In this document: positions 1-64,000 of the stretch, piece by piece
How the letters are laid out: each line of letters begins with the position of its first letter
Position numbering within the stretch: position 1 is the first letter of the stretch
From: Ectocarpus siliculosus
Taxonomy: Eukaryota > Sar > Phaeophyceae > Ectocarpales > Ectocarpaceae
Direction: 5' to 3'
Length of the DNA: 64,000 nucleotides
NCBI GenBank assembly: GCA_000310025.1
Contig: FN649740.1
Location: 962,336-1,026,335 of the forward strand
Notes under the pieces: model-generated
What the model was told of the DNA's origin: nothing
Database searches by the model: none
The model's input: only the letters and a program-made list of their open reading frames with translations
Translations under genes and position numbers: made by a program

Positions 1-194
1 CGAAGTACTCCCACAATGCTCGATATCACCCTTACCGTGAGTGACCGTCTTCTGCACTGCCACGATAGTCACCCCCACGTGTTTTCGTGATGGAGACAGA
101 AATGATGGAGGCGATTGATGAAAGCGATGCCGTGTCCAGATCATCATGTTTTGGTGTTTTGCGAAACACCCTACCCCACACCAACCCCCCCGTC

Positions 195-412
195 GAAGTG
201 GGCTGAAAAGGCGAGGAGTGGCATCAATGAGATAGATAGGATAGGGAACAATTTTGAGGCACCTTTGGCAGCAGTAGGAAGGAACGATTGGCCATTGGTG
301 ATTGGTCCTCCTGTGGGAACACTGCTCCGTCCTCTCGAGGACGCGTGGTCAATGCCCTAACAACTAAGGCATGCAAAACATGAGTAGTACCCCCCCCCCC
401 CCCCCCACCCCA
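195..412 (+). mobile_element. 3'-terminal fragment of a non-LTR retrotransposon (poly-C family)
   Basis: About 190 bp match, with scattered substitutions, the last part of the reverse-transcriptase ORF at 19,354-21,504. The shared blocks are the 'tttggca..agtaggaaggaacgattggcc' region and the terminal 'ctaaggcatgcaaaacat'. The fragment then runs through 'gagtagtac' into a C tract at about 393-412. It is severely 5'-truncated and non-coding. It lies just upstream of a PUB-domain exon and outside the tandem duplication, whose left edge is at 577. Nothing else was recognised in 1-194. Confidence 0.85.
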
Positions 413-509
413 CCCGCTTGTCGTACACCGAACCAAGATCATGCCCAAATCTTCTTTGTTTCCCTCTGCGCATTGTTCGTCGTGCGCTTCCTTCCGTTAC
501 TTTTCGGCG

Positions 510-1722
510 CAAAGAAGGCAGCCTTGTCGCGGTGGAGGCCGACCTGGCGGAAGTGCAGCGGTGTGTCGCGCTTTCACGCCGGCAGGGGGAAGACTCAACG
601 GTAGGGGTCAAGTATCTGCGAAACGTCCTCAACCACCCAGACGACGTCAAGTACCGCACCCTCAAGATATCCAACAAGTGAGTGAGGTATCATCCCCTTC
701 ATCATGAGTGATCGTGAGCGTGAGACGGGGAAAGACAATAATCGAGAACAATATTAGCTGACGTTCGTGCACAATCTTTGTCACGCGCTTTTGTCTTCGT
801 CGAGCGTGCGTGTACGTGCCCGCAAATCACTACTGTTGCCCAGTCATCATCGTTTACTGGACTTCCGCGACATTGTCCCTTGCCTTTAGATTGTTTCCGT
901 CGCACGCTGCAGATAGATCGGTAGCGCCACCACGAAACTGGAAAAAATAGTTGTTGGTGTTTGCCCTGTGTTCTCAACTTCTCTGTGAGATTCTAACGAC
1001 CATGCTATGCTTTGGGCTCAGCGTCGATTCCTACACCGAGTAGATCAGTTAGTGCTAAAGTCGTCATACGTCTCAAGAACGAGGCCCCGATGTTCGCACT
1101 ACCAGGTGAAATTTTTGGAAGTCTTCATCAAGTAAAGCGATTTAAAAAACCATGCTGAAGCTCTTCCACTACGTCGAATCAAACGACCTTTCTTTGTGGT
1201 GTTCTGTGGTGGCACTACCGTAACCCTGCTGATCGTTGCGTTAAATGCAGGAGCTTCTACAATTGCGTTGAATCAAACGACCTTTGTGATGTTCTGTGGT
1301 GGCACTACCGTAACCCTGCTGATCGTTGCGTTCAATGCAGGAGCTTCTACAATTACGTTGAATCGAACGACGTTTGTAGTGTTCTGTGACGGCGCTACCA
1401 CCGTGACCGTACTGATCGTTGCGTTCCACGCAGGAATTCTACCAAATGCGGCATCGCCTTCCAACACAACCACAAGAAGTGTGCTAAACAGATCGATTAC
1501 GAAGGGGTCATTGTTCTGAAGCACGCATGCCGCATGCATGCATGAATGTAATGCACACGATTGACGCCTAGGAAATTCTACACGGAGGTCTGGCTGAACA
1601 GCGGCATGAGAGGACTTTTTCTGGCTCTCGGCTTCAGGAAGCGGAGCGGAGGAATCGTCGGACTGGACCCCCTCGCTCCGAACACGCTCGATTGCGTGGC
1701 AGTCGCTCTACAGGCGAGATGA
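510..1722 (+). CDS. PUB-domain protein, 3'-terminal two exons (gene starts outside window)
   Basis: Two exons encode a PUB (PNGase/UBA or UBX) domain, a helical fold that in other eukaryotes binds the C-terminal tail of the p97/Cdc48 AAA ATPase. The first visible exon (about 510/528-680) ends with the typical 'VLNHPDDVKYRTLKISNK' and a GTGAGT donor that splits the Lys codon. The second (1,572-1,722) starts after an AG acceptor in matching phase, continues 'KFYTEVWLNSGMRGLFLALG' and stops at TGA 1,720-1,722. The N-P-D-x-x-K-Y-R block and the later L-x-x-x-G-F are PUB family hallmarks. The acceptor of the first exon is not certain; 'gcgcaaag' and 'gaaggcag' both follow a pyrimidine tract. Upstream exons are off the window, so any partner domain (UBX, PNGase, thioredoxin) is unknown. 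The 891-bp intron carries a minisatellite. Confidence 0.75.
1176..1446. repeat. 90-bp minisatellite, three units, inside the PUB-gene intron
   Basis: Three imperfect head-to-tail units, each beginning 'gaatc(a/g)aacgac' and containing 'ttctgtgg(t/c)ggc' and 'gatcgttgcgtt', repeat every 90 bp. Because 90 is a multiple of three, the array stays open in one frame on both strands. It sits between two PUB exons, so it is probably not translated. The third unit is the most diverged. The duplicate array at 13,708-13,880 has only two units. Confidence 0.85.
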
Positions 1723-4700
1723 CACTCACTCACACAGAATGTGTGAATAGCGGTGATTTGTTGTGTCGTCTCAGAGAAAATCCCTTTTGTTCCCTTGACA
1801 GCACGGAAGAAGTATTAGGTGAGGTCAACACGGCTTCCATTAGAAGGGTGAGACGGCGCCAACAAACTCTTTCAATCATCTTGTGGAGTCAAATATTCGA
1901 CTGCCGCTGCCAACAAGCGCGAGGAGAAACCTGTATTTGAACCCGATAGCTGCCTGTAATCCCGGACAATCGGAGACTTATTGTTCTGTCGTGAGTGCCG
2001 CACATGCCTGGTTGTTGCACCAGCACAACAGGTCACCTCGAAGAAACAGTACATTTATTGGTGGGGTTTTGAGACTGCTTGCTCTCCTTGACGATTGTTT
2101 AAATTTCCGGCAGATTGGATGCATGTATGTATACAAGTATTGTTATGGTTCAACAGTGGCCATCCTACTTAGAACACCTTAGTCCAGACTACCGGTACGT
2201 GTTAAGGTATTTGATCACGCGTTAAAATCTTTCATCATGTCGTCAGCACTACAGTACTTCAATGTATTACGCGTGAGGCTCTTCTTGTCTCCGTGTACAC
2301 TATTGACGACGGGAATTCTCGCACCACCGACCACTATGGCAACAAGCAGATCTTCTTGTCACGGCGGGTGGACTACGTAGTCACACACATCTACACAGTC
2401 GAGATCTACAGTGTGTAAGCGTACTTTTCTCTACTGAAGTTTGACCAATCATGCAGTGCGCAGCTATGCCGTCAAGGTTTAACAGCACGAAATGTTCCGA
2501 CTTGACGGCAACCACAGGGGCTGGAAGCGGCTTAGGGCGCAAGCCTCGCCACAACATGACGATAAACACGACAACGACGACGACGACAACAGGATCACTG
2601 CCTCCCCTGCAAGTGCTCCAACGGCGCTATCACGGCCTGGACCCCCCCCATCGATCCCCAGGGTTGATGGATTCACCCCATGGTCCTCATTCTACAACAA
2701 AACTATGATGTGTTGACGTGTATTTGTTTCCCTTTCGACCCAGCCAATAGAAACATGGTCCTGTTATGTAAACCAACCCGAGACGAATCGGTGTCAAACC
2801 AGTATTTTCGCCAAAGTGGTACATAAGCATCCTTCTTTCGACCCTCCCCCGCCACTCCGCAAGGAAGGTTCACCTCAATAGATTGTTGGTGCGACAATGC
2901 ACTATCCATGCAATCGTGGTTCAAACAGAAGCTCTGAGTGTGCAGATTAGATGGAAGATTTCAAGCGTGTTCGCTCTGCCGCCGGCCCTGTGCGTAGCTC
3001 CCACGCCTGGCAGGCGGGTCGGACACATTTGCGTGGCTGGCGTAGTGCCTTGATTTGTCTTCGGAGAATCGGTAGCTTCGGGCGGCGGAGCGAGGTCCGA
3101 AGCGACTGCATCCATTTCGATTTTGCAATGCCTGGATTCATAGAACACAAGTCGTGTACTTGCACGTTGGCGCGAGGGTGCCTAGAAAAAACAAAGAACG
3201 AGGTGATAGTGACTTCAAAGACGATGGCGCTCCTTGCCTTGGTGTTGTCTGCGAAGCACAATGACCAGTAGACCACTAGTCAACGCTGACTGGTAGTCTA
3301 GTGGTCATCGTGCTTCTTAACACGTTGGGTTGTGCGTCTGGCACCGTGGTTGTACGCGCAGTTCTAGGTGGCGGCAGGTACCCGGACCAGCCTCTGCCTG
3401 CACAGAGATGCACAGAGAGAGAGAGCTGTTGTTGCCCGTACGTTTTGTGTTGCGGGCATATCCTGGTTCAAGGTGCACCTCTGATTGGTTTGAACAAGGT
3501 GGAAAGTCATCGTATGAAGTATTTGTATTTCCCGTGCCCACCTCTCAGGTCTCAGCTTGTGGTACGACGTGAGGCAAGAGGGAGCTCACGCCAACATTAA
3601 CGGGTAGGCGTCTTTGGTCATTCTTCGAATTCACCACAGGCGTTGCATCAATCCCCCCTTGTCTATGATGGCAAGCGATCTAGGCAGTGCCGACTTAGGG
3701 AAAATATCATTTCTGTATTTTGCCATTGTGTCCGTGAGACGTCAAACTCTCGACACACTTGTCATCCCCCCAGGGCACTTGCCTGATGCTGAAGTGCCCG
3801 GATCATCACAACGGGTGCGGTGCAACAAGTAAACAAAGCCAACGACACGTCTCTCGCTCCCGCGTCAAAGAGCGAAACGTAAACATCCTCGCGACAAGCA
3901 AGGTAACACTTGTGCAACAGCCTGCAGGTGTAGAGAACGCAAGTCAAACTAGTACCCCGGGAGATTTCCTACTTAAAAAACACACCAAATCGACTTTCAA
4001 CGTACACTACCACTGGACATGAAAGAGGCACGCTCTGTCAAAAAGACACCTCGACATCAACGCAGAATCACGAAGCCCACTTCGACAGACGATGTGTACC
4101 TGACGGTTCTCACAACTTCGGGCCATCAAATGACGACAACCAAGCGAAAAGTACCCTACACACGAGTCGGCAGCAAGCGATCTAAAGTGCACGATGACAC
4201 CACTGCTTGTGTTCGACCTGCCCATGGAACGAGAGATAGATTACAACGAATTCGAACAACAAGAGAGTGCACAAAGACAAGGGGAAAAATCATACGAGAC
4301 AAAAGACACGAGAGGGGGTGGAAGGGGAACTCAAGCGAGGAACAGTTTAATCCACCGCCCCCCCATGTTCCTCCGCCACCGCACGCACGCGTGCATCGCA
4401 TGATGCACGTGTTGCAAACACAAGCACAAAATCCAACAAGCAATCGACACTTCCTCCAGCGCACCGTTTACGATGGCAGCAACGCCCTACACTCGATGAA
4501 ACAAGATAGTTCATGCATCCACTACTACTGCTGCAAGCCAGCGTGCCCATTTTCGCAGACATTGTTGCTTGGGTGCTTCACCTCCTCATCCACATTTCCC
4601 CACGAACACGTTCAACGTATTCCAATACTCGTGACAACACAATAATTCTCCGAAGAACCAATTGGTAAATCCCGCCCCGCCACGGTCTAAAAGAACAGAC

Positions 4701-5108
4701 AACGGACCGTTCTACACTCACTCCGTCGTACGCTCGTACGACTCATCGAACGATCGATACGAAAAAAAACGCGAGAGAGTTCGGGGTCGACAACCAACGA
4801 ACGACAATAAAACCCTTGCCCTTGCAGAAAACACGCGGATACAGTGGTATGTACTGCTGTTCGCTTAGGAAACCGACAGGAGATGCAGCCTCAATCTCCA
4901 TCAGGCCTCGCAATGGACTCAGCACGCGCAGTAGCTTCGTCACTAGGATTCAGACACCCAAGTCTCGTTCTCGGAGTGGTTTGGCGGAGACCTAAGACAT
5001 GCGAGCGAGCGACGACGAACCCCACAAGATCAAGGCAGACTAGGGAGTTCGCCCATCCGCTCTCGACTTTTACGACATACCACGCTGCCACACCTAACAG
5101 GGCGTCTC
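1723..5108. other. Intergenic region between the PUB and VOC-GyrI genes (tail to tail)
   Basis: The two flanking genes converge here, so both 3' UTRs must lie in this interval. I see no convincing exon: open frames are short, unspliced and equally open in overlapping frames. Contents are a short CGA/ACA-rich microsatellite near 2,565-2,592 and a 64-bp imperfect palindrome at 3,253-3,316. The region is duplicated at 14,161-17,476. Confidence 0.6.
3253..3316. repeat. 64-bp imperfect palindrome made of inverted tRNA-like 5' halves
   Basis: The stretch from 'gaagcac' (3,253) to 'gtgcttc' (3,316) is self-complementary with a few mismatches and could form a long hairpin. Each arm, read outward from the centre, gives 'GACTggTAGTCTAGTGGTCA', which resembles a tRNA D-arm and A box. 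A related perfect palindrome occurs at 6,062-6,101. Confidence 0.75.
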
Positions 5109-5660
5109 TCAAGCCTTGGGGGTGCCCTTGGCCACGATCGGGATGCAGACCTTGGTCTTGAGCTTCTCGGGCGGGGTGTCCTTCGGGTCGTTCTCGTACA
5201 GCTCGAACACGGGCATGCGCGACTCGTAACCCTTAGCCTCAACCCACTCGAAGGTCGCCTCGTAGCACTTCTTGAGCTCGTCGTACGGCCCCGTGTGCAG
5301 CGTCGTCACGCACTTGCAGCCGCCGGCGGTCCTCACGCCGAGGCCGTTGTCGTCTCCGTTTACGTCCTTCATCAAAGCAGAGGCGCCGCCGCCGGCCACC
5401 GAGGGTCCGCAGGTGAACTTGGTGGTCCCGCCGGGGGAAGGGTCCCAGGTGTAGTAGGCGGAAGCGGGGGGGGCGGCCATGGCGAGCCCGGCAGCGGCGG
5501 CTCCCGCGAAGGCGGCGGGGAGCGTCTTCTTGGTCTCTTCGCTGATGGCGGGGGTGTTCGCGGCACTTGTGGACATCTGCGGGGGGGTAAGGGGGGGTCA
5601 ATTATTATTAGGACGGCACGAAGAAAAAACACGAGCAACGGAGGTAGATGAGGATAACAG

Positions 5661-5693
<33 letters not shown>

Positions 5694-8600
5694 TGACAAC
5701 GACACGGAAATGACAACAGGGACATGGACGTTAGGCTCTTTCTCACCGCTCCGTAACAGTACACGGTAGGCATGTCCTCAACCACCCAGGTGTAGCGCCA
5801 GTCGTACTTGGCGCCCATCTCCATGTCCTTGGCCATGTCTTCCTTGGAAGGAGCAGGCCCCTCCTGTACCTCGCACAAGCCCCACGGTTGGCCGAAGGGG
5901 TCTTTGCACCGACCCCATACTGAACGTTGACATCAAAACATGAGACCAAAACGCGGTATAACAAGGGCGTTGCATGTGATGATGGGCATGCACCCGGGTG
6001 GAGCGCTGAAGAACGTGATGTTTCGGGTGAAGAACAGGTGAGGCCTATAGAAGCCGAAATCAAACCATTAGACTAGTCAGCGCTGACTAGTCTAATGGTT
6101 TGCGTTTGGCTTCTAAAGAAGTTAGTTAGTCGTGGGTTCGAGACCCAGGCTGGCACTTTGGAGTGTTCTTTTCCCTGAGACCCTGGATACTCTTGTCCAG
6201 AGTATGGGTGACGGAAGGACTCGTGGACCCTGGAACATTCTGCAGGATGTGGGTGGCGAGTGATATGAAGCGAAATAAAGATTGGACGGATAGTAGGGCT
6301 GGCAAGGGGAGTCACCCTCCTCGGAAGTGAAAGTGACGGGGCTCACGAACCCCACGACTAACTTTTATAGAAGCCGAAATCAAACCATTAGACTAGTCAG
6401 CGCTGACTAGTCTAATGGTTTATTTCGGCTTCTATAGGCCTGACCGTTTGGCAGTGGGTGTGGGCTTTGGCATGCGGGGCGGGGGTGGTTCCCGTACAAT
6501 TATTCTAAATAGCGGTTTTCCTTTTTTGGTGTGTATTACGGACGTCGTTGAGAGGACGTAAGTGTAGGAATAGTGGGCAATCGCCTTAAATTGGGGTATC
6601 TTCTTTGATTTCCCTACTGGCAGACGAACGTATCATGCTCTCCACAGCCGCCTACATGCGCCCATCGCAACAAGAGCAGAAGCAATTACATGCGGTTGAA
6701 ACTGAGAGAATCACAAACGGTTGTTATCTGGACGCATTCACGGTAACAGGGACACACGCACTACTGCAAAACCAAGCGATGCTACTGGAAACGCTGCGAA
6801 GACGTGTCTGCCCCCTCCTGAATCGTCTCGTTCCCACCCACCTTGTCCCCAGAACTGCATCGACACTGGTTGGAGGACCTCCCCGCCGTTGTCCGTGAAG
6901 GACTTGGCCAGGGGAGCCGCTTCGTCCTTCCCGATCTCGTAGGAGATGGTCATCGCGGCTTCCGCGCTGTCTTCGTCGCATTGGTCGGCGACCATGATGA
7001 TGCCGCCGTTGATCTTCATCTGAGCGCACATGATCTGTGGTTGTCGAGGAAATCAATAGCATATGAACGTTGAGAAAGCCGGCCATATGCCACTCTGGCC
7101 GGAACAAACAAATCACAACTTTTCGAAAATTAGGAAGTATAGATGCAGCAGAGCAAAGAGTGGGTGAGTGAGACCATGGCGCAATACCAACACGGTATTG
7201 TCATACAATTGGGCGGTACCAACCCCCCATGGTGACCAGGGGGCGCCTGGAAATTGTCCTGGGGATTTCGACGCCACGTTGGGAACAACAAGAGAGTACG
7301 TCTTTCTCCCTAACTTAGCTGGGTCAAGTCAATTTTTAACGTTTTTTCATCGGATTCATGACTTTCACGTTAACGTCTCATTCTGCAACATTAACAATTC
7401 CCGCAGTGAGTCACCGGCTGGTCGCCTTTGACGAGAACCGTTCATTTCTACCCTCGAAAAGCTCGCACAGGGTAGGGCAACGAAAAAAAAAATCCAACTT
7501 CTATCTGGGCACCTCCTCGGCACACTTCCAGCGGCTGGAATGTCAAATCAGACTAGGGAAAGCTCGGCCTCTACTTCAGTTCCATTCCAAAAAGCCAACG
7601 TTTTGACAGGTTGGACTCAGACAAGAAGATAAAAAAGTAGAAGTATCATTCATTCAGTGGTGTCCAAAATGTGGCTTTCGTAAGACCGGCCAGAGTTGGG
7701 CATTGAAACACCTCCCGCACGGGATTGTCACGGAGGCTGAGGTGCAGACAATCCTGTCGAAGACACGCTTGAGATTTCATACACCAAGAGACGTCCAGGG
7801 AATCACACTACCTGACAAGTCCACGAACCTTGCCGGTGGGGGCCTTGTCAGGGGGGGACACGGCCTCGGCTCCAAGGGCGTCCGTGAGGAAGGTCATGTA
7901 GGCGGGGCAGTCACGGACCAGGATGAAGGGGATGACTTTGCGAGCTAGCTCCTTGGGCACGTCCTCGATGGTGTTGGTGGAGTTTGACACCGACCAGATC
8001 TGACCGAACGGATCCTGGTAAACACCGAACCTTTTCATGGGGGGTAGCGAAGGTGTAAGGAGAAGGAGAGTTACAGATTTGCGCTGATGCTGAGTGCAAC
8101 CTCTCGTGGTTCTTGCTACAAACCAAGGGAATGGTTGAGCACTGTGTCGTCGAACTCATGTTGACGGAGATAACTGATGTGTTTATATCGGGGTACAAGG
8201 GATGACAAAGGATGCCCGTGTGCGGGGCCAGCACTGCCACCGACATTTCAAAAGACCGCCATGGGCCCCAATCATTCACCTCAGGGAGCGGTCGGAAGAT
8301 GCAACAACACCCGCCCGGTTTTTACAACATATCAAACTGGGCCTTCTTCGCTAAAGAGAACAACAGAACCGTGGCACAAAGCCTTTCATCTCTCGAAATT
8401 CATTCTAATGAGAGCATCAGCAACTCACGTGGCGCCCCAGAACTGCTCGGCCATCTTGGTGAGCTCCTTGGCACCGTGCTCCACCAGCTTGGCACCAACG
8501 CCGATCGGGTCGTCGGTGTTGAGGTGCAGGCGGGCGTGAGGGGTGCTGATGGCGCCGGTGTCCATCTTGTTGCCGAGCTCCTCGACGTACAGCGCTACGC

Positions 8601-10072
8601 CGCCGACGTCTATGGCGAGGTGCATGATCTTGCCGTCCTCGTCCGGGAAGCGGAAGTACTCCTGACGAAGGACGGGAGGGCGGGTAGGGGGGGATTGGGA
8701 GCGGCGGCGTGCGGCAGAGGGATCATGTACAGCAGGCGCGCGCAGCAATGTTGGTTTAACGATTTGTATCATTTCGATGCAACTGAAAACGTGCGATGCG
8801 GCCTACTCACCTGCACTGGGAAACCGCGGTGATTGTGTGTATACAGTGCACCTAAGTACGAGGTTCTGCTCGGCCGCGAAAGAGCATCGCCACCGCCATC
8901 TGTCAGGCGCAAATCTATACCGCAGGCCGACTCGATTATTTGTGATTTTCATCGACTGAGATGGCAACTGCCTGTCGATGCAGCAAGTCGGTTGATGTTC
9001 TTTGCATCGGGGAACAAATTTGTTGGCACACGCCAGCCAAAAAGGGGGCGAATAGACAACTTGACCGTCCACTGACAATTGTGAGCCCAAAGCCCACGAA
9101 AACGTACCAAGTGTTTGTGTACGGACGAGCTTTGCAAACCTACCTTGGCTTTGGTGGTTTTTCCCATGAAGTCGACAAACTTGTCCGCGCTCTCGACCAT
9201 GACATTCACGATGATGCCCCTGCGAGTCGGAGGGTGCTGCACAAAAGGTTTTCGTGAGGGGGAGAGAGAGCGAGAGAGACAGACGTACAGACAAGGGATG
9301 ATTGCGCGGGAGGATGTTGTCATTTTCGCGAAGCAATCCAAGTTATCGAATGTCTTGGACAGTAGTAGTCTGTGAGGGGCAGCCGGAGAAACGACACCCA
9401 GGGGAGGGATGAAGAAAAGGAGCGGTCATAAGCTACAGTATGAACCGCCGTGGGAGTATGCTCACGAAGGGGCATGACCGACGAGAGGCGAGGACCGTAG
9501 TTGTGTTCATGTATTCGACTGCGGGTGTGTTCGTGTGTGCGGTGATGGCGGGGTCCAAATATTTTCGCTACACCAACACGCGAAACGAAATCGAGGAGCG
9601 AGGTATGCAATGAGCGTCCGACGTACTGTATTCTGTATGAGTTAGGCCTGGCGCGAGAGACAGCAGTAGGAACGGGGTGGGGGGGTTGGAACTAGCCGGT
9701 AGGAAAAGGGGGAACCACTTCTTCTTGGAGTTTATGGACGACCACTGGCTGTGTGTGAATTGCTCGAGATACAGGTGTACACCAGATTGTCCGGGCAACG
9801 AAACGACGAAACGACGTAACTCGGAGCATGACGCCGTTCATCGAGCTGGCTCTAATGACAGCCGTACACCACATTCCGGAGCGCACAATTTTTCTCTTGT
9901 GTCGGAGCTTAGGATGCTGGTCAAGACTCACCCCCCCCTCAAGCACTCACTAAGGCATAGAAAAGGAAGGAAGTCAAACAGGCATGTCTTGTTTGCACAT
10001 GTAATCGCAAAATCTCACCTTGCGGCCATCAGAAGGGCAAGCCGGTGTGGCGGACTCTGTCATTGCGCTCAT
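5109..10072 (-). CDS. VOC-VOC-GyrI-like fusion protein, copy A (7 exons, ~471 aa)
   Basis: Exons on the minus strand: 10,072-10,019, 9,236-9,144, 8,661-8,429, 8,030-7,829, 7,034-6,842, 5,919-5,747 and 5,576-5,109; phases agree at all six junctions. The start ATG gives 'MSAMTESATPACPSDGRK' before a GTGAGA donor. Residues about 24-142 form one PhnB/glyoxalase-type VOC domain ('VNVMVESADKFVDFMGK', later 'QFWGATFGVYQDPFGQIW'). Residues about 159-275 form a second ('TGK' spliced to 'IMCAQMKINGG', later 'FWGQVWGRCKDPFGQPW'). Residues about 297-466 resemble the GyrI-like/AraC effector-binding domain ('HTGPYDELKKCYEA', 'FELYENDPKDTPPEKLKTK'). VOC domains bind metals or small electrophiles and GyrI-like domains bind small molecules. 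A detoxifying or binding role is inference; the substrate is unknown. One donor is GTTCGT rather than GTRAGT, chosen because it restores the VOC core. No clear targeting peptide is visible. Confidence 0.85.
5661..5703. repeat. CAACGA microsatellite in the last intron of VOC-GyrI copy A
   Basis: About seven CAACGA-type hexamers lie in the intron between exons 6 and 7 of the VOC-GyrI gene. The matching intron of copy B (about 18,041-18,060) keeps only two or three, so the tract has changed length since duplication. Confidence 0.8.
6062..6101. repeat. Perfect 40-bp palindrome
   Basis: From 'aaaccattag' to 'ctaatggttt' the sequence equals its own reverse complement, centred on AGCGCT. Each half is a tRNA-like 5' half (GCTGACTAGTCTAATGGTTT). 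Confidence 0.95.
6367..6437. repeat. ~70-bp near-perfect palindrome
   Basis: The same 40-bp core as at 6,062 recurs at 6,382-6,421. Here it is extended by outer arms 'tatagaagccgaaat' and 'atttcggcttctata', with one unpaired C. It bounds the right part of the unit-1-specific insertion. Confidence 0.9.
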
Positions 10073-12789
10073 GATTTACTGCTGTCCGTTGTAGTTGACG
10101 GTAGAGGAGAGAGGGGAGTGCGAGGTTGAAAGGAAGTGAGGAGAAGAGAGGAAGGAAAACTGTGACAGAGGTGGGGGACTGTGTGGGGGAGAGCGCGCGG
10201 ATGATGGCGGCAAGCTGCTCTCGAATTTGCGAGGGCCATTTGCTGGATTTGCGCGCGGTTTAGCTGGCAAATTTGTCGACAGGAAGATGCGCCGCATTTT
10301 TTTTTTTCTGTCACAGGGAGCGACATAGTCTACCCACGCCATCACGGGACTCTTTACCTCTCGTCCCTCTTGTGAAGTTGCCACTGGCGAACCGCCGGCA
10401 TGGCGACTAAGGTGGGCGCCAGATTCCATGGCTTGTGCCTACTGGAACCCACCCTGCAATTCTGGTGTAGCAGGCCCTCCTCGATTTACTGCTGTACGGC
10501 AGATAGATCTACAGCAGTAGAAGCAAGTTTGGATTTGAGTTTTGACTTGATGAGAGTAACTCCCTACACAGGCACGCATAATCGAGGTGACAACCTCCAC
10601 GACTATTGCATACCAGCAGGGTAATCAAGAGGTTGGCGGTTGATGGCAATACTTCAAGGCAAGAGTGATATCTCTTTCTATCTCTCTGTCTCTCTGTCTC
10701 TCCTTGTGTTGGGGTTTCGACAGCCTGCCCATACGCCAATACGAGGTAACCTGGTAATGCGGTAGTCAGTTGGCACGTTTTGCGCGTTGTTGCGTGAGAT
10801 TTTTTGTTCGTCTTCGTTGTTTGTCTCTCCTTGGGAGTATGTGTGGAGACAAGTAGCCTTCGAGATCTGCAGACTGTATATAGTCTACCTGCTGTGGTCA
10901 GACTCACTGCACCGTGGCCACCACATGGGAGCGTTTCATCTCGGCTCGGGTGTGGGTAACGCAGAGGAGGAGAGACCGTTTCATCGCCCGTTTAGAGCCA
11001 GTTTTTGGGTTGGTCTATGTGTAAGCTTTGGATCTTTGGAACTTTCTGTCCGTAACCTCAAGCAGTCTAGCCTAGACCGCTTGGCAGTCATCGAGTAAAT
11101 GGCTTTAGATCGTGAATTATCATCAGTACAACCGGGTAGTAGTGTAGAGGCAGAGCGAGGGACAATAGCCACCTCCACACAGCAGCAGAGGCCGCAGATA
11201 TGTACATACATACATACCCCGCACGTGCTCCCAACTGATGCGAAACCGTCATTGCTGGATAGATCACACCACATCTTCCCTGGCTCTTCACACGGTGCAG
11301 TGTCGAAACAAAAAGAGAAGAGCAATACCGATCCCCTCCGATAGAAAACTCCAACAACGAAGAAAATGGCTGCAAAACTCAAAAAATATACGTAGACTAA
11401 CCTCCGAATAAACCGTCGCAGTCACGAGAGCTTACGCTTATTTTTTCTGGGTGAAGTTCTGGCGATAACCTGAGATTTTGTTCTGATCGAAGGGTTGGTA
11501 CTTGATCGATTGAGAAGGTCCAATATCAACCCGGAGCCGTCAAATGGCATGTTACTTTGGTCATCACCTCAGGCACTGACTACACACCTCCCTTTGAGGG
11601 GCTACACCCGATGACCGGGGGGGAAAGGGCGGGATGACGGCCGCCCTTCATAATTTTTTTTGGGTAGCACAAATTCGAGGCAGCGTTATCGAGTCGACAA
11701 CCTGACGGACACAGCTACCGTAGTACACATCCTCCTAGAGAAATATGGGAACTTTGGAGAACTTTTTCCGAGGCAAGACTCTCGAAATCTTGACATTCAC
11801 GAGGATTCCTGAGACAGACACGAATATCGTTGCGAGGGCACAAGTGACAATCCACAAGCATATGCCATCACGACGCGTATATAACGCAAAATCAAGCACG
11901 ACTTCTACCCAGGGGATGGTGCGTGGACTGTGGACTGCACCCGCCCCCTCCTAGAATAATCTGTACTGCTTCTGTTCCACACAACTCTTGAGATCACATC
12001 GCCCGCGAAGGTCACCCAAGCACGGTAAAAACAGCAAGTCGTTTCTATCCACGCACGTCACATGTATAGGCACAAATACAGCGGTAGAAGGGGTCAGGTT
12101 CCTCCCTTTCTTACCTTGCATACGTACCTCTGCCCTCAGCATAACTCTCTAATCAAAATCGATTTTTTTTCTTTCTTTGCGACTTTCTCTCTGTCATGTG
12201 CACGCTTTTTCGCGTCACTCTCCTCGATTGAGTCTCTCGGGGCATATAGCCTCTGTCACACACGAGAACGACCCCCCCCCCCCCCCCCATCACTTCCTCC
12301 TACCGTATTGGTCTTCATGCACACTTGCACAGACGTTTGTTCCAACGCTCAAAATCTCAATCATCCTATACCCAACGCATGTGTATATACAACGCGAACG
12401 CTCGAAGGACGAAATCGTGCAGTCGGACAGCACAGAAGAGGTGTCATGATGGCACATACAGACTCAGTCGGACTCGAAGAATTAGCTTCGAACCTCCATA
12501 TCGGCGTTGTATCGCTAGTTCAGAAGTCACATCACCGGAAGAGCCAAGACGCACCCACACACCCAAGCAGTAGAATGTCAAATCGACTAATACCTCAACA
12601 AGAGAGGACAAAAACTTGGGGGAACGCTGATGACAACTCCCGATGGGCATCACTCGGACGGAACACACAACAAGGCGTGCAGTGTTGAGCGAACCAAAAA
12701 GACATCTTCGCCGGTGTGTTGGAATGCGGTGGGATGAAGGACGGACGAACAAAAAAATGACTGAGTGCTCGTCCTTCCCCTCCTTTCTC
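10073..12789. other. Intergenic region upstream of VOC-GyrI copy A
   Basis: Holds the promoter and 5' UTR side of the VOC-GyrI gene (minus strand, reading left from about 10.3 kb) and the 3' flank of the RIF1-like tail fragment. On the minus strand the DNA just upstream of the start codon is pyrimidine-rich. A TC/TG microsatellite lies near 10,668-10,708 and a C run near 12,271-12,288. No convincing exon was found. The region is duplicated at 23,961-26,640. Confidence 0.55.
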
Positions 12790-13101
12790 CCAGCTCTCCA
12801 CCGCTTTCTGCCAGAGTGCGCCGACTTCTTCGAGCTGCTCCGGACTCATTGCTGACCTGGCCGCCTCCACCCTCCTCGCCAGGCTCCGAACGTCTTGCAG
12901 CAACGCGTTCACAGCAAAGGCCGCCACCCCGGCCCCGTTGTTGACCGCTCGGAGGTGCCTGCGCTGACGACGTCATCTCCGACATCTCCGATTCGACCTC
13001 GACGTGGCGGTGCCGTCCCCCCCCACCGCTAGGCATAGCCTTCGCAATCGCCGCCATCGTGGCAACCTCCTTCTCGGCTTCGGCTGCAGCCGCCGCGGTG
13101 T
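12790..13101 (-). pseudogene. Truncated 3' tail of the RIF1-like gene (duplication remnant)
   Basis: Matches the end of the last RIF1-like exon at 26,641-26,954, including 'MAAIAKAMPSGGGGRHRHVE', 'SSAQAPPSGQQRGRGG' and 'LLQDVRSLARRVEAARSAM'. It lacks everything upstream. It is disabled twice more: an extra base near 12,915-12,925 ('agcaaaggccgcc' here, 'agcaacaccacc' in the intact copy) shifts the frame, and the stop TGA has become TGG (12,790-12,792). It abuts the duplication junction at 13,101. Confidence 0.9.
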
Positions 13102-14160
13102 CGCCGGCAGGGGGAAGACTCAACGGTGGGGGTCAAGTGTCTGCGAAACGTCCTCAACCATCCAGGCGACGTCAAGTACCGCACCTTCAAGATATCCAAC
13201 AAGTGAGTGAGGTCTCATCCCCTTCATCATGAGTGATCGTGAGCGTGAGACGGGGAAAGACAATAATCGAGAACAATGTTAGCTGACGTTCGTGCACAAT
13301 CTTTGTCACGCGCTTTTGTCTTCGTCGAGCGTGCGTGTACGTGCCCGCAACTCACTACTGTTGCCCAGTCACCATCCATCACGTTCACACTGAACATAGA
13401 ATATTGCCCTTTGCCTTTAGATTGTTTTCTTCGCACGTTGCAGATAGATTGGTAGCGTCACCACGAAACTGGAAAAAATAGTTGTTGACGTTTGCCCTGT
13501 GTTCTCAACTTCTCTGTGAGATTCTAACAACCATGCTATGCTTTGGGCTCAGCGTCGATTCCTACACCGAGTAGATCAGTTAGTGCTAAAGTCGTGATAC
13601 GTCTCAAGAACGAGGCCCCGATGTTCACACTACCAGGTGAAATTTTTGGAAGTCTTCATCAAGTAAAACGATTAACAAAAAAACATGCTTAAGCTCTTGG
13701 CTGCGTCGAATCAAACGACCTTTGTGATGTTCTGTGGTGGCACTACCGTAACCCTGCTGATCGTTGCGTTCAATGCAGGAGCTTCTACAATTACGTTGAA
13801 TCGAACGACGTTTGTGATGTTCTGTGGCGGCGCTACCACCGTGACCGTACTGATCGTTGCGTTCCATGCAGGAATTCTACCAAATGCGGCATCGCCTTCC
13901 AACACAACCACAAGAAGTGTGCTAAACAGATCGATAATGAAGGGGTCATTGTTCTGAAGCACGCATGCCACATGCATGCATGAATGTAATGCACACGATT
14001 GACGACTAGGAAATTCTACTCGGAGGTCTGGCTGAACAGTGGAATGAGAGGACTTTTTCTCGCTCTCGGCGTCAGGAAGCGGAGCGGAGGAATCGTCGGA
14101 CTGGACCCCCTCGCTCCGAACACGCTCGATTGCGTGGCAGTCGCTCTACAGGCGAGATGA
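13102..14160 (+). pseudogene. 5'-truncated PUB-domain gene (duplication remnant)
   Basis: The first exon keeps only its last about 100 bp ('GVKCLRNVLNHPGDVKYR'), beginning exactly at the duplication junction, with the GTGAGT donor retained. The second exon (14,010-14,160) encodes 'KFYSEVWLNSGMRGLFLALG' and stops at 14,158-14,160. With no upstream exons or promoter it is probably not expressed as a PUB protein, though the remaining frame is intact. Changes from copy A include D to G in the N-P-D-D block and F to V in the G-F motif, consistent with relaxed constraint. Confidence 0.85.
13708..13880. repeat. 90-bp minisatellite, two units, in the truncated PUB gene
   Basis: Counterpart of the array at 1,176-1,446, with the same unit but one fewer copy. 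It is again open on both strands and intronic. Confidence 0.85.
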
Positions 14161-17100
14161 CACTCACTCACACAGAATGTGTGAATAGCGGTGATTTGTT
14201 GTGTCGTCTCAGAGACAATCCCTTTTGTTCCCTTGACAGCACGGAAGAAGTATTAGGTGAGGTCAACACGGCTTCCATTAGAAGGGTGAGACGGCGCCAA
14301 CAAACTCTTTCAATCATCTTGTGGAGTCAAATATTCGACTGCCGCTGCCAACAAACACCAGGAGAAACCTGTATTATTGCTGCCTGTAATCCCGGACAAT
14401 CGGAGACTTATTGTTCTGTCGTGAGTGCCGCACATGCCTGGTTGTTGCACCAGCACAACAGGTCACCTCGAAGAAACAGTACATTTATTGGTGGGGTTTT
14501 GAGACTGCTTGCTCTCCTTGACGATTGTTTAGCTTGCCGGCAGAGTGGATTCATCCATGTATACAAGTAGTTGTGGTCGAAAAGTGGCAATGCTACTTCG
14601 AATACCTTAGTCCAGACTACCGGTACGTGTTAAGATATTTGATCACGCGTTAAAATCTTTCATCATGTCGTCAGCACTACAGTACTTCAATGTATTACGC
14701 GTGAGGCTCTTCTTGTCTCCGTGTACACTTTTGACGACGGGAATTCTCGCACCACCGACCACTACGGCAACAAGCAGATCTTCTTGTCACGGCGGGTGGA
14801 CTACGTAGTCACACACATCTACACAGTCGAGATCTACAGTGTGTAAGCGTACTTTTCTCTACTGAAGTTTGACCAATCATGCAGTGCGCAGCTATGCCGT
14901 CAAGGTTTAACAGCACGAAATGTTCCGACTTGACGGCAACCACAGGGGCTGGAAGCGGCTTAGGGCGCAAGCCTCGCCACAACATGACGATGAACACGAC
15001 AACGACGACGACGACAACGGGATCACTGCCTCCCCTGCAAGTGCTCCAACGGCGCTATCACGGCCTGGACCCCCCCCATCGATCCCCAGGGTTGATGGAT
15101 TCACCCCATGGTCCTCATTCTACAACAAAACTATGATGTGTTGACGTGTATTTGTTTCCCTTTCGACCCAGCCAATAGAAACATGGTCCTGTTATGTAAA
15201 CCAACCCGAGACGAATCGGTGTCAAACCAGTATTTTCGCCAAAGTGGTACATAAGCATCCTTCTTTCGACCCTCCCCCGCCACTCCGCAGGGAAGGTTCA
15301 CCTCAATAGATTGTTGGTGCGACAATGCACTATCCATGCAATCGTGATCAAACAGAAGCTCTGAGTGTGCAGATTAGATGGAAGATTTCAAGCGTGTTCG
15401 CTCTGCCGCCGGCCCTGTGCGTAGCTCCCACGCCTGGCAGGCGGGTCGGACACATTTGCGTGGCTGGCGTAGTGCCTTGATTTGTCTTCGGAGAATGCAC
15501 GAATCGGTAGCTTCGGGCGGCGGAGCGAGGTCCGAAGCGACTGCATCCATTTCGATTTTGCAATGCCTGGATTCATAGAACACAAGTCGTGTTCTTGCAC
15601 GTTGGCGCGAGGGTGCCTAGAAAAAACAAAGAACGAGGTGATAGTGACTTCAAAGACGATGGCGCTCCTTGCCTTGGTGTTGTCTGCGAAGCACGATGAC
15701 CAGTAGACCACTAGTCAACGCTGACTGGTAGTCTAGTGGTCATCGTGCTTCTTAACACGTTGGGTTGTGCGTCTGGCACCGTGGTTGTACGCGCAGTTCT
15801 AGGTGGCGGCAGGTACCCGGACCAGCCTCTGCCTGCACAGAGATGCACAGAGAGAGAGAGCTGTTGTTGCCCGTACGTTTTGTGTTGCGGGCATATCCTG
15901 GTTCAAGGTGCACCTCTGATTGGTTTGAACAAGGTGGAAAGTCATCGTATGAAGTATTTGTATTTCCCGTGCCCACCTCTCAGGTCTCAGCTTGTGGTAC
16001 GACGTGAGGCAAGAGGGAGCTCACGCCAACATTAACGGGTAGGCGTCTTTGGCCATTCTTCGAATTCACCACAGGTGTTGCATCAATCCCCCCTTGTCTA
16101 TGATGGCAAGCGATCTACTGTAGGTAGCTGCCGATTTAAGGAAAATATCATTTCTGTATTATACCATTGTGTCCGTGAGACGTCAAACTCTTGACACACT
16201 TGTCATCCCCCCAGGGCACTTGCCTGATGCTGAAGTGCCCGGATCATCACAACGGGCGCGGTGCAACAAGTAAACAAAGCCAATGACACGTCTCTCGCTC
16301 CCGCGTCAAAGAGCGAAACGTAAACATCCTCGCGACAAGCAAGGTAACACTTGTGCAACAGCCCGCAGGTGTAGAGAACGCAAGTCAAACTAGTACCCCG
16401 GGAGATTTCCTACTTAAAAAACACACCAAATCGACTTTCAACGTAACTTCCGACAGACGATGTGTACCTGACAGTTCTCACAACTTCGGGCCATCAAATG
16501 ACGACAACCAAGCGAAAAGTACCATACACACGAGTCGGCAGCAAGCGATCTAAAATGCACGATGACACCACTGCTTGTACTCGACCTGCCCATGGAACGA
16601 GAGATAGCTTACAACGAATTCGAACAACAAGAGAGTGCACAAAGACAAGGGGAAAAATCATACGAGACAAAAGACACGAGAGGGGGTGGAAGGGGAACTC
16701 AAGCGAGGAACAGTTTAATCCACCGCCCCCCCCCGTTCCTCCGCCACCGCACGCGTGCATCGCATGATGCATGTGTTGCAAACAAGAAGCACGAAATCCA
16801 ACAAGCAATCGACACTTCCTCCAGCGCACCGTTTACGATGGCAGCAACGCCCTACACTCGATGAAACAAGATAGTTCATGCACCCACTACTACTGCTGCA
16901 AGCCAGCGTGCCCATTTTCGCAGACATTGTTGCTTGGGTGCTTCACCTCCTCATCCACATTTCCCCACGAACACGTTCAACGTATTCCAATACTCGTGAC
17001 AACACAATAATTCTCCGAAGAACCAATTGGTAAATCCCGCCCCGCCACGGTCTAAAAGAACAGACAACGGACCGTTCTACACTCACTCCGTCGTACGCTC

Positions 17101-17476
17101 GTACGACTCATCGAACGATCGATACGAAAAAAAACGCGAGAGAGTTCGGGGTCGACAACCAACGAACGACACTAAAACCCTTGCCCTTGCAGAAAAACGC
17201 CGATATATATAGTGGTATGTACTGCTGTTCGCTTAGGAGACCGACAGGAGATGCAGCCTCAATCTCCATCAGGCCTCGCAATGGACTCAGCACGCGCAGT
17301 AGCTCCGTCACTAGGATTCAGACACCCAAGTCTCGTTCTCGGAGTGGTTTGGCGGAGACCTAAGACATACGAGCGAGCGACGACGAACCCCACAAGATCA
17401 AGGCAGACTAGGGAGTTCGCCCATCCGCTCTCGACTTTTACGACATACCACGCTGCCACACCTAACAGGGCGTCTC
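14161..17476. other. Intergenic region between truncated PUB copy and VOC-GyrI copy B
   Basis: Near-identical counterpart of 1,723-5,108 with small indels. One example is a 27-bp stretch 'cgtacactaccactgg...' at 4,001 that is shortened here near 16,442. It contains the palindrome at 15,688-15,751 and a CGA/ACA microsatellite near 15,000. No exon was recognised. Confidence 0.6.
15688..15751. repeat. 64-bp imperfect palindrome (copy of 3,253-3,316)
   Basis: Same inverted tRNA-like arms as at 3,253. One left-arm base now matches the right arm ('gcacgatgacc' instead of 'gcacaatgacc'), so the hairpin is slightly better paired. Confidence 0.75.
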
Positions 17477-20400
17477 TCAAGCCTTGGGGGTGCCCTTGGC
17501 CACGATCGGGATGCAGACCTTGGTCTTGAGCTTCTCGGGCGGGGTGTCCTTCGGGTCGTTCTCGTACAGCTCGAACACGGGCATGCGCGACTCGTAACCC
17601 TTAGCCTCGACCCACTCGAAGGTCGCCTCGTAGCACTTCTTGAGCTCGTCGTACGGCCCCGTGTGCAGCGTCGTCACGCACTTGCAGCCACCGGCGGTCC
17701 TCACGCCGAGGCCGTTGTCGTCTCCGTCGACGTCCTTCATCAGGGCGGAGGCACCGCCGCCGGCCACCGAGGGGCCGCTGGTGAACTTGGTGGTCCCGCC
17801 GGGGGAAGGGTCCCAGGTGTAGAAGGCGGACGCGGGGGGCCCGGCCATGGCGAGCCCGGCAGCGGCGGCTCCCGCGAAGGCGGCGGGGAGCGTCTTCTTG
17901 GTCTCTTCGCTGATGGCGGGGGTGTTCGCGGCACTTGTGGACATCTGCGGGGGGGTACGGGGGGTCAATTATTATTAGGACGGCAAGAATCTGCGAGTGG
18001 AGAAAGAAACACGAGCTAGGGCGGTAGATGAGGACAACAGCAACGACAACGACAACGGAAATGACAACAGGAACATGGGCGTTGGACTCTTTCTCACCGC
18101 TCCGTAACAGTACACAGTAGGCATGTCCTCAACCACCCAGGTGTAGTGCCAGTCGTACTTGGCGCCAATCTCCATGTCCTTGGCCATGTCTTCGTTGGAA
18201 GGAGCAGGCCCCTCCTGTACCTCGCACAAGCCCCACGGTTGGCCGAAGGGGTCTTTGCACCGACCCCACACTGAACGTCGACATCAAAACATGAGACCAA
18301 AACGTGGTATAACAAGGGCGCAACGTCGTTGAGAGCACATGAGGGTAGTGGATTGTTGTCTTGGCTTGAGGTATCTCCGTAGATCTCCCTACGGGCGGAC
18401 GATCGTATCGTGATGTTCACGGCCGTGCGCATGCGTGCATCGCAAGAAGAACACGAGCAGCCACACGCGGTTGAAACCGAGACAAACACAAAGTGGTAGT
18501 ATCTGGAAATATGCAGCACACAGACCGCCGCATTCTAGCAAAGGCGCCACACCGTGCCAGCTACTCCTTCCGCATTGTCAAACCCTCCTTGACGACGGCA
18601 GAGAAAGAGAGCACCAACATCCATGTGCTGTGCAGACAAAACGACGAGCTGTACAGATCAAATCACAACAATAACAATTAATCGAGCAGAGCACCCCTCC
18701 TCCTGATTGGTTCGTCTTTTGCCCGCCCACCTTGTCCCCAGAACTGCATCGACACCTCCTCGAGGACCTCCCCGCCGTTGTCCTTGAAGGACTTGGCCAG
18801 GGGTCCCGCTTCGTCCTTCCTGACCTCGTACGAGACGGTCATCGAGGCTTCCGTCTTGCTCGCGTCCTTGCTACAGTGGTCGCCGAGCATGACGATGCCG
18901 CCGTTGATCTTCATCTCGGCGCACATGATCTGGGTTCGTCGAGGGAAAATATTCCACAGAGATACAAAATAAAAAATAATGCGTGCTTTGAGGCTGGCGG
19001 CCAGCGTCCGATCTTGGACGAGACTGAAGTTGTACATCAGCGAAAGGGGACGACGACCCGGGCGCGCGACTTGTCTCGTTTGCTCGTGAGAATATGCAAG
19101 CCAAACCAAGAGCCCACCAGAGACATCGTTGAGGACAGCAGGCATATACAAGGAAACACCTCCCGCACCGGACTGTTAAAAAGGGGGCTCGAACGACGGT
19201 TTTTCTCCGTAAATACACGTATGGCAATGCTATACACCTAGAGATGCAGTATAGCGTTGGCTGGGATATTATTTATGTTGGTTTTAGCACGGGTTACAGG
19301 TTTGGGATAGGGGAAGGTTTACGAACCCCCCCTCTCGATATTTTAAGAAGGAGGTGGACGCATGGGCCCAGAAAGAAGAAGAGACATCAAAGGCAGACGT
19401 TGGGAACGTAGACCTAGAAAAGGAGTTCACTGAGGACGAGGTTGAGGCGTGTGTGAACAAGCTGCAGTGCCACAAAGCAGCAGGGGCGGATGGGATAGTC
19501 AACGAGTTCATGAAGTTTGGGGGGAAGGGGATGATCCAGCTGATGGTACTGCTGTACAACTGGGTGTGGAAAAACGAGTATGCGCCAAGTAGATGGCGGG
19601 AAGGAGTGGTTGTGAACTTGTTTAAGAAAGGAGACAAGACTGACCCAGGAAACTACAGGGGTATCACACTGTTGAACACAGTAGGAAAAGTGTTTTGTAA
19701 GCTGCTGAACGATAGGATAGTGGGAGTATTGGAGAAGAAACGTAGCATTAGTGAGGGCCAGGCAGGTTTCCGACAAAAGAGGGGGTGCGTAGACCACGCA
19801 TTCACGGTAGGGAGAATCATCCAAGGTAGAAAGAGGGCGGGAAAGCGGACGTACTGCTTCTTCCTGGACGTGAAAAAGGCATACGATACCGTATGGAGAA
19901 ATGGGCTGTGGAAACAATTATCCAAGTACGGGATCAAGGGGAAAATGTGGAGAGTGCTGAAGAAGATGACAGAGTGTACGAAAAGCGCGGTCATGCTAGA
20001 CGGAGAACTTTCTAAATTCTTCGACATTGAGCAAGGGGTCCCACAAGGTTGCACGCTGTCCCCAACATTGTTCCAGGTGTTCATCAACGATCTGTTGGAA
20101 GTCGTAGAGGCAGTCCGGAAGGGAGTAAAAGTAGGGGACACGGAAACTTCGGTGTCAGGAATGCTGTTTGCGGATGATTTTGTTGGTATGTCGGACACCC
20201 CTGAGGGACTGCAACTGCAAATTGACGCGGCGAAGAAGTTTACTGATAAGTGGAGATTGTCTGCCAACGTTACGAAGAGTGCCGTCATGGTATGCAACGA
20301 GGGCAGGGAGGAACCAGTAGAACATAGATGGAAGTGGGGGATCGAGGAGATTGCAGTAGTGGACCAGTACACATACCTCGGAGTAGAGATCGCAAAAGAT

Positions 20401-23400
20401 TGTTCGTGGAATGCACACATGTCCAAGGTAGCGGAAAAGGGCAAAGCACGAGCAGGGAAGCTGCACCCAATACTCGCAAACCGGCACCTTGATACACGCA
20501 TCAAATTGACGGTGTTGAAGAGCGTAATCGTACCGCCGCTAGAGTACGCCGGAGAAGTATGGGAAGGAAATAAGAAGGTAGTGAAAGAACTCGAGGCGGC
20601 GCAGATGAAAGCAGCGAAAATCATCCTAGGATGCTCCAAGCGCACAAGTAATGCAGCAGTCAGGGCAGAATTGGGGATCCAATCCCTACGGTCGGGAAGA
20701 GACGTAAGGAAGCTGACATGGCAGTATCGCATGTGCGGGATGGGAGAGGAGAGGTTGCCGAGAATAGTATGGGAGGCGAAGTGGGCAAACAAAAAGAGGG
20801 GTAGACAACCCACGGAATGGGTCAAGGTTGTAGAGGACGTATGGAAGGGATTGGACATCGACGAAGATGAAACGCTGGAAACGGAGGGTCTACAGGGGTT
20901 CAAGAAGAAGATATCTGTTGCTTGTGCCGACAGAGAAGAACAGAATCTAAGGAAAGAATCCAAGGATAAGGAGGGTCTAGAAGTGTACGGAATGTTGAAA
21001 GAAGGAATAGGGTTCAAGGATTACCTACATGGACCAATGGATGCAGGGACAAAGCTTAAGGTCAAATTCAGGACCGGGGACATAGGCCTTCGCGAACGTC
21101 GACGAAGACATAGGACGGTAGACGACGAAGACGATAAGTTCAAATGCGATTGCGGCTTCGAATGCGAAGACAGTGTTCATGTAGTCGCGGAATGTCCGTG
21201 GTACGAAAACGAGAGGGAAGTGTACATGACTGAGCTGGGAAAAATACAAGTGACGTACAGGGAGATGTTTGAGGCATGGAATAGAGAGGAGAGGACGGTA
21301 GCGGTACTGGGGAGTAGAAAGCGGTTTGAAAAGGCGGGAAGGGACATCGGTAGGATAGACAAACTAGGGAAGACATTTTTGAGCCACCTTTGGCAAAGTA
21401 GGAAGGAACGATTGGCCATCGGTGATCGGTCCTGTGGGAACAATGCTCCGTCCTCTCGAGGACGCGTGGTCAATGGTCTAACCGCTAAGGCATGCAAAAC
21501 ATAAAAGTACGCCCCCCCCCCCCCCCCCCCCCCCCAATATTTCCCATAATACGCCAAATATCCCCCAAAACTAAAACCCCCCCTTCCACCNNNNNNNNNN
21601 NNNNNNNNNNNNNNNNNNNNNNNNNNNNNNNNNNNNNNNNNNNNNNNNNNNNNNNNNNNNNNNNNNNNNNNNNNNNNNNNNNNNNNNNNNTGATCTTGCG
21701 CGCCAGCTCCTTGGGCACGTCCTCGATGGTGTTGGTGGAGTTTGACACCGACCAGATCTGACCGAAAGGGTCCTGGTAAACACCGAACCTTTTGTTGTAT
21801 TTGTATGCATATAGGGGGCAAGGGTGTTACGTTTAAGAGTGTTCCAGGCTTGTGCTCTTGCTGAGTGCGCTACATGTTGTCGTGGGTCTTGCAACCAAGA
21901 AAGTGAAGGGAGGGGGAGCTGTATCGAACGAAGGTCTTGAGAGAGAAGGGATGAACTACTATCGGGGTAAAAGGGACGCCAAAGGATGCGCGTATGCGGG
22001 GCCAGCACTGCGACCGACCGACGTTTTTCAACAATACCACCACTGACGTTTCTCACCTCACGAGGACGGATCAGAAGCATCCACTGAAACCCGTCCGGCA
22101 ATGAAAACAGCATTTATCAAAACAGGGCCTTCTTTCTCTAAAGAGAACAACAGAACCGTGGCACAAAGCCCTTTCTCATCTCTCGAAATTCGTTCAAATC
22201 CAACAACACGGAGCATCAAACAACAGAAACTGCTTTCCCAAAAGAACGCAACCAAATCGTGGCACAAGCGCGACACACTTTCATCTCCCGAAAACAACAA
22301 GAGCACCCAACAACTCACGTGGCGCCCCAGAACTGCTCGGCCATCTTGGTGAGCTCCTTGGCACCGTGCTCCACCAGCTTGGCACCAACGCCGATCGGGT
22401 CGTCGGTGTTGAGGTGCAGGCGGGCGTGAGGGGTGCTGATGGCGCCGGTGTCCATCTTGTTGCCGAGCTCCTCGACGTACAGCGCTACGCCGCCGATGTC
22501 TATGGCGAGGTGCATGATCTTGCCGTCCTCGTCGGGGAAGCGGAAGTACTCCTGACGAAGGACGGGAGGGCGGGTAGGGGGGGGATTGGGAGCGGCGGCG
22601 TGCGGCATAGCGATCATGGAACAACAGGCGCGCGCAGCAATGTTGGTTTAACGATTTGTATCATTTCGAAGCAACCGAAAACGTGCGATGCGGCCTACTC
22701 ACCTGCACTGGGAAACCGCGGTGATTGTGTGTGTACGGTGCAGCTAAATACGAGGTTCTGCTCGGCCGCGAAAGGGCATCGCCACCGCCATCTGTCAGGC
22801 GCCAAATCTATACCGCAGGCCGACTCGATTATTTGTGATTTTCATCGACTGAGATGGCAACTGCCTGTCGATGCAGCAAGTCGGTTGATGTTCTTCGCAT
22901 CGGGGAACCAATTTGTTGGCACACGCCAGCCAAAAAGGGGGCGAATAGACAACTTGACCGTCCACTGACAATTGTGAGCCCAAAGCCCGCGAAAACGTAC
23001 CAAGTGTTTGTGTACGGACGAGCTTTGCAAACCTACCTTGGCTTTGGTGGTTTTTCCCATGAAGTCGACAAACTTGTCCGCGCTCTCGACCATGACATTC
23101 ACGATGATGCCCCTGCGAGTCGGAGGGTGCTGCAAAAGGTTTTCGTGAGGGGGAGAGAGAGCGAGAGAGACAGACGTACAGACAAGGGATGACGGCGCGG
23201 GAGGATGTTGTCATTTTCGCGAAGCAATCCAAATTATCGAATGTCTTGGACAGTAGTAGTCTGTGAAGGGCAGCCGGAGAAACGACACCCAGGGGAGGGA
23301 TGAAGAAAAGGAGCGGTCATAAGCTACAGTATGAACCGCCGTGGGAGTATGCTCACGAAGGGGCATGACCGACGAGAGGCGAGGACCGTAGTTGTGTTCA

Positions 23401-23960
23401 TGTATTCGACTGCGGGTGTGTTCGTGTGTGCGGTGATGGCGGGGTCCAAATATTTTCGCTACACCAACACGCGAAACGAAATCGAGGAGCGAGGTATGCA
23501 ATGAGCGTCCGACGTACTGTAGTGGTAGAGTGAGGCCTGGCGCGAGAGACAGCAGTAGCAACGGGGTGGGGGGGTTGGAACTAGCCGGTAGGAAAAGGGG
23601 GAACCACTTCTTCTTGGAGTTTATGGACGACCATTGGCTGTGTGTGAATTGCTCGAGATACAGGTATAACCAGATTGTCCGAGCAACGAAACGACGAAAC
23701 GACGTAACTCGGAGCATGACGCCGTTCATCGAGCTGGCTCTAATGACAGCCGTACACCACATTCCGGAGCGCACATTTTCTCTCTTGTGTCGGAGCTTAG
23801 GATGCTGGTCAAGACTCACCCCCCCCTCAAGCACTCACTAAGGCATAGAAAAAGGAAGGAAGTCAAACAGGCACGTGTTGAATGCACATGTAATCGCAAA
23901 TCACACCTTGCGGCCATCGGAAGGGCAAGCCGGTGTGGCGGACTCTGTCATTGCGCTCAT
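17477..23960 (-). CDS. VOC-VOC-GyrI-like fusion protein, copy B (interrupted by gap and retrotransposon)
   Basis: Exons on the minus strand: 23,960-23,907, 23,129-23,037, 22,551-22,319, 21,788 to the gap (21,691), 18,929-18,731, 18,270-18,098 and 17,944-17,477. Six exons align fully with copy A with the same phases. The fourth is cut after 'VPKELARK' by 100 N, so the start of the second VOC domain is unseen. A 2.2-kb retrotransposon lies between exons 5 and 4. Exons 1-3, 6 and 7 differ from copy A by only about eight residues. Exon 5 differs by about 18 of 63 plus a two-residue insertion, while keeping 'KSF.DNGGEVL..VSMQFWGQ'. No stop or frameshift is seen in the readable exons, so the gene may still function if the gap hides an intact exon half; this cannot be decided here. 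Confidence 0.75.
19330..21535 (+). mobile_element. Non-LTR (LINE-like) retrotransposon, 5'-truncated, poly-C 3' end
   Basis: Contains a long intact reverse-transcriptase ORF and ends with 'ggcatgcaaaacataaaagtacg' followed by about 23 C. It has no LTRs and no visible endonuclease region; the open frame starts just before the RT domain, as in 5'-truncated LINE insertions. The exact 5' boundary is unclear, between about 19,180 and 19,340. Unit 1 has no element at the matching place (about 7,735), so insertion followed the duplication. The ORF is far longer than in the other three copies, making this the youngest here. Confidence 0.9.
19354..21504 (+). CDS. Reverse transcriptase ORF of LINE-like element (C-terminal part of the polyprotein)
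   Basis: 716 codons without interruption; the nominal first codon is GTG in a frame that is open further upstream, so this is not the true start. RT blocks appear in order: 'KLQCHKAAGADGIVNEF' near residue 43, 'NYRGITLLNTVGK' near 100, 'FFLDVKKAYDTVW' near 168-180, 'GVPQGCTLSPTLFQVF' near 228, and the catalytic F-A-D-D near 272-275. The C-terminus carries a Cys/His cluster, C-x-C-x3-C-x8-H-x4-C type ('CDCGFECEDSVHVVAEC', about 598-614), as in the C-terminal zinc-binding region of many LINE RTs. The stop TAA is at 21,502-21,504, only about eight bases before the C run, so there is almost no 3' UTR. No endonuclease is visible, so the clade is not assigned. Confidence 0.9.
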   Translation: MDAWAQKEEETSKADVGNVDLEKEFTEDEVEACVNKLQCHKAAGADGIVNEFMKFGGKGMIQLMVLLYNWVWKNEYAPSRWREGVVVNLFKKGDKTDPGNYRGITLLNTVGKVFCKLLNDRIVGVLEKKRSISEGQAGFRQKRGCVDHAFTVGRIIQGRKRAGKRTYCFFLDVKKAYDTVWRNGLWKQLSKYGIKGKMWRVLKKMTECTKSAVMLDGELSKFFDIEQGVPQGCTLSPTLFQVFINDLLEVVEAVRKGVKVGDTETSVSGMLFADDFVGMSDTPEGLQLQIDAAKKFTDKWRLSANVTKSAVMVCNEGREEPVEHRWKWGIEEIAVVDQYTYLGVEIAKDCSWNAHMSKVAEKGKARAGKLHPILANRHLDTRIKLTVLKSVIVPPLEYAGEVWEGNKKVVKELEAAQMKAAKIILGCSKRTSNAAVRAELGIQSLRSGRDVRKLTWQYRMCGMGEERLPRIVWEAKWANKKRGRQPTEWVKVVEDVWKGLDIDEDETLETEGLQGFKKKISVACADREEQNLRKESKDKEGLEVYGMLKEGIGFKDYLHGPMDAGTKLKVKFRTGDIGLRERRRRHRTVDDEDDKFKCDCGFECEDSVHVVAECPWYENEREVYMTELGKIQVTYREMFEAWNREERTVAVLGSRKRFEKAGRDIGRIDKLGKTFLSHLWQSRKERLAIGDRSCGNNAPSSRGRVVNGLTAKACKT
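21591..21690. other. Assembly gap (100 N)
   Basis: Exactly 100 N, which normally marks a gap of unknown size. It lies about 55 bp after the retrotransposon's C run and interrupts exon 4 of VOC-GyrI copy B. By comparison with unit 1, about 100 bp of exon and some adjoining intron are not visible here. Confidence 0.95.
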
Positions 23961-26640
23961 GATTTACTGCTGTCCGTTGTAGTTGACGGTAGAGGAGAGA
24001 GGGGAGTGCGAGGTTGAAAGGAAGTGAGGAGAAGAGAGGAAGGAAAATTGTGACAGAGGTGGGGGACTGTGTGGGGGAGAGTGCGCGGATGATGGCGGCA
24101 AGCTGCTCTCGAATTTGCGAGGGCCATTTGCTGGATTTGCGCGCGGTTTAGCTGGCAAATTTGTTGACAGGAAGATGCGCCGCATTTTTTGTTTCTGTCA
24201 CAGGGAGCGACATAGTCTACCCACGCCATCACGGGACTCTTTACCTCTCGTCCCTCTGTCTTGTAAAGTTGCCACTGGCGAACCGCGGGCATGGCGACTA
24301 AGGTGAGCGCCAGTTTCCATGGCTTGTGCCTACTGGAACCCACCCTGCAATTCTGGTGTAGCAGGCCCTCCTCGATTTACTGCTGTACGGCAGATCAGCT
24401 GCGGCAGATAGATCTACAGCAGTAGAAGCCAGTTTGAATTTTTTTACTTGATGAGAGCATACTCCCTAGACAGGCACGCATAATCGAGGTGACAACCTCC
24501 ACGACAATATGTATACCAGCAGAGTAATCAAGAGGTTGGCGGTTGATGGCAACACTTCCACGCAAGAGTGATATCTCTTTCTACCTCTCTGTCTCTCTGT
24601 CTCTCCTTGTGTTGGGGTTTCGACAGCCTGCCCATACGCCAATACCAGGTAACCTGGTATGCGGTAGTCAGTTGGCACGTTTTGCGCGTTGTTGCGTGAG
24701 ATCTTTTGTTCGTCTTCGTTGTTTATCTCTCCTTGCAGGGAGTACGTGGAGACAAGAATGCCTTCGAGATCGCTGCTGACTGTATATAGTCTACCTGCTG
24801 TGGTCAGACTCACTGCACCGTGGCCACCACATGGGAGCGTTTTATCTCGGCTCGGGTGTGGGTAACGCAGAGCAGGAGAGACCGTTTCATTGCCCGTTTA
24901 GATCCAGTTTTTGGGTTGGCAGCAAATCTATGTGCGAGCTTTGGATCTGTGGAATTTTCCGTCCGTAAAGACAAGTTGGATAGTCAACAAGTAAATGACT
25001 TTAGATCGTGAATTATCATCGGTAGTAGTAAAGAGGCAGAACGAGGGTCAAAAGCCACCTCCACACAGCAGCAGAGGCCGCAGTATGTACATGTACAACA
25101 CTACCCCGCACGTGCTCCCAACTGATGCGAAATCGTCATTGCTGGATAGATCACACCACATCTGCCCTGGCTCTTCACATGGTGCAGTGTCGAACAAAAA
25201 GAGAAGAGCAGTACCGATCCCCTCTGATATAAACTCCAACAACGAAGAAAATGACTGCAAAACTCGAAAAATATACTTAGACTAACCTCCGAATAAACCC
25301 TGGCAGTCACGAAAGCTTAAGCTTATTATGTCTGCGTGTTCTGAGATTTTGTTTTGATCGAAGCGTTTGTACTTGATCGATTGAGAAGGTCCAATATCAA
25401 TCCAGAGTCGAAGAATATCATGTTACTTTGGTCATCACCTCATGCGCTCTGACCACACACCTCCCTTTGAGGGGCTACACCAGATGACCGGGGGGGAAAG
25501 GGCGGGATGATACGGCCGCCCTTCATAATTTTTTTTGGGTTGCACAAATTCGAGGCAGCGTTATCGAGTCGACAACCTGACGGACACAGCTACCGTAGTA
25601 CGCATCCTCCTAGAGAAATCTGGGAACTTTGGAGAACTTTTTCCGAGGCAAGACTCTCGAAATCTTGACATTCACGAGGATTCCCGAGGCAGACACGGAT
25701 GAATATCGTTGCGAGGGCACAAGTGACAATCCACAAGCATGCCTCACGGCGCGTATATAACGCAAAATCAAACACCACTTCTACCCAGGGGACGGCGCGT
25801 GGACTGTGGACTGCACCTCCCCCCTCCTAGAATAATCTGTACTGCTTCTGTTCCACACAACTCTTGAGATCACATCGCCCGCGAAGGCCACCCAAGTACG
25901 GTAAAAACGACACACGCACGTCACACGTATAGACCCAAACACAGCGGTAGGAGGGGTCAGGTTCCCCCCTTTCCTACCTTGCATACGTACCTCTGCTCTC
26001 AGCATAACTCTCAATCAAACACATATTCTATTTTTCTTTATTTGCGACTTTCTCTTCGTCATGTGCACGCTTTTTCGCGTCATGAGTCTCTCGGGGCATA
26101 TAGCCTCTGTCACACACGAGAACGACACCCCTTCCCCATCGCTTCCTCCTACTGTATTGGTCTTCATGCACACTTGCACAGACATTTGTTTCCAACGCTC
26201 AAAATCTCAATCATCCTATACTCAACGCATGTGTATGTACAACGCGAACGCTCGAAGGACGAAATGGTGCAGTCGGACAGCACAGAAGAGGTGTCATGAT
26301 GGCACAAACAGACTCAGTCGGACTCGAAGAACTAGCTTCGAAACTTCATATCGGCGTTGTATCGCTAGTTCAGAAGTCACATCACCGGAAGAGCCAAGAC
26401 GCACCCACACACCCAAGCAGTAGCAATGTCAAATCGACTAATACCTCAACAGGAGAGGACAAAAACTTGGGGGAACGCTGATGACAACTCCCGATGGGCA
26501 TCACTCGGACGGAACACACAACAAGGCGTGCAGTGTTGAGCGAACCAAAAGAACATCTTCGCCGGTGTGTTGGAATGCGGTGGGATGAAGGACGGACGAA
26601 CAAAAAAATGACAGAGCGGTCGTCCTCCCCCTCCTTTCTC
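23961..26640. other. Intergenic region between VOC-GyrI copy B and the RIF1-like gene
   Basis: Counterpart of 10,073-12,789. It lies upstream of VOC-GyrI copy B and downstream of the RIF1-like stop codon, so it should hold a promoter at its left end and a 3' UTR at its right end. A TC-rich microsatellite lies near 24,575-24,610. No exon was recognised. Confidence 0.55.
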
Positions 26641-29600
26641 TCAGCTCTCCACCGCTTTCTGCAACAGCGCGCCGACTTCTTCGAGCTGCTCCGGACTCAT
26701 TGCTGACCTGGCCGCCTCCACCCTCCTCGCCAGGCTCCGAACGTCTTGCAGCAACGCGTCCACAGCAACACCACCACCCCGGCCCCGTTGTTGACCGCTC
26801 GGAGGTGCCTGCGCTGACGACATCATCTCCGACATCTCCGATTCGACCTCGACGTGGCGGTGTCGTCCCCCCCCACCGCTAGGCATAGCCTTGGCAATCG
26901 CCGCCATCGTGGCAACCTCCTTCTCGGCTGCTGCTGCTGCAGCCGCCGCGGTGTTGACTTTGCTCGAAGAGCAACTAGCGGCGGCCCCGCCGCCCATGAC
27001 CGTATCATCTCCTCCCTGGTCATGCCCGAAACCATCAGCATCGTCGCGACCGCCAGAAGCTCCGCCGACGCTCGCAGAGGTCATGATCCGTGGACGAACC
27101 CGTCGATCGGAGGCGCTGCTGCTGCTACCGGGTGGGGACACCCCCGCATCCGGTGCCGCTGTTCCCGAGGGAGGCGAGGTCTTGCTGGGGTCCACGGTTT
27201 CAGAACCCGTATCCTCCATGCTGCGCTTGCTCGGAGACGCAGCGCTGCCCGGGGATGTGGTTTCGGTCGTAGCCGGTGACGTCGACGTTGAAGGTGCTTG
27301 GGGTGCGGTGGTGGCGGTCACCCCGCTTCTCGGCGGCGGCGGCGGTAGCACTTCCTCTAGCGGAAGATCTGGCCCTGTTTTTTGGGGTACAGGCACAGGG
27401 GGGGGGGGAGGAGAGCGGGAAAATGGGGGGATGACCCAGCGGGCACTCTCGCGCTCTCGCCTCTTAAAAGTCCATCTTGCTGATGCTGAAACGATCGATG
27501 CTACTCCAAGATTCCATCATAATACACTCCTTTCACAGCTCATAACCTGTCTGTGTGCCCCCCGCGCTGCTCAATAACGCTTCCAAAAAACGAAAAAGAG
27601 GTCAGTGGAAAAGCCTCCGATACACTGACAACATGTTTTCGTTTGCGCCCGCAGGCTTTGGAATACTCTCAACGAATTGCTGATCAGAGCGCACACGCTT
27701 GACAAGGAGTATCGACCTTTATGAATTGGTGGACAGCAGTAGTGTTGGGGTTTTCTGTCTCTACCCGTCCACCACAACAGCGGCTAGTTACTTTGTGTCG
27801 TGCTCCCGACGTCATCCGTTCTTGCCATGTCGCCGTTTTTTCCCCACGAACCTCTGCCAAACCAATGGGGGAGACTCCTGTCTCTCCCGTCCAAATCACT
27901 AATTCGCAGAATACCAAGAGAGAGAGGCGACTTGGCAACACAGAAGTTTGGCCAGACATCGCTCTGACAACCGCATGAGTCGCACAGAATACCGGACGAC
28001 TCTTGTGGAGACCGACTGCGCCAGCCCTGTTGCTGCTACTGTAGCCTCGTCGGCTGGAGATAGGTACGGTATACGAATTTCCAGCATCTTACGTTTATGG
28101 AAGCATGAACAGGTGTGCGGGGGGCACACGGGCGAATTCACCACCAATCAGTGTATTTGAACCCTTGTTCACACACACACAGAGATCACCCACGCACGTG
28201 CAAAAGAAAAGCGGGGCGAGTCGAAAACGGCACCTGAGTCGGGGTTGGTGTCAGGCAGCTGAGAGCCGTCCTCCCAGGGGGCGATCGACTGAGAGCCGTC
28301 GAGCGAGGTGTGCGTCGTGACGGCGGCCCTCCTCTTCGGGGTACCCCTGTTGCCGCCGCTCCCCCGACCGTTCCCGACAACACGGATAAACTTTCCCGAA
28401 AAGCCACCACCTGCTGTCGTGAGGCATCAAGAAAAGTTGAAAAGACCAAAAAAAGCAGATGCACGTACATGTGTGTGTTGCGTGCTCATTTTCCTTCGTT
28501 TGGGGTAGCTCGTATGGCAAGATTCACGCCGGCATGCAAGCCGTTCGAAGCAGCGACGGCGACAGCGTAGTCAAGTTCGGTAGGTTCTCCCTCTACGCTC
28601 GCCCAGGTGCACAAGAGGAACACACGGGTAGATAGAAACCGTCTTCCGAAACAAGGGGGCCAAAATAATATAGCTGAAGACTTCACAAGGGTTACATAAA
28701 ATCGCAGGCCTGACCTCACTGGGACAAGCTTTCCTCCGCCAACCGCTAACATGGCTTTGCCGCAACATCCTCACTCAACACACCCCAGCCCTGACCTCAC
28801 GACCCGACCCGATGGCAACCCTCTTCTCACAGCCTTCAACTCTAACCGTGATGTCGAGGCCGCACGAGAACCTCCAGCCAACAACTCTGTAGGCTAGACC
28901 TGACCCCGACAGTGCTCGCCAGATGGGAGCCCTAGCGAAAACCAAGACTACTACCGTAGTTACCCCGACTATGCATAAGTAACCGCGCACCGTCAGGAGA
29001 TGTCGGAGATGGCGATCTCTTCTTGGGGGTGGCCACAGGGTGGCTTTGGCTTGGCGAGGGGCTGACACGTGACCGAAAACGGCGGACAAGCAGTCGCGCG
29101 GAAGGGCACCGCACAGGATGAGGTCAAAAAGTGGACTCGACAACGCACATGGTGTGCGATGTGTAGACAGTTAAACAACTGCAGCGAAGGCAAAGTTTTC
29201 GGGACAACGCACACTCAGTACTGTTCGTCGCAACACGGGCAAAAAACAGGCCAGCTGCCCGACTCTCCGTTCTCCCGACACGCAGCAGACTATTAATAAT
29301 GGTTCGGCACAACAGCTACCTTCACTCGACCATGGTTTGACAAACTGAAACATCTTTTGCTGCGTCCCGTGCACCGGGGGTCCGTCTTTCATCGGGTCTT
29401 GATTCACACACCACACGGGTTGGCACCGACAAAGTAAGAGACCCAGTGACCCCAAAAAAACGCTTCGAGCTCTTGGGGAACGAACTCGGGACTGCTGTGG
29501 TATTCTCATCGCACGTCTCCGACTGCTGCGCCATCCTCACCTCCTAGAGGCTTGCTTCATGAAGGACCGCCGGCCCCCCTTTGCTGGGAGAGCTCCCGCC

Positions 29601-32600
29601 ACGCCGCCGTTCCAAGCACAACCAGACGAAGCGCGGCCTCGCGCCCCCCCACCCCCCGCCGCCGCCGCCCGCAAATCTCCCACGGCTGCCGACTCCGGCT
29701 GCGAATAATCTCGTGCTTCACTGCCGCCCCGCGCGGACTCCTCCACCGCGATGCCTCCCCCTTCGGCTCCTTTGTTACCTTCCGACAAGCCCGAACCCCG
29801 GAGCCCCTGGGCCGTTGTTGCTGTTGGTGGTGCTGCTACGGTGTCGAGCACTGGGAGAGTGATGCCGCGGGGCATTTCGACCTCTGCTCGCTGGGATAGG
29901 TCCGATAGGCGCCGGAGCAAGGACGGGCTGAACGCGGCTTTCCATGCCGGCGCAGGCGGCTGTTTCAGGTTGATCTTTCCGAAGGTAGCGTTCCACACGT
30001 CCAGGAGAGATGACTGCAAGCTGTCTGCGTCGCAGCTGCTCCGCGCGGGAAAGGGTTCGGGGTGGTGGAGTCAAAAAGAGAGGAGAAACGGGGGCGAGAT
30101 TCGAGAGATAAAACCCCAACAATAGTTTGGGCTCTCTCCCACCGCACAGCAGCACAAGGATGAAACCACGTTGAGATGTTTGTGCTGGCATTTAGACAAT
30201 ACGATTTCCGTGCTGGTACAAAACCACACGCTTTGCCATTTAATGAGCACGCTTGGCGTGTCCGCTTGTGCTGACGACAAGGGGGCAGCGAGCGTATAGA
30301 TGCGCCGCTCGCAAAAAACGCCACCAGGACAATCAAGGAAAACCATGAAATGCTTGACTTGTTGACTGCACTCGAAGCACGACAAAATCGAACATCTTTT
30401 CCGAGACTTACGTACAGGGCAACAGAGTTAAACAACATATTGAGAGCGCGTGTGGGTAAGGAGACCCACACCTTGAACTAGACACGTCCAGCACTGCCTC
30501 TAGCAAGGGGCTCAGGGCGGTCAGCAGTCCCGGCGACGCCGCCACCTTCCTGCTGGCCGACAGCGCGCACGCCACCAGGCCTCGAATCTCGGGGCGCACC
30601 GCAGGGTCCGCAGCCACGACCTCGATCCCCACGGCGGTGGAAGAGGAAGGAGCAGCTTGGATCAGGCTTCCGGGAGAAGGCTCCGGGCCTGCATCAGCAG
30701 CTGCAGCAGCACCACCAGCGGTGGCATACGAGGTTCTGACCGCAACGGCCAAGAGCCGACACACCGGCGCGAGCGAATCCCTGTCTAGAGGGAAGCCGGC
30801 CGTCCCCGACGATGATGATCGGTTCGGCCCCCCTCCCGCGGAGTCAGCCGCCGCCGCCACCGCCACCGTCAAGCACGAGCGCACGGCGCCGAGGCATTGA
30901 CAAACCTCAGCGGGGATGGTTGCCCCTTCCTCTCCTGCTGCTACCCCTGCCACCGCCGCCGCCGCTGCTGCCGATGACCGCTGGGTTGTTGACGGCGATG
31001 CCGGCGGTGACCGGGTAGTAGTGGCGGGGGCGGCGGCCGCTGCTGTGAGGGTCCAGGCGAGCGTAGCGGACCCGGCCTTCCACGCCCGGCCCTTCGCCTT
31101 CGCGTCGGCTTCCGCGGGAGCGGCCGTCAAGAGCGCCAGCGCCGCCGCCGCCAGCACGGGGAGGGCAACGAAAGGCGGCGGGGGGGCAAGCGTGTCACCG
31201 CCGCCGTTTTGCTTCTTGCCTTCTGGGTGGTCGGTGTTGCTGCACTTGTCGTAGCGCGTTGCCGCGGCCCCGGCTGTCTTGTCTCCTTGCGTCGAGGAAG
31301 CAAAGTCGCCCGGTTCCCGCTGACCCGTTCGCGGCTGCTGCTGCTGCTGCTGCGACGGAGGCTGTGTCTGGCTGAAATCGAGCCCCCAAACCGCCGGAGG
31401 CGGCGCCGCGGAAGAACCCTCCTCCCCCGCTCCCCCCTTGCCTCCACCCAACGGCCCCCCCGACACGACGAAAGCACAGTTTCCGCAATCTTTTGCGAGT
31501 GCCTTGACCAGTTTCGAGAATCCCTTCGGCTGGGCGGGCGAGTTTCTCCTCGCCTCGAAAAGCCCAAGCCAGAGCCTCGCCGTCTCCGCGCCAAAAACCG
31601 ACTCCACGGCCGCCGATCTCTTGCCGCCCTGCGACCAGCCGCGTGAATCCTCCCCTCGGAGGTTGCCGTCGTGTTCTGCTACCCCCACCGCCTCGCGAGC
31701 CTCGTTCTGGACGCCGGTGCTAACCACGGTCCTGTTTCCCGGATCGCATGCCTGTCCTGCCGCGCCTTCCGACTCCTTCGATTGGCTCCGCGTGTTCCTC
31801 TCCGGCGGGCGGGAAAACAAGGAGCAGGCCGCGTGGAGCAAGAACCTCAACGTGTTGGCGGTAGCGGTTCGCAGGTTCTCGCTCGGCTGCCGCTGCTGCT
31901 GCTTCTGCTGCACGTCCGCGCCTGATACCGATATGCCGACGGTTCTTGCGTGTGGAGCGACCGGGCCGCCTCTGTAACGGTCCCCCCCCAGCGTCACGCC
32001 CTGCGCGCCACCATCGAAACCCGCGCCCGCGGCACCAACATACGAGTCGGTAGACAACGGCAGGCAACGATTCCACTCCGCTAGGTTCCGAGCAGCCTCG
32101 GCACGCCACACGCGGCCTGCCACCACCAACGCTAAATCCTCTTCCTCCTGCGTTCTCCCCTTCGCCGAGCGCACGCCTGTCAGCAGGGACGCGAGAAGCT
32201 GTGCAGGCCAGCCGCCCGGCGACAACGAGAGCGCTCCGCCCAAGAACGATTGCGATAGAAACACGGGCGAGAATTGGCAAGCGCTTCCGCCGCCACCGCG
32301 GGTGCCGTCGGTAGCAACGCCTGGTTCATGCCGGGGGTTTCCCTTGTGGCAAGCCTCTCGCACAACACGCGACTCGCCGCCGCTTCCACCACCGCCGCTG
32401 CCGTCTAGGCATCGGTATTCCAAGCCGCACCTCCCCCGCAGCACCCCGGTAAGGAGCACCAACCACAGGGGCGTCTCACTCTTGAGCCACTTCCTCGAGA
32501 TGGACTGACGGATGACGCCCCCCGCCGGCAAACACTCGGCGCAAGCCGGACAATCACCGGCACACGACCAGCCATCAAAGACAGAAGACGAGTCCACGGG

Positions 32601-35600
32601 CGCGTCGAGCCAAGCCCGTTCGGGCAGCTTCGCGTCGGCATCATCTGCTCCCGCTTCCGTCTCAGCGTTCTGAACGTCCAGCCGTCTCGACAGTCCCCGG
32701 ATCAGAGCAGCAAGGAGTGCCACCTTCCACCTGGCCAAGCGGTCGGTAGTCGGAGATGAAGCGGGGTTCGCAGCAGCCTTTCCCCTCCCCTCCGCTGTGC
32801 TGCCGCCCGGGACGGCCTTTTCGGTGACCGTCGTGACCTTGGCACCAGTCCCTGTCGAAGGCCTTGCTCTCACCCCAAGCAACCACTCCAAGAGCACCTG
32901 CAAGGGCCGGCCGGCCTCCGAAGCCTCGTTTTCTTTGGGAGGAGCCGCCGACGAGCTACTGGGGCCGCTGCCCTCCTTCCGGCAGTCTCTAGCGGCGGCG
33001 GCGGTATTTCCATGCCCCTTCCCGCTACCATCTTGGTTGTCTGAAGCAGACTCGCCAGCATCAGCAGGACCAGACTTTCCTTTCCCGGTCCCTTGCACAT
33101 CCAAGCCAGCAGCAGCAGCCTGTTCCATCGCCCAGAAGGCCAAGCCGCACCACGCGTTAGCGATCAGGCCGGACGTCGGCAAGACCTCCAGCCGAACGTC
33201 GGCACAGCAGTTTTCCTCTTCCGCCCCCCTGCTCGAGGAGGAGGACGGCGGCAGCAGCAGCGGAGCCGCGGCGTCTACCGCGGAAGCCGCGTCCTCGGGG
33301 ATCGGGGAGGGAAACGCCTCCATGAGGGTTTCCAGGATTGAGAGGAGCAGGGGAAGTTCTTCGCCAAGGTTGAGGCCGGCATCTCTAAGCAAGGGGTGCG
33401 GTTCTGTTCCGGTAGCCCGACGGCGACGGCAACATTAGTGCAACAACAGAAGGGAGGGGAGGTCATGACGACACGGCCAAATGGTACCCACGCTCGATGC
33501 GCCGGTGCATGGTGACTGCGGCTCTCTGTCACGTATTGCTTTGATTCTTGAGGAAATGTTGTGGATCGACACGGCCGTCGGGGTGGCGAGAGAAGCATGG
33601 CACAGCGAAACGTGCATGAAGCTGTTGTGTATTTCTAGAATTTGGGAACGGGGCGCCTCGGTAAGGGAAATGTCCGCCTATACAGCAGTACCTGATAAGT
33701 AGTACCGGAGCGTGTCCTTTCGATGGCAAGAGACTGAGACATTTTCCAAGTTTCTTTTCCAGAATACAACCAACGGTCAGTGCGGAATGACGCAGCGCTG
33801 GGCATCAACGAGTAACGTGGAACGCCTGATATAGATAGGCGACAACGATGTCGACAACAACAACAACAGCAACAACAACAACAACAACAAGAGGACAAAA
33901 AGAAGAAGAGCCACCCAACAAACAACGCCCCAAACCGCAAGCGGTCGGCGTTTGGTACACAATCCTCTGCCAGGCGCTCACCCGCTGGCGGTAGGCAAAA
34001 GCAAGGCAAAAGAGCCGCCAGAATTCGAGCGGAGTGGTGCCAAGCAATCTCGCCGCTGCTCCCCCCTGCAAACCGCAACGCCACAAGAGATACACACGAA
34101 AAAGACACTGGTGACCACAGACGAAAACGCGGGGATTTCCGCAAGATTTGATGAATACACCGGGTGCTCTGGCCATGTACCAATCGGGAGTCAGTAACAA
34201 CGCGACCATCTAGCAGTTTCGTCACGAAATAGCGCGTTCAAGCACACAACCAGGCAAATTATTGGACGCGTCTGCGCTGACCTGTCCACAAAGCACCATG
34301 GTCGGCACGTCGTCGACAAGCGGATGCATGCGCCGCCGAACATTTTCAGTCACGTAACCTATCGCATTCTTTCGGTTCGACCTTCTCCTCGCGGTGGGAA
34401 TGCGATAGTACACTTTTCGAGGTGGCCCATCCATCAAGACTCAAGCATGCAACAACCTCTTGCTTCTCTCCTACGGCGCCACCCCCCCCCTGGTCGTCTC
34501 TCGAATGGGCGAAAAAAAAGACACTTGAGGGGTGTGGATTGTTCCGATGGCAAGTTCATGCGGTGCCAGCGACAGTCGAGGACGCGTGCTCACCCGCAAC
34601 ATCCCGCAACACCTCGCCCAAGCCCTTGCTCTTCTTGTCTCCTTTCCAAGTGGTGGTCCACAGGGGCTTCAGCGAGGTCGATGGAAACGAGGCCACCACT
34701 CTCATGAGCGAAGACATGGCCACTTCCCTGACAACACCCCTGCCACATTCATTGCGTGCCATCGTAGGTGCTGCTGCCGTCATGCCCTTGCCCAAAGATC
34801 AGATACGATACTTTTGACATTACGGGTTTTATTGCTACTACGCCATCGGAAGATATGGCCATCATGCCATCAAAGAGACTGCCATTACGTCAAAATATAT
34901 TGCCATCACGTTGTCAAAGATAAGAAGTGGCGTGCGAGGAACGTCTTATGGGGTGAATTCAGAACTGGCAGGTATTCCCTCCAAAAGCACCAACAAATTA
35001 TTCCCCAGGCCGTAACGGTACCCCCCCCCCCTGCCCCAAACGGTCGGGAAGAGACGCAAGGAAGCTGACATGGCAGTATCGCATGGGCGGGATGGGAGAG
35101 GAGAGGTTGCCGAGAATAGTATGGGAGGCGAAGTGGGCAAAAAAAGAGGGGTAGACAACCCACGGAATGGGTCAAGGTTCTAGAGGACGTATGGAAGGGG
35201 TTCGAAATCGACGAAGATGAAACTCTGGAAACGGAGGGTCTACAAACGGAGGGTCTAAAGGGGTTCAAGGAGAAGATATCTGTTGCTTGTGCCGAGAGAG
35301 AAGAACAGAATCTAAGGAAAGAAACCGAGGATAAGGAGGGTCTAGCAGTGTACGGAATGTTGAAAGAAGGAATAGGGTTCAAGGAGTACCTACATGGACA
35401 AAGCTTAAGGTCAAATTCAGGACCAGGGACATAGGCCTTCGAGAACGTCGACGAAGACATAGGACGGTAGACGACGAAGACGACAAGTTCAAATGTGATT
35501 GCAGTTTCGAGTGCGAAGACCGTGTTCATGTAGTCGCGGAATGTCAGTTGTACGAAAAGGAGAGGGAATTGTACATGACTGAGCTGGGAAAAATACAAGG

Positions 35601-38600
35601 GAGGTACAGGGAGATGTTTGAGGCATGGAATAGAGAGGAGAAGACGGTAGCTGTACTGGGGGATAGGAAGTGGTTTGAAAAGGCGGGAAGTGATATCGTT
35701 AGGATAGACAGACTAGGGACGACATTTTTGAGCCACCTTTGGCAAAGTAGGAAGGAACGATTGGCCATTGGTGATCGGTCCTGTGGGAACAGTGCTCCGT
35801 CCTCTCGAGGACGCGTGGTCAATGGTCTAACCGCTAAGGCATGCAAAACATAAAAGTACGCCTCCCCCACCCCGCCCCCCCCCTCTGCCCCAAAACTACC
35901 ATCCGCCTCTTTTTCTCGCGATTCATGGCACGACAGACCGGTCAGCCACACTCACTTTTCTTTGAGGACCCAGCGGGACAAAGCTCTCAGGAACATGTGA
36001 GCCACCTTTTTCGCCTGCGCGACGAAAAATGCGCGTTGTACAGTACGCACGTGAAAAACATGCGGGCGGGAGGCGAAAAAAGCGTAGGAGCAACGTGCTT
36101 TCCCTTCCTTCTTCAATAGCCAACATATTCGAGACGGGCCCATAACGCAAGGCGTCCCTCGGCAAACGGTGTGGGCTGCCTGCACGTGCCTGGAACATGG
36201 CTTTTGCGTACACATAGCGCTTCATTTCTGCCACACGAGATCTCCACAAGAGGCTGAGAACATTGTGCGTGTTCCAACGGGAGATGCGATCGTAAGTTGA
36301 CCTCGTTCTTGACGTCATGCAAAAGCAAGCGCGCGCCGCAGTTCACTTTATCATCTAAGCAAATACACAAAGAAAAACCACATCCATCTAGTAAAGCCAC
36401 TAAGTCAGTACCGACAAACCGAATAGAAAAAACAATATGAAAAGGCCTTGCCACTAAGAGAGCTCTCCTCTTTCTTTCACTGGCGGCTCATCAACTGACG
36501 TCAGTAACGACGAAACGGTGCCATCGAAATACACTGGACGTCAAAACAGGCCAGAGGACATTCACGATCGAACTGGAACAGCCCTCCCCCCTTGAAAACC
36601 GAAAGGCCGCAACCGCATCAGACAGACTGGCAAAAAATAAAACTCCGAGCAACAACATATCGTATTATTGTCTCCGCCTTGCCCGTGGGATAACCGGTAT
36701 CCTTTGCGGCGGGTATTACCTCTTCACGGCCGATCTGGGCCATCATGCTGACAGCGAACATCTCCCACGACTCCACCGCCTGCACCTTCACGTCGTCCCG
36801 ACCGTCGGCAGACTTCCCGGATAGCCACGTGAACAACCCGGTGCCGACGTCGAGAAGCCTCTTCTTTCCGGCCGAGTCCTTCGCTCTGAGGAGCCTGGTC
36901 GGGTCTGCCAACGAGAGATGCACCGCCCACACCCTGATCTGCAAAGAGCAAAGGCGCAGGAGAGAGAGAGAGGGGGGGGGGAGACACGCCGGGAGATTGA
37001 AAAACCGGCAGAGTGCGAGAGAGAAAACACTCCACCATGTCTATCAGACGACGTTCGGAAAAGCAATGGCAAAGGGGTGGGAAAAAACGGGGTTCGCAAC
37101 ACACCAGTCAACGTTCCCCTCCGAACAAGATTCAGAATACAGCTTGGCCGAGCTGCACGGGCACACAAACACCGACATGTGGTTTAATCATTGCACGAGC
37201 TTTAGCTCACGCGGGGAGTACAACATATGCACGTACCGCGTGCTTGACTCGCTGTGGCGTGGCTTGCCGCGGGTTCGTCCTATCCGGTGCTGCTGCAGTC
37301 GAGGAAGACCCCAACGCGTGAGGGAGCGGATCTGCTTCCCCGGCCGCCCCTGGTACCGTGGCTTGTGACTGAGAACTCGCATCGTAGAAGAGCACCCTGC
37401 ATCGAGGAGCAAAGGCACCCACCCGTAGGAGGCGAGAAAAAAAACATCACGGCGGTTACATGTGACAGTAATAGTCGTACCAAAGGTAGCATGTTTCTCG
37501 TTGATTTGAAATCGATAGTCTTGGTTGTTTTTTTGGGGCCTGAACGAAAAAAAAGGAAGAGAGCCGACCCGAGCGGAGAGAGAGGAAAATCCTGGCGTGC
37601 GTGAACCAAATGGCACTTTCACGTCAGTGGCAAGGCGATTGTCGATACGCAATATAGAGAACTAGCTGTGTGTGACGGCATTACCACGACTTTTCCGTCC
37701 CTCTTCGTGGAAAATCTTCACTTCGAAACGGAAGGAATACCCATACCGTACTGTCAGTAGCTCACGGTACAGACCTTACGAAACGGCACACGTTTTCACT
37801 ACAGGCAGGTGTGTGCAATAAAATGCTTCACACACCCAACGCTCGGACGATACCTACAACCTTCGTGTAGCCCCCTCGTCTACCCCCCCCCCCCACCCTT
37901 CGACGCCGAGCAATGTCCTTTGAAAAACACACAGCACAATTGATCGTTGTAGATGCAGAAAAAGACACGAACTACCCACAACAAAATAGACAGAAGGGTT
38001 AACCCACCTTCTCTCAAACAAGACCAAGGAAACAACAACGACAATATCAACAAACCATAAACACCAACAACAACGCAACCCACCTGCTCATGCCTTGGGA
38101 AAGCCTGCCATCCCTGAGTGCCTCGAGCACCCACGCCGCGATCCCGGCGTTCCCTCTCAGTCCGCCCAGCGACACGGCCCTCTCCGCTGCCTTGAGGGCA
38201 TCTGCCCGGACTTTGACGGCGTCGTCGAAGCAAAGCCGCAGCAGGCAGCGCACCCAGAAGCTGTCCTCCTGGTGATTGTGTGGCCACCAACGGTTAGTTT
38301 TGGGGAGGCGGGGGTAGGCAAAAGGGGTTGGGCGTTCGGCCAAAAGGACTCGCCCGAAGAGCGTTGTCGGGTTAAAAAGGATGGCCAGTGTTTACGGTTT
38401 GGTTTGATGGGGGCGGCGAAAGGGGTGAGTGGGGTAGACGAAGGGGTTGTACTGGTTTGTCGCATACATGGCCAAGGGCGCTCTCACCCGAAGGAAGTCG
38501 TTATCGGGCTAGCAAGAGTGGGTCAGCAGGATTTAGCGATAAATCCGTTCTTGTGTATCTACATAGGCCCATCGATTTTATTTGCGAGTAGTGGAAGCAC

Positions 38601-40855
38601 GCACCTCCTCTGGGCGGTCTGCTCTACCCGGGTCACACCGTGCCATGGCACCCGGGACGGAACCGAGGAGGCTGTGGATGGCCATGGCTGACTGCTGCCG
38701 GGCGACCGTGCTCTCCATCCGCATCGTTTGAGCCACCGCGGGCGCCAGCTGCGCCACGCTCGGCGCCACCACTGTCGATGTTTTTTTTGTTGTTGTTGCG
38801 GCATAACAGCAAGCGCGTGTTTACAGGCACAATATTCGTTGCGACCGGAGACAGGCTTGATGGAAGGCTCAATTATCTTAGTGTGCTGCTAGTACAGAAC
38901 CGGTGTCTTCGGCCACGATCGCAGCGCGTGAGGGGTGAAGACTTGACCAAACCGCGAAGGCTGCATAGCGGCGGAAGCACGAGCTACCCCGTACCCAAAA
39001 CAGTTTTGCGCTGGGGCGGGCAACAAACTTCACAACCGACATCTATATGGACAGGGAATAGGCACATATGCGGCAAGCCGCTGCAACACACGTCACTGGA
39101 AAGCTGTGGTGACTTTTTTTACAACCCTACGTTTTCTGTTCTTGCAACCTCAGCTTGGTGGACGGAACCCATAGGTCGTGGATTTTCTACCCGCTCCCCA
39201 GGCGAGAAGGCAGATTTTCCCCTAAATTATGCACGACATCGGCATCCAGCTTTGTTTTGGCAGAAAGTTTAGGGTCAGCTCTCCATGAAGTACTACATGC
39301 ACCAGGGCCGCCGTCAAAACGACGCGACTTGCTTACGATCAGGCGCCATGGTATTCTTGGCGATGGCGAACAGCGCCATGACCTTGACCATCCTCTTCGA
39401 ATCCTCGCCGTCTAAGACCCTGGCCACAGCCATCCATAGCGACGACGCCTGTCATTTTCGCACGCAGCATGCCCAGATTCAAGCGAGGAAAAGGGGGGGA
39501 AAACGTCGATCGCTCATGGAGTCACACAAAAATGGGAAAATTAATAGGCAACCAGTGATTCATCTTGATCACCCCCCCCCCGCCCCTTCTCCCCCACCCC
39601 TTTATCTACACATTGTCGGGGTGCCTTTGGTTGTTGTACCTCAACATTGCGCAACCCTGGAGTTCGTCTTTCCTGTGTGGGTTCATCGACAGCTATGCTA
39701 CGACTAGGCTTTAGTATGGGGTCGTGTTCAAGTTCTTGGTGCCTGTGTCGACAAGTTTGAACTCTTATCTTCTTAAGCGGCCATCTTCAAGTGCAGGCGC
39801 TGTTATATAAAACTGTAGCAGCAGTCTGTTGCTGTGGGCAACGCTTGGCGAGTACCAACAATCTGTGCTTTTTACCGTAGACCGCAATGCTCCTCATGCA
39901 ATAGCAAGCGCTTTACACTTTACCTGGCTTGGTTGACAGGCGGGTCCCTCACACGACGATGCCATGGCGACGATGTGACCCAACAGCTCAAGGGCAGATT
40001 TCTGGATGTCATCGCAGGACGACTGGCAGTCTTCTCGGCACGCGAGAAGAGGGGTCGACGGCGACAAGAAGGGGAGTCAGTTTTGAAGTTGGATGAAGTT
40101 TCCGATGATCAGTCCAACACAACTTCTCCACTGCGTTACGTGCAAATACGTTAAATGTTAACTTTGACTTGCAGGTGGTGTGGATGCTGTCAGAAGGTCT
40201 TGGAGAAACAGGGCATCGAGCCTGCAACACTATTAACCGGCATCGTGTGAGGGACGGCTCGAAGACAAATAGTAAAAGACTTCTTACAACCGCAGTTAGC
40301 CTAACGAAGAGCGGGGTAGAAGACGAGCCCCATACGCTGCGCTCTTTCGCACGTAGATGGCACAGGGGTAGATGTTCCACATCTCAACGTCGTGCGGAAC
40401 CGCCTTTAATCGGTGCAGTAGTCCGTTGGTACGTGGGAAGCACAGCAGGACAATATCTCTCTTGATAAAAAAAGTTGCGAATTTGAACGCCATTTTTTTT
40501 TTATTCAAAATATTTGAATCAAGAGCGAATTTGCATCGCAAAAATAGATCGGTTGCAGTTCTTCTGCTCTTCCAGGCCTGCACTTCCAGGCCTGCACACG
40601 CAGGCAACCGACAGCCGGTCGTGAGCAATTTGCAACAAACACCTGCAGGCACTTACCCCTCACCAGGACCCGCAGGATGGCACCTCGCTGCCGCTCGAAA
40701 GCTCTGGATGTAGACTCCTCGTCGTCTCCGGAGAGCCCCTTCGCGGTGATGGCCTGGTAGAGCTCCAGCCGAGCCACGTCACCTCCAGCAGCGGACTCGT
40801 GCCAACAACCGGCCAGCTTTTTCAGAAGCTGTTCCATGTTGTTCACATGGGGCAT
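26641..40855 (-). CDS. RIF1: RIF1-like protein (11 exons, ~1,820 aa)
   Basis: Exons: 40,855-40,657, 40,033-39,924, 39,448-39,337, 38,771-38,605, 38,268-38,080, 36,938-36,720, 34,786-34,594, 33,403-30,472, 30,035-29,541, 28,346-28,234 and 27,374-26,641. All phases agree if exon 5 uses a GTTGCG donor at 38,080; the nearby GTGGGT donor at 38,084 would break phase. RIF1 binds PP1 and chromatin and controls replication timing and end protection. Evidence is the HEAT-like N-terminal array: 'DDIQKSALELLGHIVAMA', 'MVKVMALFAIAKNTMAP', 'LRLCFDDAVKVRADALKAAE', 'IRVWAVHLSLADPTRLL', and near residue 1,388 'SSLLDVWNATFGK', matching the conserved F/W-N-x-T-F of RIF1. The 2.9-kb exon 8 holds long Ala/Ser/Gly-rich insertions. 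The last 240 residues are Pro/Ser/Ala-rich and end in a predicted helix ('LLQDVRSLARRVEAARSAM'). I see no unambiguous PP1-docking motif. The start at 40,855 is the first ATG in frame; an earlier exon is possible. Confidence 0.75.
33854..33890. repeat. CAA/CAG microsatellite in a RIF1-like intron
   Basis: A run of CAA triplets with one CAG, in the intron between exons 8 and 7 of the RIF1-like gene. Confidence 0.85.
35041..35885 (+). mobile_element. 5'-truncated LINE-like fragment (poly-C family), antisense in a RIF1-like intron
   Basis: Starts abruptly at 'cggtcgggaagagacg', matching 20,690 of the long copy, and continues to the same 3' terminus ('aaaacataaaagtacgcc') plus a C-rich tail. Several indels break the frame, for example missing bases around 'tacatggacaaagc' near 35,393. 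The flanks look like a target-site duplication: 'cccccccccctgccccaaa' immediately left (35,022-35,040) and 'cccctctgccccaaaa' immediately right (about 35,878-35,892). It lies in the intron between exons 7 and 6 of the RIF1-like gene, opposite to the gene's direction. Confidence 0.9.
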
Positions 40856-41201
40856 GTGTGTGGTGAGAAGAGGATCGTGTATCTATCATTCATGCTGTCC
40901 GAAGAGCTGAACAGCAGGGGCACGCGAATAGTAGCGATTTCCTCACTTCTCATACCCCGGATCAGGTTTCCATGTATGCAGGCAGAGCCCAAGCGTTACA
41001 ACGTACGATGTTACGATTCACGACCAGCGAAAAAAAACTCTCCTCGACTCTCTAGGGAAACGACGGACACATAATTAGAATTCATTCCTAACAATTGTGG
41101 ATGCACGCGCAGCGCAGGACGACGGGTTGCTTGTTAGGTGCCTTGACAATCCCATACAACAAGAGCACTCTGTATTTATTTCTGTAGGTTGTGGGAGGAC
41201 G
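40856..41201. promoter_or_regulatory. Probable bidirectional promoter region
   Basis: Only about 350 bp separate the putative start codons of the RIF1-like gene (leftward) and the R-R-x-S protein gene (rightward). An AG acceptor-like site just before the rightward ATG ('tctgtag', 41,186) suggests a 5'-UTR intron, making the shared promoter space smaller still. No TATA box or named factor site is claimed. Confidence 0.4.
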
Positions 41202-43208
41202 ATGGGTGCCGCGGGGTCTGTCGGTGTCGTCGACCCCACAGCCCTGCGAAAAGAGTATGAGGCTATGGCGGCTCAGGACGTCGGGGACGAGGAACTCCTT
41301 AACCACATGAAGAAGCTCATTATCTCTCCGAAAACAGGTGGGTACATTGGACAGCATGCGGTCGTCGACGGCATATTGTAGCAGCTGGTCTCGATGCTAA
41401 AAGTGCCCGAGGCATCGTCAAGTAATTGAATCCCCGCACAAGATTGATCATGGTCGTAGCGGCTAGCCTCCTTGCAACTGCGCCCTTCTTCTTCACCACA
41501 GCCTCCAACAACCCTTTGCAACAACCGCGTAGCGCTTTGCGGCGTGCAAAGAGAACTAAAAGGTGTGTCGTCTACACTTTTTGATGGGCGTACCACTCAG
41601 TGCTGTCTCTTGTTCTCGTCGTATGAATTAGTTGAAGCATCGTTTGTGACGGCCTTACAACTTGAAGGAAGAGCACGACTTGGTAGAGGTTGCTGTGGTG
41701 CTGAATGTGTTCCCCGAGGTGTGGGTCTTGCATTCTCCACCATGCCCGATTTCGCGGCCGGCTAGACTACGTATGAACGCTCAAATTATCGCCTAGCAAA
41801 CAACACGACGCCGCAGCAAATAGCCCCATCTCCCTATTTGTTCTCAATTCGGGATAACAGAAGCGGCAGACAAGCCGAAGACAAAGGAAACAGCGCCCAA
41901 TGTCGAAGGCACCCGACGATCATCAGTGAGGCGCAACTCCGGACCGGCACCCGGGGTCGACAGCGCAGCAGTGGCGGGACCGAAAGCTAGGCGCGGCTCT
42001 GGAGGAATCGCTGCGTCCGGTGTCGAAGGGGGGGCGGCGGGGAGCACTGCGAGGCGTGGTTCGGCATCCAGACCTCTCTCGCACAACAGTCGGCTCTCTC
42101 AAAGTAGTAGCAGCACGCAGGCTTCGCAGCAAAGGTATTGATTTGTTCTTTGCCTCGACTGTTATATTACATATTTTGAAATCGTATGAATACTTGTAAC
42201 AGACGGACAGAAGTATTACTACTGTAGTGTAGGAGCTTCAACGAATCAAGACAAAGCAGGTGATGTATGCCTACACACATGAATAAGACAGGACGACACT
42301 CATAGGCCAGAGGCGTGTCCTCGTAGTATTTAGACCACTATGAATCGGAGCCAAGATTCCGCAACATGCAAGTACTGCGCGCTGTCGGCCTCTCACGTTT
42401 CTGTCCGCAGAGAGTATACTTCTAGGGGGCTAGGGGGGAGCAAACCTCACTGCCAAGTCGCCCCACAACGAGGGAAGAAAAGACGACAGCGACAATCTTT
42501 TGTTGGGCGATTGACGAAAGAATGCCCCAGAAAAAGCCGTGTTCGAAACTCCTTGTCATCTCTCTGCGGCGGGAAAAGACGAACGTCTGCAGTTGGCTTT
42601 TTCCCCTTCCCCAAAAATACATTTCCAACGTGACGCGTAATCTCAGAGTTTCTTCCTGTTGTCCGCAGCAGGCGTGCTTCAAACGCTCGTCGCTCGAGCG
42701 TAGACGGCGATCGACCCCTGTCGGCGCCCCAGACAAAGCCGCCGGTCCCTAAGCAGCGGCCTCGTAGCTCGCTCGGGGAGAAGAACGACGGAAGCGGCAA
42801 GCCGACCAAGTCTAGGAGAAGATCATACCTCGGGCAGCCGGTGATGCCATGTTACTACTATCCCATACGTCTATATTTACGCACTTTTGGTAGCTGTCTC
42901 CTCAAGTCTCCTCGAAACATTCAACATATTGAAGGATAGTACTCTATTTTGAGACCCATGTACAAGTGTTTTACAGGCGGTTTCTTTTCATGATTATTCT
43001 GTTTGTTGCTGGTGGGTGGGCATGCCATTCAGACTGCTGGACAGGGTGGGGTTGCCGTGGGCGCCGCTGCGGCGGTTGCAGTCGATGCGGCGGCTGCTGT
43101 TGACGGTGCTGCGCCAGCTCAGGACGAGCCAGCAAAGGACGAGCCACCTCAAGACGTCGAGGATATGAAGATAGACAGCTGGGAATCGGTCTCGCAACAG
43201 CCTTCGTG
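41202..43208 (+). CDS. Putatively N-myristoylated, R-R-x-S-rich protein (4 exons visible)
   Basis: Exons 41,202-41,337, 41,861-42,134, 42,669-42,840 and 43,033-43,208 join in phase to about 252 residues. The N-terminus 'MGAAGSVG' fits the myristoylation consensus M-G-x-x-x-S. Residues about 12-40 form a charged helix ('DPTALRKEYEAMAAQDVGDE'). A long disordered middle contains repeated basophilic kinase sites: 'RRSSVRRNS', 'ARRGSGG', 'ARRGSAS', 'RRASNARRSSVDG', 'RPRSSLG' and 'SRRRSYLG', the PKA/PKG-type R-R-x-S pattern. An Ala-rich, then acidic tail follows ('AQDEPAKDEPPQDVEDMKID'). The last visible donor splits TG|gtgagt. Splicing to the strong acceptor at 43,351 would make a TGA stop across the junction; splicing to 'gacag|C' at 43,622 would fuse it in frame to the next gene. 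I do not recognise the family. A membrane-tethered kinase substrate is inference. Confidence 0.7.
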
Positions 43209-43613
43209 GTGAGTCCCATCCCAACCACAGAGGACATCGAATATAGAGTGACTGTATTATGAGGGAGTGGATGTTGGCAAATTATCAAAGTGTCGCTGGG
43301 TTTGGCCATTGTTGTACCACTACGTACAAATGCTTATGTCTTCTTCTTTAGATGGTGGCGGCGTGACTGTATCCAGACTCGGCTGAACAACGAGCGTGTG
43401 TATTCTGTCACTCCCGGCCTTTAAATAGTTGCTCTCCCCTCGGAAAATTATCTGCAATAACTTTGTCGATGCTCCGTTGCGTGTCCACGTCGCGCGCACA
43501 GCCCACTCTGCCACATGGTTTTCTCGACGGAAGGAAAGAGGGACCAGCATATTAAGTACTCCCCGGTGCACGCTCCCCCCGCAGAGGGTTCAAATCCCCC
43601 GCCCGAGCCCACC

Positions 43614-45744
43614 ATGGACAGCATAACAATTTATTCCGGCTCGAAGCTATTCTGGCGCACTAGGCTGAACGTGGAGATGTTCATGCAGCAGCACAAAACG
43701 GCCAACAACGTTGTTCAAGCAAGTGGATACTATGTTTCTTTGGGGGGGTACGAATGCAATACAATACGTCGGTAGACAATAATAGCATCCCTACAATGCC
43801 GAGACGGAGCGATATACCGGGTTTTCGCCGGGGGGGGATACAAGTGAAGGAGCCACTGCTGGATAGCGTGACGGGGGGGGGTGGGGGGGTGCAACATAAA
43901 GCCTCCGTTTCAGAGCGTCTTTTGATGCAAATGTATGTACGTTCCTATATGATATAGTTGGGTATTGTGGAGAAAGAACTCCCAATGTGATGAACGGCGC
44001 TAACTCCCACTCCACCCGCCAGGTCCTGATTCACGTTCAATTTTTCGCTATATTTTTTGCACTTTTCCTGCCACGGCAGATAGTGATATTTGACGCCAGC
44101 AATTACCAAGAGCTAGCACAGGTGTGGGTGTGCTGGAGTGCAGTGGCGGCGAAACTTGACGCCAAGGAGATGAAGAAAGAGGTTTGTGTGCTAAGAAATG
44201 CTGCAAGACTTGTTTGTTATTGCGACAAGGAGGTGAACACAGAGGTAGTCAGGTAGGGGAAACCCATCCTTACATGTTCAAGAAGACAGGGCCTAGTGTG
44301 CACTCCCCCACGTATTCTCTTCTCACTTTTGGGACAACACCGTAAGACGAGGCGGAAAGAAAGATCCACGCGTAGAAAACACCCGCATGACAATCTCGTG
44401 TTCGTTCATACCGTGCGAATCTATCCCGTCCCGCTGTACACAAAATCAAACATTCAGCGCTGCTTTGTTGTAGCGTGAATTCACTCGAAACGCGGTGTAT
44501 ATGTACTGACGCGCGGCAGATGGACGCGGCGGAGAGGGCGTTCCACAACCTTGGAATGAAACCGACGCCTGAGAACGTGCAGGCGGAGGCCACGCGGAAG
44601 GCCGCTGTGTCCTTCATCATCAAGAGAATACAGGTGGATCGGGATGAGAGTCCCGAGGAGGCCGGGGGACCCGCGGTGTCTCACAAGGTGTCCATGCTGC
44701 AGATGGCCGCGGACGAGGACGGGATGCAGCTACTCGTGGAAAAGCCGGAGGGGGTCAACGACACCTTCAGCCGAGCGATGACGAAGCGGGCTTCAATGTG
44801 AGGGAGCACACTCGGTAGCGAGAGAACACGGAATGGACGGGTAGGGGGGGGGGGGGCTGGGGGGCGTGCTAACGGGGGTGTCAGAACGGTGGGAAACACT
44901 CCCCAGCTTCTTAATTTATTGGGATGACATATCGCTAGATTATACCAAAACACATTGGTTCATGTACAACCAATATTTCAGAGGGGGCCTTTCGAGTAGG
45001 TACGTTGGAGACACAGATAAATTTGTTCCGTCTAGCGACTCGTCGGGGTGCATAAAAAACTGCATTGCATAGCACACATGTACGGAACCTCGGCTACACA
45101 TCTCAATGCAAAGCTGGAACGAGCCGGTGCTGCTAGTTAGTGTACCTGCAGATGCAAGCTTTGACACATAAATACACGTCTCGGGTGTTCGGCGGAGCAC
45201 TCCCCTGCCAATCGCATACGTCCATCACAGACAAACACAGCGTCCCGTTGAAACAACGAAACGACCACGAGCCTTTTGTTACCTCTGCTCGCGCCCCATT
45301 TGAGGAGAAAATTCTGCTCGTCCAACGCCCTTTCGTCCAAGAGAAACACTATGTGTCCAGAAGGAAGGCGCATGAAACAACATTTTCGGCACTAGTAATT
45401 GGTCAATGAGAATCCATCTTCTTTCCGGTTGCTGCATGCTGTGATGTCTTGCTCGTGTGTTTTACCCCACGACCCGTTGTACTTTTGGCAGCCATGAAAC
45501 TATCGAGTTCCACGCACACCGCATCACGCTCGGGTTGACACATGGGTCTTTGTTTACGATGCGATGCGATGCGCCTTTCTTTCGCGTTTCGTTTGTTCTT
45601 CGGTGGTGGTGGTGGTACTCTCTTTGATGCAGCCAAGAGGTCGCCGAGGTGATGACGAGCTTGAGGAAGAGCCTGGGAGATGTTAACACGGCCGCCCAGG
45701 CGGCTGCAGCCAGTCTCGTCGGGGCAACGGGTACTGTGGAGCAG
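43614..45744 (+). CDS. Conserved-looking protein of unknown function (at least 4 exons)
   Basis: Exons 43,614-43,718, 44,080-44,181, 44,520-44,797 and 45,633-45,744 join in phase. The ATG at 43,614 lies in a strong context (CCCACCATGG). The protein begins 'MDSITIYSGSKLFWRTRLNV', continues 'IVIFDASNYQELAQVWVCW' and 'KLDAKEMKKEMDAAERAF', and ends in the visible part with 'SLRKSLGDVNTAAQAAAASL'. The first intron appears to be GC-AG: GCAAGT after 'VVQ' is the only donor that keeps frame with the next exon. No domain was recognised; it looks soluble and helical. It may be the C-terminal half of the upstream R-R-x-S gene. The 3' end is not certain; a possible terminal exon lies at 46,286-46,465. 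Confidence 0.6.
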
Positions 45745-46285
45745 GTAACACGCTGCTACCTACCTTTCATGGATGCGCCCAAAGCACCCCCAAGACTAAC
45801 AAATGATTCGTGATTGGATAGCTGATACAAGTTGGATTGGATGAAGCATCAGCACTATCATGTACAACGGGGGTCTACCACACCTGCGTTTTGTTTATTT
45901 CTTCATTTGTCACGGAAGACGTTGTCGGTACCCGAGAGCGGGGGGACGAAGGCATTCAGACAGACCGTCATCATGATCCAAGAGAACGACATCCTGCAAC
46001 GAAGGGTGTGTTGACGTCGATGCCTCACGCTCATACTTCTAGCCACAGAGCCACGCGCAAAATTCTCCGCCGATCAGAAGAGCTTTACATCGCATGATAA
46101 CCATCGCCGCCGTGGATATGTTCGAAACTTGCGTACTCGGGCGTACTCTCACCGGACCTATAGAATAACACACCAATGCAGTGCGAGCAAGCTGTGTTTC
46201 TCTGCTGCTTTAGACTAATACATGACAACGACGGTAAAACCACGGCTTCTGTGTTGAGCATGAGCAAACCACCTTCCTTCTTCAG

Positions 46286-46465
46286 AAATTCACTATGATT
46301 CTCTCCCTGTCTGCCACTACGATGTTGCTCCCCACCTTAGGGCCGGCGTGGGTCGGTGGAGGTCGCGCGACGAGCGTCGATTCAAGGGTCCTGATTCAAA
46401 AAGAGCGATTCACGTGGGAGAGGCGACGGGCGTCATTTTTCAAGACTAAATGTCCTATTAAATAG
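46286..46465 (+). CDS. Possible terminal exon of the 43,614 gene
   Basis: Follows a good pyrimidine tract and AG ('ccttccttcttcag'). It is open in the phase left by the exon ending at 45,744 and stops at TAG 46,463-46,465, giving 59 residues ('KFTMILSLSATTMLLPTL...' and later 'FTWERRRASFF'). There is no homology to support it; the 'RRRAS' would be one more basophilic kinase site. A further retained frame near 46,530-46,640 contains 'LRRLSLQQ' but has no convincing splice sites. Confidence 0.3.
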   Translation, partial: KFTMILSLSATTMLLPTLGPAWVGGGRATSVDSRVLIQKERFTWERRRASFFKTKCPIK

Positions 46466-48877
46466 TACCACCACCGCGCCCTGCACTGAATTTCTCGCCA
46501 CCAATTTCGCAAGTACACTGGTAGTATCATGAGAGCTATCATGAGAGCCAGGCGGAGCCCGCAAGATAACACTCGATTGCGGAGGCTCAGCCTGCAGCAG
46601 TGTTTCGTCCAATGTACTCGAGGTGCCACACATAGACTATGTACTTGAGCTAGAACGCCCCGAGGGATAGGTGAGTTGTTTGTTGTGCGTGAAAGCTGCT
46701 ATCGAATGCAACTTATTGATCGTTCTACTTGATCGTCCTACATGCCCATTGGAGTACGTTTACGCGGAATTCATTTCTCTGTGTGACCCCCATCAGAGAT
46801 GTACGTTCAGCAGAGAAGTAGAAAAGGGCTTAGTCTAGACCAGGTTAGGATCGACCTCTTTGGGAGAGCCGTGGGCAACGGCATGTTGTCAGGAAGGGGA
46901 AATTCGGCATTGAGACTCCAACGTGGGCACCAGCATGTAAAAAAATGGAAGTACAGCACAATGGAGTTGGGTTAGTCTGCTCAAGCGCGAGGGCGAAACG
47001 TGTAGGGGGGGGGGGGGGATGGAGGGGCGGAAGACATGTCACCTAATCTAAGTCCAGGGAAAGAAACGACTCGATGTAGCCTAAATGCCTGGATGGAGTA
47101 GTTGATACTCCCTCGGAGAGAGGAAGCGATTCTGATGGAATCGAAACACAGCTAGCTGCTCGTTTAGTAAAAACAAAGGGAGAAAGATAGGGCGTATTAT
47201 CCCCCAAGCCTGAGGGGCAAGGGAACGGAGGCGGGCAGTTGTGCAGAAGCAGACATAAGCGCCAAATAGTCCGACGAAATTGATTCGAGACGCAACAAGG
47301 GATCAGCACGTCAAAGCGATGGGGATTTTCCTTGGGGCAAGGCGTAAACACTCGAATCTCACCATCACGATACATGTGCGACAGCCTGGGCCGTAGGGCA
47401 AGTTTATTCGTACAGAAATCGCCAAGACAGCCAGTATGTTAAACCACATTCTGTGCAAGACACACCCACCCACACTTACTTGCGCGCGCACAAGGTTTCG
47501 TGTTTAAGCTGTCCCACAAAAGAAAAATTTGAGAACCCCGCGGTCCGGTGCGACCGATGAAACCGAAAAGAATACACACAGGGTTATGGGCTGGGCGAGG
47601 GAATGCATCTCCGGACGCACAAAAAGGAATGATTGGTTCGAAGCAGTCGTCATCCTGTGTGTCTGTCCTACCGAGGACGTTGTTCACGCCAGGCAGCGCC
47701 TCCCTCAACGTTCCAAAAAGTGAGAAAAGTTGGCTGTGTTCCACGCCATCATCGGGCGCGCTACTTTACAAAAAAACATGTTTGTCATCATCCGTGATCA
47801 CGTCAACCCAAGCTCGAGAAAACGCAAACGCAATATTTAGGAATTTTCACAAGCCCTTGCTGGTGCTTGCCGACAGGCGCGGGCTCCTTGGTTAATCCTT
47901 TGATCGACGTGGACCCAGCGTCCAACCTTAGGCCACTCACTTGCCTCTAGCACGCAAGGGGGAGAGCGCGGCCACGTCTCCATCCATCCACGCGGCACGC
48001 GGGTCCACATCATCATTATTGGAGGAACGTTCATGATGTGCGACTCGTATTTCTCGTCAGAACCGTGGCCACATCACCGCCATCTCGCTCAACCTTATGC
48101 AAACAGGTGATAGTCTTGCTCAACCTCTTGCAAACACGTGATAGGGTGGGCAAACATAAACAGAAAGCGATTCCTTTCCAGGAAGCATCCCCCAACTGCC
48201 ACCCTTTGGCTGCGCGGCAAAAACGGAAATCTGGAAAATTCCGCGAGGAAGCTACTCGAGCCCCTCCGACCACCCTCGCCTGTGGGAGTGCTGATGCTCG
48301 TCTTACCGAACAACTACGGGGCAAGCTAGGTCTACCTAGGGTACTCCAACATACACAACACACACCAGGGGCGCGCATGAAAAATGTGCACTCCTCGCGG
48401 GAAGAACCTATCAAAATACATTGAAGTATGTTCATTCAATTGGGGCCCAACCGCCGCTCCATATCACGGTAGAGGAATGAATGAATGAAACCCGTGGACA
48501 TGCACGTGCCCATAGCTTTCGCGATGGATTCCAACGCCAACACAATGCGCGGGAGGTCGTTGTGAGGACCAATCCTCCGCCCGCCGTCCCCATTCACCCA
48601 ACCACTAGCAGAACAACCCTCAGCACAACCATCAACCCCGCTGTACAAAGAGCACGGCCTTGCCATCTACGCTCTTCAATACCCCGTGGCCGCGACACGA
48701 ACAAAAATTACTTCGCGCTCAGTTCGGCTGCACAAGGCAGCGCCAACAAGAGAGACAAAAAGGGAAAAAAATGCGCCCCATTTCTTATTTCGACGAATCA
48801 GAAACCTGGCGCGCTGTGTGTCCTATGTCCAAACCCGGAGCCTAGAAAAAAAGAACCCCCGTCAGTGAGAAGCGAAG
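46466..48877. other. Intergenic region, no gene recognised
   Basis: Lies between a rightward and a leftward gene, so it should contain both 3' UTRs. Short open frames occur on both strands but none has consistent splice sites or recognisable motifs. A G run occurs near 47,005-47,018. On the minus strand a short frame from 48,034 ends at a GTGAGT, but no partner exon was found. Confidence 0.5.
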
Positions 48878-51800
48878 CTAATACTCTCTCCCCTTGGCCG
48901 GGTCCTCCGACGAAAAGGACTTGGGGCACTCGATGTCCCCCACGCAGCCAAGACCGGTCACCAAAATGAACAGGAACAGGAGCAGCGTCAGCAGCCCCGC
49001 CAAGATGTCGGGCGTTATCTTGATCGTCCGGGTTAGCGACTCCGTCGCGAGGCGGCGGTGGGCGCGCGATTCGGCCTTCAGGGATCTGGGAGCAGCGAAT
49101 TTTTATAGCGAGGAAAACAACAAAATTTAGGGGGGGGGGGGAATTTTGGGTGTCGCTGTGCGTACTCTTGGGACTTTAGATGTCGACCTCGAAACTCGAG
49201 AAGCAGAGCAACACTATATAATAGGACACGCGTTCACGCTGTTCTCCAACTGCAACAGAGGCCCTCAGCGACCGAAATATTATCCAGCCGGCAGCCTCGC
49301 CGAGCATCAGCCCCGGCCGTGCATCCCGTGCAACAAGCGACGGAGTAGTAGGTGCCAGTACAGTAGTGGTCCCGCATTAATGCCCGTTGAATAATGCCGT
49401 TGAAATCGTCTGGCACGGATGGAATCTTCAAGTTGTTTCATACTCTGAATATTGCCGTTGAAAAATCGTCTGGCACCTACCGGCATTATACCGGGACCAC
49501 TACATATTGTATAACAAAACGCTTCTTTCTCCCTCTTCAACGCACCGGCGGCCGCAAGCCTCGTCGTGGAAGTCCCCCGTCCACAAGAAGATGAACCTGC
49601 CGACGCTCTTCTCCTCCAGTGACGATGTCACGGTGCGCACTGTTGCGTCCGTTTCCTGGCGAAAACAAAAATGGAATAGAAACAGAACCAACACATGATA
49701 AGGTGAACGCATCTTTTTGTTGTTTTCCTTAAATCAGCGCTAGCAACATTTCTGCCGAGTGGGAGCTCCAATCCGTGGTCAAACGAAAGGATCATACAAT
49801 CTGGTCGACTCAGTGGTGGGGTGTTTCTGAGGTTTTCCTGTATCTGAAGACCTCAGACGTGGGGAGATAATCGTTTGATTTACTTGTTCACTTCGGGGGG
49901 GCGGGGGGGGGGGGGGGGGGGGGCCCCCANNNNNNNNNNNNNNNNNNNNNNNNNNNNNNNNNNNNNNNNNNNNNNNNNNNNNNNNNNNNNNNNNNNNNNN
50001 NNNNNNNNNNNNNNNNNNNNNNNNNNNNNGGGTGGGGGGGGGGGGGGGGCGCAGCACAGAGCCCCCGTCGTACCTCGATGGTGGCCGCTTCCGGCACGGT
50101 AACGATGATCAAGTCCAGTTTTCCGTCGTCCAGCAGCCCGAGCGACGCGCTTGCGGGTACCACTTCCTCCAGGGGAAGCGTGTGCACGGGGACCTCGAGC
50201 TCTCCCGCCAAGAGCGGCAGTGCCTGATACATCCAGCAGCAGCAGCAGCAGCGGTAGCAGCCACAAAAAACAGCACACATAAGAGACATCATCTGGTGCC
50301 GTCGGTGTGGAACGATGGTGCTCGTATATTGATTTAGCTGGCTTTCGCACACCGGGTACTGCTGTATCGTTGACGCGCCGTCCGTGGCGTGTCTATTTTC
50401 TTTTATTATTGGACATTAATTCACCGGATAGCCCAGTTGTGTTAATGACGAAGCCTCAGCACGATACTGCCAACAGGTGAAAAGGCACCACTCTGGGGTA
50501 CGCAGTAGGCATTCGTACGCCGACAAACTCCTCAACAACTCATCAATCCCATTTGCATGTTAAAGCGACCAAACACCGCCGCTCTTCTCACGTTTCGCAA
50601 GGTGGTAGGGGAGGGGTAGGTGTACGGGAACGTGGCGCTCGCGGACTTGGCGTGCAGCGGCGATCCCCCGTCCGCAGACCTAGCAGCGGCATTGGCGTCA
50701 CTCACACCGGAGGTAGAAAACGAGCTCCCCTGTGAACCACAACAAAGCCGAAACGAAGGGGGAGAGAAACGTAACGTGGATGAGTTGCACCACAAGCCGA
50801 AATGGAGGGGCAGAGAAACGTAAGTCGACAAGTTAACAAAAACATGGCATCCTTACACCGGAACGAACCGATCTTCCTGGCATTTATTTACTTGTGCTCG
50901 GTACACGCAAAACGGGGGGAGAGGTGTCTGCTTGCAAATCAATCGCGAGAGCTCTTTCTGGGCGTGGGCTGAGTGGACCGATAGGGACAAAAATCGACGT
51001 GTGACGAGCGTCAGTACATGGGGTATCGAGCGAGCAACAACGCGCACGCCCAACCTCCCATCATCGTTGCTCGAGGTGGCGTGGGGCGATGGGTCGAGTT
51101 GGTGGGGCACCAAGCACCGTAACGTGGTGTCTCTGGCAAGCCGGGGTGGAGGTAGATGAGGCACTTCTAACAAACACGAGTATGATGAAACATACTCTCT
51201 TAACGGTACCCACACACCACCTAGCACCGCCCACAGACCAATCAACGTCACGCCCACTAGGAAATCAATGCGGCACCATCTACTTGTCGCGTGCTTGCAG
51301 CCGTCTAGTCAGGCAGGCACGGATGTACGAGCGAGACCGTGCTAGCAGCCGTGTGTCGAGAACATAAAACGGTGCACAAAATCTAACACACAGAAAACGC
51401 TCCCCAGCACTCTGAACCGCCACGGCTGTAATTGAATGCCGCCATGATATCGAAGCAGCAGGTTTGGCCGATTGTCAAAGCAGTGGAAGAGGCGACGACA
51501 ACATAGGGGGTTGAGCGTGCTATCTCTCGAGTCTTCATCTACGCCATCAAACTCTCTGGCAGGCTCCGATCTCCCGCAAGACTATAGCGATGGTGAAAGT
51601 GTAAGGGGGTGTATGCACACGCTCGGGTACCAACAAAGCGATGGTCTAATCTACTTAATGCATGCCTGACACCAGCTAACAACATACACCAGCGACCGCA
51701 GCTAGCTTGAGTCGATCGATTTGGGATGATTGGTCTCAAAGAATCCTAGAAAAACAAGCCAAAAAAATACAATGAATGTTCGATTGACTTTGATCGCAAC

Positions 51801-54008
51801 GGCTCCGCCCCTCACGAAGGGCACGCACTCTGCTGTTGAGGGTGGAAGGCATGGCGAGCCTAGACGCGTGGTTCATCGACGCCTCGAACACGAAGCCAAG
51901 AGGCGAAAAATGATAAAAACGCCACGACCGCCCACCTGGGAAAGAACCACAACGACCACCTCCATCTCTTTCGCGGAAGCGGCGGCATCGACTACTATCT
52001 CCGCAACCTCGAAGGCATCCGTCGCTGCGTGGTGGTAGCCCTCCTGTTGGCAATACGGGGCAGGTGGTAACAAACGTCCAAGGAAAACAAGGTCAAAAAG
52101 GAAGTAAACGGACTAGGTCAGAGCTGTGGCGGCTGTGGCCTGGTCGAGCACGGCCACCATGGTTTCACTTCTGGAAGCATCCGACATGCCATGGGTGTGT
52201 AGTGGTTACTGCCTTCTCAGCAACGTATTAGACGCGGGGAGTTCGCGACAGGCGCTGAAAGGAAAGGAGGCGTGACGTTCCAAGCGCTACGAAACGGTGG
52301 GCATTGTGCCGGGGGATGTCTTGTACGCTACGTTCCTAGTAAGCGTTCATTTATCAACCAGCCCTCGCAGACACACCGAGTTCATCAACGGCGGATTCAA
52401 ATACGAAGCGAGGTCATAGCACATTCGCAACCAACCAAGACTTCATTACATCATTGCGGCGGTCGAACTGACAACAGGTCGGCGTGCCTTTGGGATTCTG
52501 AAGGGGTTAACCCGCTCCAAACAGACCCGGGGCCGCTCTTGGGAATACTGCTGCTGTTCGTTCGGGTCTACATATATCTCCTGATAGAAAAAAAGAGTAA
52601 CTTGGCATCTCGTGCTGGAGAGCTGTGCGTCCTGATATCATCGACGGCCGCCTGAGGACACCCACCTACAACGGCGGTGCGTGCTGAAACCACTACTACC
52701 AATTCTTTGGCAACGCGTAACGGCCCGTTGGATGGAAACTATGTAGAAGTACTTCAATCAATGGAGGTGCTCGCTGGTGTTCGCAAGGCCGCGCGGACGA
52801 AATCACACAACCAACCTATGTGTACCGCCGTATTGGTCCGTCAGGGGTGATGATAAGTCCTTCGGTTCAACGCGGGTGACCTTTTGGAGCACAGAGTATT
52901 TCACGCTTTGTGTGTGTTTCTCAGAAAAGCTTGCGGTTTACGGGCTGCGCACGGCGGTGGTCGGTCCAGCTAACGCTCGTTGCTACCTGTGGTATATACC
53001 TGCACGAGCCGCAGGTCTGACGAGAGCCCTCGCTTGTTTGGGCCATAAAGCATCGTATAATATGCCAACACCGTCAGGTGCATATGCAAACACCGCGCAC
53101 GAGCAGCACGTCGACCGTCCGTGACACAATGCCACCGACAATGCCTAGGACATGCATAAACATCACAGCTGGCTCGTATGTGTGCTCTGCGGGAGCCCCA
53201 CGGCGGGCGCTGCTGTGTGTCAGACCTCGCGCAATGTGAGAGAATTTCGTCGAGAGGTCCTTCGCGCACTTGCCTACATAAAAATCGAGTGACTCCGAAC
53301 AGGCACCGCCGTAGCGACGTAAACAATGTGTGCGTACATAAAATGGCTACGTTAGATGTATTCCTCCCAAGACAAACCACAATAAGGGCCCAACTACAAG
53401 CAACTGGTCCAACGGCCTTTGCATCCACCACGCTCTCTGCTCTTGTGGCATGAAAAAAGGTTCCGGTCCCAACTGCCGGCCAAGACAAATACAGAGACCG
53501 AGGGAAGAAATCGGAGTTTCGAGTGATGCACAGCTGTTTTCTTGGCGAACTGGTAACAGAGTCCTTGGGCTTGAGGCGTGTTAAAGGTTACAGAAGCGTG
53601 TGTCGCCAGCTGACCGAGGCCCTCGATAAGGACGAAAGCCGCTAAATCACCTCACAGACCGCGGTAGAGCCGCGCAACATTGCAGGCTAACCCGCTGTCA
53701 CCAACTCGAAAACAGCGGCGGAACTGAAAGCTGCACGGTACTCCGAACTCTCTGCGCGGTGCACTGCTTAGTGAGCTACCACGCTACCAAACCAGGTCTA
53801 ACTCCTACTCGAGCGCACACGTACACACCTCCAGATTCCCTCCGGTGTTGGACCCGGCCCACAAGAAAGCGGGGAACGAGCGATGGCACTCCTGCCCTCC
53901 CCTGACGACTTCCCACGCACCAGCGTCTAATGCTCTTCCGGCATAGGACACGCTGCTGGCCGCTGCACAAAGTCCCGCCACAAGCGTTCTGCTGGCTGGT
54001 CTCCGCAT
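48878..54008 (-). CDS. Type I membrane protein resembling V-ATPase accessory subunit Ac45/BIG1 (6 exons, ~297 aa)
   Basis: Exons: 54,008-53,829, 52,043-51,936, 50,729-50,592, 50,223-50,074, 49,655-49,546 and 49,085-48,878; every junction is in phase. Residues 1 to about 26 are a signal peptide ('MRRPASRTLVAGLCAAASSV'). They are followed by 'HRSFPAFLWAGSN', like the 'P-x-x-L-W' start of the Ac45/BIG1 lumenal domain. A beta-strand 'EMEVVVVVLSQ' near 86-96 and 'KLDLIIVTVPEAATIE' near 177-192 follow. A single membrane segment 'TPDILAGLLTLLLFLFILV' (about 253-278) is followed by a short cytosolic tail ending 'KGREY'. That topology and C-terminus match V-type ATPase S1/VOA1 family members, which help assemble the V0 sector in the ER. 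Homology is remote and the assignment moderate. The assembly gap at 49,930 falls in an intron. Confidence 0.65.
49930..50029. other. Assembly gap (100 N) inside a G homopolymer
   Basis: Exactly 100 N flanked on both sides by long G runs (about 49,897-49,923 and 50,030-50,049). It lies in the fourth intron of the Ac45-like gene, so no coding sequence is lost if the gap is short. Confidence 0.95.
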
Positions 54009-55753
54009 TCTGCTGTGACTAGGTCTATATGTCACAAGAAAGAGGTGTGTGAGGTGCCTCCTGAGATCGCTTGCACCCCTTTGTTCTTCGCTCTCCACAG
54101 CTCTCCGGCCGTGTGCTCGGCTGTCGGCCTGTGTTCGCTTGTTGCTTCTACGGAGGGCCCCGCCAAACAGGCCAGTTCGGGGTCCCAGACAATTCGCCGG
54201 TGCCCCTCGCAAATGCGAACATGCGAACAAAGACTATGGTTATTATACTTGTAGTCATAGTCTTTGCATGCGAATGCACGCGCACTTTGCACGAACACAG
54301 CACAGCATCCATGGCACCACGCTTTACTCTGTTGGTGTATATAGTTCCGTGTGCGACAGCAGTGTCCATCGTCCATCAAACTTTGCTCTTCCTCGCCATT
54401 TTTTCCATCTAAAAGTTGTCGTTGTTGTTGCAAAAAAATACTCTTACTACAACAGCGCAACGCACCCACCCCCCACCCCCGCCGATATTTGTGAGTGAGT
54501 GGCGGTGATGATACGATGCTCATGTCGACAAAAACATAACTGTAAGGAAGAGAGAGAAGTTAACAACGCTCCATGCGACCCAACGGGCGCAACTGTCCTA
54601 ATAATGTATCCAACGCGTGTTTTGTCGTCGAACGACAGGCAGTCAGTGCAGTCACTCGCTTGTCACTTTCCACACACTTGCATTCATTCTCGACTGGACT
54701 CTTCTTTAGGTCGTGAGCCACGCGATAGAAAATGGGGTGCTTCTTCGACGTTGTCTCGCGTGCATGCATAGATACATACCTCGCCGAGTCATTTTTCATC
54801 CATGAAACGAAAATCTGGCATCGGTTTGTCCGGATAGATAAGACTGCTGGCGGGCGTCATCGACCATACGAAAAAAATGCGCACGTCTTCATTCTATAAT
54901 GACACCCATGATCGATCGCAAGTGTCATCATGCGCCAGCGTGTGAACTTGTGCCCGTCGCAAGGGGCCGTACGCGTCAACCGGCCCGAAGTCACATTCGG
55001 GGGCGAAAAATAAACCTAGATATACAATCCGTGTCGCTTGTATTAAAAAGTTTTCATATCTTTTTTACACAAATCACTTTCCTCTATTCTACAAATCAGG
55101 GAGTGCGGGGAATCTCGCCGTGCCCCTACCCTCTAAACTCGTGCTTCTAGTCTAGGTATACCATCACTCGAAGTCAGCTCGAAAATACATCGCTGGTCAG
55201 CAAGGTAGGGCACCAAAACGTCAGCCTTGCGATCTACTCATAGCAGAACCAAGCGTTGTTGAATACCCCGCCGCACCGCCTAGTCAACTCTACAAAACAA
55301 GGAGGAAGTATACCAATTCTCTTCGCCCCGCTCTCTCGCACGGTAAAACCACACTCGGAACTAATCCCACATGGCCGGTTAAGGTTTGCCGGCCATCAAA
55401 AAAGGGATTTTTCGTTCGCGGTATCTCGCCCGACACAACCACAACTGCCGGTGGTGGTCCTTGACAAGCACACACGAAAAAATTACGGCAATCAAAACAT
55501 GGCAGACTGGTTGACTTCGATGAAGTCCCCTTCACCCGCCCTCTCTCGGAAATCGAATGCGCGCCGAGGAGAACGCGCGAACGACTTCAAAACCAACTGA
55601 CCCAACAGCAGAGTGACGCCAATAATGATACAGTAGCAGGGGCGATCGACTGGGGAGTATCAAAACCCGAACAAACTGCATCATGACCATCCATCTCTCC
55701 TCCCCGTCATATCTATTCATCCGTCCATCACTTATGTGAAACTCTTCTATAAG
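54009..55753. other. Intergenic region between two leftward genes
   Basis: Holds the promoter side of the Ac45-like gene and the 3' flank of the beta-rich secreted-protein gene. The only structure noted is the short inverted repeat at 54,228-54,266. Open frames here overlap each other on both strands without splice support. Confidence 0.5.
54228..54266. repeat. 11-bp perfect inverted repeat, 17-nt loop
   Basis: 'caaagactatg' (54,228-54,238) pairs with 'catagtctttg' (54,256-54,266), enclosing an AT-rich loop. It lies about 220 bp upstream of the Ac45-like start codon. It could be a cruciform or a factor site; no function is shown. Confidence 0.7.
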
Positions 55754-58726
55754 TTAGAGGGTGATGGAGCGCTTGAACGAGATGGCTCCGGTCGCGCCGT
55801 TGCTGGTGAGCGGCACGTTGCCCTTCACCACCCACGCGCCCTCGAGGTACTCCCAGTCCACGTTCTCCCTCTGCGCGGTGAACTTAACGGCCCGCGCGTC
55901 GCCCAGCGAGCGGTTGAGACGCACCGCGATGTCGCCGGTCTTGAGGTCGACCTTGGGGGAGATGACGTTGTTGTCGTCCAACCGGTGGCACACCTCGAGG
56001 ACGGCAGAGTCCTCGGCGTGGTTCACCGTGAGCTCGGCGGAGGTGACGTCGCCGTCGAGTTCGGCCGCGACGACAACCTCGCCGGTCTTCCCCTGCACGT
56101 CCACGGTGGGCTGGACGATCACCTGGAGAAAAATCCCAGCATGAAGTGGGAGTACACAAAAAACATGCGAATGGGGTAAAAGAGGACGGTGTTGAGACAT
56201 TGATCATTGGGTTAATGTGCATTTCGGAGTTCCTTGATCTTTTTCTCTGGAAAGGAGTGGTTCTCGCGGCATTCCCGACAACTTCCCACCCTTGTGGGCG
56301 GGCTGGGGTACACGGTAAATATGCCCTGCAGGTTTTCAAACTAACAGCTACGCTTTCACCACAGCGGTACGTAGACACAGCAGAACTCGTGGCAACAAAG
56401 AACATGACACAAACAACAGTAGACGGGAGCAGCAGCATTATACTGTACCGCGGCAGCACACGTGGCAACAGAAAACATGACAACACACAAAAAATAGATT
56501 TCATTCAGCAGCAGTAGCTTTCCCACCTTGCGGCCGTTAAGGTCGAGGTGCTTGGTGATGCGGAGCGGGCCCATCGTGCTGTCGGCGGTGTCGAAGTCGA
56601 CGGCCACCGAGTCACGGCCGCTGTTGACGCGGCAGTCGATCACGGCGTTCTTGGAGTCGATGTCCATGTCAGCGCGAAGGTTCGCCGTCATGTCATCCCC
56701 GAGGTCCTGGGTGGTGCTGACCCAGAGGGACGTGGGCATCCCGCGGCACCTACGTTGTTGTTCGGGGGGCAGGGAGGTTTGTTAGTTGAGTTGGAGTGGT
56801 TCGAAACTGCTGTTGTTCCAGCGACACACGGAACGAACGTGCCGTATGTACGACGCGATGGATCTCAGCCTGATTGCCAAATCGAAAGCAAGTGGGAAAG
56901 AGTACACAGTGAGGCCAAAGGTCGAAGCAGACTTCCGATGTAGATACCGAGGAGAGCTGTAACGTTGCCACGCAGAGAGCACAGATACCTATCGATGCTG
57001 AAGTCAAATCGTCCATGTCATGTTGAGCAGGCTTGGGCTGCCATTCCAAAGTTTCGTGGTAATACAGAGTATCAAATTGTATTGCCAAAGAATATTTAAA
57101 GCGGATACAACCCGTTGGTCTTCAATTCAACACGACATTATTGTCGATAAAAGTACTTGCCCGCGTTACGCGCGTTACGTTACACCTTTTGGATACGGTA
57201 CGGGCGGACGCGTGTCGAAGAAGCACAACGGAACAGTAACTGATCTTGCGAGACGAGGACTCACTCGTTAAACTTGTAGACGACACCGCAGTCCACGTTG
57301 TCCACCACCTCCCTCTGGAATCTGCCCTCAAGGTTCAACGAACCTGTGCCACAAGCAGTGCGGGGCGGAGGGAAGTACAGGTTAGAGTGGCGTACACATG
57401 AGTTAAAGTGTATTCGAAACCTATAGTATGCATTCTCAGGCCAGCTTGCACGCGCGCACATGCTCACGCTGTAGGAAGATTCACTTCTGGTTCAACATGC
57501 AACAGCAGTCGTCGAACCAACACGTAACCATAGATGTGGAACGAACCACCCAGAAGCACTCGGAAGAGCGTGCGATCGTCAGCAAGTGGGCCTCGAAGAC
57601 GAACAGCAACACGGGGGAGACCCGCGCAGCTTCTGGCTTATATCGTGGGGAATACATGTACATGTATATATAGGAACATTCATCGATGCGGTAAACTGAG
57701 GGTAAATGGACTCGAATGGGCATCATATTTTTGGCGCGTGGTTTCGAACTTCAAGCGTGCAAGCGTGACCCGGGAGTGTTTTGTCACACACGAACGACGG
57801 AGGCTATCCTGTCGGCATCGGTGGGGCAGGCCGTGATACGCCGACCGGCGACACTCCCTTCTCTCATCCACCGATCTACTGCTGGTCGACGGGTGCTAGA
57901 TCCAAGCCTTTTGAAACACATGCGCGCTGGCTGGCGGATAGGACGCGTGCCGCATCATCTGCTGTACCTCCTACTAAGTTTTCATACGGTGTTCCAAAAT
58001 CTAGAAACGAGAGTGATCGGACAGGAGAGCGTGATCTACGTTGGAATCAGTTCCAAGCGCACGGCCTGGGAGCCTACCATGACCAGATGAACATGCGCAT
58101 CGCAGTGCGCTATCGAGGCCTAGGCGCGGGGCCCGCTCGGGGTAGATAAGATATCCAACTTTCGTTGGCCCTTCTTTTGAGATCCGAAAGCTCAATCTTC
58201 GTGCATGATCTGTGTTTTCATCATTCCTAGACGTGGTTGCATAATGACTGCTGTCTTGCTACTCCTGCTGTGTTCGCGAACCAGCGTTGTAGTTGGGAAG
58301 AGATATACCAGGCAGGTCAGCTGGCAGCTGGGCGCCTCCCGCGCGCGACGGATGCACATGTGCAACAACAGCGATGCCCGCCGGGGCAGCGGCGCCGCTT
58401 TGGCATCTATTTCCACACGGGGAAAAAAACAGCTGGCAGATGCGGCACGAAAACTGCACCACCAAAGGGGTAGGGCGGGCACACGACACACAGGAAAGGG
58501 ATTGCTTGCTCTTCTCACCTACACCATCGCTCAGGGAGTGGTCGGAGACGTCGATGGTGAAGGTGGGTCCCTCCCCGTTGAGCGCATCTCTGCAGGCCGC
58601 CGAGAAGCGGTCCGCCTCTTCCTTGATCGACGTGAACCTCGACCCGAAGCTGGGCTCGGGCACCTCGACCGTCCTCCACGCGTCCGTGGCGGCGAAGAGG
58701 GCGACGAAGAAAGCGACGGACTTCAT
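55754..58726 (-). CDS. Secreted or plastid-targeted beta-rich repeat protein (4 exons, 292 aa)
   Basis: Exons: 58,726-58,519, 57,343-57,265, 56,749-56,527 and 56,122-55,754; phases agree at all three junctions. The start gives a clean signal peptide, 'MKSVAFFVALFAATDA', followed by W-R-T. In stramenopiles an aromatic residue directly after signal cleavage is characteristic of plastid-targeted precursors, so plastid import is possible. After a short helical segment the protein is a series of amphipathic beta-strands, e.g. 'GSLNLEGRFQREV', 'MTANLRADMDIDSKNAVIDC', 'SVAVDFDTADSTMGPLRITK' and 'VSPKVDLKTGDIAVRLNRS'-like strands, ending 'GATGAISFKRSITL'. Charged and hydrophobic residues alternate, with Asp/Asn turns. 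This would suit a beta-barrel or a lipid- or pigment-binding beta sheet. I do not recognise a family; one diverged repeat of about 20 residues seems to recur. Confidence 0.75.
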
Positions 58727-61019
58727 GGTGCTGGATAGAATGTAGAAGAAGTGTGCACGGTGGAGAGAGGTTGGAGTGGTTGATGTTGTGGGAGTGATCA
58801 GGGTGGGCGCGGAAGGCAGAGAGCAGCAGCGCGCGCGGTTTTTTGCGCGAAAAAAGAACAACCGCTGTTGCACCCAAAATCTTAAAAAATAAAAAATTAT
58901 CGTTGTATTTTCAGATGTTGAACTCACGAGTTCAAGTTGAAGGGGCCTAGCAACACAAACACCAAGATATCCTGCAACTACAAATTGCGTGCCAAGTTAC
59001 GCCGCAAATTAGTTCCGGATCAGCGGATCAGCCCATGGGGATCTCGGGTCTACTGAATGATGCGTGTATCGAACGTTACCGCGCGCGCCCCGGTGCTGGC
59101 GTCTTGGCACGGTCATGGGTATAAGGCGGGGAACATGAGGAGGAGAAGGCGCAGTGTTCCTGCGCCCTACGGTGCAACGTCAGGAGTGAGAAGAGGCGCA
59201 CGCGCGATGGTCTTTTTTTAAATCCGGTGAGAAACCTTCAGACTATATTGTAATGCGTTGCGAATTTTGTGTACAATTGGGCAGAGACAACACGATGAAA
59301 GGCGTCGTCCAGGACACAAAGATATTGCGATGCGAGGCCACCATTGCAGTAGAGAACAACCACTGCAAGGATAAAAAACAAATCTGGATAAGACGTGCGA
59401 AATATTGCGGCTCATATTGTATCCCGTGGGAAGAAAACTACCAATCAATATTGTTTCGCGTTTTCCCTAAATAAATGTTGGTGTTCGTGTAGACTAGTCG
59501 ACAGCAGAGTAGTCTATGCCTATGATGTAGTAAAGGACCTGTATCTTCAGTAGTAAGTCGTTCATCACACACCGCACCGCCGTACAGATGATGATATGGA
59601 CACAAAATATCTACACGTACGTGAAAGATGCGATGCGCTATACGGTAGAGCAAAAGAGCGAGTGCGGCGAACAGGGTGCGCTACTCGTTGTCGGGATGGT
59701 CACAATTAAAAATTAATAATGGATTGGGGAATCCTTTTCTCCCCCCCCCTCGCCGGGAGCAGAAGTATCGCGCGCGGGGGGGGGGGAGGAGAGAGAATTA
59801 CCGCTGGTGGTGTGCACATGCAAAGCAAGGGTTTGGGGGTCGGGTAGGGAGGAGGAAGACCGGCGAGACATAAAAGGCAGCACTGGAGCGAAAAGATTTT
59901 TACTGGATTCTCGGCGGTTGTACAATACGCGGCTCCTATCTGTTGTGTGCCGAAGAAAAAAAACGCCCCCTTGGCACCGCAAGCAGAGTAATTCACCCCC
60001 GGAACCCAGGTTGTTGTTGAGATGATTTGGTTTCTATGGCAGCACAAACAAAGAATTGGGAACTGCAACTGCGGCAGACTTGAGGTGGGAGGAAGAAAGG
60101 GTAGACGAGTCCTCGAAAAATGCCCCGCGCTAATGGTTTGAAGAGTGGGACCTCCGTTCGTTGTTCTTCAGTGGTGCGCGGGTGCGTGGATAACAACACC
60201 CGAGCGGCTGGTGGGGGGGACGGGGCTGGTTTGCGCGAGACTACAATTGTAGTGGAAAGGCACGTTGAGGGAGCGGGTCGACTTTCTATGTAGTGTTTCC
60301 GTGCGTCACAGATAGTGCCTGCTGTCCCTGGCATGACTCGTTCTTGTCGAGTATCCAAGAAGACCGAAGGTTTTTCGCACAGTTCTTGGTGAAGACATCA
60401 ATACGCCCCTGTTACGGTTTGGTTCACAATCCCCGCGAGCGCCTTCAAGCGCAATGGTTGCACCGCAGCAGCATTGTATCGCAGACTGTGCGGAGAGCGG
60501 GGTATTAAAACGAGCACAACCTTGTATAGTGCACAAAACACACCGGGGGGGGGGGGTGTACTCATAGTCGTGCATGCCGTAGTCGTTTGACCATTGACCT
60601 CGCATCCCTACAAAGCCGGGACGGAGCACGCCGGGTTCTCACCGGACCAGGCTCTCACATCACCAAGCGCGAAGCGCCGTGAGGTATTTGGCGAGTCGCA
60701 TGAAGGGTGAGCTGCATCCTGCTAAGGGTGTTCGGCATCTTGTGCTTACTTCCTTGCGTACGGATGACAGCTACGTATGACTTAATTTATTTTCTGGTGC
60801 TTTCACTTCCAGAGACAGTTGTAAGCACTGTGTAACTGCCTCGAGGAAGCTTGGCCATTTTAACACAACGTGGTGCGATCATCCCCCGTTGCGCGGAGTG
60901 AGGTTTCTCGACCCCGCACAACATGATCTACTCGACCACCATTATGGTTACCGCCAAAAAAAAAAACGAGGTAAAAAAAAAAAAACGGTAACCTGGTTGC
61001 CGAGTTCACGAAGTGGATT
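58727..61019. other. Gene-poor region upstream of the beta-rich gene
   Basis: Contains the promoter side of the leftward 55,754-58,726 gene; an A/T-rich stretch lies near 58,882-58,905. No exon with splice support was found. Other contents are C and G runs near 59,744-59,787, a G run near 60,545, and two A runs near 60,956-60,985 flanked by the inverted pair 'ggttaccg'/'cggtaacc'. Confidence 0.5.
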
Positions 61020-61219
61020 GGCTTCTTTTACAACGTCGTTGCCAAGCGACGAAAACCCAATCCCGATGGCAAACACCGAGTGGGGGGCTTGTTTTACAAC
61101 GTCGTTGCCAAGCGACGAAAACCCAAACCCCGATGGCAAACACCGGGGGGGGGGGCGGCTTGTTTTACAACCTCGTTGCCAAGCGACAAAAACCCAACCC
61201 CGATGGCAAACACCGGGGG
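61020..61219. repeat. ~66-73-bp minisatellite, three units
   Basis: Three head-to-tail units each read 'ggctt(c/g)ttttacaac(g/c)tcg' then 'ttgccaagcgac(g/a)aaaaccc' then 'ccgatggcaaacaccg' and a G run of variable length. Unit length varies mainly through the G run. Each unit has TTGCCA near its start and TGGCAA near its end, a small inverted pair. The array directly abuts the 3' end of a retrotransposon copy on the minus strand. Confidence 0.85.
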
Positions 61220-61227
61220 GGAACACC

Positions 61228-64000
61228 GGGGGGGGGGGGGGTACTCTTTTGTTTTGCATGCCTTAGCGGTTAGACCATTGACCACGCGTCCTCGAGAGGA
61301 CGGAGCATTGTTCTCACAGGACCGATCACCGATGGCCAATCGTTCCTTCCGATTTTGTCAAAGGTGGCTCAACCATGTCTTCCCTGCAGTCTATCTATCC
61401 TATCGATATCACTTCCCGCCTTTTCAAACCACTTCCTATACCCCAGTACAGCTACCGTCTTATCCTGGCTATTCCATTCCTCAACCATCTCCCTGTGCCT
61501 TCCTTCTACTCTTCCCCGCTCAGTCTTGTGTTCTTCCCTCTCCTTCTTGTACAACTGACATTTCACAACTGCATGAACACGGTATTCGCACTCGGAGCCG
61601 CAATCACATTTGAACTTGTCTCCGTCGTCTACCTTCCGAAATCTTCGTCTACGTTCTCGAAGGCCAATGTCCCTGGCCCTGAATTTGACCTTCAGCTTTG
61701 TCCCTGCATCCGTTGGTCCATGTAGGTACTCCTTGAACTATTTTCCTTCTTTCAACATTCCACCCACTTCTAGGCCCTCCTTATCCTTGGTTTCTTTGCT
61801 TAGACTCTGTTCTGCTCTCTCGGCCAAAACAACAGATATCTTCTCCTTGAACCCCTTAGACCTTCCGTTTCCAGCGTGTCACCTTCGTCAATTTCGAACC
61901 CCTTCCATACGTCATCTACAACCTTGACCCACTCCGTGGGTTTTCTACCCCTCTTCTTATTTGCTTATTTCCCACTCCGCCTCCCGGGCTATTCTGGGCA
62001 ACCTCTCCTCTCCCATCCCGCACATGCGATACTGCCGTGTCAGCTTCCTTGCGTCTCTTCCCGATCGTAGGGATCGTATCCCCAGTTCTGCCCTGACGGC
62101 TGCATTACTTGTACGCTTGGAGCATCCTAGGATGACTGCGCCGGCTCAAGCTCTTTGACTACAGTCGTGGGCCCGGTTTAGCGGTTCCCTGTGTAGCGGG
62201 ATGCCCTGAATAGCGGCTATAAAACTCGTGACACGGCTGCACCCCGGTTTAGCGGTTATACAACCGCTGAACCGGTCGTGCCCTCAATAGCGGTTATTGG
62301 ACATGTTTGCAGCCACCAATAGCGGTTATCGGTTCAATTTTTGCGGGGACCTGCCTGTAGTGCGCGCTTCGCTTGCACGTACTCACAGCACAGCGACTTG
62401 GTCAGCCTGTTAGCTGGTCGATGCTCATAATAAAAAGGACACAGCGAGACACACACACATACACCAAACGACGCAGGGCCAGAGAAGAATCGCCGAAAAA
62501 TAGCTGAAGAAACGACGATGAGAGTGATGGTGGTAAAAGCAACGAGGATGATGGTGAAAACACTCCAAAACGAACTCGAGTGCAAGGTGGCAGTTTTCCT
62601 GTGTTGCTACCTACCGTGTCTGTCCTTATTCCGGGGAATAGCTTTTTCCTGCCCCATGCCGCCCCCTCACGAGGTCCCAGTTAGTGACATACAGAAGTGT
62701 TTTGTGCTTTCAACCGCGCTGAGACTGACGACGACGTCTTTTCATTGGTCAGCCGGTTAGCGCGGTCGATGCTAATAATAAAGACACACACCATGCGGCG
62801 CGTGGATGGAGAACTGTGCAAGCTTCTAGATGCGGCACGAGTCCAAGCGGCGCGCATGATTGTAAAGGTTGCTGTGGTGGCCGCATACACGGCATGTGTG
62901 TGGGGAGGTGGAGGTTCCGGATGAGAACGAGATGCAACCGGCCTACAACCAAGAAGGCCAGAGTTCCCCTCACTTTTCAAATCCGCCCAAGCGCCAAGAG
63001 GTGTAAGGTGGCTTTCTAGCACCAGGCGCGCGGAAAGAAACAACTCGCGCTGCAGCTACACGACAACAGCCCCACACGCGGCTCTACTTTGGCTAGAATC
63101 TCGAGGTTTTGAAGCTTTTTGACCAGAAGGTAGCGCACGCAGAAATAGTGCGCACAGGAAGAGATCGCGGAACCTTTGCGTAAAAGGTGCGAATGACGAG
63201 GTTGTTGAAAGTTGTCCGGTACATGGAGGGGGGCCTAACCTCCGACGACGACACGACGACCTAGAGCTAGGGCTAGATACCACCGCACAATTTGACGGAG
63301 CGAAGGGCAGGGGGGTGATGTCACCGCCACCACACTCAGAGGTATCATCGGATTTTGGCCAGCGTGGAGAGCGCGGAGTCGTGTGGCGTAAGCGAAGCAG
63401 CACACTATTTCGCGAGGCAAAAATGGCGTTCCTCGCAGCGCACGCCGCTCCTCCAGCGCGGAAGACAGATACCAGAGAGATTGCTTTGGGTGAAGAATGA
63501 TCGATACGCGACACACGGCAGAAATGAGATGCTCAAGCACGTGGTTGATTGCCATTGCGTTGTCACAAGTTTGTCTTATCACCTACTTCACTTCGTTAGA
63601 GACGCGAACGATTTTCCAGTCTTGATGAGGGGCATACAGTCCAGAAGGGAGAATAATCTTCATGCTTTGGCGAATTAAAATGCATCATTAATGAATGTGC
63701 TTGCGGCGTTGTCCTTCATTGGCTCGTTACTTCTTCATCTGCACCTTGTATGACTGCTGCAATGATACGCATGGCCCTATCAATATCAGCTCTCCACGCT
63801 GTTATTGTTGGGCAAAAATGGGCTTTTTCCCGGTTTAGCGGTTCATGACCGCTATTAAGCCTCCTGGTTCAGCGGATAATGACCGCTGAAGTGATTTAGC
63901 GGCGATGCCCTGAATAGCGGTTATAAAATTTCGTGACACTATGGACCGCTAAACCGGGCCCACGACTGTACTGTACCTTGTTTGTTTCTTTCCCATACTT
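61228..64000 (-). mobile_element. Degenerate LINE-like copy (poly-C family), split by a DNA transposon
   Basis: On the minus strand, 61,228-62,159 matches the 3' half of the retrotransposon at 19,354-21,504, including its 3' end ('aaggcatgcaaaac', then C run = G run at 61,228-61,241). Frameshifts break the reading frame; recognisable pieces include 'KTVAVLGYRKWFEKAGSDID'. The match stops at 62,159 with 'gtcaaagagcttgag' (antisense). It resumes at 63,971-64,000 with 'aagtatgggaaagaaac', the sequence just upstream in the intact element (about 20,555-20,582). The interval between is a separate transposon. The element continues beyond the window. Confidence 0.9.
62162..63968. mobile_element. Non-autonomous TA-flanked DNA transposon (Tc1/mariner-pogo type), 1.8 kb
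   Basis: Perfect 24-bp terminal inverted repeats begin CAGTCGTGGGCCCGG at 62,162 and end with the complement at 63,968. Both ends are flanked by TA (62,160-62,161 and 63,969-63,970), as expected for Tc1/mariner/pogo insertion. 'TAGCGGTTAT'-type subterminal repeats are clustered in 62,175-62,330 and inverted in 63,835-63,955. An internal direct repeat ('ttggtcagcc.gttagc..ggtcgatgct') occurs at 62,399 and 62,745. No transposase ORF or DD-D/E motif was found, so it would need a transposase in trans. It sits inside an antisense LINE-like copy. Confidence 0.9.

Follow-up and report, generated by a model that had tools for sequence, protein, structure and literature searches.

Most LINE tails described so far consist of poly(A) or of another short repeat. 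A poly-C tail raises two questions: how a transcript acquires or retains a C end if it is not polyadenylated in the ordinary way, and whether the target homopolymer is determined by the composition of the tail. The questions arose from LINE-like copies in a stretch of Ectocarpus siliculosus DNA of 64,000 nucleotides (the window; GC 53.6%). The origin of some C/G tracts in such genomes might also be explained by poly-C-tailed LINEs.

C tracts at the 3' ends of the copies

The 3' ends of copies A–D were read directly. Each showed a conserved block ending in aaggcatgcaaaaca, a spacer of 8–10 nt, and then a C tract. Copy A (195–389, plus strand) was 5'-truncated and matched copies B and C at 83%; its aaggcatgcaaaaca was followed by 9 nt and C17 (390–406), then accccaccc. 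Copy B, the longest copy (19,333–21,511, plus strand), had 10 nt and C24 (21,512–21,535); its 5' boundary was only approximate because there was no longer copy to pin it against. Copy C (35,041–35,860, plus strand; 5'-truncated, 91% to B) had 10 nt, then cctcccccaccccg and C9 (35,861–35,883). Copy D, on the minus strand, had 8 nt and C14 (61,241–61,228). The 3' part of its body (61,242–62,159; last bases read by eye) matched B at 87% over 61,228–62,135. The first-pass annotation had described copy D as a single stretch (61,228–64,000). It was in fact split by a DNA-transposon-like insert of 1.8 kb (62,160–63,970) with 35-nt terminal inverted repeats, beyond which a body segment matching copy B by eye (63,971–64,000, minus strand) left the window.

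The annotation had also listed four LINE-like copies with a common block, about 10 nt and a C tract in place of poly(A). All four termini were confirmed, and the tally proved incomplete: two relatives, E and F, had been missed, and both also ended in a C tract. Copy E (60,557–60,660, minus strand) was the 3' end of a divergent subfamily with an unpinned 5' boundary and a C12 tail (60,545–60,556). Copy F (43,749–43,829, minus strand), an 81-nt relative of E, had a C7 tail (43,742–43,748). Self-BLAST of copy E including the C tract gave an E value of 1.4e-11; the E body without its C run gave 1.5e-7 to 7.6e-9 against A–D. Copy F matched E at 81% over 47 nt (E value 2.9e-6), having first been spotted among C-run flanks, a selection that favours C tracts. 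When the E body without its C run was the query, the sole matches below E 1 in the window were to A, B, C, D and F; therefore, the copy set is independent of the C-run listing.

A C tract was found at all six recognised 3' ends in the window, across diverged subfamilies: C7 in F, interrupted in C, and C12–C24 in the others. The poly(A) of the L1 clade was found at none of the six. The start points of A, C and F differed and the 3' end was common, which is the variable 5' truncation of LINEs. A profile of tails A–E gave no further significant match within the window, and the remaining C/G runs as ends of this kind, or the 5' C-runs as decayed older tails, were rejected on that basis. Further copies were absent from viral_contigs, and eight stretches matched in genome_contigs were not confirmed; absence from these sets says little, since the collections are viral and prokaryotic. 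Searches for RNA families and tRNA genes returned none.

The reading frame nearly reached the tail. The stop of the long copy had been placed about eight bases from the C run; the TAA of copy B (21,502–21,504) was separated by 7 nt from the run starting at 21,512. Copy C had the same TAA (35,851–35,853), again with 7 nt between stop and C tract; in copy A, an in-frame TGA (381–383) lay 6 nt ahead of the tract. By-eye reading of copy D showed neither that TAA nor an in-frame TGA.

The C tail belongs to the element itself, most clearly in copies C and D. In copy C it is separate from the target run: a C-rich tail, cctcccccaccccg (35,861–35,874, plus strand), is present in addition to the duplicated run. 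Alternatively, the element would have no tail of its own and would insert into C-runs, the 3' tract being the target run lengthened by slippage. Runs on both sides of the copies would fit this, as would copy F, which has just C8 (43,830–43,837, minus strand, at the 5' junction; its two final Cs may be the element's) and C7. However, the tail of copy C extends 14 nt beyond the duplicated run. In copies A and B likewise, the 3' tails comprise 17 and 24 C, versus 7 on the 5' side (185–191, ending 3 nt before the copy A junction, and 19,326–19,332 at the 5' end of copy B; both plus strand). The alternative was considered improbable, and the tail was taken as the element's own.

Encoded protein and conserved 3' block

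The open frame running from an upstream stop into copy B (19,288–21,504, plus strand; 722 codons) encoded a reverse transcriptase (RVT_1, E value 4.8e-34), with the domain at residues 101–352 of the 722-residue query (19,636–20,391, plus strand). Among solved structures, 10 of 11 matches, LINE-1 ORF2 and R2 chains included, outscored the one group II intron reverse transcriptase. LINE-1 ORF2 chains were among the best relatives, with up to 97.5 bits versus 60.3 for the best R2 chain; this apparent L1 affinity is a matter of pairwise scores. RVT_1 and the solved-structure matches together identified the enzyme as a non-LTR-type (LINE) reverse transcriptase. A CCHC-like motif, CDCGFECEDSVHVVAEC, was read by eye at 21,145–21,195 (plus strand), with about 100 residues after it. 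The last 357 residues, where the C-terminal restriction-like endonuclease of an R2-type LINE would lie, matched no Pfam family at E values up to 10, and NCBIfam gave only reverse transcriptase matches below cutoff. The predicted structure had a mean pLDDT of 33.6 and its fold was unusable. No endonuclease was seen in the copies, which are truncated, or pass the window edge (D), before the N-terminal AP endonuclease region.

The last 110 nt were less divergent than the upstream part: 2.8% versus 13.0% for B/D (p = 7e-4), 8.3% versus 23.2% for A/B (p = 0.0065), 7.4% versus 19.5% for A/C (p = 0.016), and 4.6% versus 11.1% for C/D (p = 0.04). Thus p was below 0.05 in four of five pairs, with the exception of B/C (p = 0.15); the pairs share copies and the result depends on the cut, with one of five pairs below 0.05 at 80 nt and three of five at 150 nt. 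A possible hairpin, CGTCCT-CTCG-AGGACG, lay within this block in copy B (21,449–21,464, plus strand), with candidate counterparts in A (328–343) and C (35,798–35,813) on the plus strand and in D (61,302–61,287), E (60,623–60,603) and F (43,806–43,786) on the minus strand. Its 6-bp stem was kept across three sequence types with one two-sided change. The candidate appeared in the minimum-energy folds of A, B and C and was absent from those of D, E and F. For the six tails, the terminal 110 nt (77 nt for F) folded no better than shuffles (z −0.20 to 1.71).

C-runs at the target sites

Copy C was flanked by C11-TGCCCCAAA (35,021–35,040, plus strand) and C9-TCTGCCCCAAA (35,875–35,894, plus strand). 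The two were identical at 19 of 20 positions, which bears out the earlier description of a duplicated C-run plus tgccccaaa, here of 20 bp. An equally good score was reached by none of the random flanks (up to 2,000). Among 429 C-run-matched control flanks, in which the real sites, copy C's own included, were kept, 3% scored as well as copy C. For A, B and F the same control gave 33%, 60% and 50%, with no excess sharing. Among the copies compared (A, B, C and F), a duplication extending past the C-run was seen in copy C only. Copy D was inserted at the C-run of a 66-bp tandem repeat (61,020–61,221, minus strand) with a C run between units, and the next unit has C11 at the equivalent place. From the duplication of copy C and the repeat neighbours of copy D, the C-run was present at the target before insertion in both copies.

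The 5' junctions were compared with the window background. C7–C11 ended 0–9 nt upstream at four of five inspected junctions (A, B, C and F; not E), that of copy B not being pinned and that of copy D lying outside the window. C7 or longer was found within 20 nt at 0.76% of 113,505 strand positions outside elements, and C6 or longer at 1.3%. At the former rate, the chance of four in a row was 3.4e-9, that for A, C and F alone 4.5e-7, and that for at least four of five about 1.7e-8 (hand arithmetic). Over the 120 nt upstream of the nominal start of copy E (60,690), no run reached C6; the true start of the copy may differ. The evidence on targeting comprised six tails and four usable 5' junctions from one window.

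The C tail might exist without real target preference, the 5' C-runs arising from tail microhomology that resolves insertions or from the commonness of C-runs. Such runs are indeed common here, since C or G runs of at least 9 numbered 22 in the window versus 0.67 expected from base composition (about 33 times). For A, B and F, duplication was also inseparable from C-run matching, and copy E lacked an upstream run. However, the baseline for the excess at the 5' junctions was the window as it stands, its many runs included, and the long runs in copies C and D predate insertion. Absence of preference was accordingly judged unlikely, and insertion at prior C-runs was preferred.

The window contains a duplication (577–13,101 and 13,102–26,954). 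An empty site of copy B was sought in the paralogous unit and rejected: no homologous site was visible, the flanking sequence being too diverged between 7,052 and 7,933.

According to another alternative, the C tract would come from reverse transcriptase slippage on a short RNA C stretch, and the target would be set by a separate endonuclease motif, for example GTA before the C-run. Slippage of this type has been suggested for UnaL2 repeats (PMC3747384). GTA was present within 2 nt before two of four target runs (C and F) versus one of 78 other non-tail runs of at least C6 (hypergeometric p = 0.005), in a post hoc test that counted copy C's own 3' run among the 78. Yet the numbers were tiny, the motif was picked after looking, and the idea is compatible with insertion at prior C-runs by a C-tailed element. 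As a separate explanation, it was given the lowest weight, as very improbable.

Insertion model and comparison with known LINEs

The results suggested a LINE lineage with RNA ending in about GUAC-(C)n that uses target-primed reverse transcription to insert where C/G homopolymer tracts already exist (probability about 0.6). The copies tend to sit at prior C-runs, which suggests pairing of the C tail with genomic G-runs. The element RNA would end only a few nucleotides downstream of the ORF stop. The G-rich target strand would be nicked, probably at the edge of the G-run, and the freed 3' end of the G-run could anneal to the poly-C RNA end and prime copying. Later cutting of the other strand would leave a duplication starting with the C-run. 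The endonuclease would lie in the missing 5' part, and the protein may recognise the conserved last ~110 nt. Several results weigh against the model: the single copy (C) with a duplication longer than the run, the missing run upstream of E, tail folding on a par with shuffles, the cut-dependent 3' conservation, the lack of a visible endonuclease, and a base of six tails in one window. The first-pass annotation had proposed priming on C/G homopolymers as a tract-specific targeting mode. The element's own C tail, the prior C-run in C and D, and the runs at four of five junctions supported that proposal in part; priming from a nicked G-run, which we infer, is the best model of the step itself. 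In a more specific reading, the lineage would be a specialist for C/G homopolymers, perhaps for GTA plus a C-run, with the ORF nearly reaching the tail and a poly-C RNA end that would pair with the nicked G-run, mirroring the A-tail/T-tract priming of L1. This reading was held tentatively, at somewhat below an even chance.

Among the literature matches listed, the titles and abstract openings contained no report of a poly-C-tailed LINE, a weak indication since 'poly(C)' is unsearchable as a term. The published table of plant and green-algal LINE 3' repeats has no (C)n entry (PMC3747384, Table 3), and plant RTEs are given 3' ends of (TTG)n or (TTGATG)n in the same paper.

The lineage was similar to L1 in reverse transcriptase score, 5' truncation, a homopolymer tail, and a duplication beginning with a tail-like homopolymer. 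In the L1 layout, the target duplication begins with a homopolymer resembling the tail. Unlike in L1, C replaced A in both tail and target, there was almost no 3' UTR, and no endonuclease part was seen.

In stringent-type LINEs (UnaL2, ZfL2, SART1, and the maize/sorghum LINE1-1_ZM group), the 3' end is conserved and adjoins a simple repeat (PMC3747384 and PMC4176376), as was found here. In the monocot LINE1-1_ZM group, conservation is far higher in the last 45 nt than over the element as a whole, and a hairpin with compensatory changes is formed there (PMC3747384). In contrast, the conserved block of copies A, B and C overlapped the frame end here; the hairpin was tentative, and the tail was (C)n.

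RTE clade LINEs have a very short 3' UTR and a simple-repeat tail, and both features were found here. To our knowledge, RTE clade LINEs are without a CCHC motif, whereas a CCHC-like motif was present in this lineage.

Other LINEs target repeats: SART and TRAS insert into (TTAGG)n, and Waldo, Kibi and Dong insert into microsatellites. For SART1, pairing of the RNA with the target repeat via a short repeat-like sequence has been proposed (PMC7265360). Insertion into a simple repeat would be shared with these elements; unlike theirs, the putative target in this lineage is a C/G homopolymer, with a tail that matches it.

Poly-C 3' ends and identity of the element

The LINE-like copies A (195-406, plus strand), B (19,333-21,535, plus), C (35,041-35,883, plus) and D (from 61,228, minus) were examined by direct reading, each on the coding strand. 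All four shared a 3' terminus in which the block ...aaggcatgcaaaaca was followed by 8-10 nt and a C tract, as the first-pass annotation had claimed. The tail was C17 in A, C24 in B and C14 in D, and cctcccccaccccg plus C9 in C; poly(A) was read at none of these four ends. The frame of B was open from 19,288 and closed at TAA (21,502-21,504), 7 nt ahead of the C tract, in agreement with the annotated distance of about eight bases. At the equivalent position, C had an identical TAA, A had an in-frame TGA, and D was without a stop. The coding region of D was disrupted by frame changes and by an in-frame stop, the latter identified by eye. D had been annotated as one stretch (61,228-64,000); it was interrupted by a DNA-transposon-like insert of 1,811 bp (62,160-63,970), so the annotated span takes in a second transposon. 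The 35-nt terminal inverted repeats of the insert, beginning TACAGTCGTGGGCCCGGTTTAGCGG, were 89% complementary, and a similar motif recurred as additional inverted repeats within it.

Self-BLAST of the window recovered a diverged minus-strand relative with a C12 end, copy E (60,545-60,660). The body of E without its C run was then used as the query. Its alignments with A-D covered 88-113 nt at 68-72%, all with E 1.5e-7 or better. Copy F (43,829-43,749, minus strand, with C8 and C7 on its two sides) aligned over 47 nt at 81% (E 2.9e-6), and nothing else in the window scored below E 1. F was first spotted in a listing of C-run flanks, an approach biased to C runs; the E-body search found it independently of them. 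A profile of A-E did not match F significantly (E 9.5). Since E and F also end in C, all six recognised 3' ends abut a C tract.

An RVT_1 domain was found at residues 101-352 of the 722-residue stretch of B (E 4.8e-34). Among solved structures, the best relatives of the stretch were chains of LINE-1 ORF2, which reached 97.5 bits, with a chain named RNA-directed DNA polymerase at 97.7 bits; R2 chains ranked next (up to 60.3 bits). A CCHC-like motif was seen by eye at 21,145-21,195 (plus strand). About 100 residues remain after it, so an R2-type endonuclease was not evident in B, and the last 357 residues had no Pfam match up to E 10. We infer an endonuclease in the missing 5' part. The single-sequence structure model of the B protein was too poor to use (pLDDT 33.6). 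We class the element as a non-LTR retrotransposon, a placement above clade level.

C runs at the insertion sites

The window contained 22 C or G runs of at least 9 nt against 0.67 expected from base composition, and 5 such A or T runs against 0.22. Many of the C/G runs were without a recognised element. Because C/G runs are common here, the control has to be the real window. Among 113,505 element-free strand positions, a run of C6 or longer ended within 20 nt upstream of 1.3%, and C7 or longer of 0.76%. Five copies (A, B, C, E and F) were tallied at the 5' junction; D has its 5' end outside the window. The upstream run was C7 at 3 nt in A, C7 at 3 nt in B (an approximate junction, taken as 19,336), C11 at 9 nt in C, and C8 at 0 nt in F, where up to two Cs are possibly the element's own. 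Copy E, with an uncertain nominal start of 60,690, had no C6 run in the preceding 120 nt. The chance of a C7 run at four junctions in a row was 3.4e-9. Our own arithmetic at the same rate put it at 4.5e-7 when only A, C and F are counted, and at about 1.7e-8 for at least four junctions out of five.

The sites of C and D show more directly that a C run preceded insertion. The flanks of C were C11TGCCCCAAA (5') and C9TCTGCCCCAAA (3'), 19/20 alike, with an extra 14 nt of C-rich tail ahead of the 3' duplicate; this bears out the duplication annotated at 35,041. D was inserted at the C run of a 66-bp tandem repeat (61,020-61,221, 2.9 copies) that has a C run between units. At the equivalent position the neighbouring unit carried C11; the run of the third unit was shorter, C6 followed by ACTC. 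A 13-bp AACACCGGGGGGG pair (61209-61234) lay directly beside the tail of D.

Random flanks scored as well as the real duplications in 0.5% (A), 1.3% (B), 0 (C) and 6% (F) of cases, the 3' stretch of F starting 6 nt within the element. Control flanks adjacent to C runs (n=429) matched the scores of A, B and F in 33%, 60% and 50%. The score of C was reached by 3% of these controls, which included the real sites, that of C among them.

Other features of the window

A large tandem segmental duplication (577-13,101 and 13,102-26,954) comprised aligned blocks 787-4,820 bp long that were 91-97% identical, and diverged stretches at 72-82%; copy B was confined to the second unit. Two 100-N assembly gaps (21,591-21,690 and 49,930-50,029) were both close to C/G tracts, at which assembly may fail. 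A 1,008-codon Ala/Gly/Ser-rich open frame (30,411-33,434, minus strand) had no Pfam match, and a 90-bp tandem repeat (2.8 copies) occupied 1,192-1,450.

RNA end, proposed insertion mechanism and known LINEs

The 3'-terminal 110 nt of A-E (77 nt in F) did not fold better than shuffled sequences (z -0.20 to 1.71), and z was -0.04 to 1.15 in three internal stretches used as controls. A hairpin, CGTCCT-CTCG-AGGACG, was present in A-D; E and F kept its six pairs, with one change on both sides and two wobble changes. Only for A, B and C did the minimum-energy fold contain it. Such stems were frequent among shuffled sequences (observed vs shuffle mean: 3 vs 1.66 in B, 5 vs 2.78 in E, 2 vs 2.09 in F). 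The last 110 nt were more conserved than the remainder in four of five pairs (B/D, C/D, A/B and A/C), and not significantly so in B/C (p 0.15). A cut of 80 nt gave one of five pairs and 150 nt three of five; the pairs are not independent because copies recur across them. The evidence for a recognised 3' RNA end is weak.

The insertions are most simply read as target-primed reverse transcription in which C/G replaces the A/T of L1. A nick would be made at a G run of the target, the poly-C RNA end would pair with the nicked G run, and a duplication beginning with the C run would result. A duplication opening in this way is the layout seen in C. GTA lay 2 nt or less before 3 of 82 runs of C6 or longer (five element tails removed, the 3' run of C kept), and two of the three were the insertion-site runs of C and F (hypergeometric 0.005, post hoc). 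The element itself likewise terminates in GTA(C), and the pairing or the cut may therefore extend past the run. Possible origins of the RNA's C end are read-through of a C tract with internal priming, or slippage. Internal initiation is reported for SART1 (PMC7265360), and slippage is suggested for the repeats of UnaL2 (PMC3747384).

No title on a poly-C-tailed LINE was found within a partial literature coverage in which 'poly(C)' was unsearchable, and such an element may be present in a database. L1 has A/T in its tail and target layout, RTE elements have very short 3' UTRs, and some LINEs target microsatellites. Conserved 3' structures are described for stringent-type LINEs (PMC3747384, PMC4176376). 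For LINEs of plants and green algae, Table 3 of PMC3747384 gives 3' repeats that include (A)n, (TTG)n, (CA)n and (ATT)n; (C)n is absent from that table.
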